Shown here piece after piece: positions 1 through 64,000 of a DNA stretch of 64,000 bases. The DNA comes from Aurantiochytrium sp. KH105 (taxonomy: Eukaryota > Sar > Bigyra > Thraustochytrida > Thraustochytriidae): contig BGKB01000042.1 of assembly GCA_003116975.1 (NCBI GenBank), positions 269,139 through 333,138 of the forward strand. The letters are read 5' to 3'. The number at the start of each line of letters is the position of its first letter. The stretch's first letter is position 1. Both the position numbers and the translations under genes were made by a program. A model generated the notes under the pieces. It searched no databases. It saw only the letters and a program-made list of their open reading frames with translations, and was not told the DNA's origin.

Positions 1-448
1 CGTTTCTCGCCGTTGGGCGAACGATCGACCAACCGATTCGAAAAAAAAATCAATGCCGGAGGGGTCTAGGTGCCGATTGGCCTTCTTTTTTTGGGACATT
101 TCACTCGCGAACTCCGTGTTAATTGGCTCTTCATGCTCACATTCGCGCTGAGTTCTAGCCCTTGCCTTTACAGTCAACCCAAGAAAAAAAAAAGAAAAAG
201 AATGGGCGGCGAGCACGTAGGTATAGGCCTATAAGTAGGCGAGTGTTGAGTACTCGGCGATTGAACCATCCCAACAAAACGGCTTGGGCTATCTATCCTT
301 GGTGGCGCGCGACAACGTGCGCGGCGACGCGCGTTGACAACATAGAGCCGTCTGCGAGCGGGCGCCGGACAGGGTGCTTCTCGCGTGCGCGACCGTCAGC
401 GCCACATTTTCTAGCGGCATTCGCGGTTGGACAAGCAAAGTAGCCGCC
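1..448. other. 5' flank of the ZIP11-like gene
   Basis: No gene is supported here. The stretch holds an A-rich run around 180-200. It presumably contains the promoter and 5' UTR of the transporter that starts at 449, but I see no convincing TATA or initiator element. Open frames crossing it use non-ATG starts and have no protein-like character. Confidence 0.5.
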
Positions 449-1492
449 ATGATCATCCTCCCGCCAGGGTTCGAAGACTATGGCGCCGTGTGGCAGGGGG
501 TGTACGGGACGTGCTTTACGTGGTTCGTGACAGCACTCGGGGCAGCCACCGTCATGCTCGTGCCAGAAGGCCTTGCAGAAGCAACAGAAGGAAAATTACT
601 CGATGCGAGTCTTGGGTTCGCTGGCGGCGTCATGCTCGCGGCGAGCTACTGGTCCCTTCTTGCACCGTCTATCGAAATGGCCGAAGAAGCTGGCTATGGT
701 GATTTGAGCTTTTTGCCAGCAGCCATTGGATTTCTCGCAGGTGCCTTTTTCGTCTTTTTGGCTGACTTTGTCCTGCCCGAATCCGCCGATGACCCAGAGG
801 CCTACCTGCGCGAAGCAGCAGAATTGCACGCCAAAAAGACGGACGACGCCATTGGGTACGAATCCGCAACATCCAGCAACGCAAACACGGAAACGTCAGC
901 TAGTGCGACCAATGTCCGCCATCGTAAAAAGGATAATATCAAGGCGTCGTCCTCGGTCGAGCCCGAAGAAAACCTTTCAGCCAGCAATCTCGAGCATGAA
1001 GCACGCCTTTTGGCTCAGCAAAAGTCCAAGTCATGGCGCCGTTTGCTTCTTCTTGTCATAGCGGTTACCATTCACAATTTTCCAGAGGGACTTGCCGTCG
1101 GCGTGGGCTTTGGAGGGGTTGGAGTCACCAAATCTGCGACGCTTGAGGCCGCCGAAGTGCTTACGCTCGGTATTGGAATTCAAAATTTCCCTGAAGGCCT
1201 CGCTGTCTCGCTACCCATGCGTAGACTTGGCTACTCCAAGTGGTGGTGCTTTTTCTACGGTCAATTGAGTGGCATGGTGGAACCCATTGGTGGATTTCTT
1301 GGCGCCGCTGGTGTGCAATATGCACAACCTGCGCTCCCTTATGCACTCGCCTTTGCAGCTGGGGCCATGGTCTACGTCGTGGTGGACTCTATTGTGCCCG
1401 AAGCGCAAACTCGAGGAAATAGCAAGATGGCCACGTGGGGCGCCATGGTTGGCTTCCTCGTGATGATGACTCTTGATGTTGCCCTTGGCTGA
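449..1492 (+). CDS. SLC39A11: ZIP11-type zinc/metal transporter (SLC39A11 family)
   Basis: Predicted multi-pass divalent-metal (Zn2+) transporter of 347 residues, close to animal ZIP11 in length and order. Seen: an N-terminal hydrophobic segment, then LGFAGGVMLAASYWSLLAP, typical of this subfamily. A hydrophilic, poorly conserved loop follows at about residues 120-195. Two ZIP metal-site helices carry HNFPEGLAVG (H209) and GIQNFPEGLAVS (N246). Then come GQLSGMVEP, PYALAFAAGAMVYVVVD and the C-terminal LVMMTLDVALG. The frame stays open upstream to about 374, but 449 is its first ATG and has a good context (gccgccATG). ZIP11 proteins are placed in Golgi, nuclear or plasma membranes in animals; location here is unknown. 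The next gene is 4.1 kb downstream. Subfamily assignment is firm; the substrate is inferred. Confidence 0.93.
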   Translation: MIILPPGFEDYGAVWQGVYGTCFTWFVTALGAATVMLVPEGLAEATEGKLLDASLGFAGGVMLAASYWSLLAPSIEMAEEAGYGDLSFLPAAIGFLAGAFFVFLADFVLPESADDPEAYLREAAELHAKKTDDAIGYESATSSNANTETSASATNVRHRKKDNIKASSSVEPEENLSASNLEHEARLLAQQKSKSWRRLLLLVIAVTIHNFPEGLAVGVGFGGVGVTKSATLEAAEVLTLGIGIQNFPEGLAVSLPMRRLGYSKWWCFFYGQLSGMVEPIGGFLGAAGVQYAQPALPYALAFAAGAMVYVVVDSIVPEAQTRGNSKMATWGAMVGFLVMMTLDVALG

Positions 1493-4400
1493 AGATGAAA
1501 ACAGCATGAGTGAAAGCAAAAGCTGTACAGAACTGACTGTGAGTAGACTTGAATGCAGCATTATCGAGAAATAGGGTAGGACCTGCGTTTTCGACTGGGT
1601 TTCATATGAAATTGAAATTTTCTTCGTTCCAAGAAATCAGATGGAAAAGCAAACTCGAAGAATAGGCCTAGTCCTGTTTTCCCATGCGAATAAGCGAATA
1701 AGCAAAAAAATACGTTTGTGCGTAAAGCCCGCTTCAATCTTACTGGCCCTCCCTGGCCGTCTCCATTACAACCAACGGCTTGCTTGAAAGTTTTTGTCCA
1801 ATACAGAACAGCGCCTGCCCATTCGCAAGAAGTGACAGCACTTCATTGCGATGTGTCTAACTCGCTTTGTATTGCAGCAATATTTCAGTCTCATGTACCA
1901 GGCCTACTTGACGAACCGCTCAACCGTCTTCATGCTTCTCATCAGAGGGCGACGTTGCCAAACAGGCTGTCCTTGGTTCCCAAACGATCGCAAAACGCCC
2001 TTGCACAAAGACTCTCTCCATGGCTTTGCTTCCCCAGTCCCAGCCGGTTCGGCCGTACGGCGCGGATGGCTTCAAAATCATTTTTATACAAATCGAAAGA
2101 AGACAAGCCAGACAGCTCGAGTGACTGCGAGACGCTGAGAATGGGCATCAAGAGACTGTTGCTAGGAGGCCTATTTAAAACGACAGAGCTTCAGGCTCAC
2201 ACGAGCCGGACTGTCCTTCGGCCTCTGACCGTCTCTAAATTCCCCAACCATCTCCCTTTCCATGACTCATACAAACATTCGTTGTAGACCGCGTCATGTA
2301 GCCGCGTACATCCATCCATTGCGTTTTCCCGTGTCGCCAAAGTGCACGGTCCAATACAATGCGACGGTGACTGGAGTCATGCTTACAGCTGCGAGCTGAC
2401 TGTGGGGCTGGGCTTAGATGCCAGCCATTCTAGAAATACTCTTCGCTTCCCCTTAGGCGCCATGGCAGCGACACGACAACTCCTCGCGAAAAGGATCCAA
2501 TCGCCGCATTGGTGGCCGTGCCGATCGACGTAAGGCCAGGCTCCGTATACCGCCTGCGCCGGCCAGGAAAGGTGAATAAGGAAGCAAGCAGAGACGCAAG
2601 CCCCACCCCAGTCAGCCGACGGGGCCTATCCCCCGGTTGGAAGATAGGCATCGCTGATGGACTTGGCGGTTGGGCCACTTGTCACGGGCAACAAACGGCG
2701 CGGAGTCCCAGAAGAAAGAATGCAACTAGCGCTCCGTGAGCGACTGCGACTGCGCCTGCGAGTCTCCATCTTGGCGCGGCGAGATGCGCTGATCGGAGCC
2801 GAAAACCATTGATCAGCCACGGGATCAAGATGAAAGCCGCTGTGATTCGACCTGAGAACTATAGAGTCCGCAATCATGGCACCTCACAGCCCAACACAGA
2901 AAATGTGCGCCCGCTGCCGGGCGCATGATTTGAGGCTGCGAGAACAAAATCATCATTTATAAATGGGGCGCCATCCATTTCTGATTTTTTTCTTTCTTTT
3001 TTTCTACTTCTTTCCCAACCATGCCACAGCTAGCAGCAGCAGCAGCAGCGGCAGCTAGCAAAAGAGATTATTGAAGAATGGAAGTTTAAAATTTTAATTT
3101 TAAAAAAAAAAGGGATAACGTTTGACGTTGCTAGGCAGGCAGTGTGGCGGGAGCAGGAAGTGGAAAAATTTACTGGCTTGATTGGCAGCTGCAGCTGCTG
3201 CAACTGCCCCTTGCCGACGATCTGCCACACTGCGAGTAACAGCGTGGAGGAGCGAGCTCTAGCAAGACGTCCTGGAGTGTCGTCGTAGAGTCTGCCCGAG
3301 TAGAGCCAGGATGATGCTTCACATGTCGGGCTGACAATGGCAAGGGTGGCAAGCATCGCAGGCAGTCAGGCAGGCAAGCAGGCGGCTGGCTCTGGCTCGT
3401 GGTGGCGTGAACGTGCGTCGCGTTGGGACTGTTTGGCTCTCGCCGCACCACCCGCCAGTGGTCCTCGCTGTGGGAGGAGACTAGCGACGCCTAGGCGGCT
3501 TTAGCCTGGCTCCGAACGCCAATCGAGCTGCAGCAGCCAGCAGCCATGGCAGCTGCAGCAGCTGCATGCTGCGCACATTTTGCGTCCATACCGCAGGTTT
3601 TGCCCTGCTCGACCGCTTTTCTACTTGCCACGTCGGATGTGGAATGGCTTCATCCATTACTAAGGAGGTGCCCAGCTGCGAAAGTCTGCCACGCTATGTT
3701 GCGCTGTTCTGTGCTGCGTATTTGGTTGGCGCCGCGCTGCGTTGGAGAACGCGCTTCGACTCACTAGGTGGGCGTCTGCCGGCACTCGCCAGCGCTCACG
3801 CAGCAGACTGAGGAAGATCAAGTGCGCGGTCCGAATCCTCAATACCATCGGCCACGCCAGCGGCAGTAGTACCGAGCCATGCCGAGCCATCCAGCGCCGT
3901 CCAGTGCCGTGCCACGCCATGCAATGCAGAGCGGTGCAGAAAGGAAGTGCGTGACACCTTGCCGGCGCTGGCGTCATGCTCCTTGCTCGCCTCGGGCATT
4001 GAAAAGGAGCGGGAGCGGCATGATCACGGCTCCGAAGCGCCCCGTCAGCGAGGCTTTGGCGGGTCTGCAGCGCAGCAGGCGCCTTCTTGCCCTTCTCCTT
4101 TCTACCCACTGGCACCATCCTGAAGCGAACGAGCTTGATTGCCTCGCTCGGCAGCGATGCGACCAACAACTTGCCTGAAAGCCCGGCCTTTGCGAGCGGG
4201 GGCGGCGGGATCCCGTGCAGTGCGTATACAGTGCGCCACGCGGCCCGGAACCCGGCAGTGCGCCAGGGCGCGGGCCTGGCGGAATGACTCCTGGCCGTCC
4301 GGCGGAGTCATTCTGGCCGGGAGGGGTTTCCTGACCGGGCGAGCGGGCGGCAGCGAGGACCCGGGGCCGGGGCCGGAAGAGGGAAGCTGCGGCGAGGAAG

Positions 4401-5603
4401 GCGGGCTCCGCGCGACCTTCCTGGCGGAGCCGCGGAGGCCTCGCGGCTCGGTAGCGAGGGCGAGGGCTTCTTGGGCTTGGGTCCTAACATGGCATTGCAC
4501 CGGAGGGGGGCTCGCGCCGCGCGTTCCGCTGCGCTTCCGGCCCCGTGTGCGCGGAAAGAAATGGGAGAGAGAGAGAGAGAGCGAGAGCGAGACGCGGCAG
4601 GCTCGAGGGCCGAGGAGCTGGCGCGGCATGCGCCGCCCGAGCTTCACCTGGCTGGTTGGCAGAGTAAGGCGCAGGACGTGATGAAGGACGGTGGTAGGCG
4701 AGCAAGCAGGGAAACAAGGTGAGGCAAAGGGCGGCCGCTCTATATTTCTCGAGATGCATCACGGAAAATGGTGTTGCGGAGCGAGAGAGCAACCTGCCAG
4801 CCACCCAGCTAGCTAGCCCATGGCGAGCGCAGCGCACGTGCCTTTTCGACCGTGGCCGTTCTGAAGCGCGTTTGGGGTGCTGTCAGAGGTCCCGGAGAGA
4901 AATGCTTTCCACGCCTACAACCAAGTCGCCGTGCTGCGTCCGTGATGGACGACGTGATCAAGATGGCCGCCCGCCCGGTTGACGCTGCGAGAGCTGATCG
5001 CGTCCTCCCCGTCAGCTCAATAAAATGGGCGCGATGGGGCATTCCGTCACCTTGCTGTCGTGTTGACGGCGTTTGCGAGCGAAGCTGAGCGAAATCAGCG
5101 CCTCCTCCTAGCTCAGAGGGCGCCAATATGGAGGGCCCTCCTTCGGCTCTCGGCTTGGAAGTTAAACATCGCCCTGCAGGCGTGGTGGGGAAGCCGCCGG
5201 TTGGCGTCTTCGAGGCAACTCTCTTGAAAAAAAACAAACGGGCTGACTGCCTGTCTGGCTGGCTGCCAGGTCCTCTGCTGGGCACCGTGCCGACAGACCG
5301 AATGTCTGTGTCCTCGATCATGTCAAAAGAGCAGGGCAGGACGCATGCGGTCCAGCGATAATTTGTGGCAGCATGTGAGGGGGACTGGGGTGGAAAGTGC
5401 TGAGGGCGGGACGAGGACCAGGCCTTTTTTTCTTATACTCTTTTACATCCTTCTTGTTGTTGTTCTCCCTCTTTTTCATATTTATCATTACTGGAGCTAA
5501 AGACCTTGAAAAGATTGCGGCCGACGAACGAGCCGAAAAGCAAAACCAAAACTCGATCTCAGCAGAAGTGAGATCAGCCAAAGCTATCGCAAGCCGAGAC
5601 AAG
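1493..5603. other. Intergenic region, no supported gene
   Basis: About 4.1 kb between the transporter and the first array gene. AT-richer up to about 3.1 kb, then increasingly GC-rich. It holds CAG/CTG-rich stretches near 3028-3060 and 3530-3570, a GA-dinucleotide tract near 4563-4592, and a CAAGATGGC-type motif at 4959. A pyrimidine-rich stretch at 5425-5490 precedes the array gene. The longest open frame (1718-2287) begins at GTG and does not look like protein. I see no tRNA or other RNA gene. Confidence 0.5.
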
Positions 5604-8600
5604 ATGGCGCCCGCGCAGTATCTGCGCGCTAGCGCAGTGCTCCTCGCGGTGCTCTTCGTAAACGCCCAGGACAATGACACGTGCACCGGGCCAGCAATGT
5701 GCTCGCCCACGCTCCAGCAATTTGATATTCTGACGGAGAACCCGGAATGCTCATGCACTGTGAGCCCGGCGGATGCCGACGAGCCTCTGACTCTCGAGGC
5801 ATGCTGCGTGACAGACGAGACCGCCTCGTCCGACTCTTGCCGCGAGATCCAGCTGGTTGCCTCCCAGTACAGCCGTGAGGCGACCGTCGACACCGTCGCC
5901 GTGGACGCCACGCTCTCCATCCCGGTAACCTTTTCGACCACCGATGCCGCGAGCAGCTCATGCACGCGCACCTGCTCCATGTACGGTGACCCCGAGGGCA
6001 TTTCCTTTTGCGGTGATATCCGTGAATTCATTCTCTGCGACGGCCGCATCGACGATGTTGACAGTGATGATGTATGCCAACAGAGTAAGAGCGTTTGCGA
6101 GAGCCGCACCGATTACTACGGCAACCAATGCGTCTACTTGCCCGACCAGGAGGGCTCGACGTGGAGCGACTTTGACACTGATGGCTCCCCTTGCCAGATG
6201 GATCCCTCGGCCGAAGCCCCTGTGCAGGTCATGTACAGCCGCGCGCCTTTGAGCGGCTCGGGCGACTCGTACGCCGTTTCTGCCACCATCGGAGAGCGCG
6301 GCATCATGACCTCGATCACGATCGAGTACAATGGCGTCTCCTCGACGCTCTCGTCGGACGACTGCATTGCCAACCCTGGCGAGACGAGCGCGTGGTCGAA
6401 CGTGGACAACATTGCCGACTACGGCACGGCCCAGGTGAACGGAGGTGGCGCTCAGGTCGTGTGGGACTTTTCCATTGCCGATATGGATCTCCACCTTGTC
6501 TGCCAGCAGATGAGCGAGACCCGTACCCGCTGGGACGTCGACTCGCTCAGTGTGAGCACGTCCGCCGCCGAGGCCGCTTCGACGCTTACGGAGACCGGCT
6601 TTTGCGTGACTTCCGAGTTCAACACGGGCGAGGCTACGCAGACGGAGCTCTTTGAGACTGGCTTCCACTCGTACTGCCTCGAGCGCGCAACTCCGAACCT
6701 TTTGGTGTGCCGCACCCTTTCCAAGGAGTGCACGCGTGACGTCTACGAGGCAACCGTGGACGAGTTTTGTGAGAGCGCCAAGGGACAAATGGGCATCAGC
6801 GTGAGCAAGTGCAAGAAGCAGATCAAGAAACAGATCAAGCACGAGGTTAAGAACAGAAGCTCGAAGGATATCTGGGCCAAGCTTTACTGCCACGTTGTGG
6901 AGAACGGAAGCAAATCGGGAATCAAGTCGTGCCTGAAGAAGATTGATGACTTTGGCTTTGTCGAGGTGTACTCGGAGACCAGCTCGATGCTGACAACCTC
7001 TAGCTCGTCGTGCGATTTGAGCGCTTCCCTTGCGGTGGTCACGGACGAGGAGGACGAGTGCTTTGATGGCATGCACGTCGAGGTCGTGTACGATGGCACC
7101 CGCACGCGTGTCGCGTCGGTGCCTGCGTCCCGTTTGGTGTGCGAGGAGCCCCTCGTGCTCACGGGTGAGGACTACCCGACTCTTTTCGTTGAGGACAGCG
7201 ACATCTACCTCGTACAGTGCGGACTCACAGAGTCTTGCGCCGCGCAGCGTGGCTTCCGTGACGTGCCTGCGATTTCGATTGGCAGCGAGTCGTCTTCGTC
7301 GTCTTACGTGACCCTTTCTCTGGGCGAGTCGTCGAGCACCTCGACGTCCGACAGCGCGCCATCGATCTGCGAAAGTGCCGAGTCTGACACTGTGGAGAGC
7401 TGCCCATACTGCTGTGAGCTGCAGGACACCCCGGATTCGTCGATTTGCCTTGATGTCACGGTCTCGACCTCGCCTTACTGTGACGCGAGCAACCCGCCCA
7501 CGGATGTTGACTGCTCGGATGTGGTCGCCGAGGACTCGGACGTGTACGTCGACATTACCCTCATTACCACGCCGGCGGAGACGACGTGCTGCCACACTTG
7601 CACGGCCTGGGGTGACCCGAAACTGTACGCTTTTGATGGATGGGATGAGACGCCGGCCGAGTGGATCGAGTGCGATGGCCGCAACCCGAACTCGAACTGC
7701 AACTTTCAGGAGTCCGTGTGCGACAAGCAGGTGGATCACTTGGGCAACGCGTGCGTGTGGAACGAGACTGTGAGCGAGTATCTTGAGAACGACCGTTCGG
7801 CTGTTGGATTTTACGGAAGCCCGTGCCAGCCCGACTGGGAGGCTGCCGCAGAAAACGGATGGCGCTCGAACATCACCATGTACGAGACGGATTCTTGGAT
7901 GCTGCGCGTCTTCCTTGGCGAGCGCAGTGTGCTGACGACTCTGGAGTTCGAGCTCGCCTCGGGCGGCTACCACGAGTTTGATCCCGCAATGTGCTTTGGA
8001 GATGATCTTTCGGATGCCTGGACGAGCTACGGCGACGCTAGCTCAACGCCTGCTGGTGATGGCATTGAGTACGAGTGTGGCGATATCGACACGAACGGTC
8101 TTGAGCGCCCTTGCGCGATGACAAACTCGGCGACCAGCACTTTTGTCCAGATTCGCTGCATTCGCGTTGAGATGGACGATGTCTACCAGGGCTACCGCAT
8201 TAACATTGTGGGTGTGTCGGAGTTCTCCCAGAGCGGCGAGTACGCTTCTGTGGGCGGTTTCTGCGTGGATGACTCGCTGGAGGGCCCGATCGGTGAGTCG
8301 ACTGACAATGTCGACGCTGGTGACGAGTGCGGCCTTGACATGAACGATCTCGGCACGCAGCTGAGCCTGGGCCGTCTGTGCAAGGACATTTACCACCCGA
8401 CGTGCACGTCGAATGAGGCTGACGAGGCGATCCGGCGCTGGTGCAAGTACCAGGCCGTGCTTCCGCTGGAGGACAAGCTTTCGTGCGCGGAGGACATCCT
8501 CGGCACAAGCGACGATGACGCAAAGGAGGAGGCTTGGCGCGACTACTTTTGCCAGCAGTTCCCCGGTGAGGTGAGGAAGTGCAAGAAGGGCTACCGTGCC

Positions 8601-8948
8601 TATTTGGACACGACGCCAACGGCGACTATGTGCTTTTCGTCCGTGGACGAGGTTGCTGCCTTTGGCCACGATCCCTGCATGGTTGGTACCTCGGTGACTG
8701 CCGCTTCTGGCGATGAGATTCTCTTTATCCCGGACCACATCCCGCCTTGCGACAACGTCCTGCGTGTCCCGGCGTCGAACTCCTCGTACGCTGCTCTCTT
8801 TACCTCGACGGTGGAGTTCAACAAGTGCGGTGTGCAGACTGCCGAGTGCCCTCTGTACACGGCTCTGCCCGAGGCTTTCTGCCGCACCGTCGACCCGTTC
8901 TCGGTGCAGCTCACCTACTCGGCGGGCAACCTTTGCGGCGCTGCCTAA
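5604..8948 (+). CDS. Secreted Cys-rich double-GDP-module protein, array member 1 of 5
   Basis: Predicted secreted protein of 1,114 residues, function unknown. Residues 1-21 (MAPAQYLRASAVLLAVLFVNA) look like a signal peptide, and 5604 is the first ATG in a frame open from about 5397. No C-terminal anchor is seen. Two related halves: half A has YGDPEG (G128), CDGRIDD, DYYGNQCVYLPD, GSPCQMD and GERGIMT; half B repeats these as WGDPK (G670), CDGRNP, DHLGNACVW, GSPCQPDW and GERSVLT. A Ser/Thr-rich hinge at about residues 558-585 joins them. Many paired cysteines and N-glycosylation sequons suggest an extracellular, disulphide-bonded fold. The GDP motif after a Cys-x-x-Cys resembles the VWD-domain GDPH signature; that link is inference. 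It resembles member 5 more than members 2-4. A hairpin follows the stop at 8964-8986. Confidence 0.9.
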   Translation: MAPAQYLRASAVLLAVLFVNAQDNDTCTGPAMCSPTLQQFDILTENPECSCTVSPADADEPLTLEACCVTDETASSDSCREIQLVASQYSREATVDTVAVDATLSIPVTFSTTDAASSSCTRTCSMYGDPEGISFCGDIREFILCDGRIDDVDSDDVCQQSKSVCESRTDYYGNQCVYLPDQEGSTWSDFDTDGSPCQMDPSAEAPVQVMYSRAPLSGSGDSYAVSATIGERGIMTSITIEYNGVSSTLSSDDCIANPGETSAWSNVDNIADYGTAQVNGGGAQVVWDFSIADMDLHLVCQQMSETRTRWDVDSLSVSTSAAEAASTLTETGFCVTSEFNTGEATQTELFETGFHSYCLERATPNLLVCRTLSKECTRDVYEATVDEFCESAKGQMGISVSKCKKQIKKQIKHEVKNRSSKDIWAKLYCHVVENGSKSGIKSCLKKIDDFGFVEVYSETSSMLTTSSSSCDLSASLAVVTDEEDECFDGMHVEVVYDGTRTRVASVPASRLVCEEPLVLTGEDYPTLFVEDSDIYLVQCGLTESCAAQRGFRDVPAISIGSESSSSSYVTLSLGESSSTSTSDSAPSICESAESDTVESCPYCCELQDTPDSSICLDVTVSTSPYCDASNPPTDVDCSDVVAEDSDVYVDITLITTPAETTCCHTCTAWGDPKLYAFDGWDETPAEWIECDGRNPNSNCNFQESVCDKQVDHLGNACVWNETVSEYLENDRSAVGFYGSPCQPDWEAAAENGWRSNITMYETDSWMLRVFLGERSVLTTLEFELASGGYHEFDPAMCFGDDLSDAWTSYGDASSTPAGDGIEYECGDIDTNGLERPCAMTNSATSTFVQIRCIRVEMDDVYQGYRINIVGVSEFSQSGEYASVGGFCVDDSLEGPIGESTDNVDAGDECGLDMNDLGTQLSLGRLCKDIYHPTCTSNEADEAIRRWCKYQAVLPLEDKLSCAEDILGTSDDDAKEEAWRDYFCQQFPGEVRKCKKGYRAYLDTTPTATMCFSSVDEVAAFGHDPCMVGTSVTAASGDEILFIPDHIPPCDNVLRVPASNSSYAALFTSTVEFNKCGVQTAECPLYTALPEAFCRTVDPFSVQLTYSAGNLCGAA

Positions 8949-8963
8949 ATTTATCATTCGTAT

Positions 8964-8986
8964 GGATGACCCGGCACGGGTCATCC
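8964..8986. other. Perfect 10-bp inverted repeat (3' UTR hairpin)
   Basis: Arms GGATGACCCG (8964-8973) and CGGGTCATCC (8977-8986) are exact reverse complements around the loop GCA. The hairpin begins 15 nt after the stop codon of array member 1, so the transcript could fold into a stable stem-loop. I did not see an equivalent after the other four members. A role in mRNA processing or stability is possible but unproven. Confidence 0.7.
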
Positions 8987-9680
8987 TGAGGTAGACTATT
9001 CTGGTACTTTTAACCCTTCTAAAAAAGGCATTTTGTCATCAACATGACCGTCTCCTTTTCTCTCCCTTTCTTTGTTTTCGGAAGAATGCTTGACGTTTGT
9101 CGGTAGCCAAGTGCAGTCTTGCAAAGAGACTCCAGAGGGAACGTAAGTCTCTTTAAATTTTAGCGCATTGGGCATGAATTTGCGGAGCATCCTTTTGACC
9201 CAACTCTTTATGCTTCAAAGCTCTCGAACGTTTCCCGAGCCATGTTTCAAGCGGCGGGCCCGGCAGCGATAGCCTCTCGCTTTGTATTCGCGCGGCGCAG
9301 CGCATTTTGAAGTATGTTGTCCACGATGCCACTGGCTGACAGTGGAGGAGGAGGACTTCGCAAATAAGGAAAAGGACCAGTGTGTTGGGCCGCGCTGTAT
9401 ACTGTACACCGTCCTGACATCAGTCAGCACACTTGCAACAATAATTTCGCCTGTACGGCGGAGCGATAACGGAGCGACCATGCTAAAGCCACACCCTTTC
9501 GCCGCGCACGCAATTGACGCACGCACCGACGCGCCTGGTGCGTAGTCCCCGTCCCGCGTCCTGTCCTCCTCGGGTACTCCTTGGCACTTTTCAGCGTTAG
9601 GTTCTCTCTTCAAGTTCTCGCGAGCTCACGTAAGCTCCCGCTGTCGAAGCAAACCAGCAATCTGCAAGATACGAACATGA
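8987..9680. other. Intergenic region, no supported gene
   Basis: About 0.7 kb between the hairpin downstream of array member 1 and the TPR pseudogene. Mixed composition; the open frames present lack protein-like features. Nothing else recognised. Confidence 0.45.
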
Positions 9681-10435
9681 GACCGAGCGACCTATACGGA
9701 TTGCCGTCACACCCGGTGAGGAGGAGGGATTCGAGGAGCAGCATCTTGAGCATCCTTCCTAGATCGCGAAGGTCATGGCAGACAACAATGAGATGCGCAA
9801 CGCCAAGTGCCACAAAGCTGAGGATAAGAAGATGATTGATGATGCTGTCGGAAAAATCGACAGGAACTCTACAGGAACTCTACAATGCTGAACATGGTGG
9901 TGAACGACCGTGTGCGGGAGTGGCATCTGCAAATGGCGCGACAAGCAGTCGACAAAACACGACAGCGAGAGTATGAAGAGGGTCTAGCGGATATTCCTTG
10001 GGATGCGGGGTCTCTTTTCACGAGCCAGAGCATATTCTATGAGGCCCTGACGTACTACGAGGAAGTGCTGTCGATTCGTGGGGGAAATTTGGCGACTGAC
10101 ATACCTTAGTGGCTCAGACGCTCAACAACATCACCGTAGTGTATGACTCGCAAGGCCGCTACAAGGAGGCCTTGGGGTCACTACGAGGAAGCGCTGTCGA
10201 TTAAGAAGGAAAGAAGGAAAGTCTTGGCGACTGGCATTCCGATGTGGCTCAAACGCTCAACAACATCGCCTCAATGTACTATTCAAAAGGCCGCTACGAG
10301 GAGGCCCTGGCGGTTTACGAGGAAGCGCTGTCGATTCGCGAGGAAAAGCTTGGCGACCGGCATCCCGATGTGGCGACCACGCTGAAAAACATGCGAAACA
10401 CGAGAGAGAGGATGCGAGCGAGCACGAAGAGATGA
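9681..10435 (+). pseudogene. Decayed TPR-repeat gene (kinesin-light-chain/NPHP3-style TPRs)
   Basis: Remnant of a gene with ~42-residue TPR units of the kinesin-light-chain type. The best unit (10241-10370) reads as VAQTLNNIASMYYSKGRYEE followed by ALAVYEEALSIREEKLGDRH. Two preceding units (about 10030-10108 and 10109-10240) are clearly the same repeat at DNA level but broken. Relative to the intact unit there is a 1-bp loss near 10081 and TGA where the Trp/Arg codon before the conserved His should be. There is also a 1-bp gain near 10180, and an extra gaaggaaa copy near 10205-10225. Upstream (9777-9890), AKVMADNNEMRNAKCHKAED and a helical stretch to 10000 probably belong to the same ancestral protein, with further stops. 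The last unit ends at TGA 10433-10435. The left boundary is uncertain. It sits between array members 1 and 2. Confidence 0.7.
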
Positions 10436-11652
10436 TTCTTGCTGCAAAAGCTCGCGGGGGCTTTCGGGCCTGATTTTCCCTCTGATGCTACGGGTGCTCG
10501 AAACTTTGCAATTGTCGAGAGCCCTGTTTCAAATGTATGGCTGGAGGAGATAGCCACTCACTTTTCATTTGCAAGAGCAATCTCGAGGCCCCCAAGAATC
10601 ATCGTTTTGAGCAGAAGAACCACAATCTTGACGCAACTCCACGACTCGCATACGCACATATATTTGCATGCATGTTTACCGGCAGTTGAGTATGTCGCTC
10701 TCATCTTTGTTCGTCGTCGTCGCTCTTCACGTTTCGATAACCACGACCCAAGATCTTGCTGACCACATGGTCCCAGCTCGAAATGAGTTCATGTCGGTAG
10801 GTGATACCGTATCAGCTGCTCGCGAAGCTGCGCAGGTCGTACGCACGGTGGTGGGTCCTGCTGCTGATACTGCAAGGCATAGGAGACACAGGTGCCAAAC
10901 CATCCGCGCCACCTCCCACGCTCATCAAAGAAATGCTCTGCTCTTCAAGGTCGCACCCAAGGCAAGCTTTATCTGCGTCGCTCTTCTCCAAGACATGACA
11001 GCTCCTGACTGTGAGTGAATGCGGAGATTCCGACTTCACTTCACTTCGCATCAACGGCCCATTCTCACTCCTCACGAGTCCATCCATTGCGGCGCTCCGT
11101 CGCTCTAGTAACGCATCTTATTAGGGGATGCATCTCTCCCTGCCATTGCCAAGCGAGAAGGGATGGTACGGCCCAATCTCCGCAGCGCAAGTGAGTGCGC
11201 ATGCATGAGCATATACCGCCGCCGCGCGCCAGCGTTCGAGGCCGAGGCTCTCAGCCGCACCGACGCACCTCGCAGGTGTGGCTCGCAACACCGGCGGCAG
11301 GCTCCGCACGCGTGGAGCGTGCAGTGGCGGCTGCCGCGCGTGCAGCAGCAGTGGCAGGCCGAGCGTCTCGCGTCGAGTCGGACGTCGTCGTTGTTGTTGC
11401 TCATCATCACCATCGATTATCATCGTCAACCATCATCATCATCTGTCCTCCATCGTCCACCTCCCGCCGCTCTCTGTCGAGAGCTCGGCCGCGGCGCGGC
11501 GCGGCGCTGGCGCGAGTGCGTGGCGGCGGCTGTCTCCGCGCGCCTGGGCAGTCACGCCGGCGCGCGAGCTCTGCTGGCGTGGCTTGCGGAGGCGTGCTTG
11601 GCTGTCTGTCGCCTGCCCGAATTGTGCTGTGTTGACTGACTGACAGTGATAG

Positions 11653-11735
11653 TGAGGGAGAGAAGCAAAGAAAGAAAGAAACAAAGCAAGGAAGAAAGGA
11701 AGGAAGGAAGAAAGGGAGGAAGAAAGGGAAACCGG
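11653..11735 (+). repeat. Purine-rich GAAA/GAAG tract
   Basis: Imperfect run of gaaa, gaag and ggaa tetranucleotides with almost no pyrimidines. Low-complexity DNA of the kind found repeatedly between genes in this window. Confidence 0.8.
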
Positions 11736-11846
11736 CGGCGCAGAAAGAGACGGGGACGGCCGCGGCGGGTCCTCGCGCAGACTCGCTTCCCGCCCCCGCG
11801 CGAGGCAGGGAGAAGCAGAGGTGGCGGGGGGCAGGCGGGGCGCGGG

Positions 11847-11875
11847 CAAGATGGCGGCAGGAGCAAGATGGCGGC
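11847..11875 (+). promoter_or_regulatory. Paired CAAGATGGCGGC motifs
   Basis: Two identical 12-mers at 11847-11858 and 11864-11875, with starts 17 bp apart. Related CAAGATGG(C/A) or reverse copies occur between genes at 2766, 4959, 19077, 23702, 23782 and 49676, and over the start codon of array member 1 (5600). The motif matches the metazoan YY1/initiator-type consensus AAGATGGCGGC. A promoter role here is inference. Confidence 0.3.
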
Positions 11876-13809
11876 CCCGAGGGAGCTCGCAGTGGCCGCT
11901 GCTCGAGCTCGTCTCCGCGCTCGAGGTCCGGCCCGGCGTCTGCAGCTGCTTGCTTTCAAGGCCTGGCCGGCCAGAGGTGCGAGTTTCATACCCGCGTCGA
12001 ACCGAGCCGTGCCGCGACCGAAGAAGACGAAGAAAACGACGTCGAGGGGGTGTGCGCGCGTGTGCGTTAGGAAGGAGGTTGAAGAAGCAAGCGCCTCCTC
12101 GCCGCAGCGACCTCGATCGAATCATCCATCCATCGGCCTCTCCACCCGCCCTCCCGTCCGTCCATCATGCCATCCTTCATCCCATCCAGCGCGAGCTCCC
12201 CGTGCGTCGTGACGCCTGCGCCGGGAGGCCTGCCTGAGGCTCGGGATTGACCGCGAGTGCCTTGCACATAAATAAACCCTGCCCATAAAAAAGGAGTCTT
12301 GATGATTACGATGCCCGAGCGAGCAGCGCGGTCGCTGCAGGCGGCTGGGCGGCCGCGTCGGGACGCGCGCTCGCCGTGACGGCGGACGCGCGCACCCGCC
12401 GCTCGCGCCCGCGCCCGAGTCGCAGGGCCTGACACGGCCTGGCCCGGGACGGGCTGGCTGGCGGCGCGCGAGCTGGCTGGCTGGCCTGGCGCCATGCCAT
12501 GCGAGGCCCGCGCGACCCTGGCTGGGCGTCCCAGCGGCCCTCCCTGGCCCCCGCAAGGGGCCCGGCGCGGGCCAGGGCTGCCTCGGAGGTGGCGACAGGT
12601 TCCTGGACGCGCCGCGGCCGGCGTCAAGGCTCGCGCGCGGGCGGCAGGGACGCGGCGCGACGGCTTTCCGCGGCGTGGTTGGCTCTGCGCGCCCTTCCTT
12701 CCTTCGCCCCGGTTCGTGCACCGGAATCGCGTGGATGAACGCGCAAATGGCAAAGTGAGCCAGGCAAGGAAAGGAACTCGCGGACTCTTGGCCTTTCGAG
12801 TTCCCCAGCGAGGCAGCCACCAGCCGTCCGGCGGCGGGAGAACCAGGCTTGATCACGCGCCATCATGGCTGCCCGAGTCTGTTTGTCTGTCTGTTTGTCA
12901 TCAGTCTGTTTGTGAGGACAGAAAGATAACAAACGTGAAAAAAAAAAAACAGATCGAAAGGAGCAAGAGAAAGAAAGATCAAACGCGAAAAAGAATCTCT
13001 CTCCTTCCAGAAAGCAAGCATCATGGCCGCCCCTTTTCTGCTCTGCCTGCCGCCACCGGCCAAGGCGTCCTTTCTGCCGGCCGGCCGTCCGGCCCTCTTC
13101 CCGAAAATAACCGCCCTCCCCGCGCGCCGGGCCGCGCGCTTCCTCCCGCGAGGCTCTCTCGCGCGGCCGCGGTCCATACTCGCCCGGGCTGCTGCCGCAG
13201 CCGCTTGCGGTGCCAGCACGTGCCGAGGGCGGCGGCGCTGGTAGATGGCTGCTGCTGAGGAAAGAAGTGACAGTTGAAAACTTCCCTTTCGCCCCCACAG
13301 CGGCGGGGCGCGAGAGTCATGGAAAAGATAAGGTGGACGCCATGATCAGGAATGATCGAACGAGAATCATCGATCAAGGTCAGCGCCGCGGCGGTCCTCG
13401 TGACGGGCTCGATCAGATCGCGACCGTGATCGTGGCCGACCTCGCGTCGCGGCCGTCGCGCTTGCGTGCCGACGGCGGCGCCGTGATCGAGAGGGACGGA
13501 CGCCGCGCCGTGACGGCGGCGGCTGGCCGTGGTTGGAGAGAAAGGCAGGCAGCCCAGACCCGGTTCGCGAGGAGGAGACGCGCGAGGACGGCGTGCTTGG
13601 CGGCGCGGAAGAAAGCGGGGCCTGGAGGAAGCCGGCTGCGCGCGAGGGAGGAAGGAGAGAAGCTCCGAGGTCCGTCCGCGAGCGCTTGACAGAGCGCTCG
13701 ATCGACGATCGATCGATCGATCTGCGCAGAGCCCGGGGCTGGAAAAGGGAAAAGCAGCGCAGACTTACTAAACTCTTGTTCGTGGAGGGCGAGCGAGAGC
13801 AATCACCCA

Positions 13810-13836
13810 ATCCTGGGCGCGTCCGCGTGCACGTAG
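13810..13836 (+). promoter_or_regulatory. 5'-flank element shared with array member 3
   Basis: The 16-mer gtccgcgtgcacgtag (13821-13836), preceded by an imperfect atcctNggNNc, recurs at 19511-19537 upstream of member 3. It lies about 70-100 bp before the ATG here and about 20-50 bp before it there. The surrounding flanks have diverged. It is either a conserved promoter element or a relic of the duplication. Confidence 0.4.
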
Positions 13837-13841
13837 GACGT

Positions 13842-13888
13842 GTACGTACGTACGTACGTATACACACACACGCACGCACGCACGCACG
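13842..13888 (+). repeat. TACG / CGCA microsatellite
   Basis: About five tacg units run into a ca/cgca repeat and end 20 bp before the ATG of array member 2. They lie in the presumed 5' UTR or core promoter, so length changes could affect expression. Confidence 0.85.
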
Positions 13889-13907
13889 TGCATAGCGGCG
13901 AGCCAGC

Positions 13908-16900
13908 ATGAAGGGGGCCAAGACGGCGCTCGTGGCGATCCTCGCCAGCGTGATCTGCGCGCAAAAGGGAGCGGGACAAGACCCGTATGAATGCAACACG
14001 AGCACGACGCCGACGTGCGGAGGCGACAATGTCATTGATGCGCTCCTCGAGGCCGAGGCCAGCGTGACCTCGCGGGACGACTGCGAAATCTGCGAAACTT
14101 CTGATAATGTCCTGACCAGCCTCGCCGCGTGCTGCGTAGCCGGCGCGGGCGTCAGCGTCACCTCGGAGTGCCGCGAGATCTCCGTCCCGGTCTCCGAGGA
14201 AACTGGTGAAACATTTCTGACGGTCAGTGAGGTCGCCCTCGATGCATCCGTCACCATCCCCATCAACATCTCATACTCGGAGACCGCCGAAAACGCCTGC
14301 GCGCGTACCTGCAGACTCTATGGCGACCCCGAGGGCCTCTCCTTCTGCAACGTTCGCAAGGAGTTCATCCTCTGCGACGGCCGCATCGATGACGCAGACA
14401 GCCCAGACGTGTGCACGCAGACCGAAGAGACCTGCCTCAGTCGCAAAGACTACTACGGCAACGCCTGCGTCTGGCTCCCAGACGACACGAATGACTTTAC
14501 CTGGGCCTCGGGTTCCCCGTGCCAGATGGACCCCACGCTCCCACCTCCGGTACAGCTCGTGTACAGCCGCGCGCCGTCAAACTCGGAGAACGAAGGTACC
14601 TCCTACGCAGTCTACGCCACCGTTGGCGAGCGTGGCATCATCACGAACATCACCTTCGAGTACGACGGTGCCAGCTCAACCATCAACGCAGTTGACTGCA
14701 TCGATTCGGACGGGTCCACCGACGGCTGGACCAACCCGGACGCCATTCTTCCCTACCTCAACGTCACCACCGTGCTCCCTGGCAAGCAAGTCATCATGGA
14801 CGTACTGCTGGAAGACATGGGCGTGCACCTCATCTGCCAGGCGATGGCTCTTGGCACGGCTCGTCTTGACATTGACACTCTCTACGTCACAACCCCGCGC
14901 GAGACCGTCTTGGATGAAGGCTTCACCGAAGATGGCTTTTGCGTCACTTCCGAGATGGACACCGGCGAGGCGACCCAGGCCAACCTGACCGAGAACTTTC
15001 ACTCGTACTGCCTCGCCAAGTTCTCGCAGAACCTGCTGGTGTGTCGCGCGCTGTCCAAGGAGTGCACTCGACTCTCGTTCATGCCGACGGTGACGGAGTT
15101 CTGCACCAACGTGGCCGAGTCCAAGCTTGACATGAGCGTCTCGAAGTGCGAACGAAAGATTAAGGCACAGATCGAGCGCGAAATTAATAGCAAGTCCTCG
15201 GACGATGTCTGGGTTGTCTTTTACTGCCGCGCGATTGCGGATGGCAGCGCTGCGGTGGAACAGGAATGCATTGACAACGTGTACAACTTTGGCTTCCTCG
15301 AAGTCTTTGATGAGACGAGTGGTGTCCTGTACAACCCCACAGCCTCCGTCTCGTGCGACGAGGATGCCAGCTTTGAGGTAAGCACTGACTCGTGCTTCTC
15401 TGGCGTTCACGTCGTTACTGTGGACAGCAACGGAGATCGTACCACCATCGCATCGATTCCTGCCTCGTACCTTGCGTGCGGTGACGACATTGTGCTCACT
15501 GGCGCAGACTACCCTGAGATCTTCGTCTCCGGCACTGACATTGTGCTGCAGCAGTGTGGTCTCACCGACTATTGCAGCGCGCAAAACGGTTTCCGGGAGG
15601 TCGCAGCCATGGAGGTCATGTCTGAGATCTTTATCACCACCGGCTCTGCCAGTGAGATCGATTCTTTGCCGGCTGTCTGCGAGGTCGACTCCTCTGACAT
15701 TGTGAGCAGCTGCCCCACGCAGTGCTGCCTGCTCGAGAACGACGGCGCCCCCATTTGCCTGAATGTGTCCGTCGCCACCACGCCGTTCTGTACTGACGGT
15801 AGTGACGGCAACGCTCCGGATGGTACCTCGTGCTCGGATCTGATTGGCTCCGACGCCTACGTCGACATCTCTCTCGAGCTCTTGGAGGACCAGGAAGATC
15901 TCAACTGGGTGAGCACTTGCTGCCAAACGTGTGCTGCCTGGGGCGACCCCAAGCTCGTCGCCTTTGGCGGATGGTCTGATTCCCCCGCAGAGTGGCTCAT
16001 GTGTGACGGCCGCAATCCCAAGAAGAGCTGCAACTTTCAGCAGCAAACGTGCACTTCGCAAATCGATCATCTCGGCAACGACTGTGTCTGGAACGACACC
16101 ATCAAGGATCTCATGGACGGCGACCGCAGCATGGTCAGCTTTTACGGAAGCCCGTGCCAGCCCGACTGGGCTGCCGCCGAGGCTGCTGACTGGCTCCCCA
16201 ACGTCACCTTCTTCACAAACGAGGACTTTGGCGTGCGCGTCTTTACCGGCGAACGTAGCGTCTTGACTGCCATGGAGTTCAACATTAGCGACACCGGCTA
16301 TCATCGCTTCGATCCGTCAGGCTGCTTTGATGAAGACTCCTCGTCGGCCGCTTCCGCCTGGTCCAGCTACGGTGACGCCGGTAGCTCACCAGAAGACGAC
16401 GGCTTCTCTACCGTGTGCGGCGACATTGACGCCGGAGGACTCGAGCGGTCCTGCGCTGTGACGCACACTGGCTCGAGCGCGTTCATGCAATTCCGCTGCA
16501 TTCGGGCGTCACACGATGACGAGTACGAGGGCTACCGACTGAACGTGCAGGGCATCTCCGAGTTCCTCCCGTACTCTGCGACGGGCGGCTTTTGCGTGAG
16601 CGATGATCTCGAGGAGTACATGGGCGAGTCCTCGGAGAACGAAGCCGCCGCAAGCCACTGCGGTCTGGAGAACGACGACCTCGGCACGCGGCTTACGATG
16701 GGCCAGACGTGCAAGAACATCTACCACCCAACCTGCACTGCGGATGAGGCCGAGGAGGCTATTCGCAAGTGGTGCCGCTACTCGGCAGTGCTTCCGCTCG
16801 ACGACGTTCTCTCGTGTGCATCTGACATCATTGACGGAGGCAGCGCGGACGGCATGGCCTCTCGCTGGGTCTCGAGGTTTTGTGCGCAGTTCCCGGGCGA

Positions 16901-17279
16901 GGTGAGCAAGTGCAAGAAGGACTACACTGCGTACCTGGACACGACCCCGACGGCGACCATGTGCTTTTCTTCGCTGGACGAGATGGTTGACTTCGGTCAT
17001 GATCCGTGCATGGTCGGCACCAAGGTTCTCGACTCGTCGAGCGGCGAGGAGATTCTGTTCATTCCGGACCACATTCCTCCTTGTGACAACGTGGTTCGCG
17101 TGCCTGCTACGAGCGAATATGCTGCATTCTTCACGTCGACGGTGGAGTTTGTCAAGTGCGGCGTTTCGCCTTCAGAGTGTCCTCTGTACTCGGCCTTGCC
17201 GTCGACGTTTTGCGACCCGGTGCGCTCATACTCGGTGCAGCTCTCGTACAGCACCTCGAGCTTTTGCGGAGCCAACTGA
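13908..17279 (+). CDS. Secreted Cys-rich double-GDP-module protein, array member 2 of 5
   Basis: 1,123 residues, predicted secreted, function unknown. Signal peptide about residues 1-23 (MKGAKTALVAILASVICAQKG), then QDPYEC. Half A: CARTCRLYGDPEG (G139), CDGRIDD, DYYGNACVWLPD, GSPCQMDP, GERGIIT, GFCVTSEMDTGEATQ, then a helical Cys-containing stretch (ALSKECTRLSF to QIEREIN). It closes with CFSGVHVV...IASIPASYLACGD...QQCGL. Half B mirrors the same order: CCQTCAAWGDPK (G679), CDGRNP, DHLGNDCVW, GSPCQPDW, GERSVLT, GGFCVSDD, CKNIYHPTCT, CFSSLDEM...FIPDHIPPCD...VKCGV. Repeat period is about 540 residues. Many NxS/T sequons. DNA from 15828 to 16792 shows no difference from member 3 by eye; elsewhere identity alternates with diverged islands. 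Its C-terminal block (KVLDSSSGEE) matches member 4, not 3. Confidence 0.92.
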   Translation: MKGAKTALVAILASVICAQKGAGQDPYECNTSTTPTCGGDNVIDALLEAEASVTSRDDCEICETSDNVLTSLAACCVAGAGVSVTSECREISVPVSEETGETFLTVSEVALDASVTIPINISYSETAENACARTCRLYGDPEGLSFCNVRKEFILCDGRIDDADSPDVCTQTEETCLSRKDYYGNACVWLPDDTNDFTWASGSPCQMDPTLPPPVQLVYSRAPSNSENEGTSYAVYATVGERGIITNITFEYDGASSTINAVDCIDSDGSTDGWTNPDAILPYLNVTTVLPGKQVIMDVLLEDMGVHLICQAMALGTARLDIDTLYVTTPRETVLDEGFTEDGFCVTSEMDTGEATQANLTENFHSYCLAKFSQNLLVCRALSKECTRLSFMPTVTEFCTNVAESKLDMSVSKCERKIKAQIEREINSKSSDDVWVVFYCRAIADGSAAVEQECIDNVYNFGFLEVFDETSGVLYNPTASVSCDEDASFEVSTDSCFSGVHVVTVDSNGDRTTIASIPASYLACGDDIVLTGADYPEIFVSGTDIVLQQCGLTDYCSAQNGFREVAAMEVMSEIFITTGSASEIDSLPAVCEVDSSDIVSSCPTQCCLLENDGAPICLNVSVATTPFCTDGSDGNAPDGTSCSDLIGSDAYVDISLELLEDQEDLNWVSTCCQTCAAWGDPKLVAFGGWSDSPAEWLMCDGRNPKKSCNFQQQTCTSQIDHLGNDCVWNDTIKDLMDGDRSMVSFYGSPCQPDWAAAEAADWLPNVTFFTNEDFGVRVFTGERSVLTAMEFNISDTGYHRFDPSGCFDEDSSSAASAWSSYGDAGSSPEDDGFSTVCGDIDAGGLERSCAVTHTGSSAFMQFRCIRASHDDEYEGYRLNVQGISEFLPYSATGGFCVSDDLEEYMGESSENEAAASHCGLENDDLGTRLTMGQTCKNIYHPTCTADEAEEAIRKWCRYSAVLPLDDVLSCASDIIDGGSADGMASRWVSRFCAQFPGEVSKCKKDYTAYLDTTPTATMCFSSLDEMVDFGHDPCMVGTKVLDSSSGEEILFIPDHIPPCDNVVRVPATSEYAAFFTSTVEFVKCGVSPSECPLYSALPSTFCDPVRSYSVQLSYSTSSFCGAN

Positions 17280-19510
17280 GTTTCTCATTTTTATCTGCCT
17301 GCCACTCTATCCCAGGAACCCTCATGATCTTGCCATTGCATTTGCCCATAAATTTTCGCTTTTCTCATTTCCTGCGCTGTTTCTGGTTTCGAGTTTTCAG
17401 TGGCTCCTTCTTGTCTGCTTTTACTGCACGAAAGGCGGATAAGCGTATGTGCGACCGAGCAGCCAGCCATCGATGTGTCGCTTCCTGCACATGCTTGATA
17501 AGCTCGAGCATCGCTGACCAACCAACTTGACGTCAACATGCTTTCTTCCTTCCATGCTTCCTCTTCGGTCCTGCTCGAGTCCGAGCCCGCGTGTCCGTCG
17601 AGCGGACTACAGCTCGTGTCTCGGTGCTCTGAAAATCTCTCGCTGTGACCGGTCCCTGTCCAAGCCAAGAGCGCAGGCACGGGTTGACGTCCTCAGAAAA
17701 TCCAACCCGAGCCATCAACCAAACGAGATTGATTGGCAGGAGGCAGCAGCATCGTCTTGCAGCCTGGCTTGATAGGCTTGCGCTGGCACTACTGTCAAGG
17801 CGTAACAAATGAAGAATGTATCTGCGGCAGCTTTTTCTCTTCCAGAGGGGACGTGGTGTGCGCGCCGAGGAGAAAGTTGATGGATTTGCTGCTCGTGAAC
17901 GTCGTGACGCCTCGAGCCTAGCTGAGACTGGTCGTCATGATGACGGTAACTGCGTCCGGGTGTCCTGTGCTGCGCTGCGACGGTCAAATCTCCGCGTGGC
18001 GGCGCTGTAGAGATTGGCAGGGCGAAAGATGTCGGAGCCGAAGCACCGTCAATACAGCCCTGCGTCCGTTCCTTCGATCCATCAAGCATCTTACAAAACG
18101 CGAGCTCGATCAGGCGCAACTGACTGGCAACTCGCGAGTAGGCGTGGTGCGCGCGCGCGCGTGAATGAGTGGCAGTGACAGAGGTTGATTGATTGATCGA
18201 CTGTTGATGATGCTACAGCTAGCTAGCTAGCATTTTGGCCAACGCGTATTCCGCGACGGACGGCGCTCCTGGCTGACTAGCTTGGTCTGCGAGCCTGGTC
18301 ACTCCTGCTCTGCGCTGGCCATGGTTGATGGAGAGAGTCTGCAGGGCAGCGATCCTGGTTGGCGCTGGCCTTGACGCTCCACGACGAGGCTAGGTGACCG
18401 ACCGGGTAGGTGCACGTGGGTGCGCGCCATTGCTCGACGGCTCGCTTCACTTCCTTCCTTGCGAGTGTCGCCATGGCAGACTGGCAGTCGGGCAGGGCAC
18501 GCGAGGGAAGAGCGCAGGCTCCTGCGCACGCGACTCGCCTCGCCTCGCCTCGCCTCATTGCGCCTCGTGAAAGTCATGTCGCGTCGCGTCGCGTCGGGTC
18601 GCGTCGGGTCGCGTCGCATTGCCAGCAATGAACACACGGCTAAAAACAAGGAAAACAAAAATGACGACGGCCTACTCGCCCTCGTCCTCCTCCCTCCCTC
18701 GCCGCCGCTTCTTCGCCTGCACGAATGACGGCGGGCATCCAGTTCTTCCAGAGAGCGCGAGCGCGCGACGGGCTGCTCCATCACGCTCGCATGATGGCCG
18801 CACGCGATCCCTCAGGATGGAGTTGATGGACAAAGGTCTTCTCTTCTTTTTCCCTTCAAACTCTTTTACCGCTGCACGCGCCAGCGTGATGCCGCGACTC
18901 TCGGACCTTCAGCGCTACAGACCTTGCCACGAGTCGCCGCCCGCACATCGCCCGCCCGCGCATCCTCGCTCCAGAGGTGCATCAGCTCTGCAGGGCGCGC
19001 GCAAGTTGAGTTTGCTAGACACAGAGCGTCCAAGAGGGAGGAGGGAAGGTGCAAAATATGATACCTCATTAAGAGGGCCGCCATCTTCGATCAACACGGC
19101 GGTCACCGACGCGCGGACCTACTCTCGCGCAGCGGCAGCGTGATGAAGACGGACACGACGGACGAGGCCGCAGCAGACCAACCCGCAGCCAGTGTCTGTC
19201 CGGGCGCGTGGTGATAGAAAAGTTGAAAAGGGAAGTGGCCGAGACCTCGGACCTCAAAGTAAACCCGAAGCAAACCCGGTTCGCGTGCACAGAAGGCAGC
19301 AAACCCCAGCTTCTCGAGCAGTACGCGTATACGTACTGCCGAGAAGCGAGCGCCGGCACCGGCGACAACGACGACGACGACGGCGGCGGTGAGAAGGAAA
19401 GCGAAAATTTGGAGGAAGCTGGCTGCATGGGGAGGAAGAAGCTTCGACTGCAATCTGCGCAGACTGAATTGAAGACGAGGAGGCAAACTTTGATTGGCCG
19501 TTCACTCGCT
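17280..19510. other. Intergenic region between array members 2 and 3
   Basis: About 2.2 kb with no supported gene. A segment at 17515-17601 resembles 23410-23492 downstream of member 3 (see repeat entry). A tandem of cctcg/gcgtcg-type pentamers lies near 18536-18620, and an inverse GCCGCCATCTTC motif at 19077-19088. The remainder is mixed GC-rich sequence. Confidence 0.45.
17515..17601 (+). repeat. 3'-flank segment shared with array member 3
   Basis: Contains gaccaaccaacttgacg and later gagcccgcgtgtccgtc. The same two blocks in the same order lie at 23410-23492, downstream of member 3, with related sequence between them. It starts 236 bp after the stop here and 489 bp after it there. This indicates that the duplication unit extended beyond the coding region. 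Confidence 0.6.
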
Positions 19511-19537
19511 ATCCTTGGTACGTCCGCGTGCACGTAG
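19511..19537 (+). promoter_or_regulatory. 5'-flank element shared with array member 2
   Basis: Second copy of the gtccgcgtgcacgtag block (19522-19537), 22 bp before the ATG of member 3. See the copy at 13810-13836. Confidence 0.4.
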
Positions 19538-19558
19538 TACGGAGACGGAACAACCACT

Positions 19559-22500
19559 ATGAAGACGGTCAAGTCGGCACTCGCGGCGATCGTCGCCGGC
19601 GTGATCTGCGCGCAAAAGGGAGCCGGGCAGGACCCGTATGAATGCAACGAGAGCGAGCTGCCGCTGTGCGGAGACGACACCGACACTGACAATGTGCTCC
19701 TTAGGGCTGTGGCCAGCGTTGACGCACCTGAGGACTGCGATATCTGTAACGAGTTTGCTCGGACAAGCCTCGACCCGTGCTGCGTGCCTGTTGCGGGCAT
19801 CACCGTCACCTCAGAGTGCCGCGAGATTTTTGCGCCATTGTCAAGAGCAATAACTTCGAATGACTATCAGACCACTGATCAAGTCCCGACCGACGCAAAT
19901 TTAGTGATCCCCGTCAACATTTCTTACTCGGTGACCGCCGAAAACGCCTGCGCGCGTACCTGCAGACTCTATGGCGACCCCGAGGGCCTCTCCTTTTGCA
20001 ACGTTCGCAAGGAGTTCATCCTCTGCGACGGCCGCATCGATGACGCAGACAGCCCAGACGTGTGCACGCAGACCGAAGAGACCTGCCTCAGTCGCAAAGA
20101 CTACTACGGCAACGCCTGCGTCTGGCTCCCGGACAACACGAATAACTTTACTTGGACCTCGGGATCCCCGTGCCAGATGGACCCCACGCTCCCAGCCCCA
20201 GTACAGCTCGTGTACAGCCGCGAACCGTTCAACGCGAATAATGTTGATAACTTGTCCTACGCGGTCTTTGCAACAATCGGCGAGCGCGGTATCATCACTG
20301 ATGTCACCTTTGAGTTCGGCGGTGTCAACGCAACCATCAACGCAGTTGACTGCATCAACTCGGACGGTTCCACCGACGGCTGGACCAACCCGGACGCCAT
20401 TCTTCCCTACCTCAACGTCACCACCGTGCTCCCTGGCAAGCAAGTCATCATGGACGTACTGCGGGAAGACATGGGCGTGCACCTCATCTGTCAGGCCATG
20501 GAAGGTCACGCGGCTCGCCTCGACATCGATACACTTTATATCACAACCCCGCGCTCAGAACTGTCAAGCTTCACAGAAGATGGCTTTTGCGTCACTTCCG
20601 AGATGGACACCGGCGAGGCGACCCAGGCCAATTTGACCGAGAACTTTCACTCGTACTGCCTCGCCAAGTTCTCGCAGAACCTGCTGGTGTGTCGCGCGCT
20701 GTCCAAGGAGTGCACACGACGCTCGTTCATGCCGACGGTGACGGAATTCTGCACCAACGTGGCCGAGTCCAAGCTTGACATGAGCGTCTCGAAGTGCGAA
20801 CGAAAGATCAAGGCACAGATCGAGCGCGAAATTAATAGCAAGTCCTCGGACGATGTCTGGGTTGTCTTTTACTGCCGCGCGATCGCGGATGGCAGCTCTG
20901 CGGTGGAACAGGAATGCATTGACAACGTGTACAACTTTGGCTTCCTCGAGGTCTTTGATGAGACGAGTGGTGTTCTGTACAACCCCACAGCCTCCGTCTC
21001 GTGCGACGAGGATGCCAGCTTTGAGGTAAGCACTGACTCGTGCTTCTCTGGCGTTCACGTCGTTACTGTGGACAGCAACGGAGATCGTACCACCATCGCA
21101 TCGATTCCTGCCTCGTACCTTGCGTGCGGCGACAACGTTGTCTTTACTGGCGCAGACTACCCTGAGATCTTCGTCTCGGGCACTGACATTGTGCTGCAGC
21201 AGTGTGGTCTCACCGACTATTGCAGCGCACAAAACGGTTTCCGGCAGGTTGCAGCCATGGAGGTTTTGTCTCCAATTGAGATAGACTTTGGCTCCCGCAT
21301 TCGAGCTGTACAGGAACCGGTTGTGTGCGAGGTCGACTCCTCTGACATTGTGAGCAGCTGCCCCACGCAGTGCTGCCTGCTCAATAACGACGGCGCTCCC
21401 ATTTGCCTGGATGTGTCCGTCGCCACCACGCCGTTCTGTACTGACGGTAGTGACGGCAACGCTCCGGATGGTACTTCGTGCTCGGATCTGATTGGCTCCG
21501 ACGCCTACGTCGACATCTCTCTCGAGCTCTTGGAGGACCAGGAAGATCTCAACTGGGTGAGCACTTGCTGCCAAACGTGTGCTGCCTGGGGCGACCCCAA
21601 GCTCGTCGCCTTTGGCGGATGGTCTGATTCCCCCGCAGAGTGGCTCATGTGTGACGGCCGCAATCCCAAGAAGAGCTGCAACTTTCAGCAGCAAACGTGC
21701 ACTTCGCAAATCGATCATCTCGGCAACGACTGTGTCTGGAACGACACCATCAAGGATCTCATGGACGGCGACCGCAGCATGGTCAGCTTTTACGGAAGCC
21801 CGTGCCAGCCCGACTGGGCTGCCGCCGAGGCTGCTGACTGGCTCCCCAACGTCACCTTCTTCACAAACGAGGACTTTGGCGTGCGCGTCTTTACCGGCGA
21901 ACGTAGCGTCTTGACTGCCATGGAGTTCAACATTAGCGACACCGGCTATCATCGCTTCGATCCGTCAGGCTGCTTTGATGAAGACTCCTCGTCGGCCGCT
22001 TCCGCCTGGTCCAGCTACGGTGACGCCGGTAGCTCACCAGAAGACGACGGCTTCTCTACCGTGTGCGGCGACATTGACGCCGGAGGACTCGAGCGGTCCT
22101 GCGCTGTGACGCACACTGGCTCGAGCGCGTTCATGCAATTCCGCTGCATTCGGGCGTCACACGATGACGAGTACGAGGGCTACCGACTGAACGTGCAGGG
22201 CATCTCCGAGTTCCTCCCGTACTCTGCGACGGGCGGCTTTTGCGTGAGCGATGATCTCGAGGAGTACATGGGCGAGTCCTCGGAGAACGAAGCCGCCGCA
22301 AGCCACTGCGGTCTGGAGAACGACGACCTCGGCACGCGGCTTACGATGGGCCAGACGTGCAAGAACATCTACCACCCAACCTGCACTGCGGATGAGGCCG
22401 AGGAGGCTATTCGCAAGTGGTGCCGCTACTCGGCAGTGCTACTGCTCGACGACGTTCTCTCGTGTGCATCTGACATCATTGACGGAGGCAGCGCGGACGG

Positions 22501-22921
22501 CATGGCCTCTCGCTGGGTCTCGAGGTTTTGTGCGCAGTTCCCGGGCGAGGTGAGCAAGTGCAAGAAGGACTACACTGCGTACCTGGACACGACCCCGACG
22601 GCGACCATGTGCTTTTCTTCGCTGGACGAGATGGTTGACTTCGGTCATGACCCGTGCATGGTCGGCGTCAGCGTGAGAGACACGGCGAGCGGCGAGGAGA
22701 TTCTGTTCATTCCGGACCACATTCCTCCTTGTGACAACGTGGTTCGCGTGCCTGCTACGAGCGAATATGCTGCGTTTTTCACGTCGACGGTGGAGTTTGT
22801 CAAGTGCGGCGTTTCGTCTTCAGAGTGTCCTCTGTACTCGGTCTTGCCGTCGACGTTTTGCGACCCGGTGCGCTCATACTCGGTGCAGCTCTCGTACAAT
22901 GCACCAAGCTTTTGCGATTAA
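19559..22921 (+). CDS. Secreted Cys-rich double-GDP-module protein, array member 3 of 5
   Basis: 1,120 residues, predicted secreted, function unknown. Signal peptide MKTVKSALAAIVAGVICAQKG, then QDPYEC as in member 2. GDP motifs at G139 (YGDPEG) and about G678 (WGDPK), with the two-half architecture of the family. Most of the protein is identical to member 2. Divergence is confined to islands: residues about 30-115, about 195-262, about 305-340 (EGHAARLD and SELSSFTED), the hinge about 573-592 (VLSPIEIDFGSRIRAVQEPV), about 1038-1045 (SVRDTASGEE) and the C-terminus (NAPSFCD). Islands carry silent as well as coding changes, so they look like non-converted patches, not just selected loops. The gene is 2.28 kb downstream of member 2 on the same strand. 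Confidence 0.92.
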   Translation: MKTVKSALAAIVAGVICAQKGAGQDPYECNESELPLCGDDTDTDNVLLRAVASVDAPEDCDICNEFARTSLDPCCVPVAGITVTSECREIFAPLSRAITSNDYQTTDQVPTDANLVIPVNISYSVTAENACARTCRLYGDPEGLSFCNVRKEFILCDGRIDDADSPDVCTQTEETCLSRKDYYGNACVWLPDNTNNFTWTSGSPCQMDPTLPAPVQLVYSREPFNANNVDNLSYAVFATIGERGIITDVTFEFGGVNATINAVDCINSDGSTDGWTNPDAILPYLNVTTVLPGKQVIMDVLREDMGVHLICQAMEGHAARLDIDTLYITTPRSELSSFTEDGFCVTSEMDTGEATQANLTENFHSYCLAKFSQNLLVCRALSKECTRRSFMPTVTEFCTNVAESKLDMSVSKCERKIKAQIEREINSKSSDDVWVVFYCRAIADGSSAVEQECIDNVYNFGFLEVFDETSGVLYNPTASVSCDEDASFEVSTDSCFSGVHVVTVDSNGDRTTIASIPASYLACGDNVVFTGADYPEIFVSGTDIVLQQCGLTDYCSAQNGFRQVAAMEVLSPIEIDFGSRIRAVQEPVVCEVDSSDIVSSCPTQCCLLNNDGAPICLDVSVATTPFCTDGSDGNAPDGTSCSDLIGSDAYVDISLELLEDQEDLNWVSTCCQTCAAWGDPKLVAFGGWSDSPAEWLMCDGRNPKKSCNFQQQTCTSQIDHLGNDCVWNDTIKDLMDGDRSMVSFYGSPCQPDWAAAEAADWLPNVTFFTNEDFGVRVFTGERSVLTAMEFNISDTGYHRFDPSGCFDEDSSSAASAWSSYGDAGSSPEDDGFSTVCGDIDAGGLERSCAVTHTGSSAFMQFRCIRASHDDEYEGYRLNVQGISEFLPYSATGGFCVSDDLEEYMGESSENEAAASHCGLENDDLGTRLTMGQTCKNIYHPTCTADEAEEAIRKWCRYSAVLLLDDVLSCASDIIDGGSADGMASRWVSRFCAQFPGEVSKCKKDYTAYLDTTPTATMCFSSLDEMVDFGHDPCMVGVSVRDTASGEEILFIPDHIPPCDNVVRVPATSEYAAFFTSTVEFVKCGVSSSECPLYSVLPSTFCDPVRSYSVQLSYNAPSFCD

Positions 22922-23409
22922 AAAAAAAAGGGAAAATGAGAATTGTTGAAACCCAAATGTTAATAAAATGCAAAGGAGATAGGCGTCGTAGCGTTTGCTC
23001 ATAAATTCACTTTCCGGTCTCTAGACTTGCATTCGATTTTCCTTCTCTGTCTTCTTTTCAGCTCTCACATTTGATTGAAATCAGAACAAGGGTAGGATTT
23101 GCGTTCGTTGCTGCAATGAACGCCAGCGGACAGGTCTTGCGTTCGACCGACAATAACATCGAGTGTGGCGCGGTCCAATGTGTTCACGCTCGATCAGAGT
23201 AGAGTCGAAAGTTTGGAAGGGCGTCGCCTCAGGCGAGATCAACACCAGCAGTGAGTGTGCAACCGCCGATGCGTCTAGCTAGATGAGTGCGCGTTGGTAG
23301 TCCATGCAGACTTGTCGCACCACAAAGAGAGGAAAAAATTTCAAAACAAGCCCGCGAATTTTGGCAGAGTGATACTCGAGAGGCTGGCTCGGAGTGTTGT
23401 CAAGCACCG

Positions 23410-23492
23410 TTGACCAATCAACTTGACGGCAGCTTCCTCACTTACTTTGCTTAGCTCGGCTTGGCTTAAACTCGAGCCCGCGTGTCCGTCCG
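23410..23492 (+). repeat. 3'-flank segment shared with array member 2
   Basis: Counterpart of 17515-17601: gaccaatcaacttgacg followed by gagcccgcgtgtccgtc, with related but diverged sequence between. Confidence 0.6.
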
Positions 23493-23530
23493 TGTCTACG
23501 ATGCAGTCAAAAGACCCGAACTCAAGGCCC

Positions 23531-23580
23531 CTGAATACTACGTCGCTGTGTACACCTGAATACTACGTCGCTGTGTACAC
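23531..23580 (+). repeat. Exact 25-bp tandem duplication
   Basis: Two adjacent identical copies beginning ctgaatactacgtcgctg, at 23531-23555 and 23556-23580. No coding or regulatory role is evident. Confidence 0.9.
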
Positions 23581-24628
23581 CCTGCTCGGGCCGCTCCAGG
23601 TCCCCGGGGTACACGGCGCGGGTCTTGGCGCCCCCAAAACCCCGAGGTTCGGGAGCAGAGCCGGCGAGGAGCCGGCCGTTGAGACTCTTCGCCCCACAGC
23701 GCAAGATGGAGAACCGCCAGGGACGGGTCACGGGAGTCTCCTCTGCCTTCCCCATTTGTCTTCTTCGCTCCGGCGCTGTGTCAAGATGGCTCTCGCGACA
23801 AATGGCCCTCCATCTCCCGCTCTCCGCCCCTCGCGTTGATCGAGTCGGGAAAGAGCGTGTACGCCTCGCACCGCGTCGCGCTACTGACGGAGGTAAAGGT
23901 CCCGCCTCCGGCTCGTGTCAAGTTGCGGCAGTGGCAGCTCGCCGCTCGAGGCAACTGCGTCGCGGGGCCTGGAAAAGGTCCCCGGGCCGTTACGTTTCGA
24001 CGCAAGGCTTGAAGTGTCTGCGTCTTGAACTTTCTTCGAGAACGTACGGGTACGCAGGCCCAACTGCAAATCGAAGAGGAGTGAGTGGGACGCGGGGACG
24101 CGAACCGAGAGCTTGGAGATTGGGGACGCCGGCGCTGTACTCATCTCGAAAGAGTCCCGTGCGAATGCGAGCCTGGCTGGAAGCTTGGCTGGCCGTTGTT
24201 AGTTGCCAGCTTGGCTCGCTGATTCTCAATGCGTGCGACTGCTCATGGCGGCGACCGAGGACTAACTCCCGCGGACCCCAGGGCGTGTCCCGTGCCGCCA
24301 CCGGCCAGCCCGTCGTTGGCGGTTGACAAGCAGATGGTCTCCCCTTTCCTATCCCTTCCTTCCCTTCCCTTCCCCTTGTACATTTTTGGTCTGGGTAGTA
24401 GAGTCGGTCCGGGCTGAGCCACGACCAACGCAAGTGCAACGGCGACTGCGGCTCTCTTCAGGTTCTTGCCCTGCTTTGGCCTAACTAGATAGATTACGTG
24501 CGAGTCCCAGTGTGACTCGGGGCGGGGCCGGGACCTTGGCGAGTGCGGGCGCAACGGCGCGGGCCTGGACGCAGTGGCGCATGGTGCCCCCGCGCGTTGG
24601 GCACGAGCAAGGAGCTGGAGCACAGGCT

Positions 24629-24654
24629 AGGCCAGGCCAGGCCAGGCCAGGCCA
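24629..24654 (+). repeat. AGGCC pentanucleotide repeat
   Basis: Five consecutive aggcc units about 225 bp upstream of array member 4. Simple-sequence DNA. Confidence 0.9.
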
Positions 24655-24878
24655 GACCGCGCGTCGACGGCGGCGAGGACGCAGCAAAACCGAAACAACA
24701 CGAGCGACAAGAAAGCAAACCAAAAACGATCCCAACTGCAACACCACGACCAAAAAGCAGCATTGGCAGCGGGCAAGGTCATTCCGAGCAAGCAGAAGCG
24801 TGACTTCGAAGAAAGAAGAAAGAGTCAGACAAGCTAAAAAGGGCCAAGGTCAAGAGCAGGAGTTTACGAACACGAACC

Positions 24879-27800
24879 ATGAGAGGCCTCATGGCAGTCA
24901 TGGTGATGGCCACCTGCGCCCAGCAAGTATTTACGCAAAGCGACCCGTACGAGTGCGCGACGGAAACGACAACAACGTGTGCCGCGCTCGACGCGTTGAA
25001 GGTCGACGAGTTCGGCAACTACGAGGCCACACAGGCATCTGTGAGTAATGCGCGTGAGGACTGCGAACTATGCACAGATCCGACGTTAACCACTCTAAAT
25101 GCTTGCTGCGCGGTCGGCACTGATGCCAGCAGCGCGGCAGAGTGCCGTGAGATTCAAGTCCCTGTAACGGACGGTAAAAGCGATGCGAGTGTCGTATTTA
25201 CGACGGTCGAAAGTGTGTACAGCGACGCACAATTGACGATTCCGATTGTTGTCTCCGAGGCAGAGACGGCCGAGAACGCCTGCGCCCGCACCTGCAGGCT
25301 TTACGGAGACCCCGAAGGCATCTCTTTTTGCGGCGTTCGAAAAGAGTTCATCCTCTGCGACGGGCGCATCGATGACTCGAGCAACAGTGATGTATGCACA
25401 CAAGACGCAGAGACTTGCAGAGGTAGAAAGGACTATTACGGAAACCAATGCGTCTGGCTTCCGGATGAAGGTGATAATCTCGAGTGGACGACAGGCTCGA
25501 AATGCCAAATGGACCCCACGCTTCCGCCACCGGTTCAGCTCGTATACCGCCGCGCACCGTCAAACTCTGAAAACCAAGGCATTGGATATGCCGTCTACGC
25601 CACCGTTGGCGAGCGCGGCATCATTACCCATGTCACCTTCGAGTACAATGGTCAGAACTCGACGATTGACGCTGCCAAGTGCATTACAACGGAGGGATCT
25701 ACCGATGCCTGGACCAACCCAACTGAGATTGAACCATACCTGACTGTCAGCTCAATTGTCTCGGACAAAAAAGCTGTCATGGATATCGCGATCGAAGACA
25801 TGGGTGTGCATCTCGTCTGTCACGCCATGGATAGCGGCAGAGGTCGTCTCGATATTGACACACTTTACGTGACCTCGACTCGCGCATCGGTGCTTGAAAG
25901 CAGCGAGATCGAGGAAGGTTTCTGCGTCACCTCCGAGATGGACACCGGCAAAGCGACACAAGCCAACCTGACTGAGAACTTCCACTCATTCTGTCTCGAG
26001 AAATTCGCCCAGAATTTGCTCGTATGCCGCACGCTCTCCAAGGAGTGCTCGAGACTTTCGTACATGCCCACAGTGACCGAGTTCTGCACTAACGTGGCTA
26101 GATCGAAACTCGGCATGAGCGTTTCAAGATGCGAAAATCAACTCCAGAGTCAACTCGAGCGTGAGGTCAATAGCCAATCCTCGAGGAACATTTGGATTGA
26201 GTTTTACTGCAAGGCCGTATCGAATGGAGACAGCCAGCAAGAAGAGGAGTGCCTGAACAACGTGGACAACTTTGGCTTTGCGCAGGTCTACGATGAGACC
26301 AGTGATGGATTTTACGACCAGACCGCATCGGTCTCGTGCGACCTCGACGCCAGTTTTAAGGTCAACACCGACCCATGCTTTTCGGGCGTGAATGTTGTTC
26401 TCGTCGGAAGAAATGGAGACGAGACCACTATTGCATCGATTCCTCCCTCGTACCTTGCATGCGGCGAGGACGTCATCCTCACAGGTGCGGACTACCCGGA
26501 AATCTTCATCACTGGCACGGATATCTCGCTTCAGCAGTGCGGCCTGTCGGCATACTGCAGCGCACAGAACGGCTTTCGTCAGGTTGCAGCCGTCGAAGTC
26601 ACGTCGACAATCATGCTCTCCATGGGCGAGGAAGAAATTCAAACCCCGGCGGTTTGTGAGGTCGAGTCCTCTGACCTCGTCAGCAGTTGTCCCACGCAGT
26701 GCTGCCTTCAAGAAAACGGAGGCGCTCCCACTTGCTTGAACGTATCCGTGGCCAGCACACCGTTTTGCACTAATGACAACGCACCGGATGGCAGCTCGTG
26801 CTCGGATCTTATTGGCTCCGAGGCTTACGTCGACATTAGTCTCGAATTGCTCGATGACCCAGAAGATCCTGAATGGGTCTCGAGTTGCTGCCGGACGTGC
26901 GCTGCATGGGGCGATCCCAAGCTCATTCCCTTTGATGGTTGGTCCGATGCTCCTGCAGAATGGCTCATGTGCGATGGTCGCAAAGCGAACAGCTGCAAAT
27001 TCAAGGAAGCGACGTGCGTCAACCAGGACGATCACCTTGGCAACCCGTGCGTCTGGAACAAGACCATTGACGAGCTTCTCAAGAAGGATCGCAGCCTGGT
27101 TGGCTTCTATGGAAGCCCATGCCAGCCTGACTGGGAGAAGGCCGAAGATGCCGAATGGCTTCCCTATGTCACGCTCTTCTCGGACGGGGAAGATTTCGCC
27201 GTGAACGTCACTACGGGCGAGCGCAGTGTCTTGACGACTCTTGAATTCTACGTTTCCAAGACTAGCTATCATCGCTTCGATCCGGAACTGTGCTTCAACG
27301 ACAACCCCACGGGTGGTTCTGCCTGGTCCAGCCATGAGGGCGCCAGCAGCTCCCCGGCGGCTGATGGCCTTACTGCTTCATGCGGCCCTATCGACACGAA
27401 TGGTCTCGAGCGACCCTGTGCTGTGACGCATGACGCTACGGGTGTCTTTACGCAGTTCCGCTGCATCCGCGCCTCATTGGATGGCGTCTACGCTGGCCAC
27501 CGCCTCAACATCCAAGGTATCTCAGAGTTTCTTCCGTACACTGGCACCGAAGGCTTTTGCGTTGATGGGTCAATGGAAAAGTACATGGGCGATTCCACGG
27601 TGAACGAGAAAGCTGCCGACAAATGCGGTCTGGACAATGATGATATTTCGGACGACCGCCTCGCCTTGGGCCAGACGTGCAAGAACATTTACCATGAAAC
27701 ATGCACTGCTGACGAGGCCGAGGAGGCAATTCGCAAGTGGTGCCGGTACTCGGCGGTCCTCCCGCTCCAAGATGCTCTCTCGTGTGCGACCGACATCATT

Positions 27801-28250
27801 GACGACAGCAGCCTGACAGGCATGGCAAAGCGCTGGACGCATATCTTTTGCGAACAATTTCCGGGTGAGGTGAGCAGGTGCAAGAGGGACTACACCGCAT
27901 ATCTGGACAAGATGCCGACGGCAACGATGTGTTTTTCGTCGCTGGACGAGCTGGTGGACTTTGGCCATGACCCGTGCATGGTCGGCACCAAGGTGCTCGA
28001 CTCTTCAAGCGGCGAGGAGATTCTCTTTATCCCGGACCACATTCCTCCTTGTGACAACGTTCTCCGCGTGCCTGCAACGAGTGAGTACGCGGCATTCTTC
28101 ACATCAACCGTTGAGTTTGTCAAGTGCGGCGTCTCGCCTTCCGAGTGCCCATTGTACTCGGCTCTGCCGTCGACGTTTTGCGATCCGGTGCGCTCATACT
28201 CGGTGCAGCTCTCTTACACTACACCAAGCTTTTGCGGCGACGACAACTAA
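24879..28250 (+). CDS. Secreted Cys-rich double-GDP-module protein, array member 4 of 5
   Basis: 1,123 residues, predicted secreted, function unknown. Short signal peptide MRGLMAVMVMATCAQQVFTQ, then SDPYEC. GDP motifs at G143 (YGDPEG) and G678 (WGDPK), with the same paired blocks as the other members (CDGRIDD/CDGRKA, DYYGNQCVW/DHLGNPCVW, GSKCQMDP/GSPCQPDW, GERGIIT/GERSVLT). It groups with members 2 and 3 but is clearly more diverged. It shares SNSEN and VYATVGERGII with member 2, where member 3 differs. Its C-terminal segment from KVLDSSSGEE onward nearly matches member 2. These patches suggest exchange between members 2 and 4. The helical part of half A differs most (QLQSQLEREVNSQSSRNIW). 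Confidence 0.92.
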   Translation: MRGLMAVMVMATCAQQVFTQSDPYECATETTTTCAALDALKVDEFGNYEATQASVSNAREDCELCTDPTLTTLNACCAVGTDASSAAECREIQVPVTDGKSDASVVFTTVESVYSDAQLTIPIVVSEAETAENACARTCRLYGDPEGISFCGVRKEFILCDGRIDDSSNSDVCTQDAETCRGRKDYYGNQCVWLPDEGDNLEWTTGSKCQMDPTLPPPVQLVYRRAPSNSENQGIGYAVYATVGERGIITHVTFEYNGQNSTIDAAKCITTEGSTDAWTNPTEIEPYLTVSSIVSDKKAVMDIAIEDMGVHLVCHAMDSGRGRLDIDTLYVTSTRASVLESSEIEEGFCVTSEMDTGKATQANLTENFHSFCLEKFAQNLLVCRTLSKECSRLSYMPTVTEFCTNVARSKLGMSVSRCENQLQSQLEREVNSQSSRNIWIEFYCKAVSNGDSQQEEECLNNVDNFGFAQVYDETSDGFYDQTASVSCDLDASFKVNTDPCFSGVNVVLVGRNGDETTIASIPPSYLACGEDVILTGADYPEIFITGTDISLQQCGLSAYCSAQNGFRQVAAVEVTSTIMLSMGEEEIQTPAVCEVESSDLVSSCPTQCCLQENGGAPTCLNVSVASTPFCTNDNAPDGSSCSDLIGSEAYVDISLELLDDPEDPEWVSSCCRTCAAWGDPKLIPFDGWSDAPAEWLMCDGRKANSCKFKEATCVNQDDHLGNPCVWNKTIDELLKKDRSLVGFYGSPCQPDWEKAEDAEWLPYVTLFSDGEDFAVNVTTGERSVLTTLEFYVSKTSYHRFDPELCFNDNPTGGSAWSSHEGASSSPAADGLTASCGPIDTNGLERPCAVTHDATGVFTQFRCIRASLDGVYAGHRLNIQGISEFLPYTGTEGFCVDGSMEKYMGDSTVNEKAADKCGLDNDDISDDRLALGQTCKNIYHETCTADEAEEAIRKWCRYSAVLPLQDALSCATDIIDDSSLTGMAKRWTHIFCEQFPGEVSRCKRDYTAYLDKMPTATMCFSSLDELVDFGHDPCMVGTKVLDSSSGEEILFIPDHIPPCDNVLRVPATSEYAAFFTSTVEFVKCGVSPSECPLYSALPSTFCDPVRSYSVQLSYTTPSFCGDDN

Positions 28251-31200
28251 GAGTAAAGTTCTCCCAAACTCGGAAAAACGAATGGCAGCTGGCGTGGCTA
28301 GCATGACAGGGGCGGAGGCAGAGAAACAGATGCCGCTGGAACGTACCATAGCAAAGCGAAGTGAAGCGATGCGATCATCATTGATTGCCCGCCCATTGTG
28401 TCCTCCGTCGCAGGCCGGCCCGAGCCGTCACTTGCTACTCAAAATGAAACCATTTTCAGTTTTCTCATTGACTGTTCTTCTTGTCCTCTGTTTGACCTGA
28501 CTCTGAGGCTTGCATGAAGAAAGCGAAGAAACCGGCCATGCCAGCCAATAGAAGGCAGGCCACGCGGCCCAGGAGACAGCGCGGGTGGATCAACTGTCAA
28601 CTAACTTTCGCTTCCTTCGTCCCGCGCTGGCAGAGGCTGCCAGGTGTCTGGTTGGCCAGCTGTCTCCTAGCCCGGCTCCAAACCGTCGCTCCCGACGTAG
28701 GAAGCGCAGCTGCACAAGAAAAGAGGTAGCCAGGCCTCGACGCCCGAGATAGTTTTCTGCCGAATGCCGCGGACGTCCCGGAGTGGTCTCGCGGGCTTGC
28801 TGGGGTGCCATCATCCTCACTGTTAGGCTGCTACCGCGCCGTGCGTCATGCATCGCTGATTGCCAGGGCCTGGCCGGCGTGACGCGAGAGAGACTTTCCC
28901 CTCCCAGGGCCGGCGCCTGCGTCGGCTCCGTCGCCGCGGTCGCGGGTCCATGGCGCGTGGTCAACCAAGTGTAAAAAGCACGGCGCGAGCCGCTCCTCTT
29001 GCTGCTCCTGCCTGCTGCTGCGTGCTGTCTCCTCCCGCACCGCGATACCGAGTCCGAGTCCGTCCTAGCCGGGGCGACCCGGGGAAGCAGCTGCAGCTGC
29101 AGCTGCTGCAGCCACAGCCGCCATGGCGGCGCGGTGCAGCTCGTTCGCTCGTTGCGTTCGTTCGTTCGTTCGTTCGTTCGATGGTTGGTTGGGTGCGTGG
29201 GTGGGTTGGTTGGTTCGTTGTTTGGATGGCTGATTTCCTGCCGGCGAGCGGCTTGCTGACCGCAGCCGAGTGCGAGACGTGCGAGACCATCCCAGATGGG
29301 CAGGGCGAGGAGAGCTTTTCGGGGAGGGCGAATCGAGGCGGGGTGGGCGTGCAGGCAAGATGCCCGATTCGCGGGCGCGTGTCTGCGTTTAGTAATCTTA
29401 CAAGTAAGCGTGAGTGAGATTGATGCTTCATTCCTGCCATGATTGTTTCTCTTTTCCTTGAGTCAGCAGCAGCAGCCAGAAGCCATGCTGCAGCACAGGC
29501 TCCCGCTCGCTTCGATCCTTCGTCCGCTGCAGCTGCAACTGCAGCTGCAGCTGCTGCTGCTGCGACAACGAGCGAGCGAGCGAGCGGAGGTTCGGAAGTT
29601 CTGGGCTCGCATCTTATCCTCTTCGCATCCTCATCTCCCGCGCCCGGCAGGCACACCCTGCGGCGAGCTAGCGGCGAGCCAGCGGCGCAGGACGGACGCG
29701 CGGGGCCGGCAGCAGCTGCAGCCTGCAGTCGCAGCCTGCCTGGCAGCGAGCAGCACAGCTGCGAGCGCGGGCTTCGGCGTATGGTATTCGGAGCAGAATT
29801 CGAGGCTTTTTCAAATTTCCACTTTCAAACATCCCGCGAGGTTTGAATTTGAATTCAAAAATTCAAATCTTCCTCCGTCCGTGCTTCCCTTCTTTCTTTC
29901 TTTTTTCCTTTCTTTTTCTTTTTCTATTTCTTTTCTTGCCAGTGAGAGTGGGGGGGTGAAAGCGCAGAACAGAACCGGGACGAGGCGAGGCGCGGCTGCG
30001 GAGGAGACAGCGCGCGCGGCGCGGGCAGCGAGCCGCTCCAGCTGCGCGGCCCCGCGGCCGCTGGTGGCGAGAGAGACGCTACGCGGTGCTACACTGCGCT
30101 CGCTGCGCTGCGCTCCGCCGCCGTTGTTGCCTCCCTGCCTGCCGCCCTGCCGCGAGCATGCTCGCAGTGAGCGCAGTGGCCGCTGCCGCGCGCGAAGAGG
30201 TCGCGAGAGGCCGCGCACCGACCTGTCTACACCGATACCTCCCTGCGGCGAGCTCCGCTGGGCGACGCGGCGGGCGCTGAGCTCGAAGCGCAGGCGCGCA
30301 GCCGCAGTGGCGCAGCGACGGCGGCGGCGCGAGACTCTGGTTTTTTCGAGTCGCCGACGCGCGGGGCGCGGTTTGAATTCGCTCCCTCCTTTTCGACCTT
30401 CACGCGTTTTCAAAGGACAATGCACAATGCACGCACGGCGCTGTCAGCAACAGCAAGCAGCCATGGCAGCAGCCATGGCAGCAGCCAGGCCCGCTCCAGG
30501 ACGGAGAGAGACGCGCGCGTGCCGCGCGGCGCCGAGCCGAGCCGAAGCCGCGTCTCGAGACGCGCGGCCTGTGTCCGTCTACGTGCGAGCGAGCGTGTGT
30601 GTAGTATGTGTGTATGTATGTATGGGCGGACCTCCATTGCCCGTTTCTTCGCCTTTTCGCCTTTCCGAAGTCTGTCGCCGGCCATTGTCGCGCGCCGCGT
30701 CTGGCGGCTGCCGCCCCTCTCGACACCTCGAGCCTGTCCGAGGGCCCGGACTCCGTCGCTCGCGGTCGCGAGAGGGAGGGACGGACGTCGGGTCGCTGCC
30801 GCGCGCGGGCTTCGCCTCGCCGCGCGGCCTCGCTGGATCCCTCCGTCCCTAACCATGCCTGCTCATGCTGCTGCTGCTGCTGCTGCTGCTGCTGGCCCTC
30901 CTCATGCGGTCGATGGATGACCTGGACGCCATGGCCTCGGACCTCTCCGGCTCGCAGCCGCCCCGCTGCCGCGCGCGTTGAGCGAACTCCGACGTGAAGA
31001 TCGATCGATCGTGCGCGGTCTCGAGCTCGAGCTCGAGATCGAACGCGAGGTCGAGGTCGAGGTCGAGCGGTGGCGGGCGACAGTAGCTTCGTCGCGGCGC
31101 GGGAAGCACTCGCGCGGCGTGTCGGGGGCAGGAGCCTCACGCCAGGAAGAGGCCTGCCGCGTGCCGCGCGTGTCGCGCGTCGGTGGGCGTGCGAGGCGTT

Positions 31201-32375
31201 GCGTGCGTGCTGCAGCATGGCGGCGCCATGATGGCGCCTCGATGGGATGAGATAGAATGGGATGGGTTGCCCAATGACCAATGAATGAGTTCGAAGAGGC
31301 GGCTCGATCTTCTCCTCCCCTGGCGCCAGGCGAGGCGAGCTGCACTGACACATGAGGCCGTGGGGGGCGTCACGTTGCCCCGCTGCCGACGGCACGCGGC
31401 CGAGGAAACAGGCCGGCCGGTGGCGGTGGCGGCACCTGCAGCGGTGGCAGCTGGCTCATCTCTCCTTCTCTCCCACTCTGCCGGGTCTATGCGGCAGAGC
31501 TCCGTTCGTTCGTTCGATCGATCGATCTGACAGCGCCACTGACGGGCTGGCTCGGCTCTCCGACTCGCCACGGCTCGGCTCGCTGCCGCGACACTCACAT
31601 CAACACTGCATCGACACTTCTCTCTTACTCCCTCCGAGGCTGCGGCACTGCGCTGCACTGCGCGGCACGTTGGGGGATGGAAAAAGGAAAAAAGTGGTAG
31701 AAGTCGGGCGGCGGGGCGGGAGGAAGTTTGCTCGCGAGCATGGTGGCTCTGGCTAAGCGACGGCGCGAGTCCGGGCTCGTCAACCGATTTGGCTCGACTC
31801 CACTCGACTCTACTCGACTCGCGGCACCGCATGCCGGGCCAAGAGGGAGGGGGAAATACAACGTGTCACGAGGGTGTTGGAAGCGCGCGGCGGGGAGCGA
31901 GGACAATCCGAGGCAACAAATCTGCTTTGCAAAGCGGGAGCTGCAGCTGCTGCGAGCAAACAAGCAAGGAAGCAAGCGCAGGAGCAAACACACAACAAGC
32001 ACGCAAGCAGGCAAACAAACAAACAAACAAACAAACAAACAAACAAACAGCCTCACCTCACCTCACCTCACCTCACCACATAGCTCATTCCACCTCACTC
32101 ACGCACGCACGCACGCACGAGTTAAGCGTGCTGGTCAAAAAGCCAAAGCCACCAAAAAGCAAATCAAGCGTCGTTGCCGTGGCAGTGGCTGCCTGGCTGC
32201 CTAGCTGCCTGCCTTGGCTGACCTGTCTTGATTGTCTGATTGGTTGATTGGCCTGCCGGCCGGGCTCTGCAGCCAGCCACACCGGCACGGACAACCGAAA
32301 CAGAACGTAGCTTCTGCAGACTCACAACTCACACACCGAGACGTCGGAAAACGAACAAACAAACAAAGGAGCACG
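28251..32375. other. GC-rich, low-complexity intergenic region, no supported gene
   Basis: About 4.1 kb between members 4 and 5. It is dominated by CpG-rich sequence, CAG/CTG-rich patches (29080-29120, 29465-29570, 30866-30893), a gttc repeat (29160-29185) and pyrimidine tracts (29880-29940). Gaggtc units (31040-31065) and AAAC and CCTCA microsatellites (32012-32075) also occur. Long open frames (for example 29443-30852) are Arg/Ala/Ser/Gln strings typical of GC-rich non-coding DNA. A spliced gene cannot be excluded. Confidence 0.4.
32012..32075 (+). repeat. AAAC and CCTCA microsatellites
   Basis: A run of about nine aaac units (32012-32049) is followed by five cctca units (32051-32075). Compound simple-sequence repeat about 300 bp upstream of array member 5. 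Confidence 0.9.
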
Positions 32376-35300
32376 ATGCGCGCTCTTGCCGCGTCCCTTA
32401 CGGTCGCGACGGCGATGACGTTGCTGGACGCGCTCGCCAATGCCCAAGAATGTGCCACGAACACCACGAGCATGTGCAGCGATCTCTCTGGAGCCTTGCT
32501 CGTTTCGAATCTCGAGGTCGAGGTCGCCTCGAGGACAGACTGCACCATCTGCACAACCGAATCTCCCTTCGTTACTAGCTTCGATGCATGCTGCTCCTCC
32601 GGTGTCTCGCCAACGTCCTCGTGTCGCGAGATCCTGCTGGATTTGCCAGCGTCCTCCGCAGACGTTCGCCCAAGCTCTGTCGCGAGCGTCGATGCTGGCG
32701 CCACCCTCACAATCCCCGTCACAATGTCCCAGATCGTCACCGCAGAGCACTCCTGCTCGCGCACCTGCATGCTCTACGGAGACCCCGAGGGCGTCTCCTT
32801 TTGCGGTGAATACTCCGAATTCGTCCTCTGCGACGGCCGCATCGACGACGGGTCCGAGGACGCCTGCACGCAGAGCAAGGAAGTCTGCGAAAGTCGTCTC
32901 GACTATTATGGAAATGCATGCGTCTATCTGCCTGATGTACCCAACTCCACTTGGGTTGACTTTGACGTCTCGGGGTCGCCCTGCCAGATGGATCTCTCAG
33001 TCAACCCAGCGCCTGTTCAGCTCATGTACAGTCGCCGCCCTCTCCAGGCCAATAATGGCCCCACGCCCTTTGCCGTCTACGCGGAAATCGGTGAGCGCGG
33101 TATTATTCCCACCATCATCATCGAGTACGACGGCGTCAACGCCTCCCTCTCGGCCAACGACTGCATTGCCAGCAACGGCAGCTGGGACGCATGGGTCAAC
33201 GGCGACGCCATCAGGGAATTCGGCAACTACACTGTTCAGGAAGCAGAGGCGCAAGTCGTGTACACCTTTCTCATCGACGACACGATGGGCCTGCGGCTCC
33301 TGTGCCAGCGCATGGGCCCTCAGCGCGCCCGCTGGGACGTTGACAACCTTTACGTCCTGGACACCGCAGAGCAGGCCGCCACCACCTCCAAAGAAGATGG
33401 CTACTGCGTCACCTCGGAGATGAGCATGGGTAAGGCCACGCAAAGCAGCACCGAAAACTTTCACTCCTTGTGCATGGCCACCCTTTCGCCCAACATGCTT
33501 GTCTGCCGTACTCTCTCCAAGGAGTGTACCTCTGACACGTACATGACCACCGTCAAGGCTTGGTGCGATGGTCTTAACCCGGAGCTCCGGCCCAACCGTT
33601 GCATTCAGCGCATCAAGAAGCAGATCAAGAGGGAGCTGGCGGGTCAGTCTTCGTCCAGTGTCTGGTCCGATCTCTTTTGCCAAGTCCTCGGAGACCATGG
33701 CAAGACACTCACGCAAGAGTGCAAGACGAAGGTGGAAAACTTTGGCTTTCCCGAAGTCTTTGCAGAGAGCGGATATACGCTCAGCCAGGTCACGGCTGCC
33801 ACCGCATGTGACATGGACGCCTCTCTCGCCGTCAGCTCAGAAGAGTGCTTTGAGGGCCTTCACGTCCAGATCGAGACCGAAGACGGCTCGCGCGAGACCA
33901 TCGCCTCCGTCCCCGTCTCGCGCCTCGTATGCGATGAGCCTCTCGTCCTGACCGGCGCTGACTACCCCGAAGCCTTCGTCTACACTGTCTATCTCGTGCA
34001 GTGCGGCCTTTCCGAAATATGCAACCTTGCCCGCGGCCACCGTCCCGTGGCCGCCGTCGAGGTCGCTGCCAATGATTTTATCACCATGGAGTACTCCCAG
34101 GAAGCAACGGCGGCCTCTGGCCCAACGGTCTGCGCCGATGATGTCTCGGATATCGTCTCGAGCTGCCCGACGCAGTGCTGCCGCCAGGAAAATGACGGCG
34201 CGCCCATTTGCCTCAACGTCACCGTCTCTTCGACCGCCTTTTGCGATGCGGACACCGCTCCGGACGGCGTTGACTGCGCCGACATTGTGAACTCTTCTGC
34301 TTACGTCGACATCACCATCGAGCCGCAAGAGGATTCCGAGGACGAAGACTGGCTCGGGTCTTGCTGCCGCACCTGCGCCGGGTGGGGAGACCCCATTCTT
34401 CTCCCCTTTAACTCTTCGGAAAAGGTCAAGTGGATCCAGTGCGATGGCCGCAAGGAAAATTGCGCCTTTGGCCAAAAGGTGTGCGAAAACCAGGTTGATC
34501 ACCTGGGCAACGCCTGCGTGTGGAACCAGACGGTTGATGACCTCGTGGTGCTCAACAAAAGTCCCACTGTCGCTTTCTTTGGCAGCCCGTGCCAGGTCAA
34601 TTGGACAGCCGCAGCGGATGCCGACTGGCTTCCCAACGTGACCATGTTTGAAAACGAAGACTTTAGCATGCGCCTCTTTACCGGCGAGCGCAGTGTACTC
34701 ACGGGTCTCGAACTGGAGCTCACTTCAGGAGGCTACCACCACTTTGACCCGGCGGGTTGCTTTCATGACGATTCGATCACGGCCGCGGACGCCTGGACAA
34801 GCTACGAGGGGGCACCTTCGACACCTGCGAAAAGCGGCTTTTCCGTCACGTGCGGCGATGTTGACATGAATGGCCTCGAGCGTCCCTGCGCGGTTACTCA
34901 CCAAGATTCAAGCGTCTTCATCCAGTTCCGCTGTATTCGCGCCAGTCTCGACGGCGACTACGACGGTATGCGCATCAACGTCCAGGGTATTTCCGAGTAT
35001 CTCCCCTACTCGTCCTCGGGCGGCTTTTGCTACGACGGAAACCTCGACAATGCGCGCGGCGAGTCAAGCATCAATGAAGCCGGCGAAGCCTGTGGTCTTG
35101 ACGAAGACGAGGCGGGTACTCACATCTCGCTCAACCGCATTTGCAAGGATATCTTCCACCCAACCTGCACAGTCAACGAGATTGAGGCCGCTGTGGAGAG
35201 CTGGTGCAAGTATTCGGCCATTCTCAAGCTTAAGGACAAGCTAACCTGCGCGAGCGATATTATCAACGGAACAAAGCATTCTCTCGAGGTGCGTTGGCGC

Positions 35301-35714
35301 AATTACTTTTGCATGCAGTTCCCCAATGGCAAGTACTCCAAGTGCCAAAAGGACTACACCAAGTTTCTCGACGTCACCCCCACGCGCGACCTTTGCTTTT
35401 CATCCATCGACGAACTTGAGGCGTTTGGACGGGATCCATGCATGGCAGGCGTCTCTGTCATGAATGTTGAGACCGACCAAGAGATCCTCTTTCTCCCGGA
35501 GCACATTCCTCCCTGCGACAACGTTCTCCGCGTCCCGGCTTCCGAAAAGTATGCCGACCTTTTCACCAGCAAAATTGAGTTCGTCAAATGCGGCGTCCAG
35601 CCTGAGCAATGCCCGTACCATTCTGCGCTCCCGGGCGTCTTTTGCGATCCCATTCAATCGTACTCTGTGCAACTCACCTACAGTGCTGGAGACCTGTGCC
35701 CGGACGCAAGCTAA
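32376..35714 (+). CDS. Secreted Cys-rich double-GDP-module protein, array member 5 of 5
   Basis: 1,112 residues, predicted secreted, function unknown. 32376 is the first ATG in a frame open upstream and gives a signal peptide (MRALAASLTVATAMTLLDAL, then ANAQEC). GDP motifs at G135 (YGDPEG) and G671; the second reads WGDPI rather than the usual GDPK. All family blocks are present: CDGRIDD/CDGRKE, DYYGNACVYLPD/DHLGNACVW, GSPCQMD/GSPCQVNW and GERGIIP/GERSVLT. It shares with member 1 the CVYLPD form, QSK-VCESR, the F-D-x-x-GSPCQMD spacing and the lysine-rich IKKQIK helix. It therefore probably represents the same older subtype. Last member of the array; the next gene is unrelated and 2.8 kb away. 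Confidence 0.92.
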   Translation: MRALAASLTVATAMTLLDALANAQECATNTTSMCSDLSGALLVSNLEVEVASRTDCTICTTESPFVTSFDACCSSGVSPTSSCREILLDLPASSADVRPSSVASVDAGATLTIPVTMSQIVTAEHSCSRTCMLYGDPEGVSFCGEYSEFVLCDGRIDDGSEDACTQSKEVCESRLDYYGNACVYLPDVPNSTWVDFDVSGSPCQMDLSVNPAPVQLMYSRRPLQANNGPTPFAVYAEIGERGIIPTIIIEYDGVNASLSANDCIASNGSWDAWVNGDAIREFGNYTVQEAEAQVVYTFLIDDTMGLRLLCQRMGPQRARWDVDNLYVLDTAEQAATTSKEDGYCVTSEMSMGKATQSSTENFHSLCMATLSPNMLVCRTLSKECTSDTYMTTVKAWCDGLNPELRPNRCIQRIKKQIKRELAGQSSSSVWSDLFCQVLGDHGKTLTQECKTKVENFGFPEVFAESGYTLSQVTAATACDMDASLAVSSEECFEGLHVQIETEDGSRETIASVPVSRLVCDEPLVLTGADYPEAFVYTVYLVQCGLSEICNLARGHRPVAAVEVAANDFITMEYSQEATAASGPTVCADDVSDIVSSCPTQCCRQENDGAPICLNVTVSSTAFCDADTAPDGVDCADIVNSSAYVDITIEPQEDSEDEDWLGSCCRTCAGWGDPILLPFNSSEKVKWIQCDGRKENCAFGQKVCENQVDHLGNACVWNQTVDDLVVLNKSPTVAFFGSPCQVNWTAAADADWLPNVTMFENEDFSMRLFTGERSVLTGLELELTSGGYHHFDPAGCFHDDSITAADAWTSYEGAPSTPAKSGFSVTCGDVDMNGLERPCAVTHQDSSVFIQFRCIRASLDGDYDGMRINVQGISEYLPYSSSGGFCYDGNLDNARGESSINEAGEACGLDEDEAGTHISLNRICKDIFHPTCTVNEIEAAVESWCKYSAILKLKDKLTCASDIINGTKHSLEVRWRNYFCMQFPNGKYSKCQKDYTKFLDVTPTRDLCFSSIDELEAFGRDPCMAGVSVMNVETDQEILFLPEHIPPCDNVLRVPASEKYADLFTSKIEFVKCGVQPEQCPYHSALPGVFCDPIQSYSVQLTYSAGDLCPDAS

Positions 35715-36854
35715 TCAATCCCCTTCTTATTATTCTAGCAATTTACGGCCTGGCGAACCGACCGACCCCAACCCCGTTTCGCACGATTTTCTGGTCCGTA
35801 TGAATCGACTTCAAGGCAGCTGCTGCAGCACACATTGCTATGCAGATGCAATGCGTGCATGCCCGCTCGTCGCACTCACCTCTGCCTTTGTATCTGTCTG
35901 TTGAAATGAAACATTCTGCTTCTTTACTCACCGCACCGTCGTTATTACCAAAATCATCGCTCGTCGCTCAGCCAGCATGATTCTTATTTCAGACTTGGCT
36001 GACCTGCTCCAAGCCCGTCATACGAGTCAACCAAATACACCCGTGAACCTTAGACCGAAGGGGTGGATAATTGCTCACAGAAAAGAGGCAAGGGGAAGAA
36101 AGAAGGAAAGGGGAAGGGGACGGGAGAAGAAGGGGGGGGGGGCACAACCTCAATGGTCTCTTGGATGATCTACAGAAAAGATGTTCTAGCAGTCAGCCTG
36201 CCTGCCTGGCCTCCCACTATCCAACGTAATCATTCCTCGCCCCCCTTTGCTCCTGTGCTCCTCTGCCAGGTGTCTCCTTGTTCTTCTGCTTCTTCTTCTC
36301 CTCCTCCTCCTCCAATCTCAAGGCAGGGGGCAAGTGAACAAGGCTTGATTCCCCGACGACCACGTCGTAAGTCGGTCAATCCCTTTTATGAGTGCGTGGC
36401 GATTTCCGTTATGCGGCGTTGAAAAAGTTTGCAATACTCATCTCACCTTCAAAAGTCGCCAGGGGAAGAATTTAAGGACCAAATAGCGATCGAAACCCAC
36501 GGTGCGAAGCAAGGCGGCAGGGGATGTGCGGTCGCGCTGTCATTCATTGCTGGTACGTGATTGCTAAGCGTGCTCACACACGTTTATGAGGAAAGAAATG
36601 CAACATGAAGCCAGACCATACCAAACGACCACCCTGTTGGTTGTAGCGCTTTGCAGCAACCAAACAGAGCCCGGCGCGTATACCCCATCTAACAGAAGGA
36701 ATACGGAACGATTAGAGGGCAGGCAACCAATCGCAGAAGCGCACATGGACCGTCGAGGGGTCCCATGCACAACGACACATCGCACTTGTTCGTCCACGCG
36801 CTTGTCCCTTCCGATTGTCGCACCCTTGCAGGCTGGAGAGAGCGAGAAAGAGCG

Positions 36855-36857
<3 letters not shown>

Positions 36858-36890
<33 letters not shown>
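36858..36890 (+). repeat. GA dinucleotide repeat
   Basis: Uninterrupted ga repeat of about 33 bp. Similar GA tracts occur at about 4563-4592 and 47829-47850. Confidence 0.9.
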
Positions 36891-36891
<1 letters not shown>

Positions 36892-37203
36892 ACGAAGAGC
36901 AAGAACGACTCAGAGCTCTAGACATTAGCTTTGCGCGCGCGGATGCTTTTTACTTGGCTCGCTCGTTCGCCCGTTAAAGCCGCGCACGCTGCTGGCGGAC
37001 TTGTCAGCACAGAGCCAGGTTTACTTACCGCCTAACGGCCGTTGATCGCACATCAATATCTTTCTGCACTGCTTTGCTGAACGCCGCACGTTGCGCTTCA
37101 CTCCCATTTCGACCTACCAAAGTCATGGCGAGCCAAGTCGGATTGGCCGATGCCAACTCGTGTGCGCCTCGCCTTGACAGCGAATGCTTCTCGCTTGAGC
37201 TTG

Positions 37204-37205
<2 letters not shown>

Positions 37206-37256
<51 letters not shown>
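37206..37256 (+). repeat. (CTG)17 trinucleotide repeat
   Basis: Seventeen perfect ctg copies, the longest uninterrupted trinucleotide run I noticed in the window. It would encode poly-Leu on + or poly-Gln on -, but neither surrounding frame looks like a gene. Confidence 0.92.
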
Positions 37257-37258
<2 letters not shown>

Positions 37259-38524
37259 GCCTCTGACCTGAGCGAGTGAGCGCAAGAGCGAGCGTTGCAA
37301 TGACCATTGTTTTCATCATCACGTACCCTGCAATGCGCTGCAATCAGCAGCTATCAGGCAAAGTTCAACTCCGCTGCCAAGGGAGCGGCCAACGCGCCGG
37401 CTCCAGCCACTTTCCACGAATGAGGATGACCCAGCTTGACATTCCATGACCTGACCTCGCATATCGAGACCCTCCCTCCCTCGCGCGCAGCCTCGTTTCA
37501 AGTAATAATCCCCCCTTCGCGATGCCGTGTGCGAGATAAAAACACCGCACAGGTTTCGCCGCGAATTTTCCCTCTACCACCGGTGGCATACATCACCTCG
37601 CGACGACGTGTTGCCTTGGTTTGTCTTGCTCCGTATTATCGTTGCCTCGATCGCCTCTGCAGCTGCAGCCGGCTGTTCCTTTTGCGCCTTCCACTTTCGC
37701 GCGCAACGTCCGCCGCTCCGAAGCCTTCCGACGCTCCGCAAACTCTGATGCGTCCCTTCCTCTCTTCCATCAAACCGCTGCGGCTGCATTTTTCTTTGTA
37801 GGTCCTTGATCTCCTCCCTCACAACTATCACCGTGAGCGTGGCTGCAGTCGCGCCGCGATGATCATGAATTTAGTTAGCCGCGTGGCGATAACCGTGTTC
37901 GCGATACGATGAGCGAGTTCGCGATGCAAAAACCGCGGCCTCGACTTGTGCTTTTTATGGCTGTTCTTGTTCTTCGCTCGCTCGCTCGCTCTCCGTCTTG
38001 CGTCCCACTGTGGGGAGGGGGGTCGGTCCATCTCGTCCCGCACGAGGTCGATTCCTGCGCCCCAATCCAAGTCCCCGACGGCCTCGCGCTTAGTCTCCGG
38101 GCACGCGAGGGCGTCCAGAAAGGGTCTCGTCCGCGCCCTCCGGGATGTTATCGCAGACGCGCAGACCTAGTTCTCTCCCACCGCGTCGCCGTCGCCAGGG
38201 AGCGCGGCGAGGGAGCGCAGGGACACGACGCTGCTGCGCAGGCAAGGGTGCGACCGCTGGGAGGGCACATCCTAGAAAGAGAGACGAAGGAAAACCTGAG
38301 GCGCCGAGGGGCCGATCGAGACCTCGTCGCGGTAGAAAGAAACAACGCGAGAGCGACCAGAGCTCACAGCCCTTGCTTCGCTCGCCGCCCATCCATACTT
38401 CGCTCGCCGCCCTTGCGACCGCGCGAGCTCGACCCGCTAAGACACACAAGCTTACCCATTCGCTCGCTCGTTCGTTTTGTTCATTTATCCGCCCTTGTGA
38501 CCTCGAGCTTGATCAATTTCGTCC

Positions 38525-41500
38525 ATGGACTCCAAGGGGCCGACGACGCAATGGTGTCGGTGTTGCGGCGAGCGTCGCGCGGGCTGCGTCTTGCTAGCAG
38601 ACGCCTTCCGCCCGGACGCCTTTCAAGGCCGCGCGACGCAAAGCGACAACATTTGCCCTGACTGCCATGGGTTTGCCGAAAGTCTCATGCGCAAGCTCCT
38701 CCCGCGCGACACCCACGACACCTTGCTCAAATATTGGCCAATCGGATCTCAAGTCGCGCTGCCCAAGAGCCACATTTTTGTACAGGATCGCAAACAGAGC
38801 ATCCTTGACTCCGCGAACAGCGACCACAAGAGAAAAGCCGAATCGTTTGTTCCATACGTTCCAGGCCTGGTTGTCGAGTATTTGAGCGAAAGCTGGCTCG
38901 CGTCCACGGGCAAACTACGAGCCATGGCCGGCAGTAGCGAAAACCTTCAGACATACCCCTCGGTCGGCTCACTGAGCAAACCGGCCAGCGCCACCACAGT
39001 CGTCTCGGCGAGCGGAGCGGGAGCCGAGCATGTGGAGAATATCTGTGACACCGTCGACGCGGTGATACTCATGGCGGATGTGACGGGATACACGGCATTG
39101 GCAGACACCTTTTGCCAGCTCAGGGGCGTAAACGCGGGCGTCGAGGCCGTTGTGACAAACTGTCTCAATAAGTACTTCTCCCGCCTCATCGAGACCATCA
39201 ACGAGTTTGGCGGCGACGTCGTCAAGTTCGCGGGCGATGCAGTTCTCTGCATTTGGAAACCGCAAGTCTCCGACATGCGTCGCGGGAGCTCGTCACCGCG
39301 CGTCGCCAAACAGCAGCGCCAGCGGCTTATGGAGAGCTACGCGCAGGCGGCCACGCTTTGCGCTTTCAAGGCAAAAGGTCTCGTCGAAAGAGTCCGCGTT
39401 GGTGATGACGAAAAGACCTTACGACTGCACTGTGGGCTGGCAAGCGGCAAAATTTCCATTCTTTCGGTGGGCGGGGCAGATGCAAGCTCCCGACGCGAGA
39501 TCGTCCTCACGGGCGAGGCGCTTCGTGTTGCGGGTGTTGCAGTCGATCTCGCCGAGCCCGAGACCGTCGTTCTAGGCCAGCAGGTCTGGCGTCATGTGCG
39601 CACGATTACCATTTGCGCCAAGGTGAGCGACTCCGATCAGGACGCCAAGATGGGACCCATGCTTAGCGGAGGGGCAGCTGCTGTTGCGGCGGCAGGCGCT
39701 GCCGTTGTTCCCTCGAATTCCGCAGCTGATGCAAACATAGAAAACAACAACCTCTCTCGCGACAGAGGAGCGCAGGGTCAACTTGACGTTGGGCCGAAAA
39801 AGCCTCGTGCGACTCAGCAGAGACAGGCTGCACATGCGATAAAGAGACCGTCCTTTTACCTTGTTCACCAGGTCACGGTGGAGCCTGTTCTGGACACCCG
39901 CAACCGGCGGCACTCGAGTAACATTACTACCTTACAGGGGATGCTGCCGCCCATCGACCTATTGCTTGACGTGCTGGAATCCTACATTCCCGCTCACATT
40001 GTCAAACAGCTAAAAGGTCGGCAGAAGATCCACAATGACGTGAGACTCGTCTCGGTGCTCTTTATGAATATTTGTAATCACGCTCGCACCTTTGGCTACA
40101 CGAACGACCCTGATCAGCTCGAGCTCATGCAAGAAATCTTCTTGCGCGCGCAGCGGATCGTAAATCACCATGAAGGCATGATCCGCCAATTTATTGTCGA
40201 CGACAAAGGCTGCGTCCTCATCGTTTGCTTTGGCGTAAGTACGCACCGCCACAAGGACGATGCAGCGCGCGCGATCGCCACGGCCCTCGACCTGCAAATG
40301 TCCATTGCAAAAGTACAGTCGCCCTCACTCGCAGACGAGAGCCTTCGTATCAAGACTGCGATTGGCGTCACCACAGGTCGCGCCTTTTGTGGACCTATCG
40401 GCTCTCAGCTCGTCCTGGACGCGCCGAATAGCGAGATTAGGGGGCCCGAGCGTCGAGAGTGGTCCGTCGTCGGGCATTGCGTCAACTTGGCCGCGCGCCT
40501 CATGAACGTCGCCTACAAGCGCGACGAGGGTATCCTCTGCGACGAGACCACCGCAGAGAATATCCGTCTTTCCATCACCTCGCAGCGATCAAAGCGAGGG
40601 CCAGCATTTTTACAGGTTGATAGTGTGCACGTCAAGGGGCTCAAGGACAAGATTCCTCTCTTTAAACCGATGCGTATGTCGGAGCGCAAACCGAACAGCT
40701 TTCTTGGCAGCTCGCAGTCCCATGCTGGATCCATGGGATCCATGGGATCTGCCCTCGAAGGCGAGAGCGCTGCCGCGCAAACCGCTTCCAGTGCGCTTGC
40801 GTCGCGTCCTTTGCATGCAAATCTCGCAACTGAGCATGGGTCGAGCGCGCATTGCTGTGTTGGTCGGACATTCGAAAAGAGCGCCATTGGCCCGCTGCTT
40901 TTTGCTTTCGACAGAGGCATCATCGATCCCTTTATTCTTATTTACGGCGAGGAAGGCATGGGCAAAACGAATTTGATCGACTGGGTCCGAGACCAGATCC
41001 AGAGTGACGACAGCTACGAGAACATCAAACTTCTCGGATGGACCCCTGCGACCATGCATGCCACAGAGCAGACTTCTTACTATAGTACGCTTGGCGAAGG
41101 AAGTGGTGGAGATGGTGTATTGACGCCTGCCGATCACGGCATAGGTACAGGCGGGCTTCGGGCATTTCTTTGCGATTTATTCAAGCTTTCTCCTCAGAAA
41201 AATCTTGCGAGTGATCAAGAGGCCTTGGCAAGCTCCATCGACCGTCTCCAGGTGTACGTGGAGCGTCTGGCTCCTGAAAGTCTCGGCACAATCTCGCGAC
41301 GGGAGCCCATTATTCACTCGAGCAGCCACGATGCGGCCTCCCCTGCTTCGCTTGAGCGACGAGACAGCACTTTAAGCGGGATGAGCGCGCACAGTGGATA
41401 CAGTGGCCTCAGCGGAGACTCTGGCCGCGCATCTCGCGGCCAAGGCACGCGCGAGGGCGGCGAGTACCTGGAAAGCTGCCACTTATTCAAGCATAGACGG

Positions 41501-44500
41501 TACAGCCATGACAAGAACAGCAGGCTTGGCTGTGAACGTACAAAAGATCTAACGGGAGGCTCAGGCCCTGAAGGAGGAGCGATCCTTTCGAAGAACCAAA
41601 ACCATCTGAAACGACGCAGCAGTGGAAGCCAGCGGCGTCTCGAGGTTCACGAGCGCACCACCTCAGTGAATCTGACTTCCAGTGGTGATATGCACAAGAC
41701 TCTTCATGATATCGACCCCATGCGGGCATCCGGAATGCCCCCCAAAAGCCGTGCGGGACGACGGCGGTCCATGCCTCACGGCAAACATATTGACCTGTTT
41801 GGGAATGCGCAATTGCAAAACGAACCGTACGACATTGATCACGACGCAAAACAAGCCGCATACCGCATCAACGCTGTGACTATCGCTCAGAATGAAAATG
41901 GTGCGGACTTCGTGGACGTCAAGGCCAAGCAGAGGCAATTGCACAGCTACCTTTCCAAGGTCAGCTTGAAAAGTGGGGAGATTTTGCAAAACGAGCAGAC
42001 CACGCAGGATCTGCACGCACGCGGACGTATCCCAAGCAATTCAAGCAGCCAATTCGGGGGCACAAACACGTCGTCCTCATTTTCCGAAACAGAGTCCGAA
42101 CTCGACGAATCCGACTCGGACGATGAATACATGGACCACGAAGAGGATGGCTTTCATAGCGACCGCGAAGGTGAGCGTGATGGGAGCTCTCGGGTCCGAC
42201 GAGCGGGAGCACTCGCTAACGATGTGGACGACCTCGACTTGAGAAATATGAGTTCTCGGACCTTCGGGGGTCGTGGTGACGCAGAACGTGAACACCAGCA
42301 ACGTAAGCGCATTAGCGTACGCACAACACGTAGCGCCGATGGTGATGAAACTTCTGTTGCAGTCACTGGTGGTGAGACGGATGATCTTTTTCGCAGGTCT
42401 GTGTCTCCGTCCGCCAAGGCTAATCGTTACCGAACCCAATGCGGGGCCCATGGGCGCCACGCGGACAGAAGGGCCGGTGTACACGCCAATGACGAAGACG
42501 AAGAAGACTTTGTCTCGGACAATGACATTCTCTCCTACTCGGATGAGGACGAGGATGACGAGGACGACGAGAGGCACGACGCTTATGGAGATGAATCCGA
42601 GCGCAAGTTCAACGATGAAGATCGTGCTCACATGGGCAAGTCAAAGAGACACAAGTCTCGACAGAAGCAGGGAAGCGGCAAGCGAAAGCTCGGCCGCAAA
42701 TTAGGACGCATTCGGCGACTCGGGAGCGATACGCGAAACAAGCTTCGAGGCACAGACCATCAATCTCGGCCGCGAGCAGGGCATCTCCATGGGCACGGCA
42801 AGGACCGAAAGCAGCGATGTCTGAGCCAAGAGAACGTTCCGCTTCGTACAGAGCACTATGCGTCAGGGCGCGGAGATGATGAGTTGCGGTTTCGCAATCT
42901 TAATTCGAGCCGCCACTCAAGCTATGGCGGAAGCGAATGGCACGAGAGCCTAGGGCTGGGCATGGACGGAGATCTAGAAGATGACGATGAACTTGCAACG
43001 CAGCGTCGGCTTAATCGTCAAGTGCTACATTTTCGCTACAATTATCCACTGATTGCAGCCAAGATCGACGAAACGACGATTCGCGTCTTTTTGAGCTCGC
43101 AAGCCGAAGATCTGGCGCAGTGCATTGTCCACGTCTTGGCAACAGCCACAGGCGGAGCTGCCCATGCTGAGGGAATGCGTATGAACACGCAGTTCAAGGA
43201 AGACATTTCATCGGACAAGAACCTCAGTGGTACCGATGCGCTCATTGCTGATGTCATGGCGCTGGTGGTTATGCTAGCTCTTAATCAGCTCAACCACAAG
43301 GTCTGCGTCACCCTGGACGACATTGAGTGGATGGATGAGCTATCGATGTCGCTTTTGCGATCGATTGTCGGCCCACAATGCCCTGGTTTTATGGTAGTGG
43401 CGACGACGCGCAGCTCGGCGGTGGAGCGTGTGCAGAATCGTCTGCGTATTCGCGTGCAAGAGAGCCCCTTTTTGTATCCTTTTGAGCTGAAGCAATTGGC
43501 TTCCGGCGAAATCGAGGAGCTTTTGAAGCACACGTTTGATATTCCCGTTTGGCCGCAGGACATAATCAAGCGTGTGGTGCACTCGTGCAATGGCTTGCCA
43601 TTGTGGGCCATCGAGTATGTGCGCGGAATGCTCGCAAACAAGCATATTCGACGCGACGAAGAGACCCAGGTCTGGACCTTTGACGAAGATATGGAGGAAG
43701 TCTTTTCCGACGGCTTGGAGGGTGCGATCTTGCAGCGCTACGATAATTTGCGTGAAGAGGTGCAGCATGCCTTCATTTGGGCGTGCGTTCTCGAGGCAGA
43801 GTTCACCGTGCACATGCTCAGAGATCTCATTCTTTACACGGATTTGCACGACAAGCTCGATGAACTCATCAAGTTCAAGCACATTGCGGCTATTCCGGGG
43901 GCACGGTCGGATCGCGACGAGCAGCTGTATCGCAAGTGGGATGATATCAACATTAGTCTACGCGACGAGGATCTCCAGCAAACCTTTTTGCTCTGCCGCA
44001 GCGCCAAGTCGCGATTTACCGTGCATGACATTTTCTGCGAGAAACTCAAGACCATTGATAATCGGTATTTTGAAAGGCTCGTAGAGGACTTGCTGCGTGA
44101 GCGATTCATCGCGCACGGCGTGAGCACAGCCTTTGGGCCAGAACAAAAGATGTATCGCGTCGCGCACGACTATTATTATCATGCAATATACAAGATGATT
44201 CCTCCGCGGGAAGTCGAGCGACATCACCAGCTCACCGCGCGATGTCTCAGTACGATGGACAATGAGTACGTGGAGCCGCTTTTGGCGCACCATTACCGCA
44301 AGGCAAAAGACGAGAAGAACGCCATTCGCTGCCTGTACAAGACCGCGTGCACGCGGCTCAAAAACGATCAAATCAACCAGGCGTGTGGATATCTTTTGGA
44401 AGCGGTGGAGCTTGCTACGCAGTCAACGACTACAATTCTTGATGCAAGCGACGTGGCCAATATGAAGCTCACGCTGGCCCATCTCCTCATTTACGTAGGG

Positions 44501-47422
44501 CGACACCAGGACGCCAAAGTTTATTTGCATCAGGTTGACGAGATGCTCGGGCTCTCGGAAAACGCTGGATGGGACGGTCTCGACACACAGAGCGGATGGA
44601 GTACTGCGGTCGACGGAGGGGCAATCGGCAGTGCTAGTAACAACATGGACGGGGAAGCCTCGTCGATGCTCCCGACGATGCTGCCACCTACTCCTCCTCC
44701 AGTACTTTCGAGCCACTCCTCGTTTCGACGTCTGTACCGACCTCGCAATGGGTTTGCTGGTATATCTCGCACGGAGCGGGCCAACACGACCGGAAGCGCT
44801 CCAGGGGAAGAGGAGGCTATGACGGCCTCGACGTCATCGCAAAGGCGCAAACGTCGCGGGCGGCGCCAAGGTCAACTCCCGCACTTTAGCAGCAGTAGTA
44901 GCAGCACCGTGAGCGTCGGAAGTGGCAGCACAAATGGTAGTCCAATGCCGAGTGGCACGCCGCCGCCGACGCCCGGTTTGGGCCACGGCGCTCCGCTGCC
45001 AGCGCCCTTGGATCGGACCCGATCCGCCGACGCGGGTGCATCGGGAATTCCGGGGCTCTCCGTCATGCTCCCACAGCGACGCGGATCGTCTGCCTTTGGC
45101 CGAAGCGACGAAGGAAATACCGGCTCGAGTAGCCCATTCGGCAAACCAAGGTCAGCGTCAACCCCAGGCATTGCAGAGACCGGAGGCACGGATGACATTT
45201 TCCCGGACATGAGCAGCGTGGGCTTTGGCCGCGCTCGCGCGGGGTCAGCGCGAACTGACCCAGACACCGAGAGCCTTGATTTCACTTCGGATCTCGCGCA
45301 CGGAGAAGGCCACCGGGTCGCTCGGCCCCGTTTGCCGTCGTTAAAGCGCATGTGCAGCACGTCCATGTTTCATCCACGCAACTTTTTCACGGCCAAGTCT
45401 GTCGATTTCAAAGAGCCTCGATTTCTTGCGCACAATGAACATTGGATTCGCACGCAGGGACTTCTGCTGCAGAGCATGTTCTACGACATGGACCATGACC
45501 GCTTTGTTTTCCTCTTGAAGGACTTTGTCTCTGTGCTTCTTTCGCAAGGCCTGGCCAAAGAATCGGGGCTCATTCAGTTTGTCGCCTTTTTGGCGAGTGC
45601 GGTATCACCCAAGTACACAAAGATGAAGCCGCACTTTACTCTGGACACCGTGGCGCAACTAGCAAGTGGACTTGAGGCCGTGGGAATGGAGGGCTTGGAC
45701 CACAAGTTCTTTTCGGGCGCATTGTATGAGATTTGTGCGTTAGGGTTTTTGAGCAAGGCGGATTTCGCCCATGCGCAAGGAGCGCTTCAGCAAGCACAGA
45801 ATCACTTTCGCGCGTCGAGCCTGATGAAGTTCAAGGTGTACCGCAAGCAGCTGATCGAGTGCAAGCTGATGGCAGCGAATGTGGCGATGCAGACAGGAAG
45901 GCTGATCGACGCAGAGCGCGGCTGCCGCGATGTCGCAGAGAGTTTTGCGCGCGCCTCGCAGTGTCCACAGATTTTGGTCTGGAGCGAGGCGTGGTCAGCC
46001 CTCGTGCGATTCCGACGCTATGGTCTCCTCGTCTCGCTCGCAGAGATCACGAGCTACGAAGAGGCCGCGACGGCGACGGCGACGGCGGCGGCAGCAGCTG
46101 CCGCAGCGGCGACGACTGGGCGTTTTGCCATGAAGAGCAGCAATGGCGGCAGCGGTAGTGGTGGGCGGTCTTCTGCGGGGGGGCTCACTGTGGGCAATGC
46201 AGCGCGCGGCGAAGAGCGCGGTGGAGAGGGCCGCGGCGGCGAGCGAAGAGCCACTGGTCGACGTCAGAATTTCCTGAAGCGCGTTGGCAGTGGTCGTGAT
46301 CTTCATCGTCCTTCGAGCGTGAACAGCGTCCCAGCGGCCCAGCAGGGCGCAGCTGCGACTGCGGCCTCGATTGCGCGAGGCGAGGGCTACTTTGACGTCG
46401 AGGTCCCATCTCGCATGAACCCGTTGGGAGTCGAGCGTCTCATGCGCGTGGACCAGATTCTCTGGGCGGCGCTGCAGGCTTGGAAGCTCGGTGACCGGAA
46501 CTTGCCAATATACAGCCGTTCAGAGGCAACGCAGCATGCGACGGTTGCGTGGAATCTTTTGGTTGACACGGCGCAAACGCCATTGGTGTGGTACCTTGGC
46601 ATGGCCTACGAGATGCTTTTCTATGCGCTGGTCCAAATTGTGCGCTTTGATTCAGTCCCTTTGGGAAGTGAAGCAGGGGGTGCGGTGTCTGCAGCTGCTG
46701 CGGCTGCTTTGGGTGGCGGCAAGTCGCACGGCCAAAAGAGCAAGCGTCTGAGTGCGTCGATCACGCACGAGACTATAAAGCATCTCTGCAAAAGCTTCAA
46801 GACGTACGCGGAGACCTTTCCTTCGTCACGACCTGTCGCCTACCGATGCAAGGGCCTGCTCTACCTTTTGCGAGGCAAGTCTGTGAAGGCAGCTTCGTGT
46901 TTCCGCAAGGCTTCGCGGTTCGCAAGCAAGCTCAAGATGGTGGTGGAGTCGCGGTTGTCTGCTTTCCTCTTGCACAAACATTGTGCCGAGTCGCTCACAC
47001 GTCAGGATAGCGGACTGCAGTCGAGTTTTGCTGACGTGGAAACTGCCAAGAGCTTTCCCGTTTCCTTTAACCTCACGCTACAGACATGGCGATCTGGAGG
47101 TCGTTCTTCGACGGGCGACTTGGTGCGCGTCTTGACTGCAGTGGCTGCAGAGGGAGTGTCGCCGAGGCGTCGATCTACGGCCGCTGGAAGTCTAGATTTA
47201 GAAGGCTCTTACGCGGCGCGTTTGCGTCGAAGGTCGAGCAGCTCGCGACAGTCTGTGAGCGGCTCGATGCAGCAAAAGCAGCAGCAACAGCAACAGCTGA
47301 AATCGCCACGGAAGCCTCAGGATGGTGTTCACTCGGCGATTGTGGGTGGTTATCACGATGCTGCTGCAGAAGGTGAGAAGCGTGGCCTGCGCAAGGCCCA
47401 CACTGCCGCGCCATCTGTGTAA
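38525..47422 (+). CDS. ADCY10-like: Giant soluble adenylyl cyclase-like protein (ADCY10 type)
   Basis: Predicted cAMP-producing class III cyclase of 2,965 residues, much longer than animal sAC (about 1,600). N-terminus has CxxC pairs (C11/C14, C44/C47), a possible zinc site. Cyclase domain C1 (about 175-360) has both metal-binding Asp (D185 in ADVTGY, D238 in KFAGD) and adenine-pocket Lys K234. C2 (about 505-720) has K561 (DDKG) and N654/R658 (VNLAAR). The catalytic set known from sAC is thus complete, and the C1/C2 order matches. A P-loop ATPase follows: Walker A GEEGMGKT (808-815) and Walker B VCVTLDDIEWMD (about 1593). Between them lies a ~700-residue Ser-rich, then acidic, then basic disordered insert. 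TPR-like helices occur near 1930 and 2770, with poly-Ala, Gly/Arg and Gln tracts near the end. sAC is activated by bicarbonate and Ca2+ in animals; that is untested here. Single exon. Confidence 0.9.
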   Translation: MDSKGPTTQWCRCCGERRAGCVLLADAFRPDAFQGRATQSDNICPDCHGFAESLMRKLLPRDTHDTLLKYWPIGSQVALPKSHIFVQDRKQSILDSANSDHKRKAESFVPYVPGLVVEYLSESWLASTGKLRAMAGSSENLQTYPSVGSLSKPASATTVVSASGAGAEHVENICDTVDAVILMADVTGYTALADTFCQLRGVNAGVEAVVTNCLNKYFSRLIETINEFGGDVVKFAGDAVLCIWKPQVSDMRRGSSSPRVAKQQRQRLMESYAQAATLCAFKAKGLVERVRVGDDEKTLRLHCGLASGKISILSVGGADASSRREIVLTGEALRVAGVAVDLAEPETVVLGQQVWRHVRTITICAKVSDSDQDAKMGPMLSGGAAAVAAAGAAVVPSNSAADANIENNNLSRDRGAQGQLDVGPKKPRATQQRQAAHAIKRPSFYLVHQVTVEPVLDTRNRRHSSNITTLQGMLPPIDLLLDVLESYIPAHIVKQLKGRQKIHNDVRLVSVLFMNICNHARTFGYTNDPDQLELMQEIFLRAQRIVNHHEGMIRQFIVDDKGCVLIVCFGVSTHRHKDDAARAIATALDLQMSIAKVQSPSLADESLRIKTAIGVTTGRAFCGPIGSQLVLDAPNSEIRGPERREWSVVGHCVNLAARLMNVAYKRDEGILCDETTAENIRLSITSQRSKRGPAFLQVDSVHVKGLKDKIPLFKPMRMSERKPNSFLGSSQSHAGSMGSMGSALEGESAAAQTASSALASRPLHANLATEHGSSAHCCVGRTFEKSAIGPLLFAFDRGIIDPFILIYGEEGMGKTNLIDWVRDQIQSDDSYENIKLLGWTPATMHATEQTSYYSTLGEGSGGDGVLTPADHGIGTGGLRAFLCDLFKLSPQKNLASDQEALASSIDRLQVYVERLAPESLGTISRREPIIHSSSHDAASPASLERRDSTLSGMSAHSGYSGLSGDSGRASRGQGTREGGEYLESCHLFKHRRYSHDKNSRLGCERTKDLTGGSGPEGGAILSKNQNHLKRRSSGSQRRLEVHERTTSVNLTSSGDMHKTLHDIDPMRASGMPPKSRAGRRRSMPHGKHIDLFGNAQLQNEPYDIDHDAKQAAYRINAVTIAQNENGADFVDVKAKQRQLHSYLSKVSLKSGEILQNEQTTQDLHARGRIPSNSSSQFGGTNTSSSFSETESELDESDSDDEYMDHEEDGFHSDREGERDGSSRVRRAGALANDVDDLDLRNMSSRTFGGRGDAEREHQQRKRISVRTTRSADGDETSVAVTGGETDDLFRRSVSPSAKANRYRTQCGAHGRHADRRAGVHANDEDEEDFVSDNDILSYSDEDEDDEDDERHDAYGDESERKFNDEDRAHMGKSKRHKSRQKQGSGKRKLGRKLGRIRRLGSDTRNKLRGTDHQSRPRAGHLHGHGKDRKQRCLSQENVPLRTEHYASGRGDDELRFRNLNSSRHSSYGGSEWHESLGLGMDGDLEDDDELATQRRLNRQVLHFRYNYPLIAAKIDETTIRVFLSSQAEDLAQCIVHVLATATGGAAHAEGMRMNTQFKEDISSDKNLSGTDALIADVMALVVMLALNQLNHKVCVTLDDIEWMDELSMSLLRSIVGPQCPGFMVVATTRSSAVERVQNRLRIRVQESPFLYPFELKQLASGEIEELLKHTFDIPVWPQDIIKRVVHSCNGLPLWAIEYVRGMLANKHIRRDEETQVWTFDEDMEEVFSDGLEGAILQRYDNLREEVQHAFIWACVLEAEFTVHMLRDLILYTDLHDKLDELIKFKHIAAIPGARSDRDEQLYRKWDDINISLRDEDLQQTFLLCRSAKSRFTVHDIFCEKLKTIDNRYFERLVEDLLRERFIAHGVSTAFGPEQKMYRVAHDYYYHAIYKMIPPREVERHHQLTARCLSTMDNEYVEPLLAHHYRKAKDEKNAIRCLYKTACTRLKNDQINQACGYLLEAVELATQSTTTILDASDVANMKLTLAHLLIYVGRHQDAKVYLHQVDEMLGLSENAGWDGLDTQSGWSTAVDGGAIGSASNNMDGEASSMLPTMLPPTPPPVLSSHSSFRRLYRPRNGFAGISRTERANTTGSAPGEEEAMTASTSSQRRKRRGRRQGQLPHFSSSSSSTVSVGSGSTNGSPMPSGTPPPTPGLGHGAPLPAPLDRTRSADAGASGIPGLSVMLPQRRGSSAFGRSDEGNTGSSSPFGKPRSASTPGIAETGGTDDIFPDMSSVGFGRARAGSARTDPDTESLDFTSDLAHGEGHRVARPRLPSLKRMCSTSMFHPRNFFTAKSVDFKEPRFLAHNEHWIRTQGLLLQSMFYDMDHDRFVFLLKDFVSVLLSQGLAKESGLIQFVAFLASAVSPKYTKMKPHFTLDTVAQLASGLEAVGMEGLDHKFFSGALYEICALGFLSKADFAHAQGALQQAQNHFRASSLMKFKVYRKQLIECKLMAANVAMQTGRLIDAERGCRDVAESFARASQCPQILVWSEAWSALVRFRRYGLLVSLAEITSYEEAATATATAAAAAAAAATTGRFAMKSSNGGSGSGGRSSAGGLTVGNAARGEERGGEGRGGERRATGRRQNFLKRVGSGRDLHRPSSVNSVPAAQQGAAATAASIARGEGYFDVEVPSRMNPLGVERLMRVDQILWAALQAWKLGDRNLPIYSRSEATQHATVAWNLLVDTAQTPLVWYLGMAYEMLFYALVQIVRFDSVPLGSEAGGAVSAAAAAALGGGKSHGQKSKRLSASITHETIKHLCKSFKTYAETFPSSRPVAYRCKGLLYLLRGKSVKAASCFRKASRFASKLKMVVESRLSAFLLHKHCAESLTRQDSGLQSSFADVETAKSFPVSFNLTLQTWRSGGRSSTGDLVRVLTAVAAEGVSPRRRSTAAGSLDLEGSYAARLRRRSSSSRQSVSGSMQQKQQQQQQLKSPRKPQDGVHSAIVGGYHDAAAEGEKRGLRKAHTAAPSV

Positions 47423-48092
47423 GGTAGAAATACGGCTGCGACAGTAAAAGGAGGGCGACAAAGCTTAACCTTTTTGGAGAAGGGTACGAAGGGGAAGGAA
47501 GAAGCCTTTTCTTATCATGCGCAGGCAAGCATCTCGTCCTTTTCGCAGACTTTTTGTAATATGCTTGTGCACCTGGAGTGCACGCTAAGTGCCGTGAAGG
47601 CAGGCAGGCAGGTAGCTGCGACTCGAGTTGACCTGACCTGGAATTGATTGACTGACGCAAAGAAAAATTACGTTATGTATTCTCTTTTCCATTTTTTTTT
47701 GGTGTTTCATCTTTTTGTTTTCTTTTGTTTTCTTTTCCCGTTTGTTATTATGTTTTGCCTGCTCGTTGATCTTGGCGATGGTTGTACTGTACGAGCCATG
47801 CATGTCCCAGAGCAGACAACAAATCATGATGAGAGAGAGAGAGAGAGAGAGGGCTCACCCAAGGTGCGCTCGAACTTTCGCGGAAAATTAATGTAGACAC
47901 GACGAAGTGATGTAGAAGTAGTGTCTGGGCACACGAGCAAACAAAAAACGGAGGATGGGAGATTGGGGGAGACATAGTCCACGTCGCGCCGGTATTTACC
48001 CACGCTGTGCAAAACTTCTACGCCAGAGCAAAGCAATTTTTCGCAAGGAGTGAGAGGAAGGAAGGGGGGGGGGGCGTTGCTCGCATCATGGA
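47423..48092. other. Convergent 3' intergenic region
   Basis: About 0.67 kb between the ends of the cyclase (+) and UBC13 (-) genes. T-rich at 47690-47760, a GA repeat at 47829-47850 and a G-run near 48066-48073. No gene seen. Confidence 0.5.
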
Positions 48093-48554
48093 TCAGGGCA
48101 CGGCGTACTTGCGCGTGTACTCGCGAGCAGTCTCCTCGGCGTCTTCCCTGTCGCGCTTCCAGTGTTCGGCAATTTTGGGGTCGAGTGGATCGTCAGGCTC
48201 GGGCGTGGAGAGGAGCGCCTGGATGCTGAGCAGGACGGTGCGAATCTGCAGCGCAGGAGACCACTTGTCCTTGAGGATATCGAGACAGATCCGACCAATG
48301 AGGTCAAAGTTCGGGTGGTACAGCTTGGTGAGCATACGCACCTTGGGGGGAGCCATGGGATAGTCGGCGGGGAGGAAGAGCTCAAGGTGGAAGACACCGC
48401 CTTCATAGGGCGTTTCCGACGGGCCTGAGAGGACCACCTTGAAGTGGCGCGGGTTCTCTGGGAAAGGCTCGCATTGGATACCCGCGACGGGCTCGGCCTG
48501 GAGTCTCTGGGTTTCCTTGACGATGCGCCGCGGCAGTCCCGTCGTCGGGTCCAT
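48093..48554 (-). CDS. UBE2N: Ubiquitin-conjugating enzyme E2, UBC13/UBE2N type
   Basis: E2 enzyme of 153 residues, essentially the length of UBC13 (152). It carries ubiquitin as a thioester and, with an Mms2/Uev partner, builds K63-linked chains in DNA-damage tolerance and signalling. Seen: [20 protein letters not shown] at the N-terminus, [19 protein letters not shown], the HPN motif (80-82) and the catalytic cysteine C90 in [40 protein letters not shown] follows. The stretch around the catalytic Cys nearly matches animal UBC13, which separates it from UBC4/5-type E2s. The first ATG of the frame gives the expected N-terminus. Single exon, transcribed towards the cyclase gene. The C-terminal helix is more diverged. 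Confidence 0.95.
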
Positions 48555-50912
48555 CGTGGCAAACTCTCGCTGTTTCCTTCTTTCGCTCTCGCGCTCTCAC
48601 GCTCGCTCGCTCGCTCGCGCGGGGTCAGGCTCGCCGCGTGGTTGTCGTCCTCGACGCGCAGGCGGCGCTCGGTGACCTCGATTCGAGCCCGGCGTCCGTC
48701 CGTCTGCCCGCCCGCCCGGGCGTCTGCGGCGCCGCGGGTGCTCGGCCGGCCGGCCGTCAAGGACGCAGGCCTCCCCGTCACGCCCGCACGCCCGTGCTCG
48801 CGCGCGCGCAGCAAGCAAGCGGGCACGCAAGCGAGCGAGTAATCTTCGCCTGCTTCGTGTGTTTGCTCTGCTCGCTCTGCTTGCTCTGCTTGCTCTGCTT
48901 GCCCTCCAGGTCAGCCGACGCACAGTGGCAGAAAGCGATAGCCGACTTGCGCGCGCGCATTCTCGACTTGTGCCGCTGCCGACTTTACTTTGGGCCTCCA
49001 GCGGGCTTCATTTCATCACTGTGGCTGGCCGGAGTATTGATGGTATTCAGAATGCGTAAAGCGGAGGACGGTCCTCGGAGGGATGCAAGTGGCAGCCTAA
49101 GAGGCGGTCGCTTGGGGGTTTTAGAGGACATGCAGTGCGAATCTATACGTTTTGGCTGGGATGATCCGTGTAGTAATAAACACGAAAGATGTGCATGATA
49201 TGTCCATGTTCTTCATCTTCGGATTCTTCTTCGTTGAAGACCAAGAGTCTGTGCTCTCGCGACTCTCTCGGGCTGCATCGTGATGAGAGAAATCATCCGC
49301 CGAAACGCAATGGCTTAGACGTGACAAGACACTTTTCTTCTGAAAAGGAGTGGCAAGGACTTGCGAATCATCGATCCGGAACCCTTTGAGTTGCGACCGC
49401 AAAGGTGTCTCGCGGCCCCCAAGGACATTGACTCGCTTGTGACTTGCCGTTGCCAACCATAGTGATGAGGTGCACGTGCGTTCACAATGGTGTTTCCCGG
49501 TCTGCAAAGACTTTCTCCGCGCCTTGCGACCGACCAGGCGACCGACCGACCGACCGACCGACCGACCGACCGACCGACCGACCGACCACCTTCCTCCCAC
49601 TTCTCCTCTCGCCCTCAATCTGCACTGATTGCTGACTGACTGAGTGTGAGCGGGTTCTGAAGAGCCCTCAAAGTTCAAGATGGCAGCTTGCGCTCCCGGG
49701 TTGCGGCCACAGCAGTGGTGGCTCGTGGTGGTGTGGCTGTGACATCCGTTCCTTTCTCGGTCCGCAACCGTCACGGACTCGCTCTTTTGCAGAGCTTGCT
49801 GTTGCTTGCAGCCATCCCGACGCATCTCTTTCTCCTCACGGTCAGACTGGCCAAACACCACGAATCGAAAGGGTTCCGTAGCCTTTTGGAGACGTTCTGC
49901 ACTGCTGCGCTGCGCTGCGGCGGGTTTCGCTTCCCGTCTCTTCCTCCTCATCGGCACGGAGCCAGCCAGCCACCAGCCACTGAGCCACTGCCATCTGCGG
50001 CGACCGCGGCGGCCATGCATGACACCAACCAAGACTCGCGCGAAGAAGAAGAAGAGGACGAAGAAGAGGAAGAAGAAGTTGGAGCCGCCAAAGACCAACT
50101 ATCCTTGATTTCCACGATCCAGCGCAGCCTGAGACTGAGACACTTTTGGATGATCATCACAGGCACCGTGACGTACGCGGCGTTATCATCTGCAGCAGAA
50201 GTTATATTCCACTTCCGCGCCGGTGGCGAGGCCGTGTCGCGCGGGTTCCGCCCGCCCGCCCGTCCGCGCTGCTGCCAGCGGCCAACGGCGCGACGCACCG
50301 CGTTGCGCTGCGTCCGTGTCCGCAACGCGAGCGAGCGAGCGAGCGAGCGAGGCCTTGGCTTGGCTTGGCTCGGCTTGGTTTTTGCGGCGCGTGCACGCGC
50401 TGCCAAGGCAAAGAAAGGCAAGCAAACCCAGCACACACTGGCGCGCACACGCACCATTTACGATCGTCGCGGGCTCGAGGCGCTCGAGCAAGAGCAAACC
50501 TGCAACCTGACTGCCCGAGATCCGAGCAGCTCGCGGAGAGACGCAGAATCGAGGGCTCTGTCTGTGCGCGCGCGGACGCTGGCTTCGTCGCCTCGACCCG
50601 ACTCGACGGTCTGTCTTCTCCGGTGGTTGGTACGTGCCGGGGGGCATCATCTGCGGCGGTGTGGAGGCTTATAACCCATTGCGAGCGCGGATAGGCGACT
50701 TGCGCGCGGCGTATAACGCATTGGCCCGCGCCTTCCTTTGCACTTGCGCTCGCCTCCTTTCTTCTTTTGTGTTAGCTAGCTAGCTATAGCTCCTTGGACT
50801 TTTTCTCACTTGGCGGCGCAGAACCGGAGCGGAGTCCGCTGTGCACGCGGCTGCGCGGCGCGGCGCGCGCGGCGCGGCACGGGCGGGCGGGCGCGCGGGA
50901 GAGCGCGCGAGG
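48555..50912. other. Divergent intergenic region between UBC13 and the next + gene
   Basis: About 2.36 kb that presumably holds both promoters. It contains tgctc repeats near 48866-48905, an ACCG microsatellite (49541-49587), a CAAGATGGCAGC motif (49676-49687) and an acidic-coding GAA/GAG tract near 50040-50085. A frame open over 49688-50674 starts at TTG; its first ATG (50015) gives a short acidic then Arg-rich product I do not accept. Confidence 0.45.
49541..49587 (+). repeat. ACCG tetranucleotide repeat
   Basis: About eleven to twelve consecutive accg units. Simple-sequence repeat in the promoter-side region between divergent genes. Confidence 0.9.
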
Positions 50913-52700
50913 ATGAGCTGCCTTCCGCTGCGCGCGGGGCGCGCGCGGTCGCGCGCTGGCGATGCGGGGGATGGCGCGCGGGCGCGCGGATCGGCGAGCA
51001 CGGCGCGCGGCAACACCGTGGGCAACAACGCCGCCGCCCTCGCCGCCGCCGGCAGCGGCGGCGGGGGGTCGGCCGCGCAGAGGCTCGCGCCGCCGCCGCC
51101 GCGCGAGGGCGGCGCGCGCGCCGTGCCCAGCGCCGCTGGCGAACACAGGCTCTGGCTGCGACAGCAGCGCCTGCGGCGCCGCGCCAAGGCCGAGCACGAC
51201 GACGACTACGAGGACGAGGACGACGAGGACGAGTACGACGCGGAGCGCGACGAGGACGACGAGACGGAGCCCGACACCGACACCACTGGCGGCAGCGGAG
51301 CCCGCTTCCGCGGACTGAACGGAGCCCGCAGAGCCGGCGCGGGCGAGAATGGCTTCGCGCTGTACCTGGCGTACGGTCCGGGCCAAGGTCTGAGCGAGTG
51401 GGTCACGCGCTTCGACGAGGAGATCCTCAGCAGGTACTTTGGGCTCTGCTCTCTGTGCGGCTTTGCGAGCAACCCCGACGGGACGTCCTCTCCCGGCGCG
51501 AGGTCGTCCCTGGCGCGACTGGTCAGGGCTTCTCGGAGCGTCCCTCGAGCCGGCGACCGACGCGCCGTCACTGCGCTCGCGGTGAGCACCCGCACCGATG
51601 ACTCGGACGCGCTTCTTACGAATGGGGAGACCAAGATTGCCAACGACAATACCATCATCACGATGAGCGATTGCTGCATGTATGTTGCCTTTGCCAATGA
51701 ACAGTTTGCCTACGAACTGCTGGGCGCCTCGGGGCCCGATAGTGCGCAGGGCGGAGCCGACTACGACGAGTCTCAGGACGCCGAGGGTGCCGAGACGCGT
51801 GCCGCCTTTGAGGCGGCGCCCAGAGACACTCGCATCATTATTGAGCTGGACCACGGTCTGGACCCGATCCGACAATACGCGCCTGAAATGCTCGAGCAGA
51901 TGCCGCTCGTACTCTCAATGCAGTCGCGGGATCTGAAGAGCGTCGCGCTGTCGGAGACTCTCGCCGTCAAGCTCGTACTGTTGGCGCATGACATGGGCCT
52001 CCCCTCCGAGTTGCGAGCACGGGCCTTTGAGGATACGGTGCGGGCCATTCAGGGCGTATGGCAGCCGGCTGGTCTCGACAAAGCCAGCCTCTTGCGCGGT
52101 CTGCAAGTGCATGCAGATATCATCAATGAATGCGGGGCCTTGGACCTCTTTCACCGTGCGGGTCTGTACATGATCGAGGAGAACCCTGGCTGGCTCAACG
52201 AGCTTCTCGATGCGACCATGTATCCGGACACGTCCACGACGAGTCGCGCGCTGGACATCAATGTTCTTTACACCATTCACTTGTACGTGTGTTGGGATCC
52301 ACTGTCCAAGGCCATGTACGAGCGCGTGAGCGGACTATTTTCGAGCAACAAGGAGCGCGAGCTCAATGTTTCGAAACGCGCCGTACGCGTGCTCGAGGCC
52401 GACGACTACCGATGCGCGCGTCGCATGGTGGCGCTGGCGCTGCGCCACAAGAATAATGCAGACGCCCAAATTTACGTTGCCTCCTCGTTAGAGCGCCTCG
52501 CGCGTCGTGCCGCAACCAAGCAGCTCGCCGCTTTTGCCATGCCGTACGCGCTCCAGACCGTCGAGGACATGACGGGTACCCCGGCCGGCGCAAAGCTGAT
52601 CACCCTCATGCAGATCCTCGTTTCCAAAAAGGCTGCCACGAGCGCCGACAAGGCGCGTTTCAGGCGCCACCAAGCTTCGATAAATCTTGACGCAGCCTGA
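50913..52700 (+). CDS. Uncharacterised protein: acidic low-complexity N-terminus, helical C-terminus
   Basis: 595 residues from the first ATG (50913); the frame is open a little further upstream but without an ATG. I do not recognise the family. Residues 1-95 are Arg/Ala/Gly-rich and probably disordered. Residues 94-125 form a strongly acidic patch (DDDYEDEDDEDEYDAERDED). From about 140 the sequence is protein-like: FALYLAYGPGQGLSEWVTRF, RYFGLCSLCGFASN (a CxxC) and MSDCCMYVAFANEQFAYELL. From about 295 to the end it looks like a stack of amphipathic helices (for example ETLAVKLVLLAHDMGLPSEL and SLLRGLQVHADIINECGALD), as in helical-repeat scaffolds. No signal peptide or membrane segment. The low-complexity N-terminus makes the start uncertain. 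Confidence 0.75.
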   Translation: MSCLPLRAGRARSRAGDAGDGARARGSASTARGNTVGNNAAALAAAGSGGGGSAAQRLAPPPPREGGARAVPSAAGEHRLWLRQQRLRRRAKAEHDDDYEDEDDEDEYDAERDEDDETEPDTDTTGGSGARFRGLNGARRAGAGENGFALYLAYGPGQGLSEWVTRFDEEILSRYFGLCSLCGFASNPDGTSSPGARSSLARLVRASRSVPRAGDRRAVTALAVSTRTDDSDALLTNGETKIANDNTIITMSDCCMYVAFANEQFAYELLGASGPDSAQGGADYDESQDAEGAETRAAFEAAPRDTRIIIELDHGLDPIRQYAPEMLEQMPLVLSMQSRDLKSVALSETLAVKLVLLAHDMGLPSELRARAFEDTVRAIQGVWQPAGLDKASLLRGLQVHADIINECGALDLFHRAGLYMIEENPGWLNELLDATMYPDTSTTSRALDINVLYTIHLYVCWDPLSKAMYERVSGLFSSNKERELNVSKRAVRVLEADDYRCARRMVALALRHKNNADAQIYVASSLERLARRAATKQLAAFAMPYALQTVEDMTGTPAGAKLITLMQILVSKKAATSADKARFRRHQASINLDAA

Positions 52701-53288
52701 CGAATCAGCATCCAGTACCGCACTTTTGCTATGATTCGCAGTTAGTCTGCCAAGTCTGAACAGTAAATTTACCTTGGGCGGCCTGCATACCCTCCCCCGT
52801 TCCCTCTCCCCAATGCAGAAAAGAAAAACGCAACGAAAGGCAAATGCCAAACGCAGCAAGCAATTCTAGTTTGCTTTCTTTCTTTTCCGGGGGGTCTGAG
52901 GGAGGACTGCTATACCTATATCTACATGCCGCCATCCCAACATGATAACCCCAAAATAAAAAGTGTTCTTTCTTCTCTGTGCTCTCCGCAAAGCTTTTCT
53001 CCTCGCTGCTGCCTATTATACGTACATACACACAAGACCAGAAGTCCTCGATCTTCAAGTTGCGGGTGCTGCGCTGACCTAACCGTAAGCTGCCAGCTCC
53101 GGCTGGCTGAAGAACCAAAGCTTCAACTCAACGCAAGAGAGCGCGGCGCACGCGCGCTGACCAGAGAAGACGCTTGGCCGGCGCAGGCGGGAGGACAGCG
53201 CGCGAGCAAAAGCGCCCGCGGTAGACAGGAAAGGCCTCAACAAGAAGCAAAAGTAGGGCTGCTCGCTCGTCCGTCTTTCAAGGGCAAG
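52701..53288. other. Intergenic region / possible 5' UTR
   Basis: About 0.59 kb. The downstream frame is open from an ATG at 52926, but the segment 52926-53288 has mixed, non-repetitive composition unlike the Ser/Lys-rich protein that follows. I treat it as probable promoter and 5' UTR. Confidence 0.4.
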
Positions 53289-54248
53289 ATGCAACACGAC
53301 GTTAGGGACGCTGGCGACAAGAAAACGACGTCCAAGACGAGCGAGAATACTTGTCCTTCCGCAAAATTGGCGCTTGAGACATCGAGGCCGGTGTCCCCTG
53401 CATCGTCTCAACCGCCTGCGACATCGGGAAAGAGATTTGTGAAGCGAAGTCCGAAACGCAAACTCCCGGTCGCCGGGACGGTCGATGCGCGCATGAACGC
53501 AGAAGTGCCAGCGGATACGCGACGACGGGGCGTTGACGTCAAGGCAGCGAAGAAACCCCGTCCCTCGAAGAAGGAAAAGCTTGCGCGAACGACTCCTACG
53601 CGCTCTGTAAACGAAAACCAAAACACTCCTGCTCCAAAATTTTCAAGCGAGCTCCTGAGCAGTCAGTCGAGCGCGGAGGACGGAGAAGAGTTTAATTCGC
53701 TGACTCCTTTTTTGGCAAGCAGCGGGGATCTGAGCCGTAAACCAGACCTGGCAGCTAAAGTCGAGCACAAGTCGCTGCCAAGCTTGCATGCAAGCGAGCA
53801 CGCTGGAGAGCGTCCTCCGCTCTCACCTGGACGGTCTCCTTTCGCGGCGCATATCGATTTTGCGCGTCCCTTGAATCGTTCGCCCCAGCGCAAGGGCGCG
53901 CACGCGTCGACACACGACGCAAAGACTGAAGACAATGGCAGCTCTGCAAAGGATGCTTTTCACGACGACGCGCGGAATCTTGCGCGGCATCGGCACAGCG
54001 CTTCGACGCGCGTCAATTATCTCGATGCAGACGACGACACGCGCGACTACGTGGTTGTGCCGCCGTCAATGAGCCACCGACCTGCGAGCAAGTCGCGCGC
54101 CAAGCTTTCCAAAGCCGCAAGTAGCGTTCTGCGTTCGTCGAGCTCTTTGCTCGAGAACACGGCCAGTATGAGCAGCAGCACGAGTTCACAATTTTCCCTT
54201 ACCGATCACCAGCGCTCGCGTCACGACGCAAGCTACCTTCTCGACTAA
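53289..54248 (+). CDS. Ser/Lys-rich disordered protein, probably nuclear
   Basis: 319 residues from ATG 53289 (context ggcaagATG); an alternative in-frame ATG at 52926 would add 121 residues of poor quality. No domain recognised. The protein is rich in Ser, Lys, Arg, Asp and Pro throughout. It has basic clusters resembling nuclear localisation signals (KRFVKRSPKRK, KKPRPSKKEK) and several S/T-P sites. An acidic YLDADDDTRDYVVV stretch and a Ser-rich tail (SSVLRSSSSLLENTASMSSS) follow. Such features fit a phospho-regulated nuclear or cytoskeletal adaptor, but no function can be assigned. Coding status rests on frame length, the absence of simple repeats and a regular residue mix. Confidence 0.55.
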   Translation: MQHDVRDAGDKKTTSKTSENTCPSAKLALETSRPVSPASSQPPATSGKRFVKRSPKRKLPVAGTVDARMNAEVPADTRRRGVDVKAAKKPRPSKKEKLARTTPTRSVNENQNTPAPKFSSELLSSQSSAEDGEEFNSLTPFLASSGDLSRKPDLAAKVEHKSLPSLHASEHAGERPPLSPGRSPFAAHIDFARPLNRSPQRKGAHASTHDAKTEDNGSSAKDAFHDDARNLARHRHSASTRVNYLDADDDTRDYVVVPPSMSHRPASKSRAKLSKAASSVLRSSSSLLENTASMSSSTSSQFSLTDHQRSRHDASYLLD

Positions 54249-54257
54249 TGGCAAATT

Positions 54258-54285
54258 CTGCCTGCCTGCCTGCCTGCCTGCCTGC
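54258..54285 (+). repeat. CCTG tetranucleotide repeat
   Basis: Seven consecutive ctgc units, 10 bp after a stop codon, so presumably in a 3' UTR. Confidence 0.9.
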
Positions 54286-55053
54286 AGCAGCAGCTGCTCG
54301 CTGTCGGTCGCACCAGACCTCTCTCTGTCAGGGCCTCGGCAGCGCTTTTAGAACTATCTCACTGTCAATACGTTTATACATGATAAGATACTGTCTTCGC
54401 GTGAATGATTCCTTGATCCCCCACCACTGGTCTTGGGCCCCTCGGTGGCGTCTGCGGCACGCCAAGGTTCGCCTTCGTTCGTCCCATCACACGTCCAGGT
54501 GTGGTTCCTCTCCTCTGCGTCCTGCGCCGTTCTCTTCTGGCACGAGCTCAGCTGCAGCACAGCAGCATCTGCCAGTGCAGATGCCACAGTGCTTGTCTGA
54601 CTGCGCTGCCACAACCCGACATCTGCCACTGCTGCAGCTGCAGCTGCAGCAGCCCGCCGGCACTGCTTTTCTGACTCACTCGTCGTATTCTATCTGGCTG
54701 GCCTCCGACCGCCCGCGCTCGCGCCTCTTTCTTGGGCTCCGACCGCCTTCAGTCCTCCCTGACCCTCACTCCGAGTCATCGATCGCCCCTTCTTCGAGTT
54801 CTTTCTTCGCGCCTTCGACGAACGCATCCGCATCGCGCGCTGACTCACCTCTCCGAGATTCCTCTCGAGCTCCTGCTGTTTCTGCGTGGCTCGGGAGGTC
54901 ACGCTGCGCTTGATGATCGACTGGTCGATTATTCGGGCTTGGTTGAGATGGATGGGGACTGCGATTCTTGATCGATTGATTGACGGATTGATTGACGGAT
55001 TGATTGCCATGGATTGATTGACCATGGTGATTGATTGTTTGGTTGATTGACAG

Positions 55054-55102
<49 letters not shown>
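55054..55102 (+). repeat. GATT tetranucleotide repeat
   Basis: About twelve tgat units. Interrupted gattgattgacg units extend leftward to about 54970. Confidence 0.9.
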
Positions 55103-55103
<1 letters not shown>

Positions 55104-55486
55104 CAGTGAGCGATTGACTCGGCTCGGAGGGTCCGGGTTTCCCCGAAGCCTGCGCCGGGGCAACCGGTTTCGCCGGCGGCGCCGAGTCCAGCGAAACAGA
55201 GAAAGGAAAGAAAACAAAGGAAAGGAAAGAAAGAAAGAAAATCAAGTGGAAAGGAAGAAGGAAACAAACCCGCATCGCAAGCAAGACCAGACGCTAAGAC
55301 CAGACCACTTCACGCACGCACGCACGCACGCCTGCGCGAGAGCGAGAGCGAGAGCGAGAGCGCGCGCGGTCTGCTGCCGGCGGAGGCGGAGCGGGGACGC
55401 TCGCTCGCTTGCTAGCGTGCTGCCTGCTGCGCGGAAGCAGCGGCGCGACGGGAATCGGGTTGATCGGGATCGCTTGGTAAAGAAAG

Positions 55487-55996
55487 ATGCTGGCCGGCGC
55501 ACGGAGGGCGGCGAGCGTGGCGGGCGTGGCGGTCCGCGGCCGCACGGGCCCCGCGTTCAACGTGCAGCGCGTGGCGTCCAAGTACACGGACAGCCTGATC
55601 GACCATTACGAGAGCCCGCGTAATGTGGGTTCGCTCGACAAGAAGAAGATCAATGTCGGCACTGGCCTTGTGGGTGCCCCGGCCTGCGGTGACGTGATGA
55701 AGCTGCAGATCGAGGTCGACGACGAGGGCCGCATTATTGAGTCCAAGTTCAAGACCTTTGGCTGTGGCTCCGCCATCGCCTCCAGCTCGGTGGCCACCGA
55801 GTGGGTCAAGGGCAAGACGCTCGATGAGTGCCTCCAGATCAAGAACGCCGACATCGCCAAGCACCTCAAGTTGCCGCCTGTCAAGCTGCACTGCAGCATG
55901 CTCGCCGAGGACGCCATCAAGGCCGCCATCCACGACTATAAGACCAAGTCTGGCGCCGGCAACGCCGAGCCCAAGGCTGCTGAGGCCAAGGCGTAA
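55487..55996 (+). CDS. ISCU: Mitochondrial iron-sulphur cluster scaffold ISCU
   Basis: 169 residues. Scaffold on which the cysteine desulphurase complex (NFS1-ISD11, with frataxin and ferredoxin) assembles [2Fe-2S] clusters in the mitochondrial matrix. Residues 1-30 are Arg/Ala-rich without acidic residues (MLAGARRAASVAGVAVRGRT), as in a matrix targeting peptide. The mature part starts near YTDSLIDHYESPRNVGSLD. All cluster ligands are present: C67 and D69 in GAPACGD, C93 in TFGCGSAIASSS, and H135/C136 in LHCSMLAEDAIKAA. The chaperone-recognition motif LPPVK is at 129-133. A short Ala/Lys-rich tail follows. ATG 55487 is the first of the frame (aaagATG). Convergent with the CatSper-like gene downstream. 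Confidence 0.97.
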   Translation: MLAGARRAASVAGVAVRGRTGPAFNVQRVASKYTDSLIDHYESPRNVGSLDKKKINVGTGLVGAPACGDVMKLQIEVDDEGRIIESKFKTFGCGSAIASSSVATEWVKGKTLDECLQIKNADIAKHLKLPPVKLHCSMLAEDAIKAAIHDYKTKSGAGNAEPKAAEAKA

Positions 55997-56847
55997 GCAA
56001 GTACATTGCGCGCCTCGGCCGCTATTGTTGTCCAGTCTCCTCTTCGGCCCGAATGTGGATGCATGGACGGGCGGGGAGAGTCTTTTAAGCTTTGACGCCC
56101 GAGACGAGCCTGCTGGTGTTACTTTTTCCCGGAACACACCAGTTCGCCTTGTCTTGGGTCCTCAGCGCCGACCCTGGCCTGTTTCGTGTGCTTGATCGAG
56201 CTCACAAGAGCAAAAGCAGTTCATGGGGAGCAGGCGGCGGGAGCACAGTATAATTTTGTCAACTGAGGATGTCCTATCTTTTCACACATTTCTTTTTCTT
56301 TCTATGATATATATCGTCAACGCGCACCTCGCAAGATAAGTGCGCATTCACATGCAGCGAGATTGTGCATGGAATGAATTGCAGAGGAGAGTTTTTCTTT
56401 CTTCTTCTCTCTCTCTCTGACCCTCTCTCTCTTCAGCTTGCATTTTGTGGTTCTTCGTTTCCTTCTTCGTTTCCTTTTTTCCCTTTTTAGCTTGGTCGAA
56501 CAAACACTGTCCTGTCCCTTGCCAGCACAACGAAAATGCGAGAGGAACTGTGAAAGAGAAACTTTCTTCCTTTTCATCCTTTCTTCCCGGTTTGACGAGC
56601 CTCGGCACGGGACAATCCATCTGTTGTTGAAGGGAAAATTGGGGAATTGAAGGACTCACGACCAAGTGCAAGCAGCTGTACCTTGAGAATCGTTGTCACG
56701 CCACGCACAGTATGGATAGAACCTGATCTTCTCCTTGTCTTGCAGTGCAGACGACAAATCTCTATGGAGATGCTATGCTCAATTTTTCGGTGGTTTGGGA
56801 CGACAGTGTTTGATCTGATTTCCACCAATCCAGGGTGTCGTCGCTTC
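55997..56847. other. Convergent 3' intergenic region
   Basis: About 0.85 kb between the 3' ends of ISCU (+) and the channel gene (-). T-rich with CT tracts at 56398-56432, and an atatat stretch near 56307. No gene recognised. Confidence 0.5.
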
Positions 56848-58734
56848 TTAGCCATCGGTTGCAATGCTATAGAGCACCTCTGTAGCAAGATGCTGAAGCT
56901 CATGGTGCTCCTTCAGATTCTCTTGCAACTTTTCCATGGTCTGCAGATAATGCAAGAGCGTATCACGAGGCCAAAGCGTGCTTCCAGCGTCCTGTTCTCC
57001 AAAAACAGTAAGGCTTTGCTGCACGAAGCGCTTCCATTCATCGGCCTTGGCGGCATCATAAAATTTGCTCAACCTTGAGTCAGCCCATCGAGAGGTCTGA
57101 GGGCTCTGCATTTGCTTTATTGGCGACAAATCGTTTGTCTGTACTGTAAGGTCGGGCTTTCTGCCGTCCCCGCCGGCGCTGTTGGGCGAGGCAGGAGAAG
57201 TGCCCTGCGCCTGTTCGCCTCCGCCCTTGCTGCCTATCAAGGTGAGGGGATCCACGCCGTCGGCAATCCATGCTTTGGGAATCGCAAAGGACTGACGCGC
57301 ACGTGGTCGTTTCGGCGAAGTATCGTTGGTCAGATTGTGCTTGATGACGGCTCGAAGGTGTATGTCTCCGCCCAGCGGCTGACCAGTCATTGATGCGTTT
57401 GTGTTTGTCATTTGGCGCAAGAGGCTTCCAGTTGTGGGCGGCATGATGGCGCTGCTCTCCTTTTTCTTGGAATTAATGGAAGGATTTTCGACCTCACTCG
57501 CACTCGAGGCCAGGCCGTTCTTGTTTGAAGAAGAGTTCTTGCTGTGAATCATTTGGTGCTCAATCTCACGCTTCTTTTCCTCCATTTGTTGCTGAAAGTT
57601 CTTGACATACTTGCGCATGCGTGCTCTCTTGCGAGACATTTGATCGAGGTCCGCGAGTTCCTGACTAATGCTCTGAAAGTTCTTGACCATGACACCAATG
57701 AAGATATTTCGAAAGATGAATGCCCCCAGTGCGACCCAAACGACAAAGAAGCTAATGGTGACAATCATGTTCGTTTCGCCCTCGTCCGAGATTTCCTTGG
57801 CGATATTGTACCACTGGTCCAGCGTCAGCAGCTGAAAGAGAGTACGAACAGCGGCAATCATGTCAGAAAAGACAAAAGTGTATTCCAAGCCCTCCATGGT
57901 CGAATTGGAATAGTCAGAAAAGAGGCCAATCGCCAGAACTGCAAAAATGTACATGAGGAGACAGAGAAGAATGAGCACAAAGCCGAGACTCTGCAAGGCC
58001 TCCATGACCGTGCGAACGATGATGCGCAAGCTGCGGAACTTGGCAATCATCTTGAGCGTACGAAAGGTACGAAAGATGCGTAGATTTTTGGCCACGCTTG
58101 CAAAGTTTTGCGCATTGCTCTGGTCTTCCGATCCCATCAGAGCTTGCGCGAGCATGGGGACAAGCACACCTGCCGTGACAAGAAAGTCAAAGACATTCCA
58201 ACCGTCTCTCCAAAAGGAGCGAAAGTTGGCAATCCACTTGAGCACAATCTCCCAAACGAAAATAACCATGGTGCAGTTATCGAGAACCTCGAGAGTCTGA
58301 ACCATTCGCCAGTCTTCAATTTCGTCCATGCTGGTCTGAATTCCGAGTACGATGGCATTGACGAGAATGGTGCCAATGACAAAGGAAGAAAAGTTCTTGT
58401 GCCTCGAAAGCCATCGCGCCCACACGTGCAAAGGCAGAGAGCGGGGCGCACGCTGCAAGCGACCAGGTTTGCGGGTCGCCATGCGCGTCAGCCGAGGTCC
58501 GCTCGTTTCTTCTGTCTCCGGCGTGCGTTTGAAGATTTTGAACTTTATTAGGGAGTGCGGCTTGTGTCGAAGGACATCTTCGAGGGCGTCAGGCTGCTCA
58601 AAGACCGTCGAGGAATGCTGCGGCGCCTCGAACGCGCTGCATGTGTCTGACTCGCTGAGCCGAAATTCTTCAATGAGGGAGTTGCGAAAGTAGTAGCTGC
58701 GCGCAGCAAGGTCGTTTTCTGACATTTCAACCAT
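56848..58734 (-). CDS. CATSPER: CatSper-like voltage-gated cation channel subunit
   Basis: 628 residues with one six-helix ion-channel domain, as in CatSper pore subunits (which assemble as tetramers), unlike four-domain Cav/Nav channels. S1 about 116-134, S2 150-168, S3 180-198. S4 (218-243) has regularly spaced charges R219, R222, R225, K228, K232, R234, R237 and R241. S5 is 248-272, S6 323-352. The pore loop carries TLDQW (304-308), matching the T-x-D-x-W filter pattern of CatSper. A coiled coil (about 355-397) and a long disordered tail follow, ending in a helix with EHHELQHLATEVL. In animals CatSper carries alkalinisation- and voltage-gated Ca2+ into the flagellum; homologues occur in flagellated protists. 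Closest, in my judgement, to CatSper2, but the subtype is not settled. It shares a 655-bp divergent promoter region with the gene at 59390. Confidence 0.87.
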   Translation of the reverse strand: MVEMSENDLAARSYYFRNSLIEEFRLSESDTCSAFEAPQHSSTVFEQPDALEDVLRHKPHSLIKFKIFKRTPETEETSGPRLTRMATRKPGRLQRAPRSLPLHVWARWLSRHKNFSSFVIGTILVNAIVLGIQTSMDEIEDWRMVQTLEVLDNCTMVIFVWEIVLKWIANFRSFWRDGWNVFDFLVTAGVLVPMLAQALMGSEDQSNAQNFASVAKNLRIFRTFRTLKMIAKFRSLRIIVRTVMEALQSLGFVLILLCLLMYIFAVLAIGLFSDYSNSTMEGLEYTFVFSDMIAAVRTLFQLLTLDQWYNIAKEISDEGETNMIVTISFFVVWVALGAFIFRNIFIGVMVKNFQSISQELADLDQMSRKRARMRKYVKNFQQQMEEKKREIEHQMIHSKNSSSNKNGLASSASEVENPSINSKKKESSAIMPPTTGSLLRQMTNTNASMTGQPLGGDIHLRAVIKHNLTNDTSPKRPRARQSFAIPKAWIADGVDPLTLIGSKGGGEQAQGTSPASPNSAGGDGRKPDLTVQTNDLSPIKQMQSPQTSRWADSRLSKFYDAAKADEWKRFVQQSLTVFGEQDAGSTLWPRDTLLHYLQTMEKLQENLKEHHELQHLATEVLYSIATDG

Positions 58735-59389
58735 TGTTGCGGCCCGCTGTAGTTCTCCAGCTGCGCAGCCTAGCTGGCTGACTGGGTGGCTGGCTGGCTA
58801 GCTAGCTGGCCAGCTAGCTAGCTCGCAAACTTTTCGCGCCGGCGCCGGCCTCGCGCGCTCCCACGCCGCGCCGCGCCCCGCCACGCCACGCCGGGGCCCC
58901 GGCCCTTCCTCCTCCGCAATGGCAGTCTGCCTTGTCTTCCTCGCGCCCCTTTCTTTCCAAACCTTCTTGACCTTTGCTCGGTCCTTGGCTCGGACGTTCG
59001 TTCCAGCGGTCACCAACCTGGGACGTGAGACCGCAAAAATGTGTCGGTTGAGTTTGTGCGCAACCCATTTTCCCTTCTGCTCGCGCGATGTCCCACACAT
59101 ATACCGCAGGACGTCTTTGCCACTCAGCCTGTGCATGCGGCCGCAGCGGTGGCGAGGCTGCGGCCGGCTGCGGCGAGCGTCATAACAGCGGCCGCAACAG
59201 AAGCCGGGCCTAGCATAACTTGAAGTCGTCGTTCATCGCGCGGCCAGGCGCGGCTTGGCCCGGCTCGGCGCGTTGCGTCGTGAGGGCGACCGAAGACCAA
59301 GTGCCAGCACGAGCTGGCTCTGTTGGACTTATTCTCGCTCGCTCGCTCGCTCGTGCGCTCGCTCGCTCTCTCGGCGAAAGGAGCCGAAA
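58735..59389. other. Shared divergent promoter region
   Basis: About 0.65 kb between the CatSper-like gene (-) and the membrane-protein gene (+). Contains ctagctggc repeats (58785-58825), a GC-rich core and a gctcgctc repeat (59335-59375) just before the + start. A bidirectional promoter is possible; no specific elements identified. Confidence 0.45.
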
Positions 59390-61288
59390 ATGTCGGCCTC
59401 GCAGCGACGCGATGGGTACCGAATCAGCGCAAAATATGGGAGCGATGCCACCGATCTTCTGGAAAACTTTGAGCGAAGCGTCTGCAGCCCGTCCAACGGA
59501 GAGCATCGCAAACATTTGTATGGACTCAAATTCAGCACTCGAACCTTTGTGGAGCAACTGATATCGGAGTTCGCCTACAGCATTCTGGGAATCGCCTCGG
59601 TGCCCTTGCAAGTAGCCTTGCAAGGAACTCATGGCTCGATTTCGCAAGGTTTCATTCCCGGTCGCTTTGGCTCGGGGCAATGGAATCTGCCCAATTATAT
59701 CTTCCAGCTCATCTTGACGTTGATGGTGCAGTTCATCCTGCTCTGCATACTTATGGACAAGTTTGTCTTTTCAAACATCGCGAATTCACAAAAAGGAGAT
59801 CGTTTTGCGGACTTGTTTTATCCTACGTTTGACGTGAGCTATGTCCTCGTCTTGTACAGCGCTCGGAACGTGCTCGTGGCCATCAAATACAGCTTTGTTG
59901 ATCGTGAGAAATTCAAAGAGATTCGTCGGCATGGGCGGACCTTTACATCATTTATCGGCGAGATGATCATTGCCTTTGCGCTCCGACCGGCACGATACAT
60001 GCTTTACAACCAGCTCGAGGTCTCTTTCGTGCAGCATTCAGGCACTCAGGCCGTAAAGAGCTTTGCCATGGACCGAGATCTCGACAAGACGATGGTACGT
60101 GACCTGAACGACCAGCTTACGCGTGGCCGCTTGCTCCATGCCTGCACGATACGCGCTGCAAATTCGAACAAAATGGATGCTGAGGACCACACAGCAAGCT
60201 CTGCGACCGTCACGCCGATTGACGATTTGAAGAACTTCAAAACGAAAATGTCTGTGCTCACAGACTCTCATAACGTGTCATATAAAGAGACTGCGCGGGA
60301 GAGCGAATATGATTGCCGTCGCGTCTCGGTGCGTGCCCTGCTGTTTGACCACATTATCAGAGTCTACCGGGGTGCGCATGCTGGGTTCAGCACTTTTGGC
60401 ATGGGGCTCAAAGGCGCAATTTTGCTCATGCTGTGCCTTGAATGCTTGAGCGCATATAGTCGTCTGCAAAAGCGCGAAAGGACGTACTGGTGGCACCTTC
60501 CCGCCTGTCTATGCGTTGGAATCTTGCGCACGATTCTGGTGACCAACATTAACTTTTTCATGCTGGCCGCTCAGCGACACTTTACGCGCGTGAAGATGCT
60601 GCTGGAAGCCCATCGGAGTATGCTGATCGGGCACACTAACTATTGCAGGGAACAGGACATGGACGACGCCCCGAGGCTAGAGGTTTTGCATGTCCCCAAC
60701 TTGCATGCCTGGTTCCATAGCTTTGCGATTATGCGCGAATTTGGGTTCGTCTTCACGGTGCGCTTCAATGCGTGCGTACTTTTGTTCCTCATGTGCACGA
60801 CCTTGCAGCTCTTCGTGGCTCTGATTGAGCTCATGTTTAGCACGGACGCCGTGGGCTGGGAGTACTACATGCCCTGTTTCTTTGCCACTAGTTTGCTCGT
60901 TGTGAGCGTATTGCGCACGCTCCTTTGTGCGTCTCGCGTGAATCGTTTGCATCTCATCGATTATCCACGCATGCTCTTGAGCCTGCAGGCACGCGTTCGC
61001 GAGCATCAATGGTGCATGCGCGCGTCTGTTGACGGCGAGACGACGGGTCCGGTGCCTGCGGAGCTGAGGCGACTCTTTAAGAGGCTGGGCTCGCGCGAGC
61101 GTGTGAGCGCATATTTGGATCTTGTCGTGGACACCTTGCGTCTTGCCGACACGAAGATTGCTTCGGTGCCGCCGATTTCCATGCTCGGTCAGACGATCAC
61201 GACTCGCGTCATCAAGTCTGCTGTTCTCGCGGCGGGGACGACGACCGTCATTTTGTGGAAAGCCACGACGTCGAACATGAGTTTGTAG
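59390..61288 (+). CDS. Uncharacterised multi-pass membrane protein
   Basis: 632 residues from ATG 59390 (context cgaaaATG); the frame is open further upstream but only with non-ATG codons. I do not recognise the family. Hydrophobic segments: about 62-80 (YSILGIASVPLQVAL), 103-128 (NYIFQLILTLMVQFILLCIL), 147-165, 186-205, then a loop of about 130 residues (220-340). Further segments: about 341-357 (GLKGAILLMLCLECLSAY), 366-393, 448-480 (ACVLLFLMCTTLQLFVALIE), 488-510 and a last one near 608-625. The count is seven to nine, with conserved-looking loops such as YNQLEVSFVQHSGTQAVKSF. Overall it could be a transporter or receptor-like protein; no signature supports either. Divergent from the CatSper-like gene, so coexpression is possible. 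Confidence 0.78.
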   Translation: MSASQRRDGYRISAKYGSDATDLLENFERSVCSPSNGEHRKHLYGLKFSTRTFVEQLISEFAYSILGIASVPLQVALQGTHGSISQGFIPGRFGSGQWNLPNYIFQLILTLMVQFILLCILMDKFVFSNIANSQKGDRFADLFYPTFDVSYVLVLYSARNVLVAIKYSFVDREKFKEIRRHGRTFTSFIGEMIIAFALRPARYMLYNQLEVSFVQHSGTQAVKSFAMDRDLDKTMVRDLNDQLTRGRLLHACTIRAANSNKMDAEDHTASSATVTPIDDLKNFKTKMSVLTDSHNVSYKETARESEYDCRRVSVRALLFDHIIRVYRGAHAGFSTFGMGLKGAILLMLCLECLSAYSRLQKRERTYWWHLPACLCVGILRTILVTNINFFMLAAQRHFTRVKMLLEAHRSMLIGHTNYCREQDMDDAPRLEVLHVPNLHAWFHSFAIMREFGFVFTVRFNACVLLFLMCTTLQLFVALIELMFSTDAVGWEYYMPCFFATSLLVVSVLRTLLCASRVNRLHLIDYPRMLLSLQARVREHQWCMRASVDGETTGPVPAELRRLFKRLGSRERVSAYLDLVVDTLRLADTKIASVPPISMLGQTITTRVIKSAVLAAGTTTVILWKATTSNMSL

Positions 61289-63548
61289 TATATTTCTTTC
61301 TTTCTTATTTTCTTTCGTTTTTCCTCGCTTTCTCTCTTGTTTGACGGTGAATCCGCTCCGTTGTCGCGCTTCAAGTTCGCCCGTGGCTGCTCTTTTGCAT
61401 CTGCAAACGCTCTGATGCAAGCAATCCTCCGGCTCGCTGCCGCGCTGCGAGCGCAGGAAGGCCGTCTCGCGCCGAACCCCCGCGACCGGTGTGGCCGTTC
61501 GTTGCCTCAAGATACGCCTTGTTTTCTGCCAGCTGCTGCGCACTGCTCACCTGTGCCTGGCTCGCCTCGAGGCTGCCGCCTTGGCGACCGATCGGCACCT
61601 ACCAGCCAGCCAGCTCCAGCCCCTCTCGCTGCCGTTGCCCTCCCGCGCTCGCTTTCCGCACCGTTGCCCGACGTTGCGCGATCACGATGAGAGCCCTCTT
61701 GCGGCGACAAACGGAGCGGCGGCAGCAGCAACAGAAGCAGCAGCAGCAGCTGCAGCTGCTGCAGCTACTGCAGCGGACGAAGGATCAACGCGAGCGCGAC
61801 CATGATGCGCCTGCGCCTGCGACACGCAGACGGACGCCTCGTCATCGACCATTCTGCGACGTCGATGCGATTGCTGGATCGTCGCCTGCTGGCTGCGGGC
61901 ACTGTGTAATGGGAATCGCGCGATCATCATCGCGCTCCTCGTCCCCGTCCTCGCCGTCGACCATGGCATGCATCGTTGGAGATGTTGGGTCGATACGATT
62001 CCCGGATGCCGTCGTAGCTTGCCAGCCTTTGCGCACGCGGAGGTTCACCGCGACGTGCGCGCCGAGCGGCGACAACGGACACGGAAGGAAGGCAGCCGCG
62101 GTGCACTTGCTGCAACAGCAGGTATCTCTATCTGTCTGTTTTATCTCTCTCGAGCTCGTCTCCGGCGAGGCTTCCAAGACCGCCTCGCAGTCGCTGTCGC
62201 GCAAGCAGGGCAGGTGCGGCTTCTGGCAGGTCGCCGAGGTTGGCTGTTGTTTCTTCCTTGCTGCTGCTGCTGCTGCTGTTGGCGCTCGCGATCACGATCG
62301 ACGACGAGGACTTCTTCGTCATCTTGCGGCGGCCGCCGGACCACGCGCTCGAGGCGGCAGCGAGCGGCGACGTCGTGCGCGTCGCGTCGCGCCTGCCGAG
62401 GGCGCGAGAGGGGCAGGCAGCGAGCGGAGGAGGAGGAGCTGAAGGAGCGTCCCGACGGAGGCGAGGCGGGCGAAGCCTCCGACCGACCGAGCCGCAGGGC
62501 TCGGCTTGGCTCGGCTCGGCTCCGAACGGAGGAGTGCGCGGCACCCGCACGCACGCACGCACGCAGCTAGGCTCGAGCTCGCTTGGACGCCTGGAGCTCG
62601 CTGGCTGGCTGGATGGATACGCCCGGTTTTTGAAACCTCATCTCATCCCATCTCCCGACGCGTCCCATCCCCGCCGCCCCGCGCGCCGCCGCGGCCGCGG
62701 AGGCGCGCTCGCCCGCGGCGCCCCTCCGCGGCTCGGCGCGCCGCCGCCGCGGCCCTCGGCGCGCGGCCTCGGCTCGGGCGGTGCGCCTGCCGCTTGCGTC
62801 GTGGGCGGCGGCGGGCGTGCGGCCTCGCGTCATCCGGCCACGCCATGCCATGCGCGCCCGACGCAAGCGAGCGCNGGCGGGGGGGCGCCCTCGCGCCACC
62901 CGGCCACGCCATGCCATGCGCGCCCGACGCAAGCGAGCGCCGCCGCTCGCCGAGCCTCGCCCGCCCGCGCCGCGCCCTCCCGCGCCGCCGCGCGAGCCCA
63001 GCGCGCCGGGCAGACCGCCTCGGGCCGCGCAGCGCAGCCGCGGAGGAGCTGCTTTGCTTTGCTCGCTCGCTCGCTCGCTCTGCTTTGCGCGTGCGTGCTT
63101 TGCGTCTGCGAGCGCCGCGGCGGGGCGAAGTAGAGAGGGAGGAAAAGATAGCGCGAGATCGAGCGTAACGAACCGGCGCCGAGAGCGCAGACCCGCTTGG
63201 AGAGCGAGGAGCAGAGCGAGACGCGCCGCGGCGGCGCCATGCTCTGAGCGCCTCGCGCGGGCGAAGAGCGAGCGCGCGGCAGGCGGCAGACGGGCGGGCA
63301 GGCGGGCGGGCGGGCAGCGCTGCTCGCCGGGCGAGAGATCTTGAAGGCCGGGCGCGAGGTTGATCGATTGGCGGGTTCTTGGACGAAGAGGACGAGGAAG
63401 AGGACGACGAGGAGGACGACCAGGGTCGCCACAATTCCGCGACAAGAGCAGCAGGGCGCGCAGAGCAGCGGCAGGGGCGTGGTCCTGCACGTGCTGCTGG
63501 GCCTGGTGGCCAGCTTCGTGCTCCTGGGCCTGCAGCGGATCGCCGCGG
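61289..63548. other. GC-rich intergenic region with assembly join
   Basis: About 2.3 kb without a supported gene. Contains CAG/CTG-rich sequence (61722-61775, 62262-62280), a gct repeat (63061-63080), the N at 62875 with its flanking repeat, and an acidic-coding GAGGAC tract (63383-63425). An ATG frame at 61687-62442 begins with Arg/Gln-rich sequence (RALLRRQTERRQQQQ) but soon becomes Arg/Ser low-complexity. I do not accept it. Confidence 0.4.
62823..62940 (+). repeat. 52-bp direct repeat flanking an assembly N
   Basis: Copies at 62823-62874 and 62889-62940, offset 66 bp, identical except for two positions near the left end; the last 41 bp are exact (62834-62874 and 62900-62940). The single N (62875) follows the first copy immediately. 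This looks like two overlapping contig ends joined with a placeholder base. Confidence 0.85.
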
Positions 63549-64000
63549 ATGGCTGGGAGGCCCCTGCGCAGAGAGAGCAGTGACTACTTTTACCGCCGCG
63601 ATTCTGAGAGCGGCTGGCTCGACGCGCGCGCGCTCGCGGGCCTCGGCCTCGGCCTGCCGCTCCAGCAGCAGCAAAAGCAGCTGCAGCAGCAGATGACAAC
63701 GCGCGCAGAGACCGACAAAATCGTAGCCGACATCGATGCGAGCCCCGTGCCCGCTTCCCGCGCGCGAAGCCAGGGAGCGGGCACAGCGCCCACGGGAGGA
63801 GGCGCCACGGGCGCCGAGACGGCCGACTGCTCGTACAACCGCCGCAAACTACAAAACAGCCAAGCCGCGCGACGGTTCCGCGCAAAGAGGAAGGAGGAGC
63901 TCAAGCGCATGCGCGAAGAGATCGCCACGCTTAAAAGGGAAAACGGGGAGGCCCAACGCCTGCTTACAGAGGTACGCAAATTCTGCCATGCAAAGGACGT
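63549..64000 (+). CDS. bZIP transcription factor, 5' part (runs off the window)
   Basis: At least 150 residues in an open frame to the window edge. The basic region reads NRRKLQNSQAARRFRAKRKE; the DNA-contacting N-x7-R signature is N at 63855-63857 and R at 63879-63881. A leucine zipper follows with heptad residues L, I, N, L (ELKRMREEIATLKRENGEAQ, then RLL), including the usual buried Asn. Predicted nuclear, dimeric DNA-binding protein. ATG 63549 is the first methionine codon of the protein-like stretch and gives an N-terminus with LPLQQQQKQLQQQ. An alternative start is ATG 63693, just after the Gln run. A GAG/GTACGC sequence near 63969-63977 could be a splice donor, so the last residues are uncertain. 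Confidence 0.85.
   Translation, partial: MAGRPLRRESSDYFYRRDSESGWLDARALAGLGLGLPLQQQQKQLQQQMTTRAETDKIVADIDASPVPASRARSQGAGTAPTGGGATGAETADCSYNRRKLQNSQAARRFRAKRKEELKRMREEIATLKRENGEAQRLLTEVRKFCHAKD

Follow-up and report, generated by a model that had tools for sequence, protein, structure and literature searches.

A tandem array of putatively secreted, cysteine-rich two-unit proteins: candidate components of a thraustochytrid-like cell covering or ectoplasmic net

What kind of protein is encoded by the tandem array at positions 5604-35714 of the window (the whole analyzed stretch of DNA, 64,000 nucleotides), and what might such proteins do for the cell? The array comprises five intact single-exon ORFs on the + strand, genes A to E, without stops or introns, which are 1112-1123 codons long and share 48-89% pairwise protein identity (E = 0.0). 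The mechanical ORFs of genes A and E begin further upstream, and for these two the methionine before the signal-like stretch was used as the start. All five ORFs are also carried intact by a second contig, C146. The preliminary description of the locus as five near-equal genes is borne out. The features of the array are listed in Table 1.

Table 1. Genes of the array, the tract shared by genes B and C, and the divergent allelic block (window positions)
Feature	Position	Strand	Description
Gene A	5604..8948	+	1114 aa; signal-like start; N half ~5670-7340, C half ~7341-8945
Gene B	13908..17279	+	1123 aa; N half ~13977-15671, C half ~15672-17276
Gene C	19559..22921	+	1120 aa; N half ~19628-21319, C half ~21320-22918
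Gene D	24879..28250	+	1123 aa; N half ~24939-26639, C half ~26640-28247
Gene E	32376..35714	+	1112 aa; N half ~32445-34115, C half ~34116-35711
Gene-conversion tract in gene B	15828..16792	+	965 bases identical to gene C 21476-22440
Matching tract in gene C	21476..22440	+	965 bases identical to gene B 15828-16792
Divergent block in gene C	19679..19912	+	~residues 41-118; differs strongly from the C146 allele, flanks nearly identical

Each of the five proteins has a signal-peptide-like N-terminus, as judged by hydropathy and by eye, without SignalP. No convincing later membrane span was found in any of them by 19-residue hydropathy, the highest mean after the start being 1.68 in gene B, near residue 68, and 1.07-1.22 in the other four. 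Cysteine content is 5.7-5.8%, and all five proteins are strongly acidic (net charge -90 to -121). These data agree with the earlier claim of signal peptides, dense cysteines and no membrane anchor. The claim of many N-glycosylation sequons, however, does not hold for four of the proteins, which have 5, 9, 10, and 5 sequons against shuffled means of 5.8, 7.3, 8.1, and 7.7, respectively. Gene E alone is above chance, with 13 sequons against 6.9, a number reached by 17 of 1000 shuffles.

The proteins consist of two related half-units, as the preliminary description had it, with N and C halves matching each other at E-values down to 1.5e-12, and a single old internal duplication evidently preceded the growth of the array. 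Twenty-two cysteine columns are invariant in all 42 half-units, derived from 22 genes. In all 32 rows the mature cysteines are even in number, with 64 in the five genes of the window, 68 in every other two-unit gene retrieved, and 42 and 56 in the single-unit genes. In addition, some cysteines are present or absent in pairs, at alignment columns 166/172, 362/374, and 482/490. The invariant columns, the even numbers, and the paired variation together point to a locked disulfide scaffold. The even numbers also argue against cross-linking by free thiols, so any polymer would be non-covalent or formed via symmetric interchain pairs. Apart from cysteines, the 35 aligned half-units have invariant D, R, E, and W positions, and the tripeptide GDP occurs in 42 of 42 half-units.

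The source genome (76 Mb, apparently two haplotypes) contains 22 counted family genes at six loci, the number of loci being a lower bound (at least six). Some sister proteins have additional parts. For instance, C87:244529 ends with a VWA domain (E = 2.6e-8) that follows a PT-rich linker, C53:119353 combines one unit with a PT-rich linker and a C-terminal hydrophobic span (seen by eye), and in C11:222319 the halves are separated by a long PT-rich linker. In the same genome, four PfaD-type matches above the cut-off were found in two contig pairs, with matches above the cut-off in one of 14 control genomes. PfaA-type pieces reach at best 930 bits, under the 1010-bit cut-off, and this profile also responds in 11 of 14 controls. 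Eukaryotic PUFA synthases are described as known mainly from thraustochytrids, with one dinoflagellate also tabled (PMC9702510). The organism is thus probably a protist, and its PUFA-synthase genes lean toward a marine thraustochytrid. Against this placement, the G+C content of the window, 50-71% per 2 kb, is higher than the 43-47% tabled for four labyrinthulomycetes (PMC10101102).

Within the window no further copies of the family were detected, the unit profile giving nothing better than E = 0.87. A decayed element reported earlier between the genes is indeed present at approximately 10.0-10.4 kb; by eye, however, it is a frame-broken TPR-type repeat, an unrelated relic and not a former member of the family. 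It accounts for internal self-repeats in the A-B spacer. Two short stretches of the D-E spacer, of 63 and 36 bases, have counterparts near 61.7 kb. No homology was found between the spacers of the array, and no 9-mer is shared by at least four of the 400-bp stretches upstream of the five genes.

The earlier suggestion that the copies are under selection is supported by comparison of alleles: pN/pS is 0.07-0.11 for genes A, B, D, and E, evidently the result of purifying selection. Genes B and C, in turn, are evidently being homogenized by recent gene conversion. The tract that they share exceeds by far the longest exact run between two alleles, which is 141 bases for gene B and 156 bases for gene C. 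The remaining differences between B and C are concentrated in aligned codons 1-120, 181-240, 301-360, and 541-600, with hardly any elsewhere.

No match above the cut-off was found for single proteins in Pfam-A, NCBIfam, or PDB sequences, apart from the VWA domain of one sister, or for the 35 half-units in Pfam and PDB. The lack of a match to a known family agrees with the preliminary description. Sub-threshold matches to ToxB_N, DUF2237, Flavi_NS1, Collar, mis18, and similar families were dismissed as chance. Outside the source genome, no relatives were found in viral contigs or in bacterial and archaeal genome contigs, which says little about protists because these collections hold viruses, bacteria, and archaea.

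We suggest, with a probability of roughly one half, that the array encodes secreted proteins with a structural or adhesive role at the surface of a thraustochytrid-like protist, belonging either to the wall or scale layer or to the matrix of the ectoplasmic net, the adhesive structure by which such cells feed. The sequence basis of this reading is the signal-like start, the two units, the invariant and even cysteines, the charge, the tandem loci, gene conversion, purifying selection, and the architectures of the sisters. Each protein would probably form a rod or plate, rigid and strongly acidic, from two related units of ~530-570 residues. Conserved disulfides would lock each unit, and all of the cysteines appear to have a partner. 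The members of the array might be exported in bulk and packed non-covalently into a covering or net through Ca2+-bridged acidic faces and polysaccharide binding, while the anchored and VWA-bearing sisters could link this layer with the membrane or with further components of the matrix. Many near-equal copies would provide both dosage and stage- or layer-specific versions. A matrix, scale, or adhesion role had been proposed at the outset; it remains plausible and gains some support from the PT-rich, VWA, and transmembrane sisters.

Published descriptions bear on this reading in both directions. The non-cellulosic wall of thraustochytrids is described as including scales, and elements of the wall were observed in the Golgi (PMC11642839). 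Attachment is described as occurring by the ectoplasmic net, and candidates for its proteins were put forward in 2025 (PMC12221091). Adhesion has also been linked to a tandem-enriched vWD family of another stramenopile, the diatom Seminavis robusta, in which many of the family's proteins have GDPH domains (PMC7335047). Against scales made of protein, the scales are called polysaccharide in PMC12221091. The chance-level sequon numbers of four of the five proteins also count against the reading. Further, the invariant polar residues (GDP, CDxR, GER) could equally fit an active or binding site.

Alternatively, the proteins may be secreted enzymes, lectins, or inhibitors for feeding, with paired catalytic or binding units stabilized by disulfides outside the cell. 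The strongly conserved polar positions of the half-units are in line with this possibility, as is the osmotrophic life of thraustochytrids; yet no catalytic or carbohydrate-binding family scored above the cut-off in Pfam or NCBIfam and no PDB sequence matched, and we consider a feeding function improbable. A role in recognition (mating, self/non-self, or prey and bacteria), with a variable N-terminal face on the conserved disulfide scaffold and with diversity kept by gene conversion and allelic blocks, is unlikely. The divergent allelic block of gene C, where amino acids 26-120 are 54% identical between the alleles and the changes are of both kinds, synonymous and non-synonymous, fits recognition better than it fits a pure building block. 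A DNA search of the assembly found no close second copy that could be the donor of the C146 version of this block; the nearest matches, in gene B and its allele, span 76-78 bases at 79-80%. In gene I of cluster II, allelic amino acid change is likewise in excess within residues 1-80, a stretch that takes in the signal peptide, and the restricted distribution of B/C differences points the same way. On the other hand, seven of the nine allele pairs tested (those of clusters III and IV were left out) have no such block, their gene-wide pN being 0.005-0.010, and the sample is one individual, from which balancing selection cannot be shown.

The proteins could also be highly diverged adhesins of the VWD or diatom GDPH type, with a VWD-type domain, a cysteine-rich insert after its first hairpin, and then a C8-like helical region. 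Indeed, the GDPxxxxFDG region, compared with a profile built from 81 bacterial VWD segments, scores 27.8, a value that none of 100 column shuffles reaches (maximum 20.0), and in a forced alignment GFCvTGxiD of the unit falls near GLLGnxdGd of VWD. However, the score-bearing match covers 19-27 columns with a probability of ~6% (hhalign). With the supposed insert removed, the alignment grows from 19 to 61-67 columns but the score stays the same (27.1 both ways), the score for columns 166-300 taken alone is 11.7, below that of the best shuffle (15.0), and without the motif the comparison is no better than shuffles or has P = 0.57. The likeness to C8 comes from inspection by eye. Pfam VWD was found neither in the five window proteins (E <= 10), nor in five sisters or 35 of the 42 half-units (E <= 1), whereas all three comparator segments scanned of the 81 match it at 2.6e-9 to 1.4e-12. 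PDB chains gave no VWD match; a whole-genome search gave none either, but its controls also stayed silent. VWD (PF00094) membership was therefore rejected, since the unit fails both the Pfam cut-off and whole-domain similarity and the likeness is confined to the motif. Membership in the GDPH family, named for its Gly-Asp-Pro-His tetrapeptide (PMC8027222), was rejected on that tetrapeptide, because His follows GDP in none of the 42 half-units. Even as a distant relationship, the VWD/GDPH origin appears quite unlikely.

Returning to the covering or net, a broader scheme may be envisaged. In it, at least 22 genes per haplotype would encode a new extracellular domain, ~550 residues long and with as many as 11 invariant disulfides, and would supply a main scale/wall or net protein, and the variable N-terminal faces of some members would also serve in recognition of cells or substrates. 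This scheme is speculative, and we would not expect it to hold in full.

Thraustochytrids are used for DHA production. Both scales and ectoplasmic nets are presented as peculiar to Labyrinthulea (PMC11642839), and if the organism is a thraustochytrid, a secreted multi-gene family with a clear cysteine signature provides concrete, testable candidates for scale or net proteins. The unit also offers a clear example of a scaffold of two units in which putative disulfides are gained and lost in pairs, and the array is a case of gene conversion between adjoining genes, on two haplotypes.

Several known systems resemble the array proteins in part. VWD proteins are likewise cysteine-rich, extracellular, and multi-unit, and their domain (PF00094) shares the GDPxxxxFDG entry motif with the unit, which nevertheless has no significant similarity to it beyond ~27 columns and, at ~550 aa, has its own 22-cysteine pattern. 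Extracellular proteins with VWA domains (PF00092) are represented by the C87:244529 sister, whereas VWA is absent from all genes of the window. The diatom adhesive proteins of S. robusta are described as secreted and expanded, with a GDP motif (PMC7335047, PMC8027222), and are distinguished here by the tetrapeptide. Finally, the candidate ectoplasmic-net proteins of Aurantiochytrium limacinum, presumably from the same group of organisms, include one secreted adhesin-like candidate, which is described as matched to micronemal protein 4 and is set apart from the array proteins by that description (PMC12221091).

Five genes of one family, designated A-E in their order along the window, form a tandem array of intact plus-strand open reading frames of 1112-1123 aa with 48-89% pairwise identity in end-to-end alignments, as the preliminary description held. 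Its account of secreted, cysteine-rich proteins without an anchor is also supported: a signal-peptide-like start is seen in all five, cysteine content is 5.7-5.8%, and no convincing later membrane span is found by hydropathy. The many N-glycosylation sequons claimed for them are at chance level in four of the five proteins. The decayed pseudogene between the genes (about 10.0-10.4 kb) is not a family member, but, by eye on the translation, a broken TPR-type repeat; the A-B spacer also repeats within itself. These decayed, frame-broken TPR-type repeats, with a kinesin-light-chain-like motif recognized by eye, occupy positions 10041-10392 between genes A and B and are a relic of an unrelated gene. 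Elsewhere in the window, the profile of the repeated cysteine-rich unit detects no further family fragment, its next best match having an E of 0.87. The array is flanked by a ZIP zinc transporter (374-1492, E 1.7e-40) on one side and an ion-transport channel protein (56848-58734, E 5.5e-41) on the other. A single 2965-aa frame (38525-47422) combines a guanylate/adenylate cyclase catalytic domain with an AAA ATPase and, by its architecture, presumably resembles soluble adenylyl cyclase.

Array genes (window positions) and family loci of one haplotype (contigs of the source assembly, C plus number)
Feature	Location	Strand	Content
gene A	5604-8948	+	intact ORF, 1114 aa
gene B	13908-17279	+	intact ORF, 1123 aa
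gene C	19559-22921	+	intact ORF, 1120 aa
gene D	24879-28250	+	intact ORF, 1123 aa
gene E	32376-35714	+	intact ORF, 1112 aa
locus I	this window		5 genes
locus II	C33		4 genes
locus III	C53 (5) + C110 (3)		8 genes
locus IV	C11		3 genes
locus V	C87		1 gene
locus VI	C53:119353		1 gene

The window corresponds to C42:269139-333138 of a 76-Mb assembly in 367 contigs, where a search with the gene B protein yielded 68 matches, none with an internal stop. The array recurs gene by gene on C146, and, judged by match positions, C33/C47, C11/C18, C53/C179, and C53+C110/C224 look like haplotype pairs of the same kind. From the C224 matches we infer that C53 and C110 would form a single array. One haplotype carries at least 22 family genes in six loci, a lower bound because only the best candidates were scored, counted without fetched sequence of C18 and C224.

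Each array protein contains two related half-units (N- against C-halves, E down to 1.5e-12). Among 42 half-units from 22 genes, 22 cysteine columns and the GDP triplet are invariant; CDxR, GSxC, GER, one tryptophan, and other residues are invariant in an alignment of 35 of these half-units. After the signal-like stretch, cysteines are even in number in all 32 rows (22 genes and 10 alleles), which are related by descent and do not represent 32 independent events: 64 in the window genes, 68 in every other two-unit gene fetched, and 42 and 56 in the single-unit genes. For these counts cleavage sites were set by a simple rule, the start of C53:7651 being uncertain; two rows in which no start had been located gave 64 each on recounting. 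Several group-restricted cysteines occur pairwise (columns 166/172, 362/374, and 482/490), a pattern that would follow from each pair forming a single disulfide; the pairing of the remaining variable columns is less plain.

In a tree of the 42 half-units, arbitrarily rooted and with a program warning of long branches meeting, the 20 C-halves split (98/94) from the 20 N-halves plus two single units; within either half, the members of each multi-gene locus cluster together. This grouping places one internal duplication before the local growth of the arrays. Between haplotypes, nine allele pairs differ by 0.07-0.105 per synonymous site and eight of them by 0.005-0.015 per non-synonymous site; the value for gene C (0.038) is due to a divergent block at about residues 41-118 (window 19679-19912 versus C146:48824-49057), the alleles being 54% identical over residues 26-120. 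A DNA search of the assembly found no close second copy of the C146 block, the next best matches being gene B and its allele (79-80% over 76-78 bases); the block could be a long-lived polymorphism. Genes B (15828-16792) and C (21476-22440) share an identical tract of 965 bases. The longest such B/C tract on the other haplotype is 396 bases, and the longest identical runs between alleles are 141 (gene B) and 156 bases (gene C). These tract lengths indicate recent gene conversion between the neighbors B and C.

Sister proteins add further parts. In C87:244529 a single unit is followed by a PT-rich linker and then a VWA domain (E 2.6e-8). C53:119353 joins a single unit to a PT-rich linker and, by eye, ends in a hydrophobic span plus a short tail at the C-terminus. 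The two halves are separated by a long PT-rich linker in the C11 gene at 222319 and by a short one in that at 217724. Such linkers, VWA domains, and membrane spans are typical of surface and matrix proteins. A structural or adhesive role outside the cell is consistent with the signal-like starts, the acidity, and a disulfide scaffold in which all cysteines seem to be paired, and also with the tandem copies, the purifying selection, and the anchored sisters. Obvious places in a thraustochytrid would be the scale-bearing wall or the ectoplasmic net, and a part in recognition is conceivable. The wall is described as bearing scales (PMC11642839), the scales as polysaccharide, and candidate net proteins have been proposed (PMC12221091). 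Among the papers listed on thraustochytrid walls, scales, and secretomes, no title or abstract opening names a family of this kind, and no paper turned up on tandem cysteine-rich genes in Labyrinthulomycetes genomes.

Regarding the host, PfaA-type KS-MAT-ACP matches (C72/C155) and KR/DH matches (C290/C61) lie in long open frames. The best PfaA-type match, at 930 bits, falls short of the cut-off of 1010 bits, which a frame divided between contigs may explain, and the same profile matches 11 of 14 control genomes. The gene looks split at the ACP region, with the second part beginning at about base 32 of C61; tandem ACP repeats may have broken the assembly here. Four PfaD-type matches exceed the cut-off on C72/C155 and C17/C58; one of the 14 control genomes also has matches above it. 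C72 further carries, on the strand opposite to the PfaA-type frame, a 2081-aa frame that has both KS and PfaD-type matches. This predicted arrangement fits the three-subunit PUFA synthase, described mainly from thraustochytrids, with the dinoflagellate Alexandrium minutum also tabled (PMC9702510). Against a thraustochytrid reading, G+C is 50-71% per 2-kb stretch of the window, whereas four tabled labyrinthulomycetes have 43-47% (PMC10101102). A thraustochytrid is the most likely host.

That no known family is matched was upheld: the unit has no curated-family hit above cut-off and no PDB sequence match. By eye, its GDPxxxxFDG motif resembles VWD domains. As a comparator we used 81 bacterial segments drawn from a pattern scan of bacterial and archaeal genome contigs, in which 80 loci were listed out of 116 stretches; the three segments checked against Pfam are all VWD. 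With hhalign, the motif region scores 27.8 over 27 columns (probability about 6%), which none of 100 column-shuffled comparators reaches; once the motif is removed, the score is not above shuffles, and leaving out a supposed insert extends the aligned stretch from 19 columns to 61-67 but leaves the score no higher. With the likeness confined to the motif, membership in VWD finds no support. Histidine follows GDP in none of the 42 half-units; the diatom GDPH signature is therefore absent, and membership in that family likewise finds no support. In the diatom Seminavis robusta, a tandem-enriched vWD family with GDPH members is described as tied to adhesion (PMC7335047, PMC8027222), which offers a parallel to the array family. 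By candidate analogy, not membership, the family may work like VWD and diatom GDPH adhesins.
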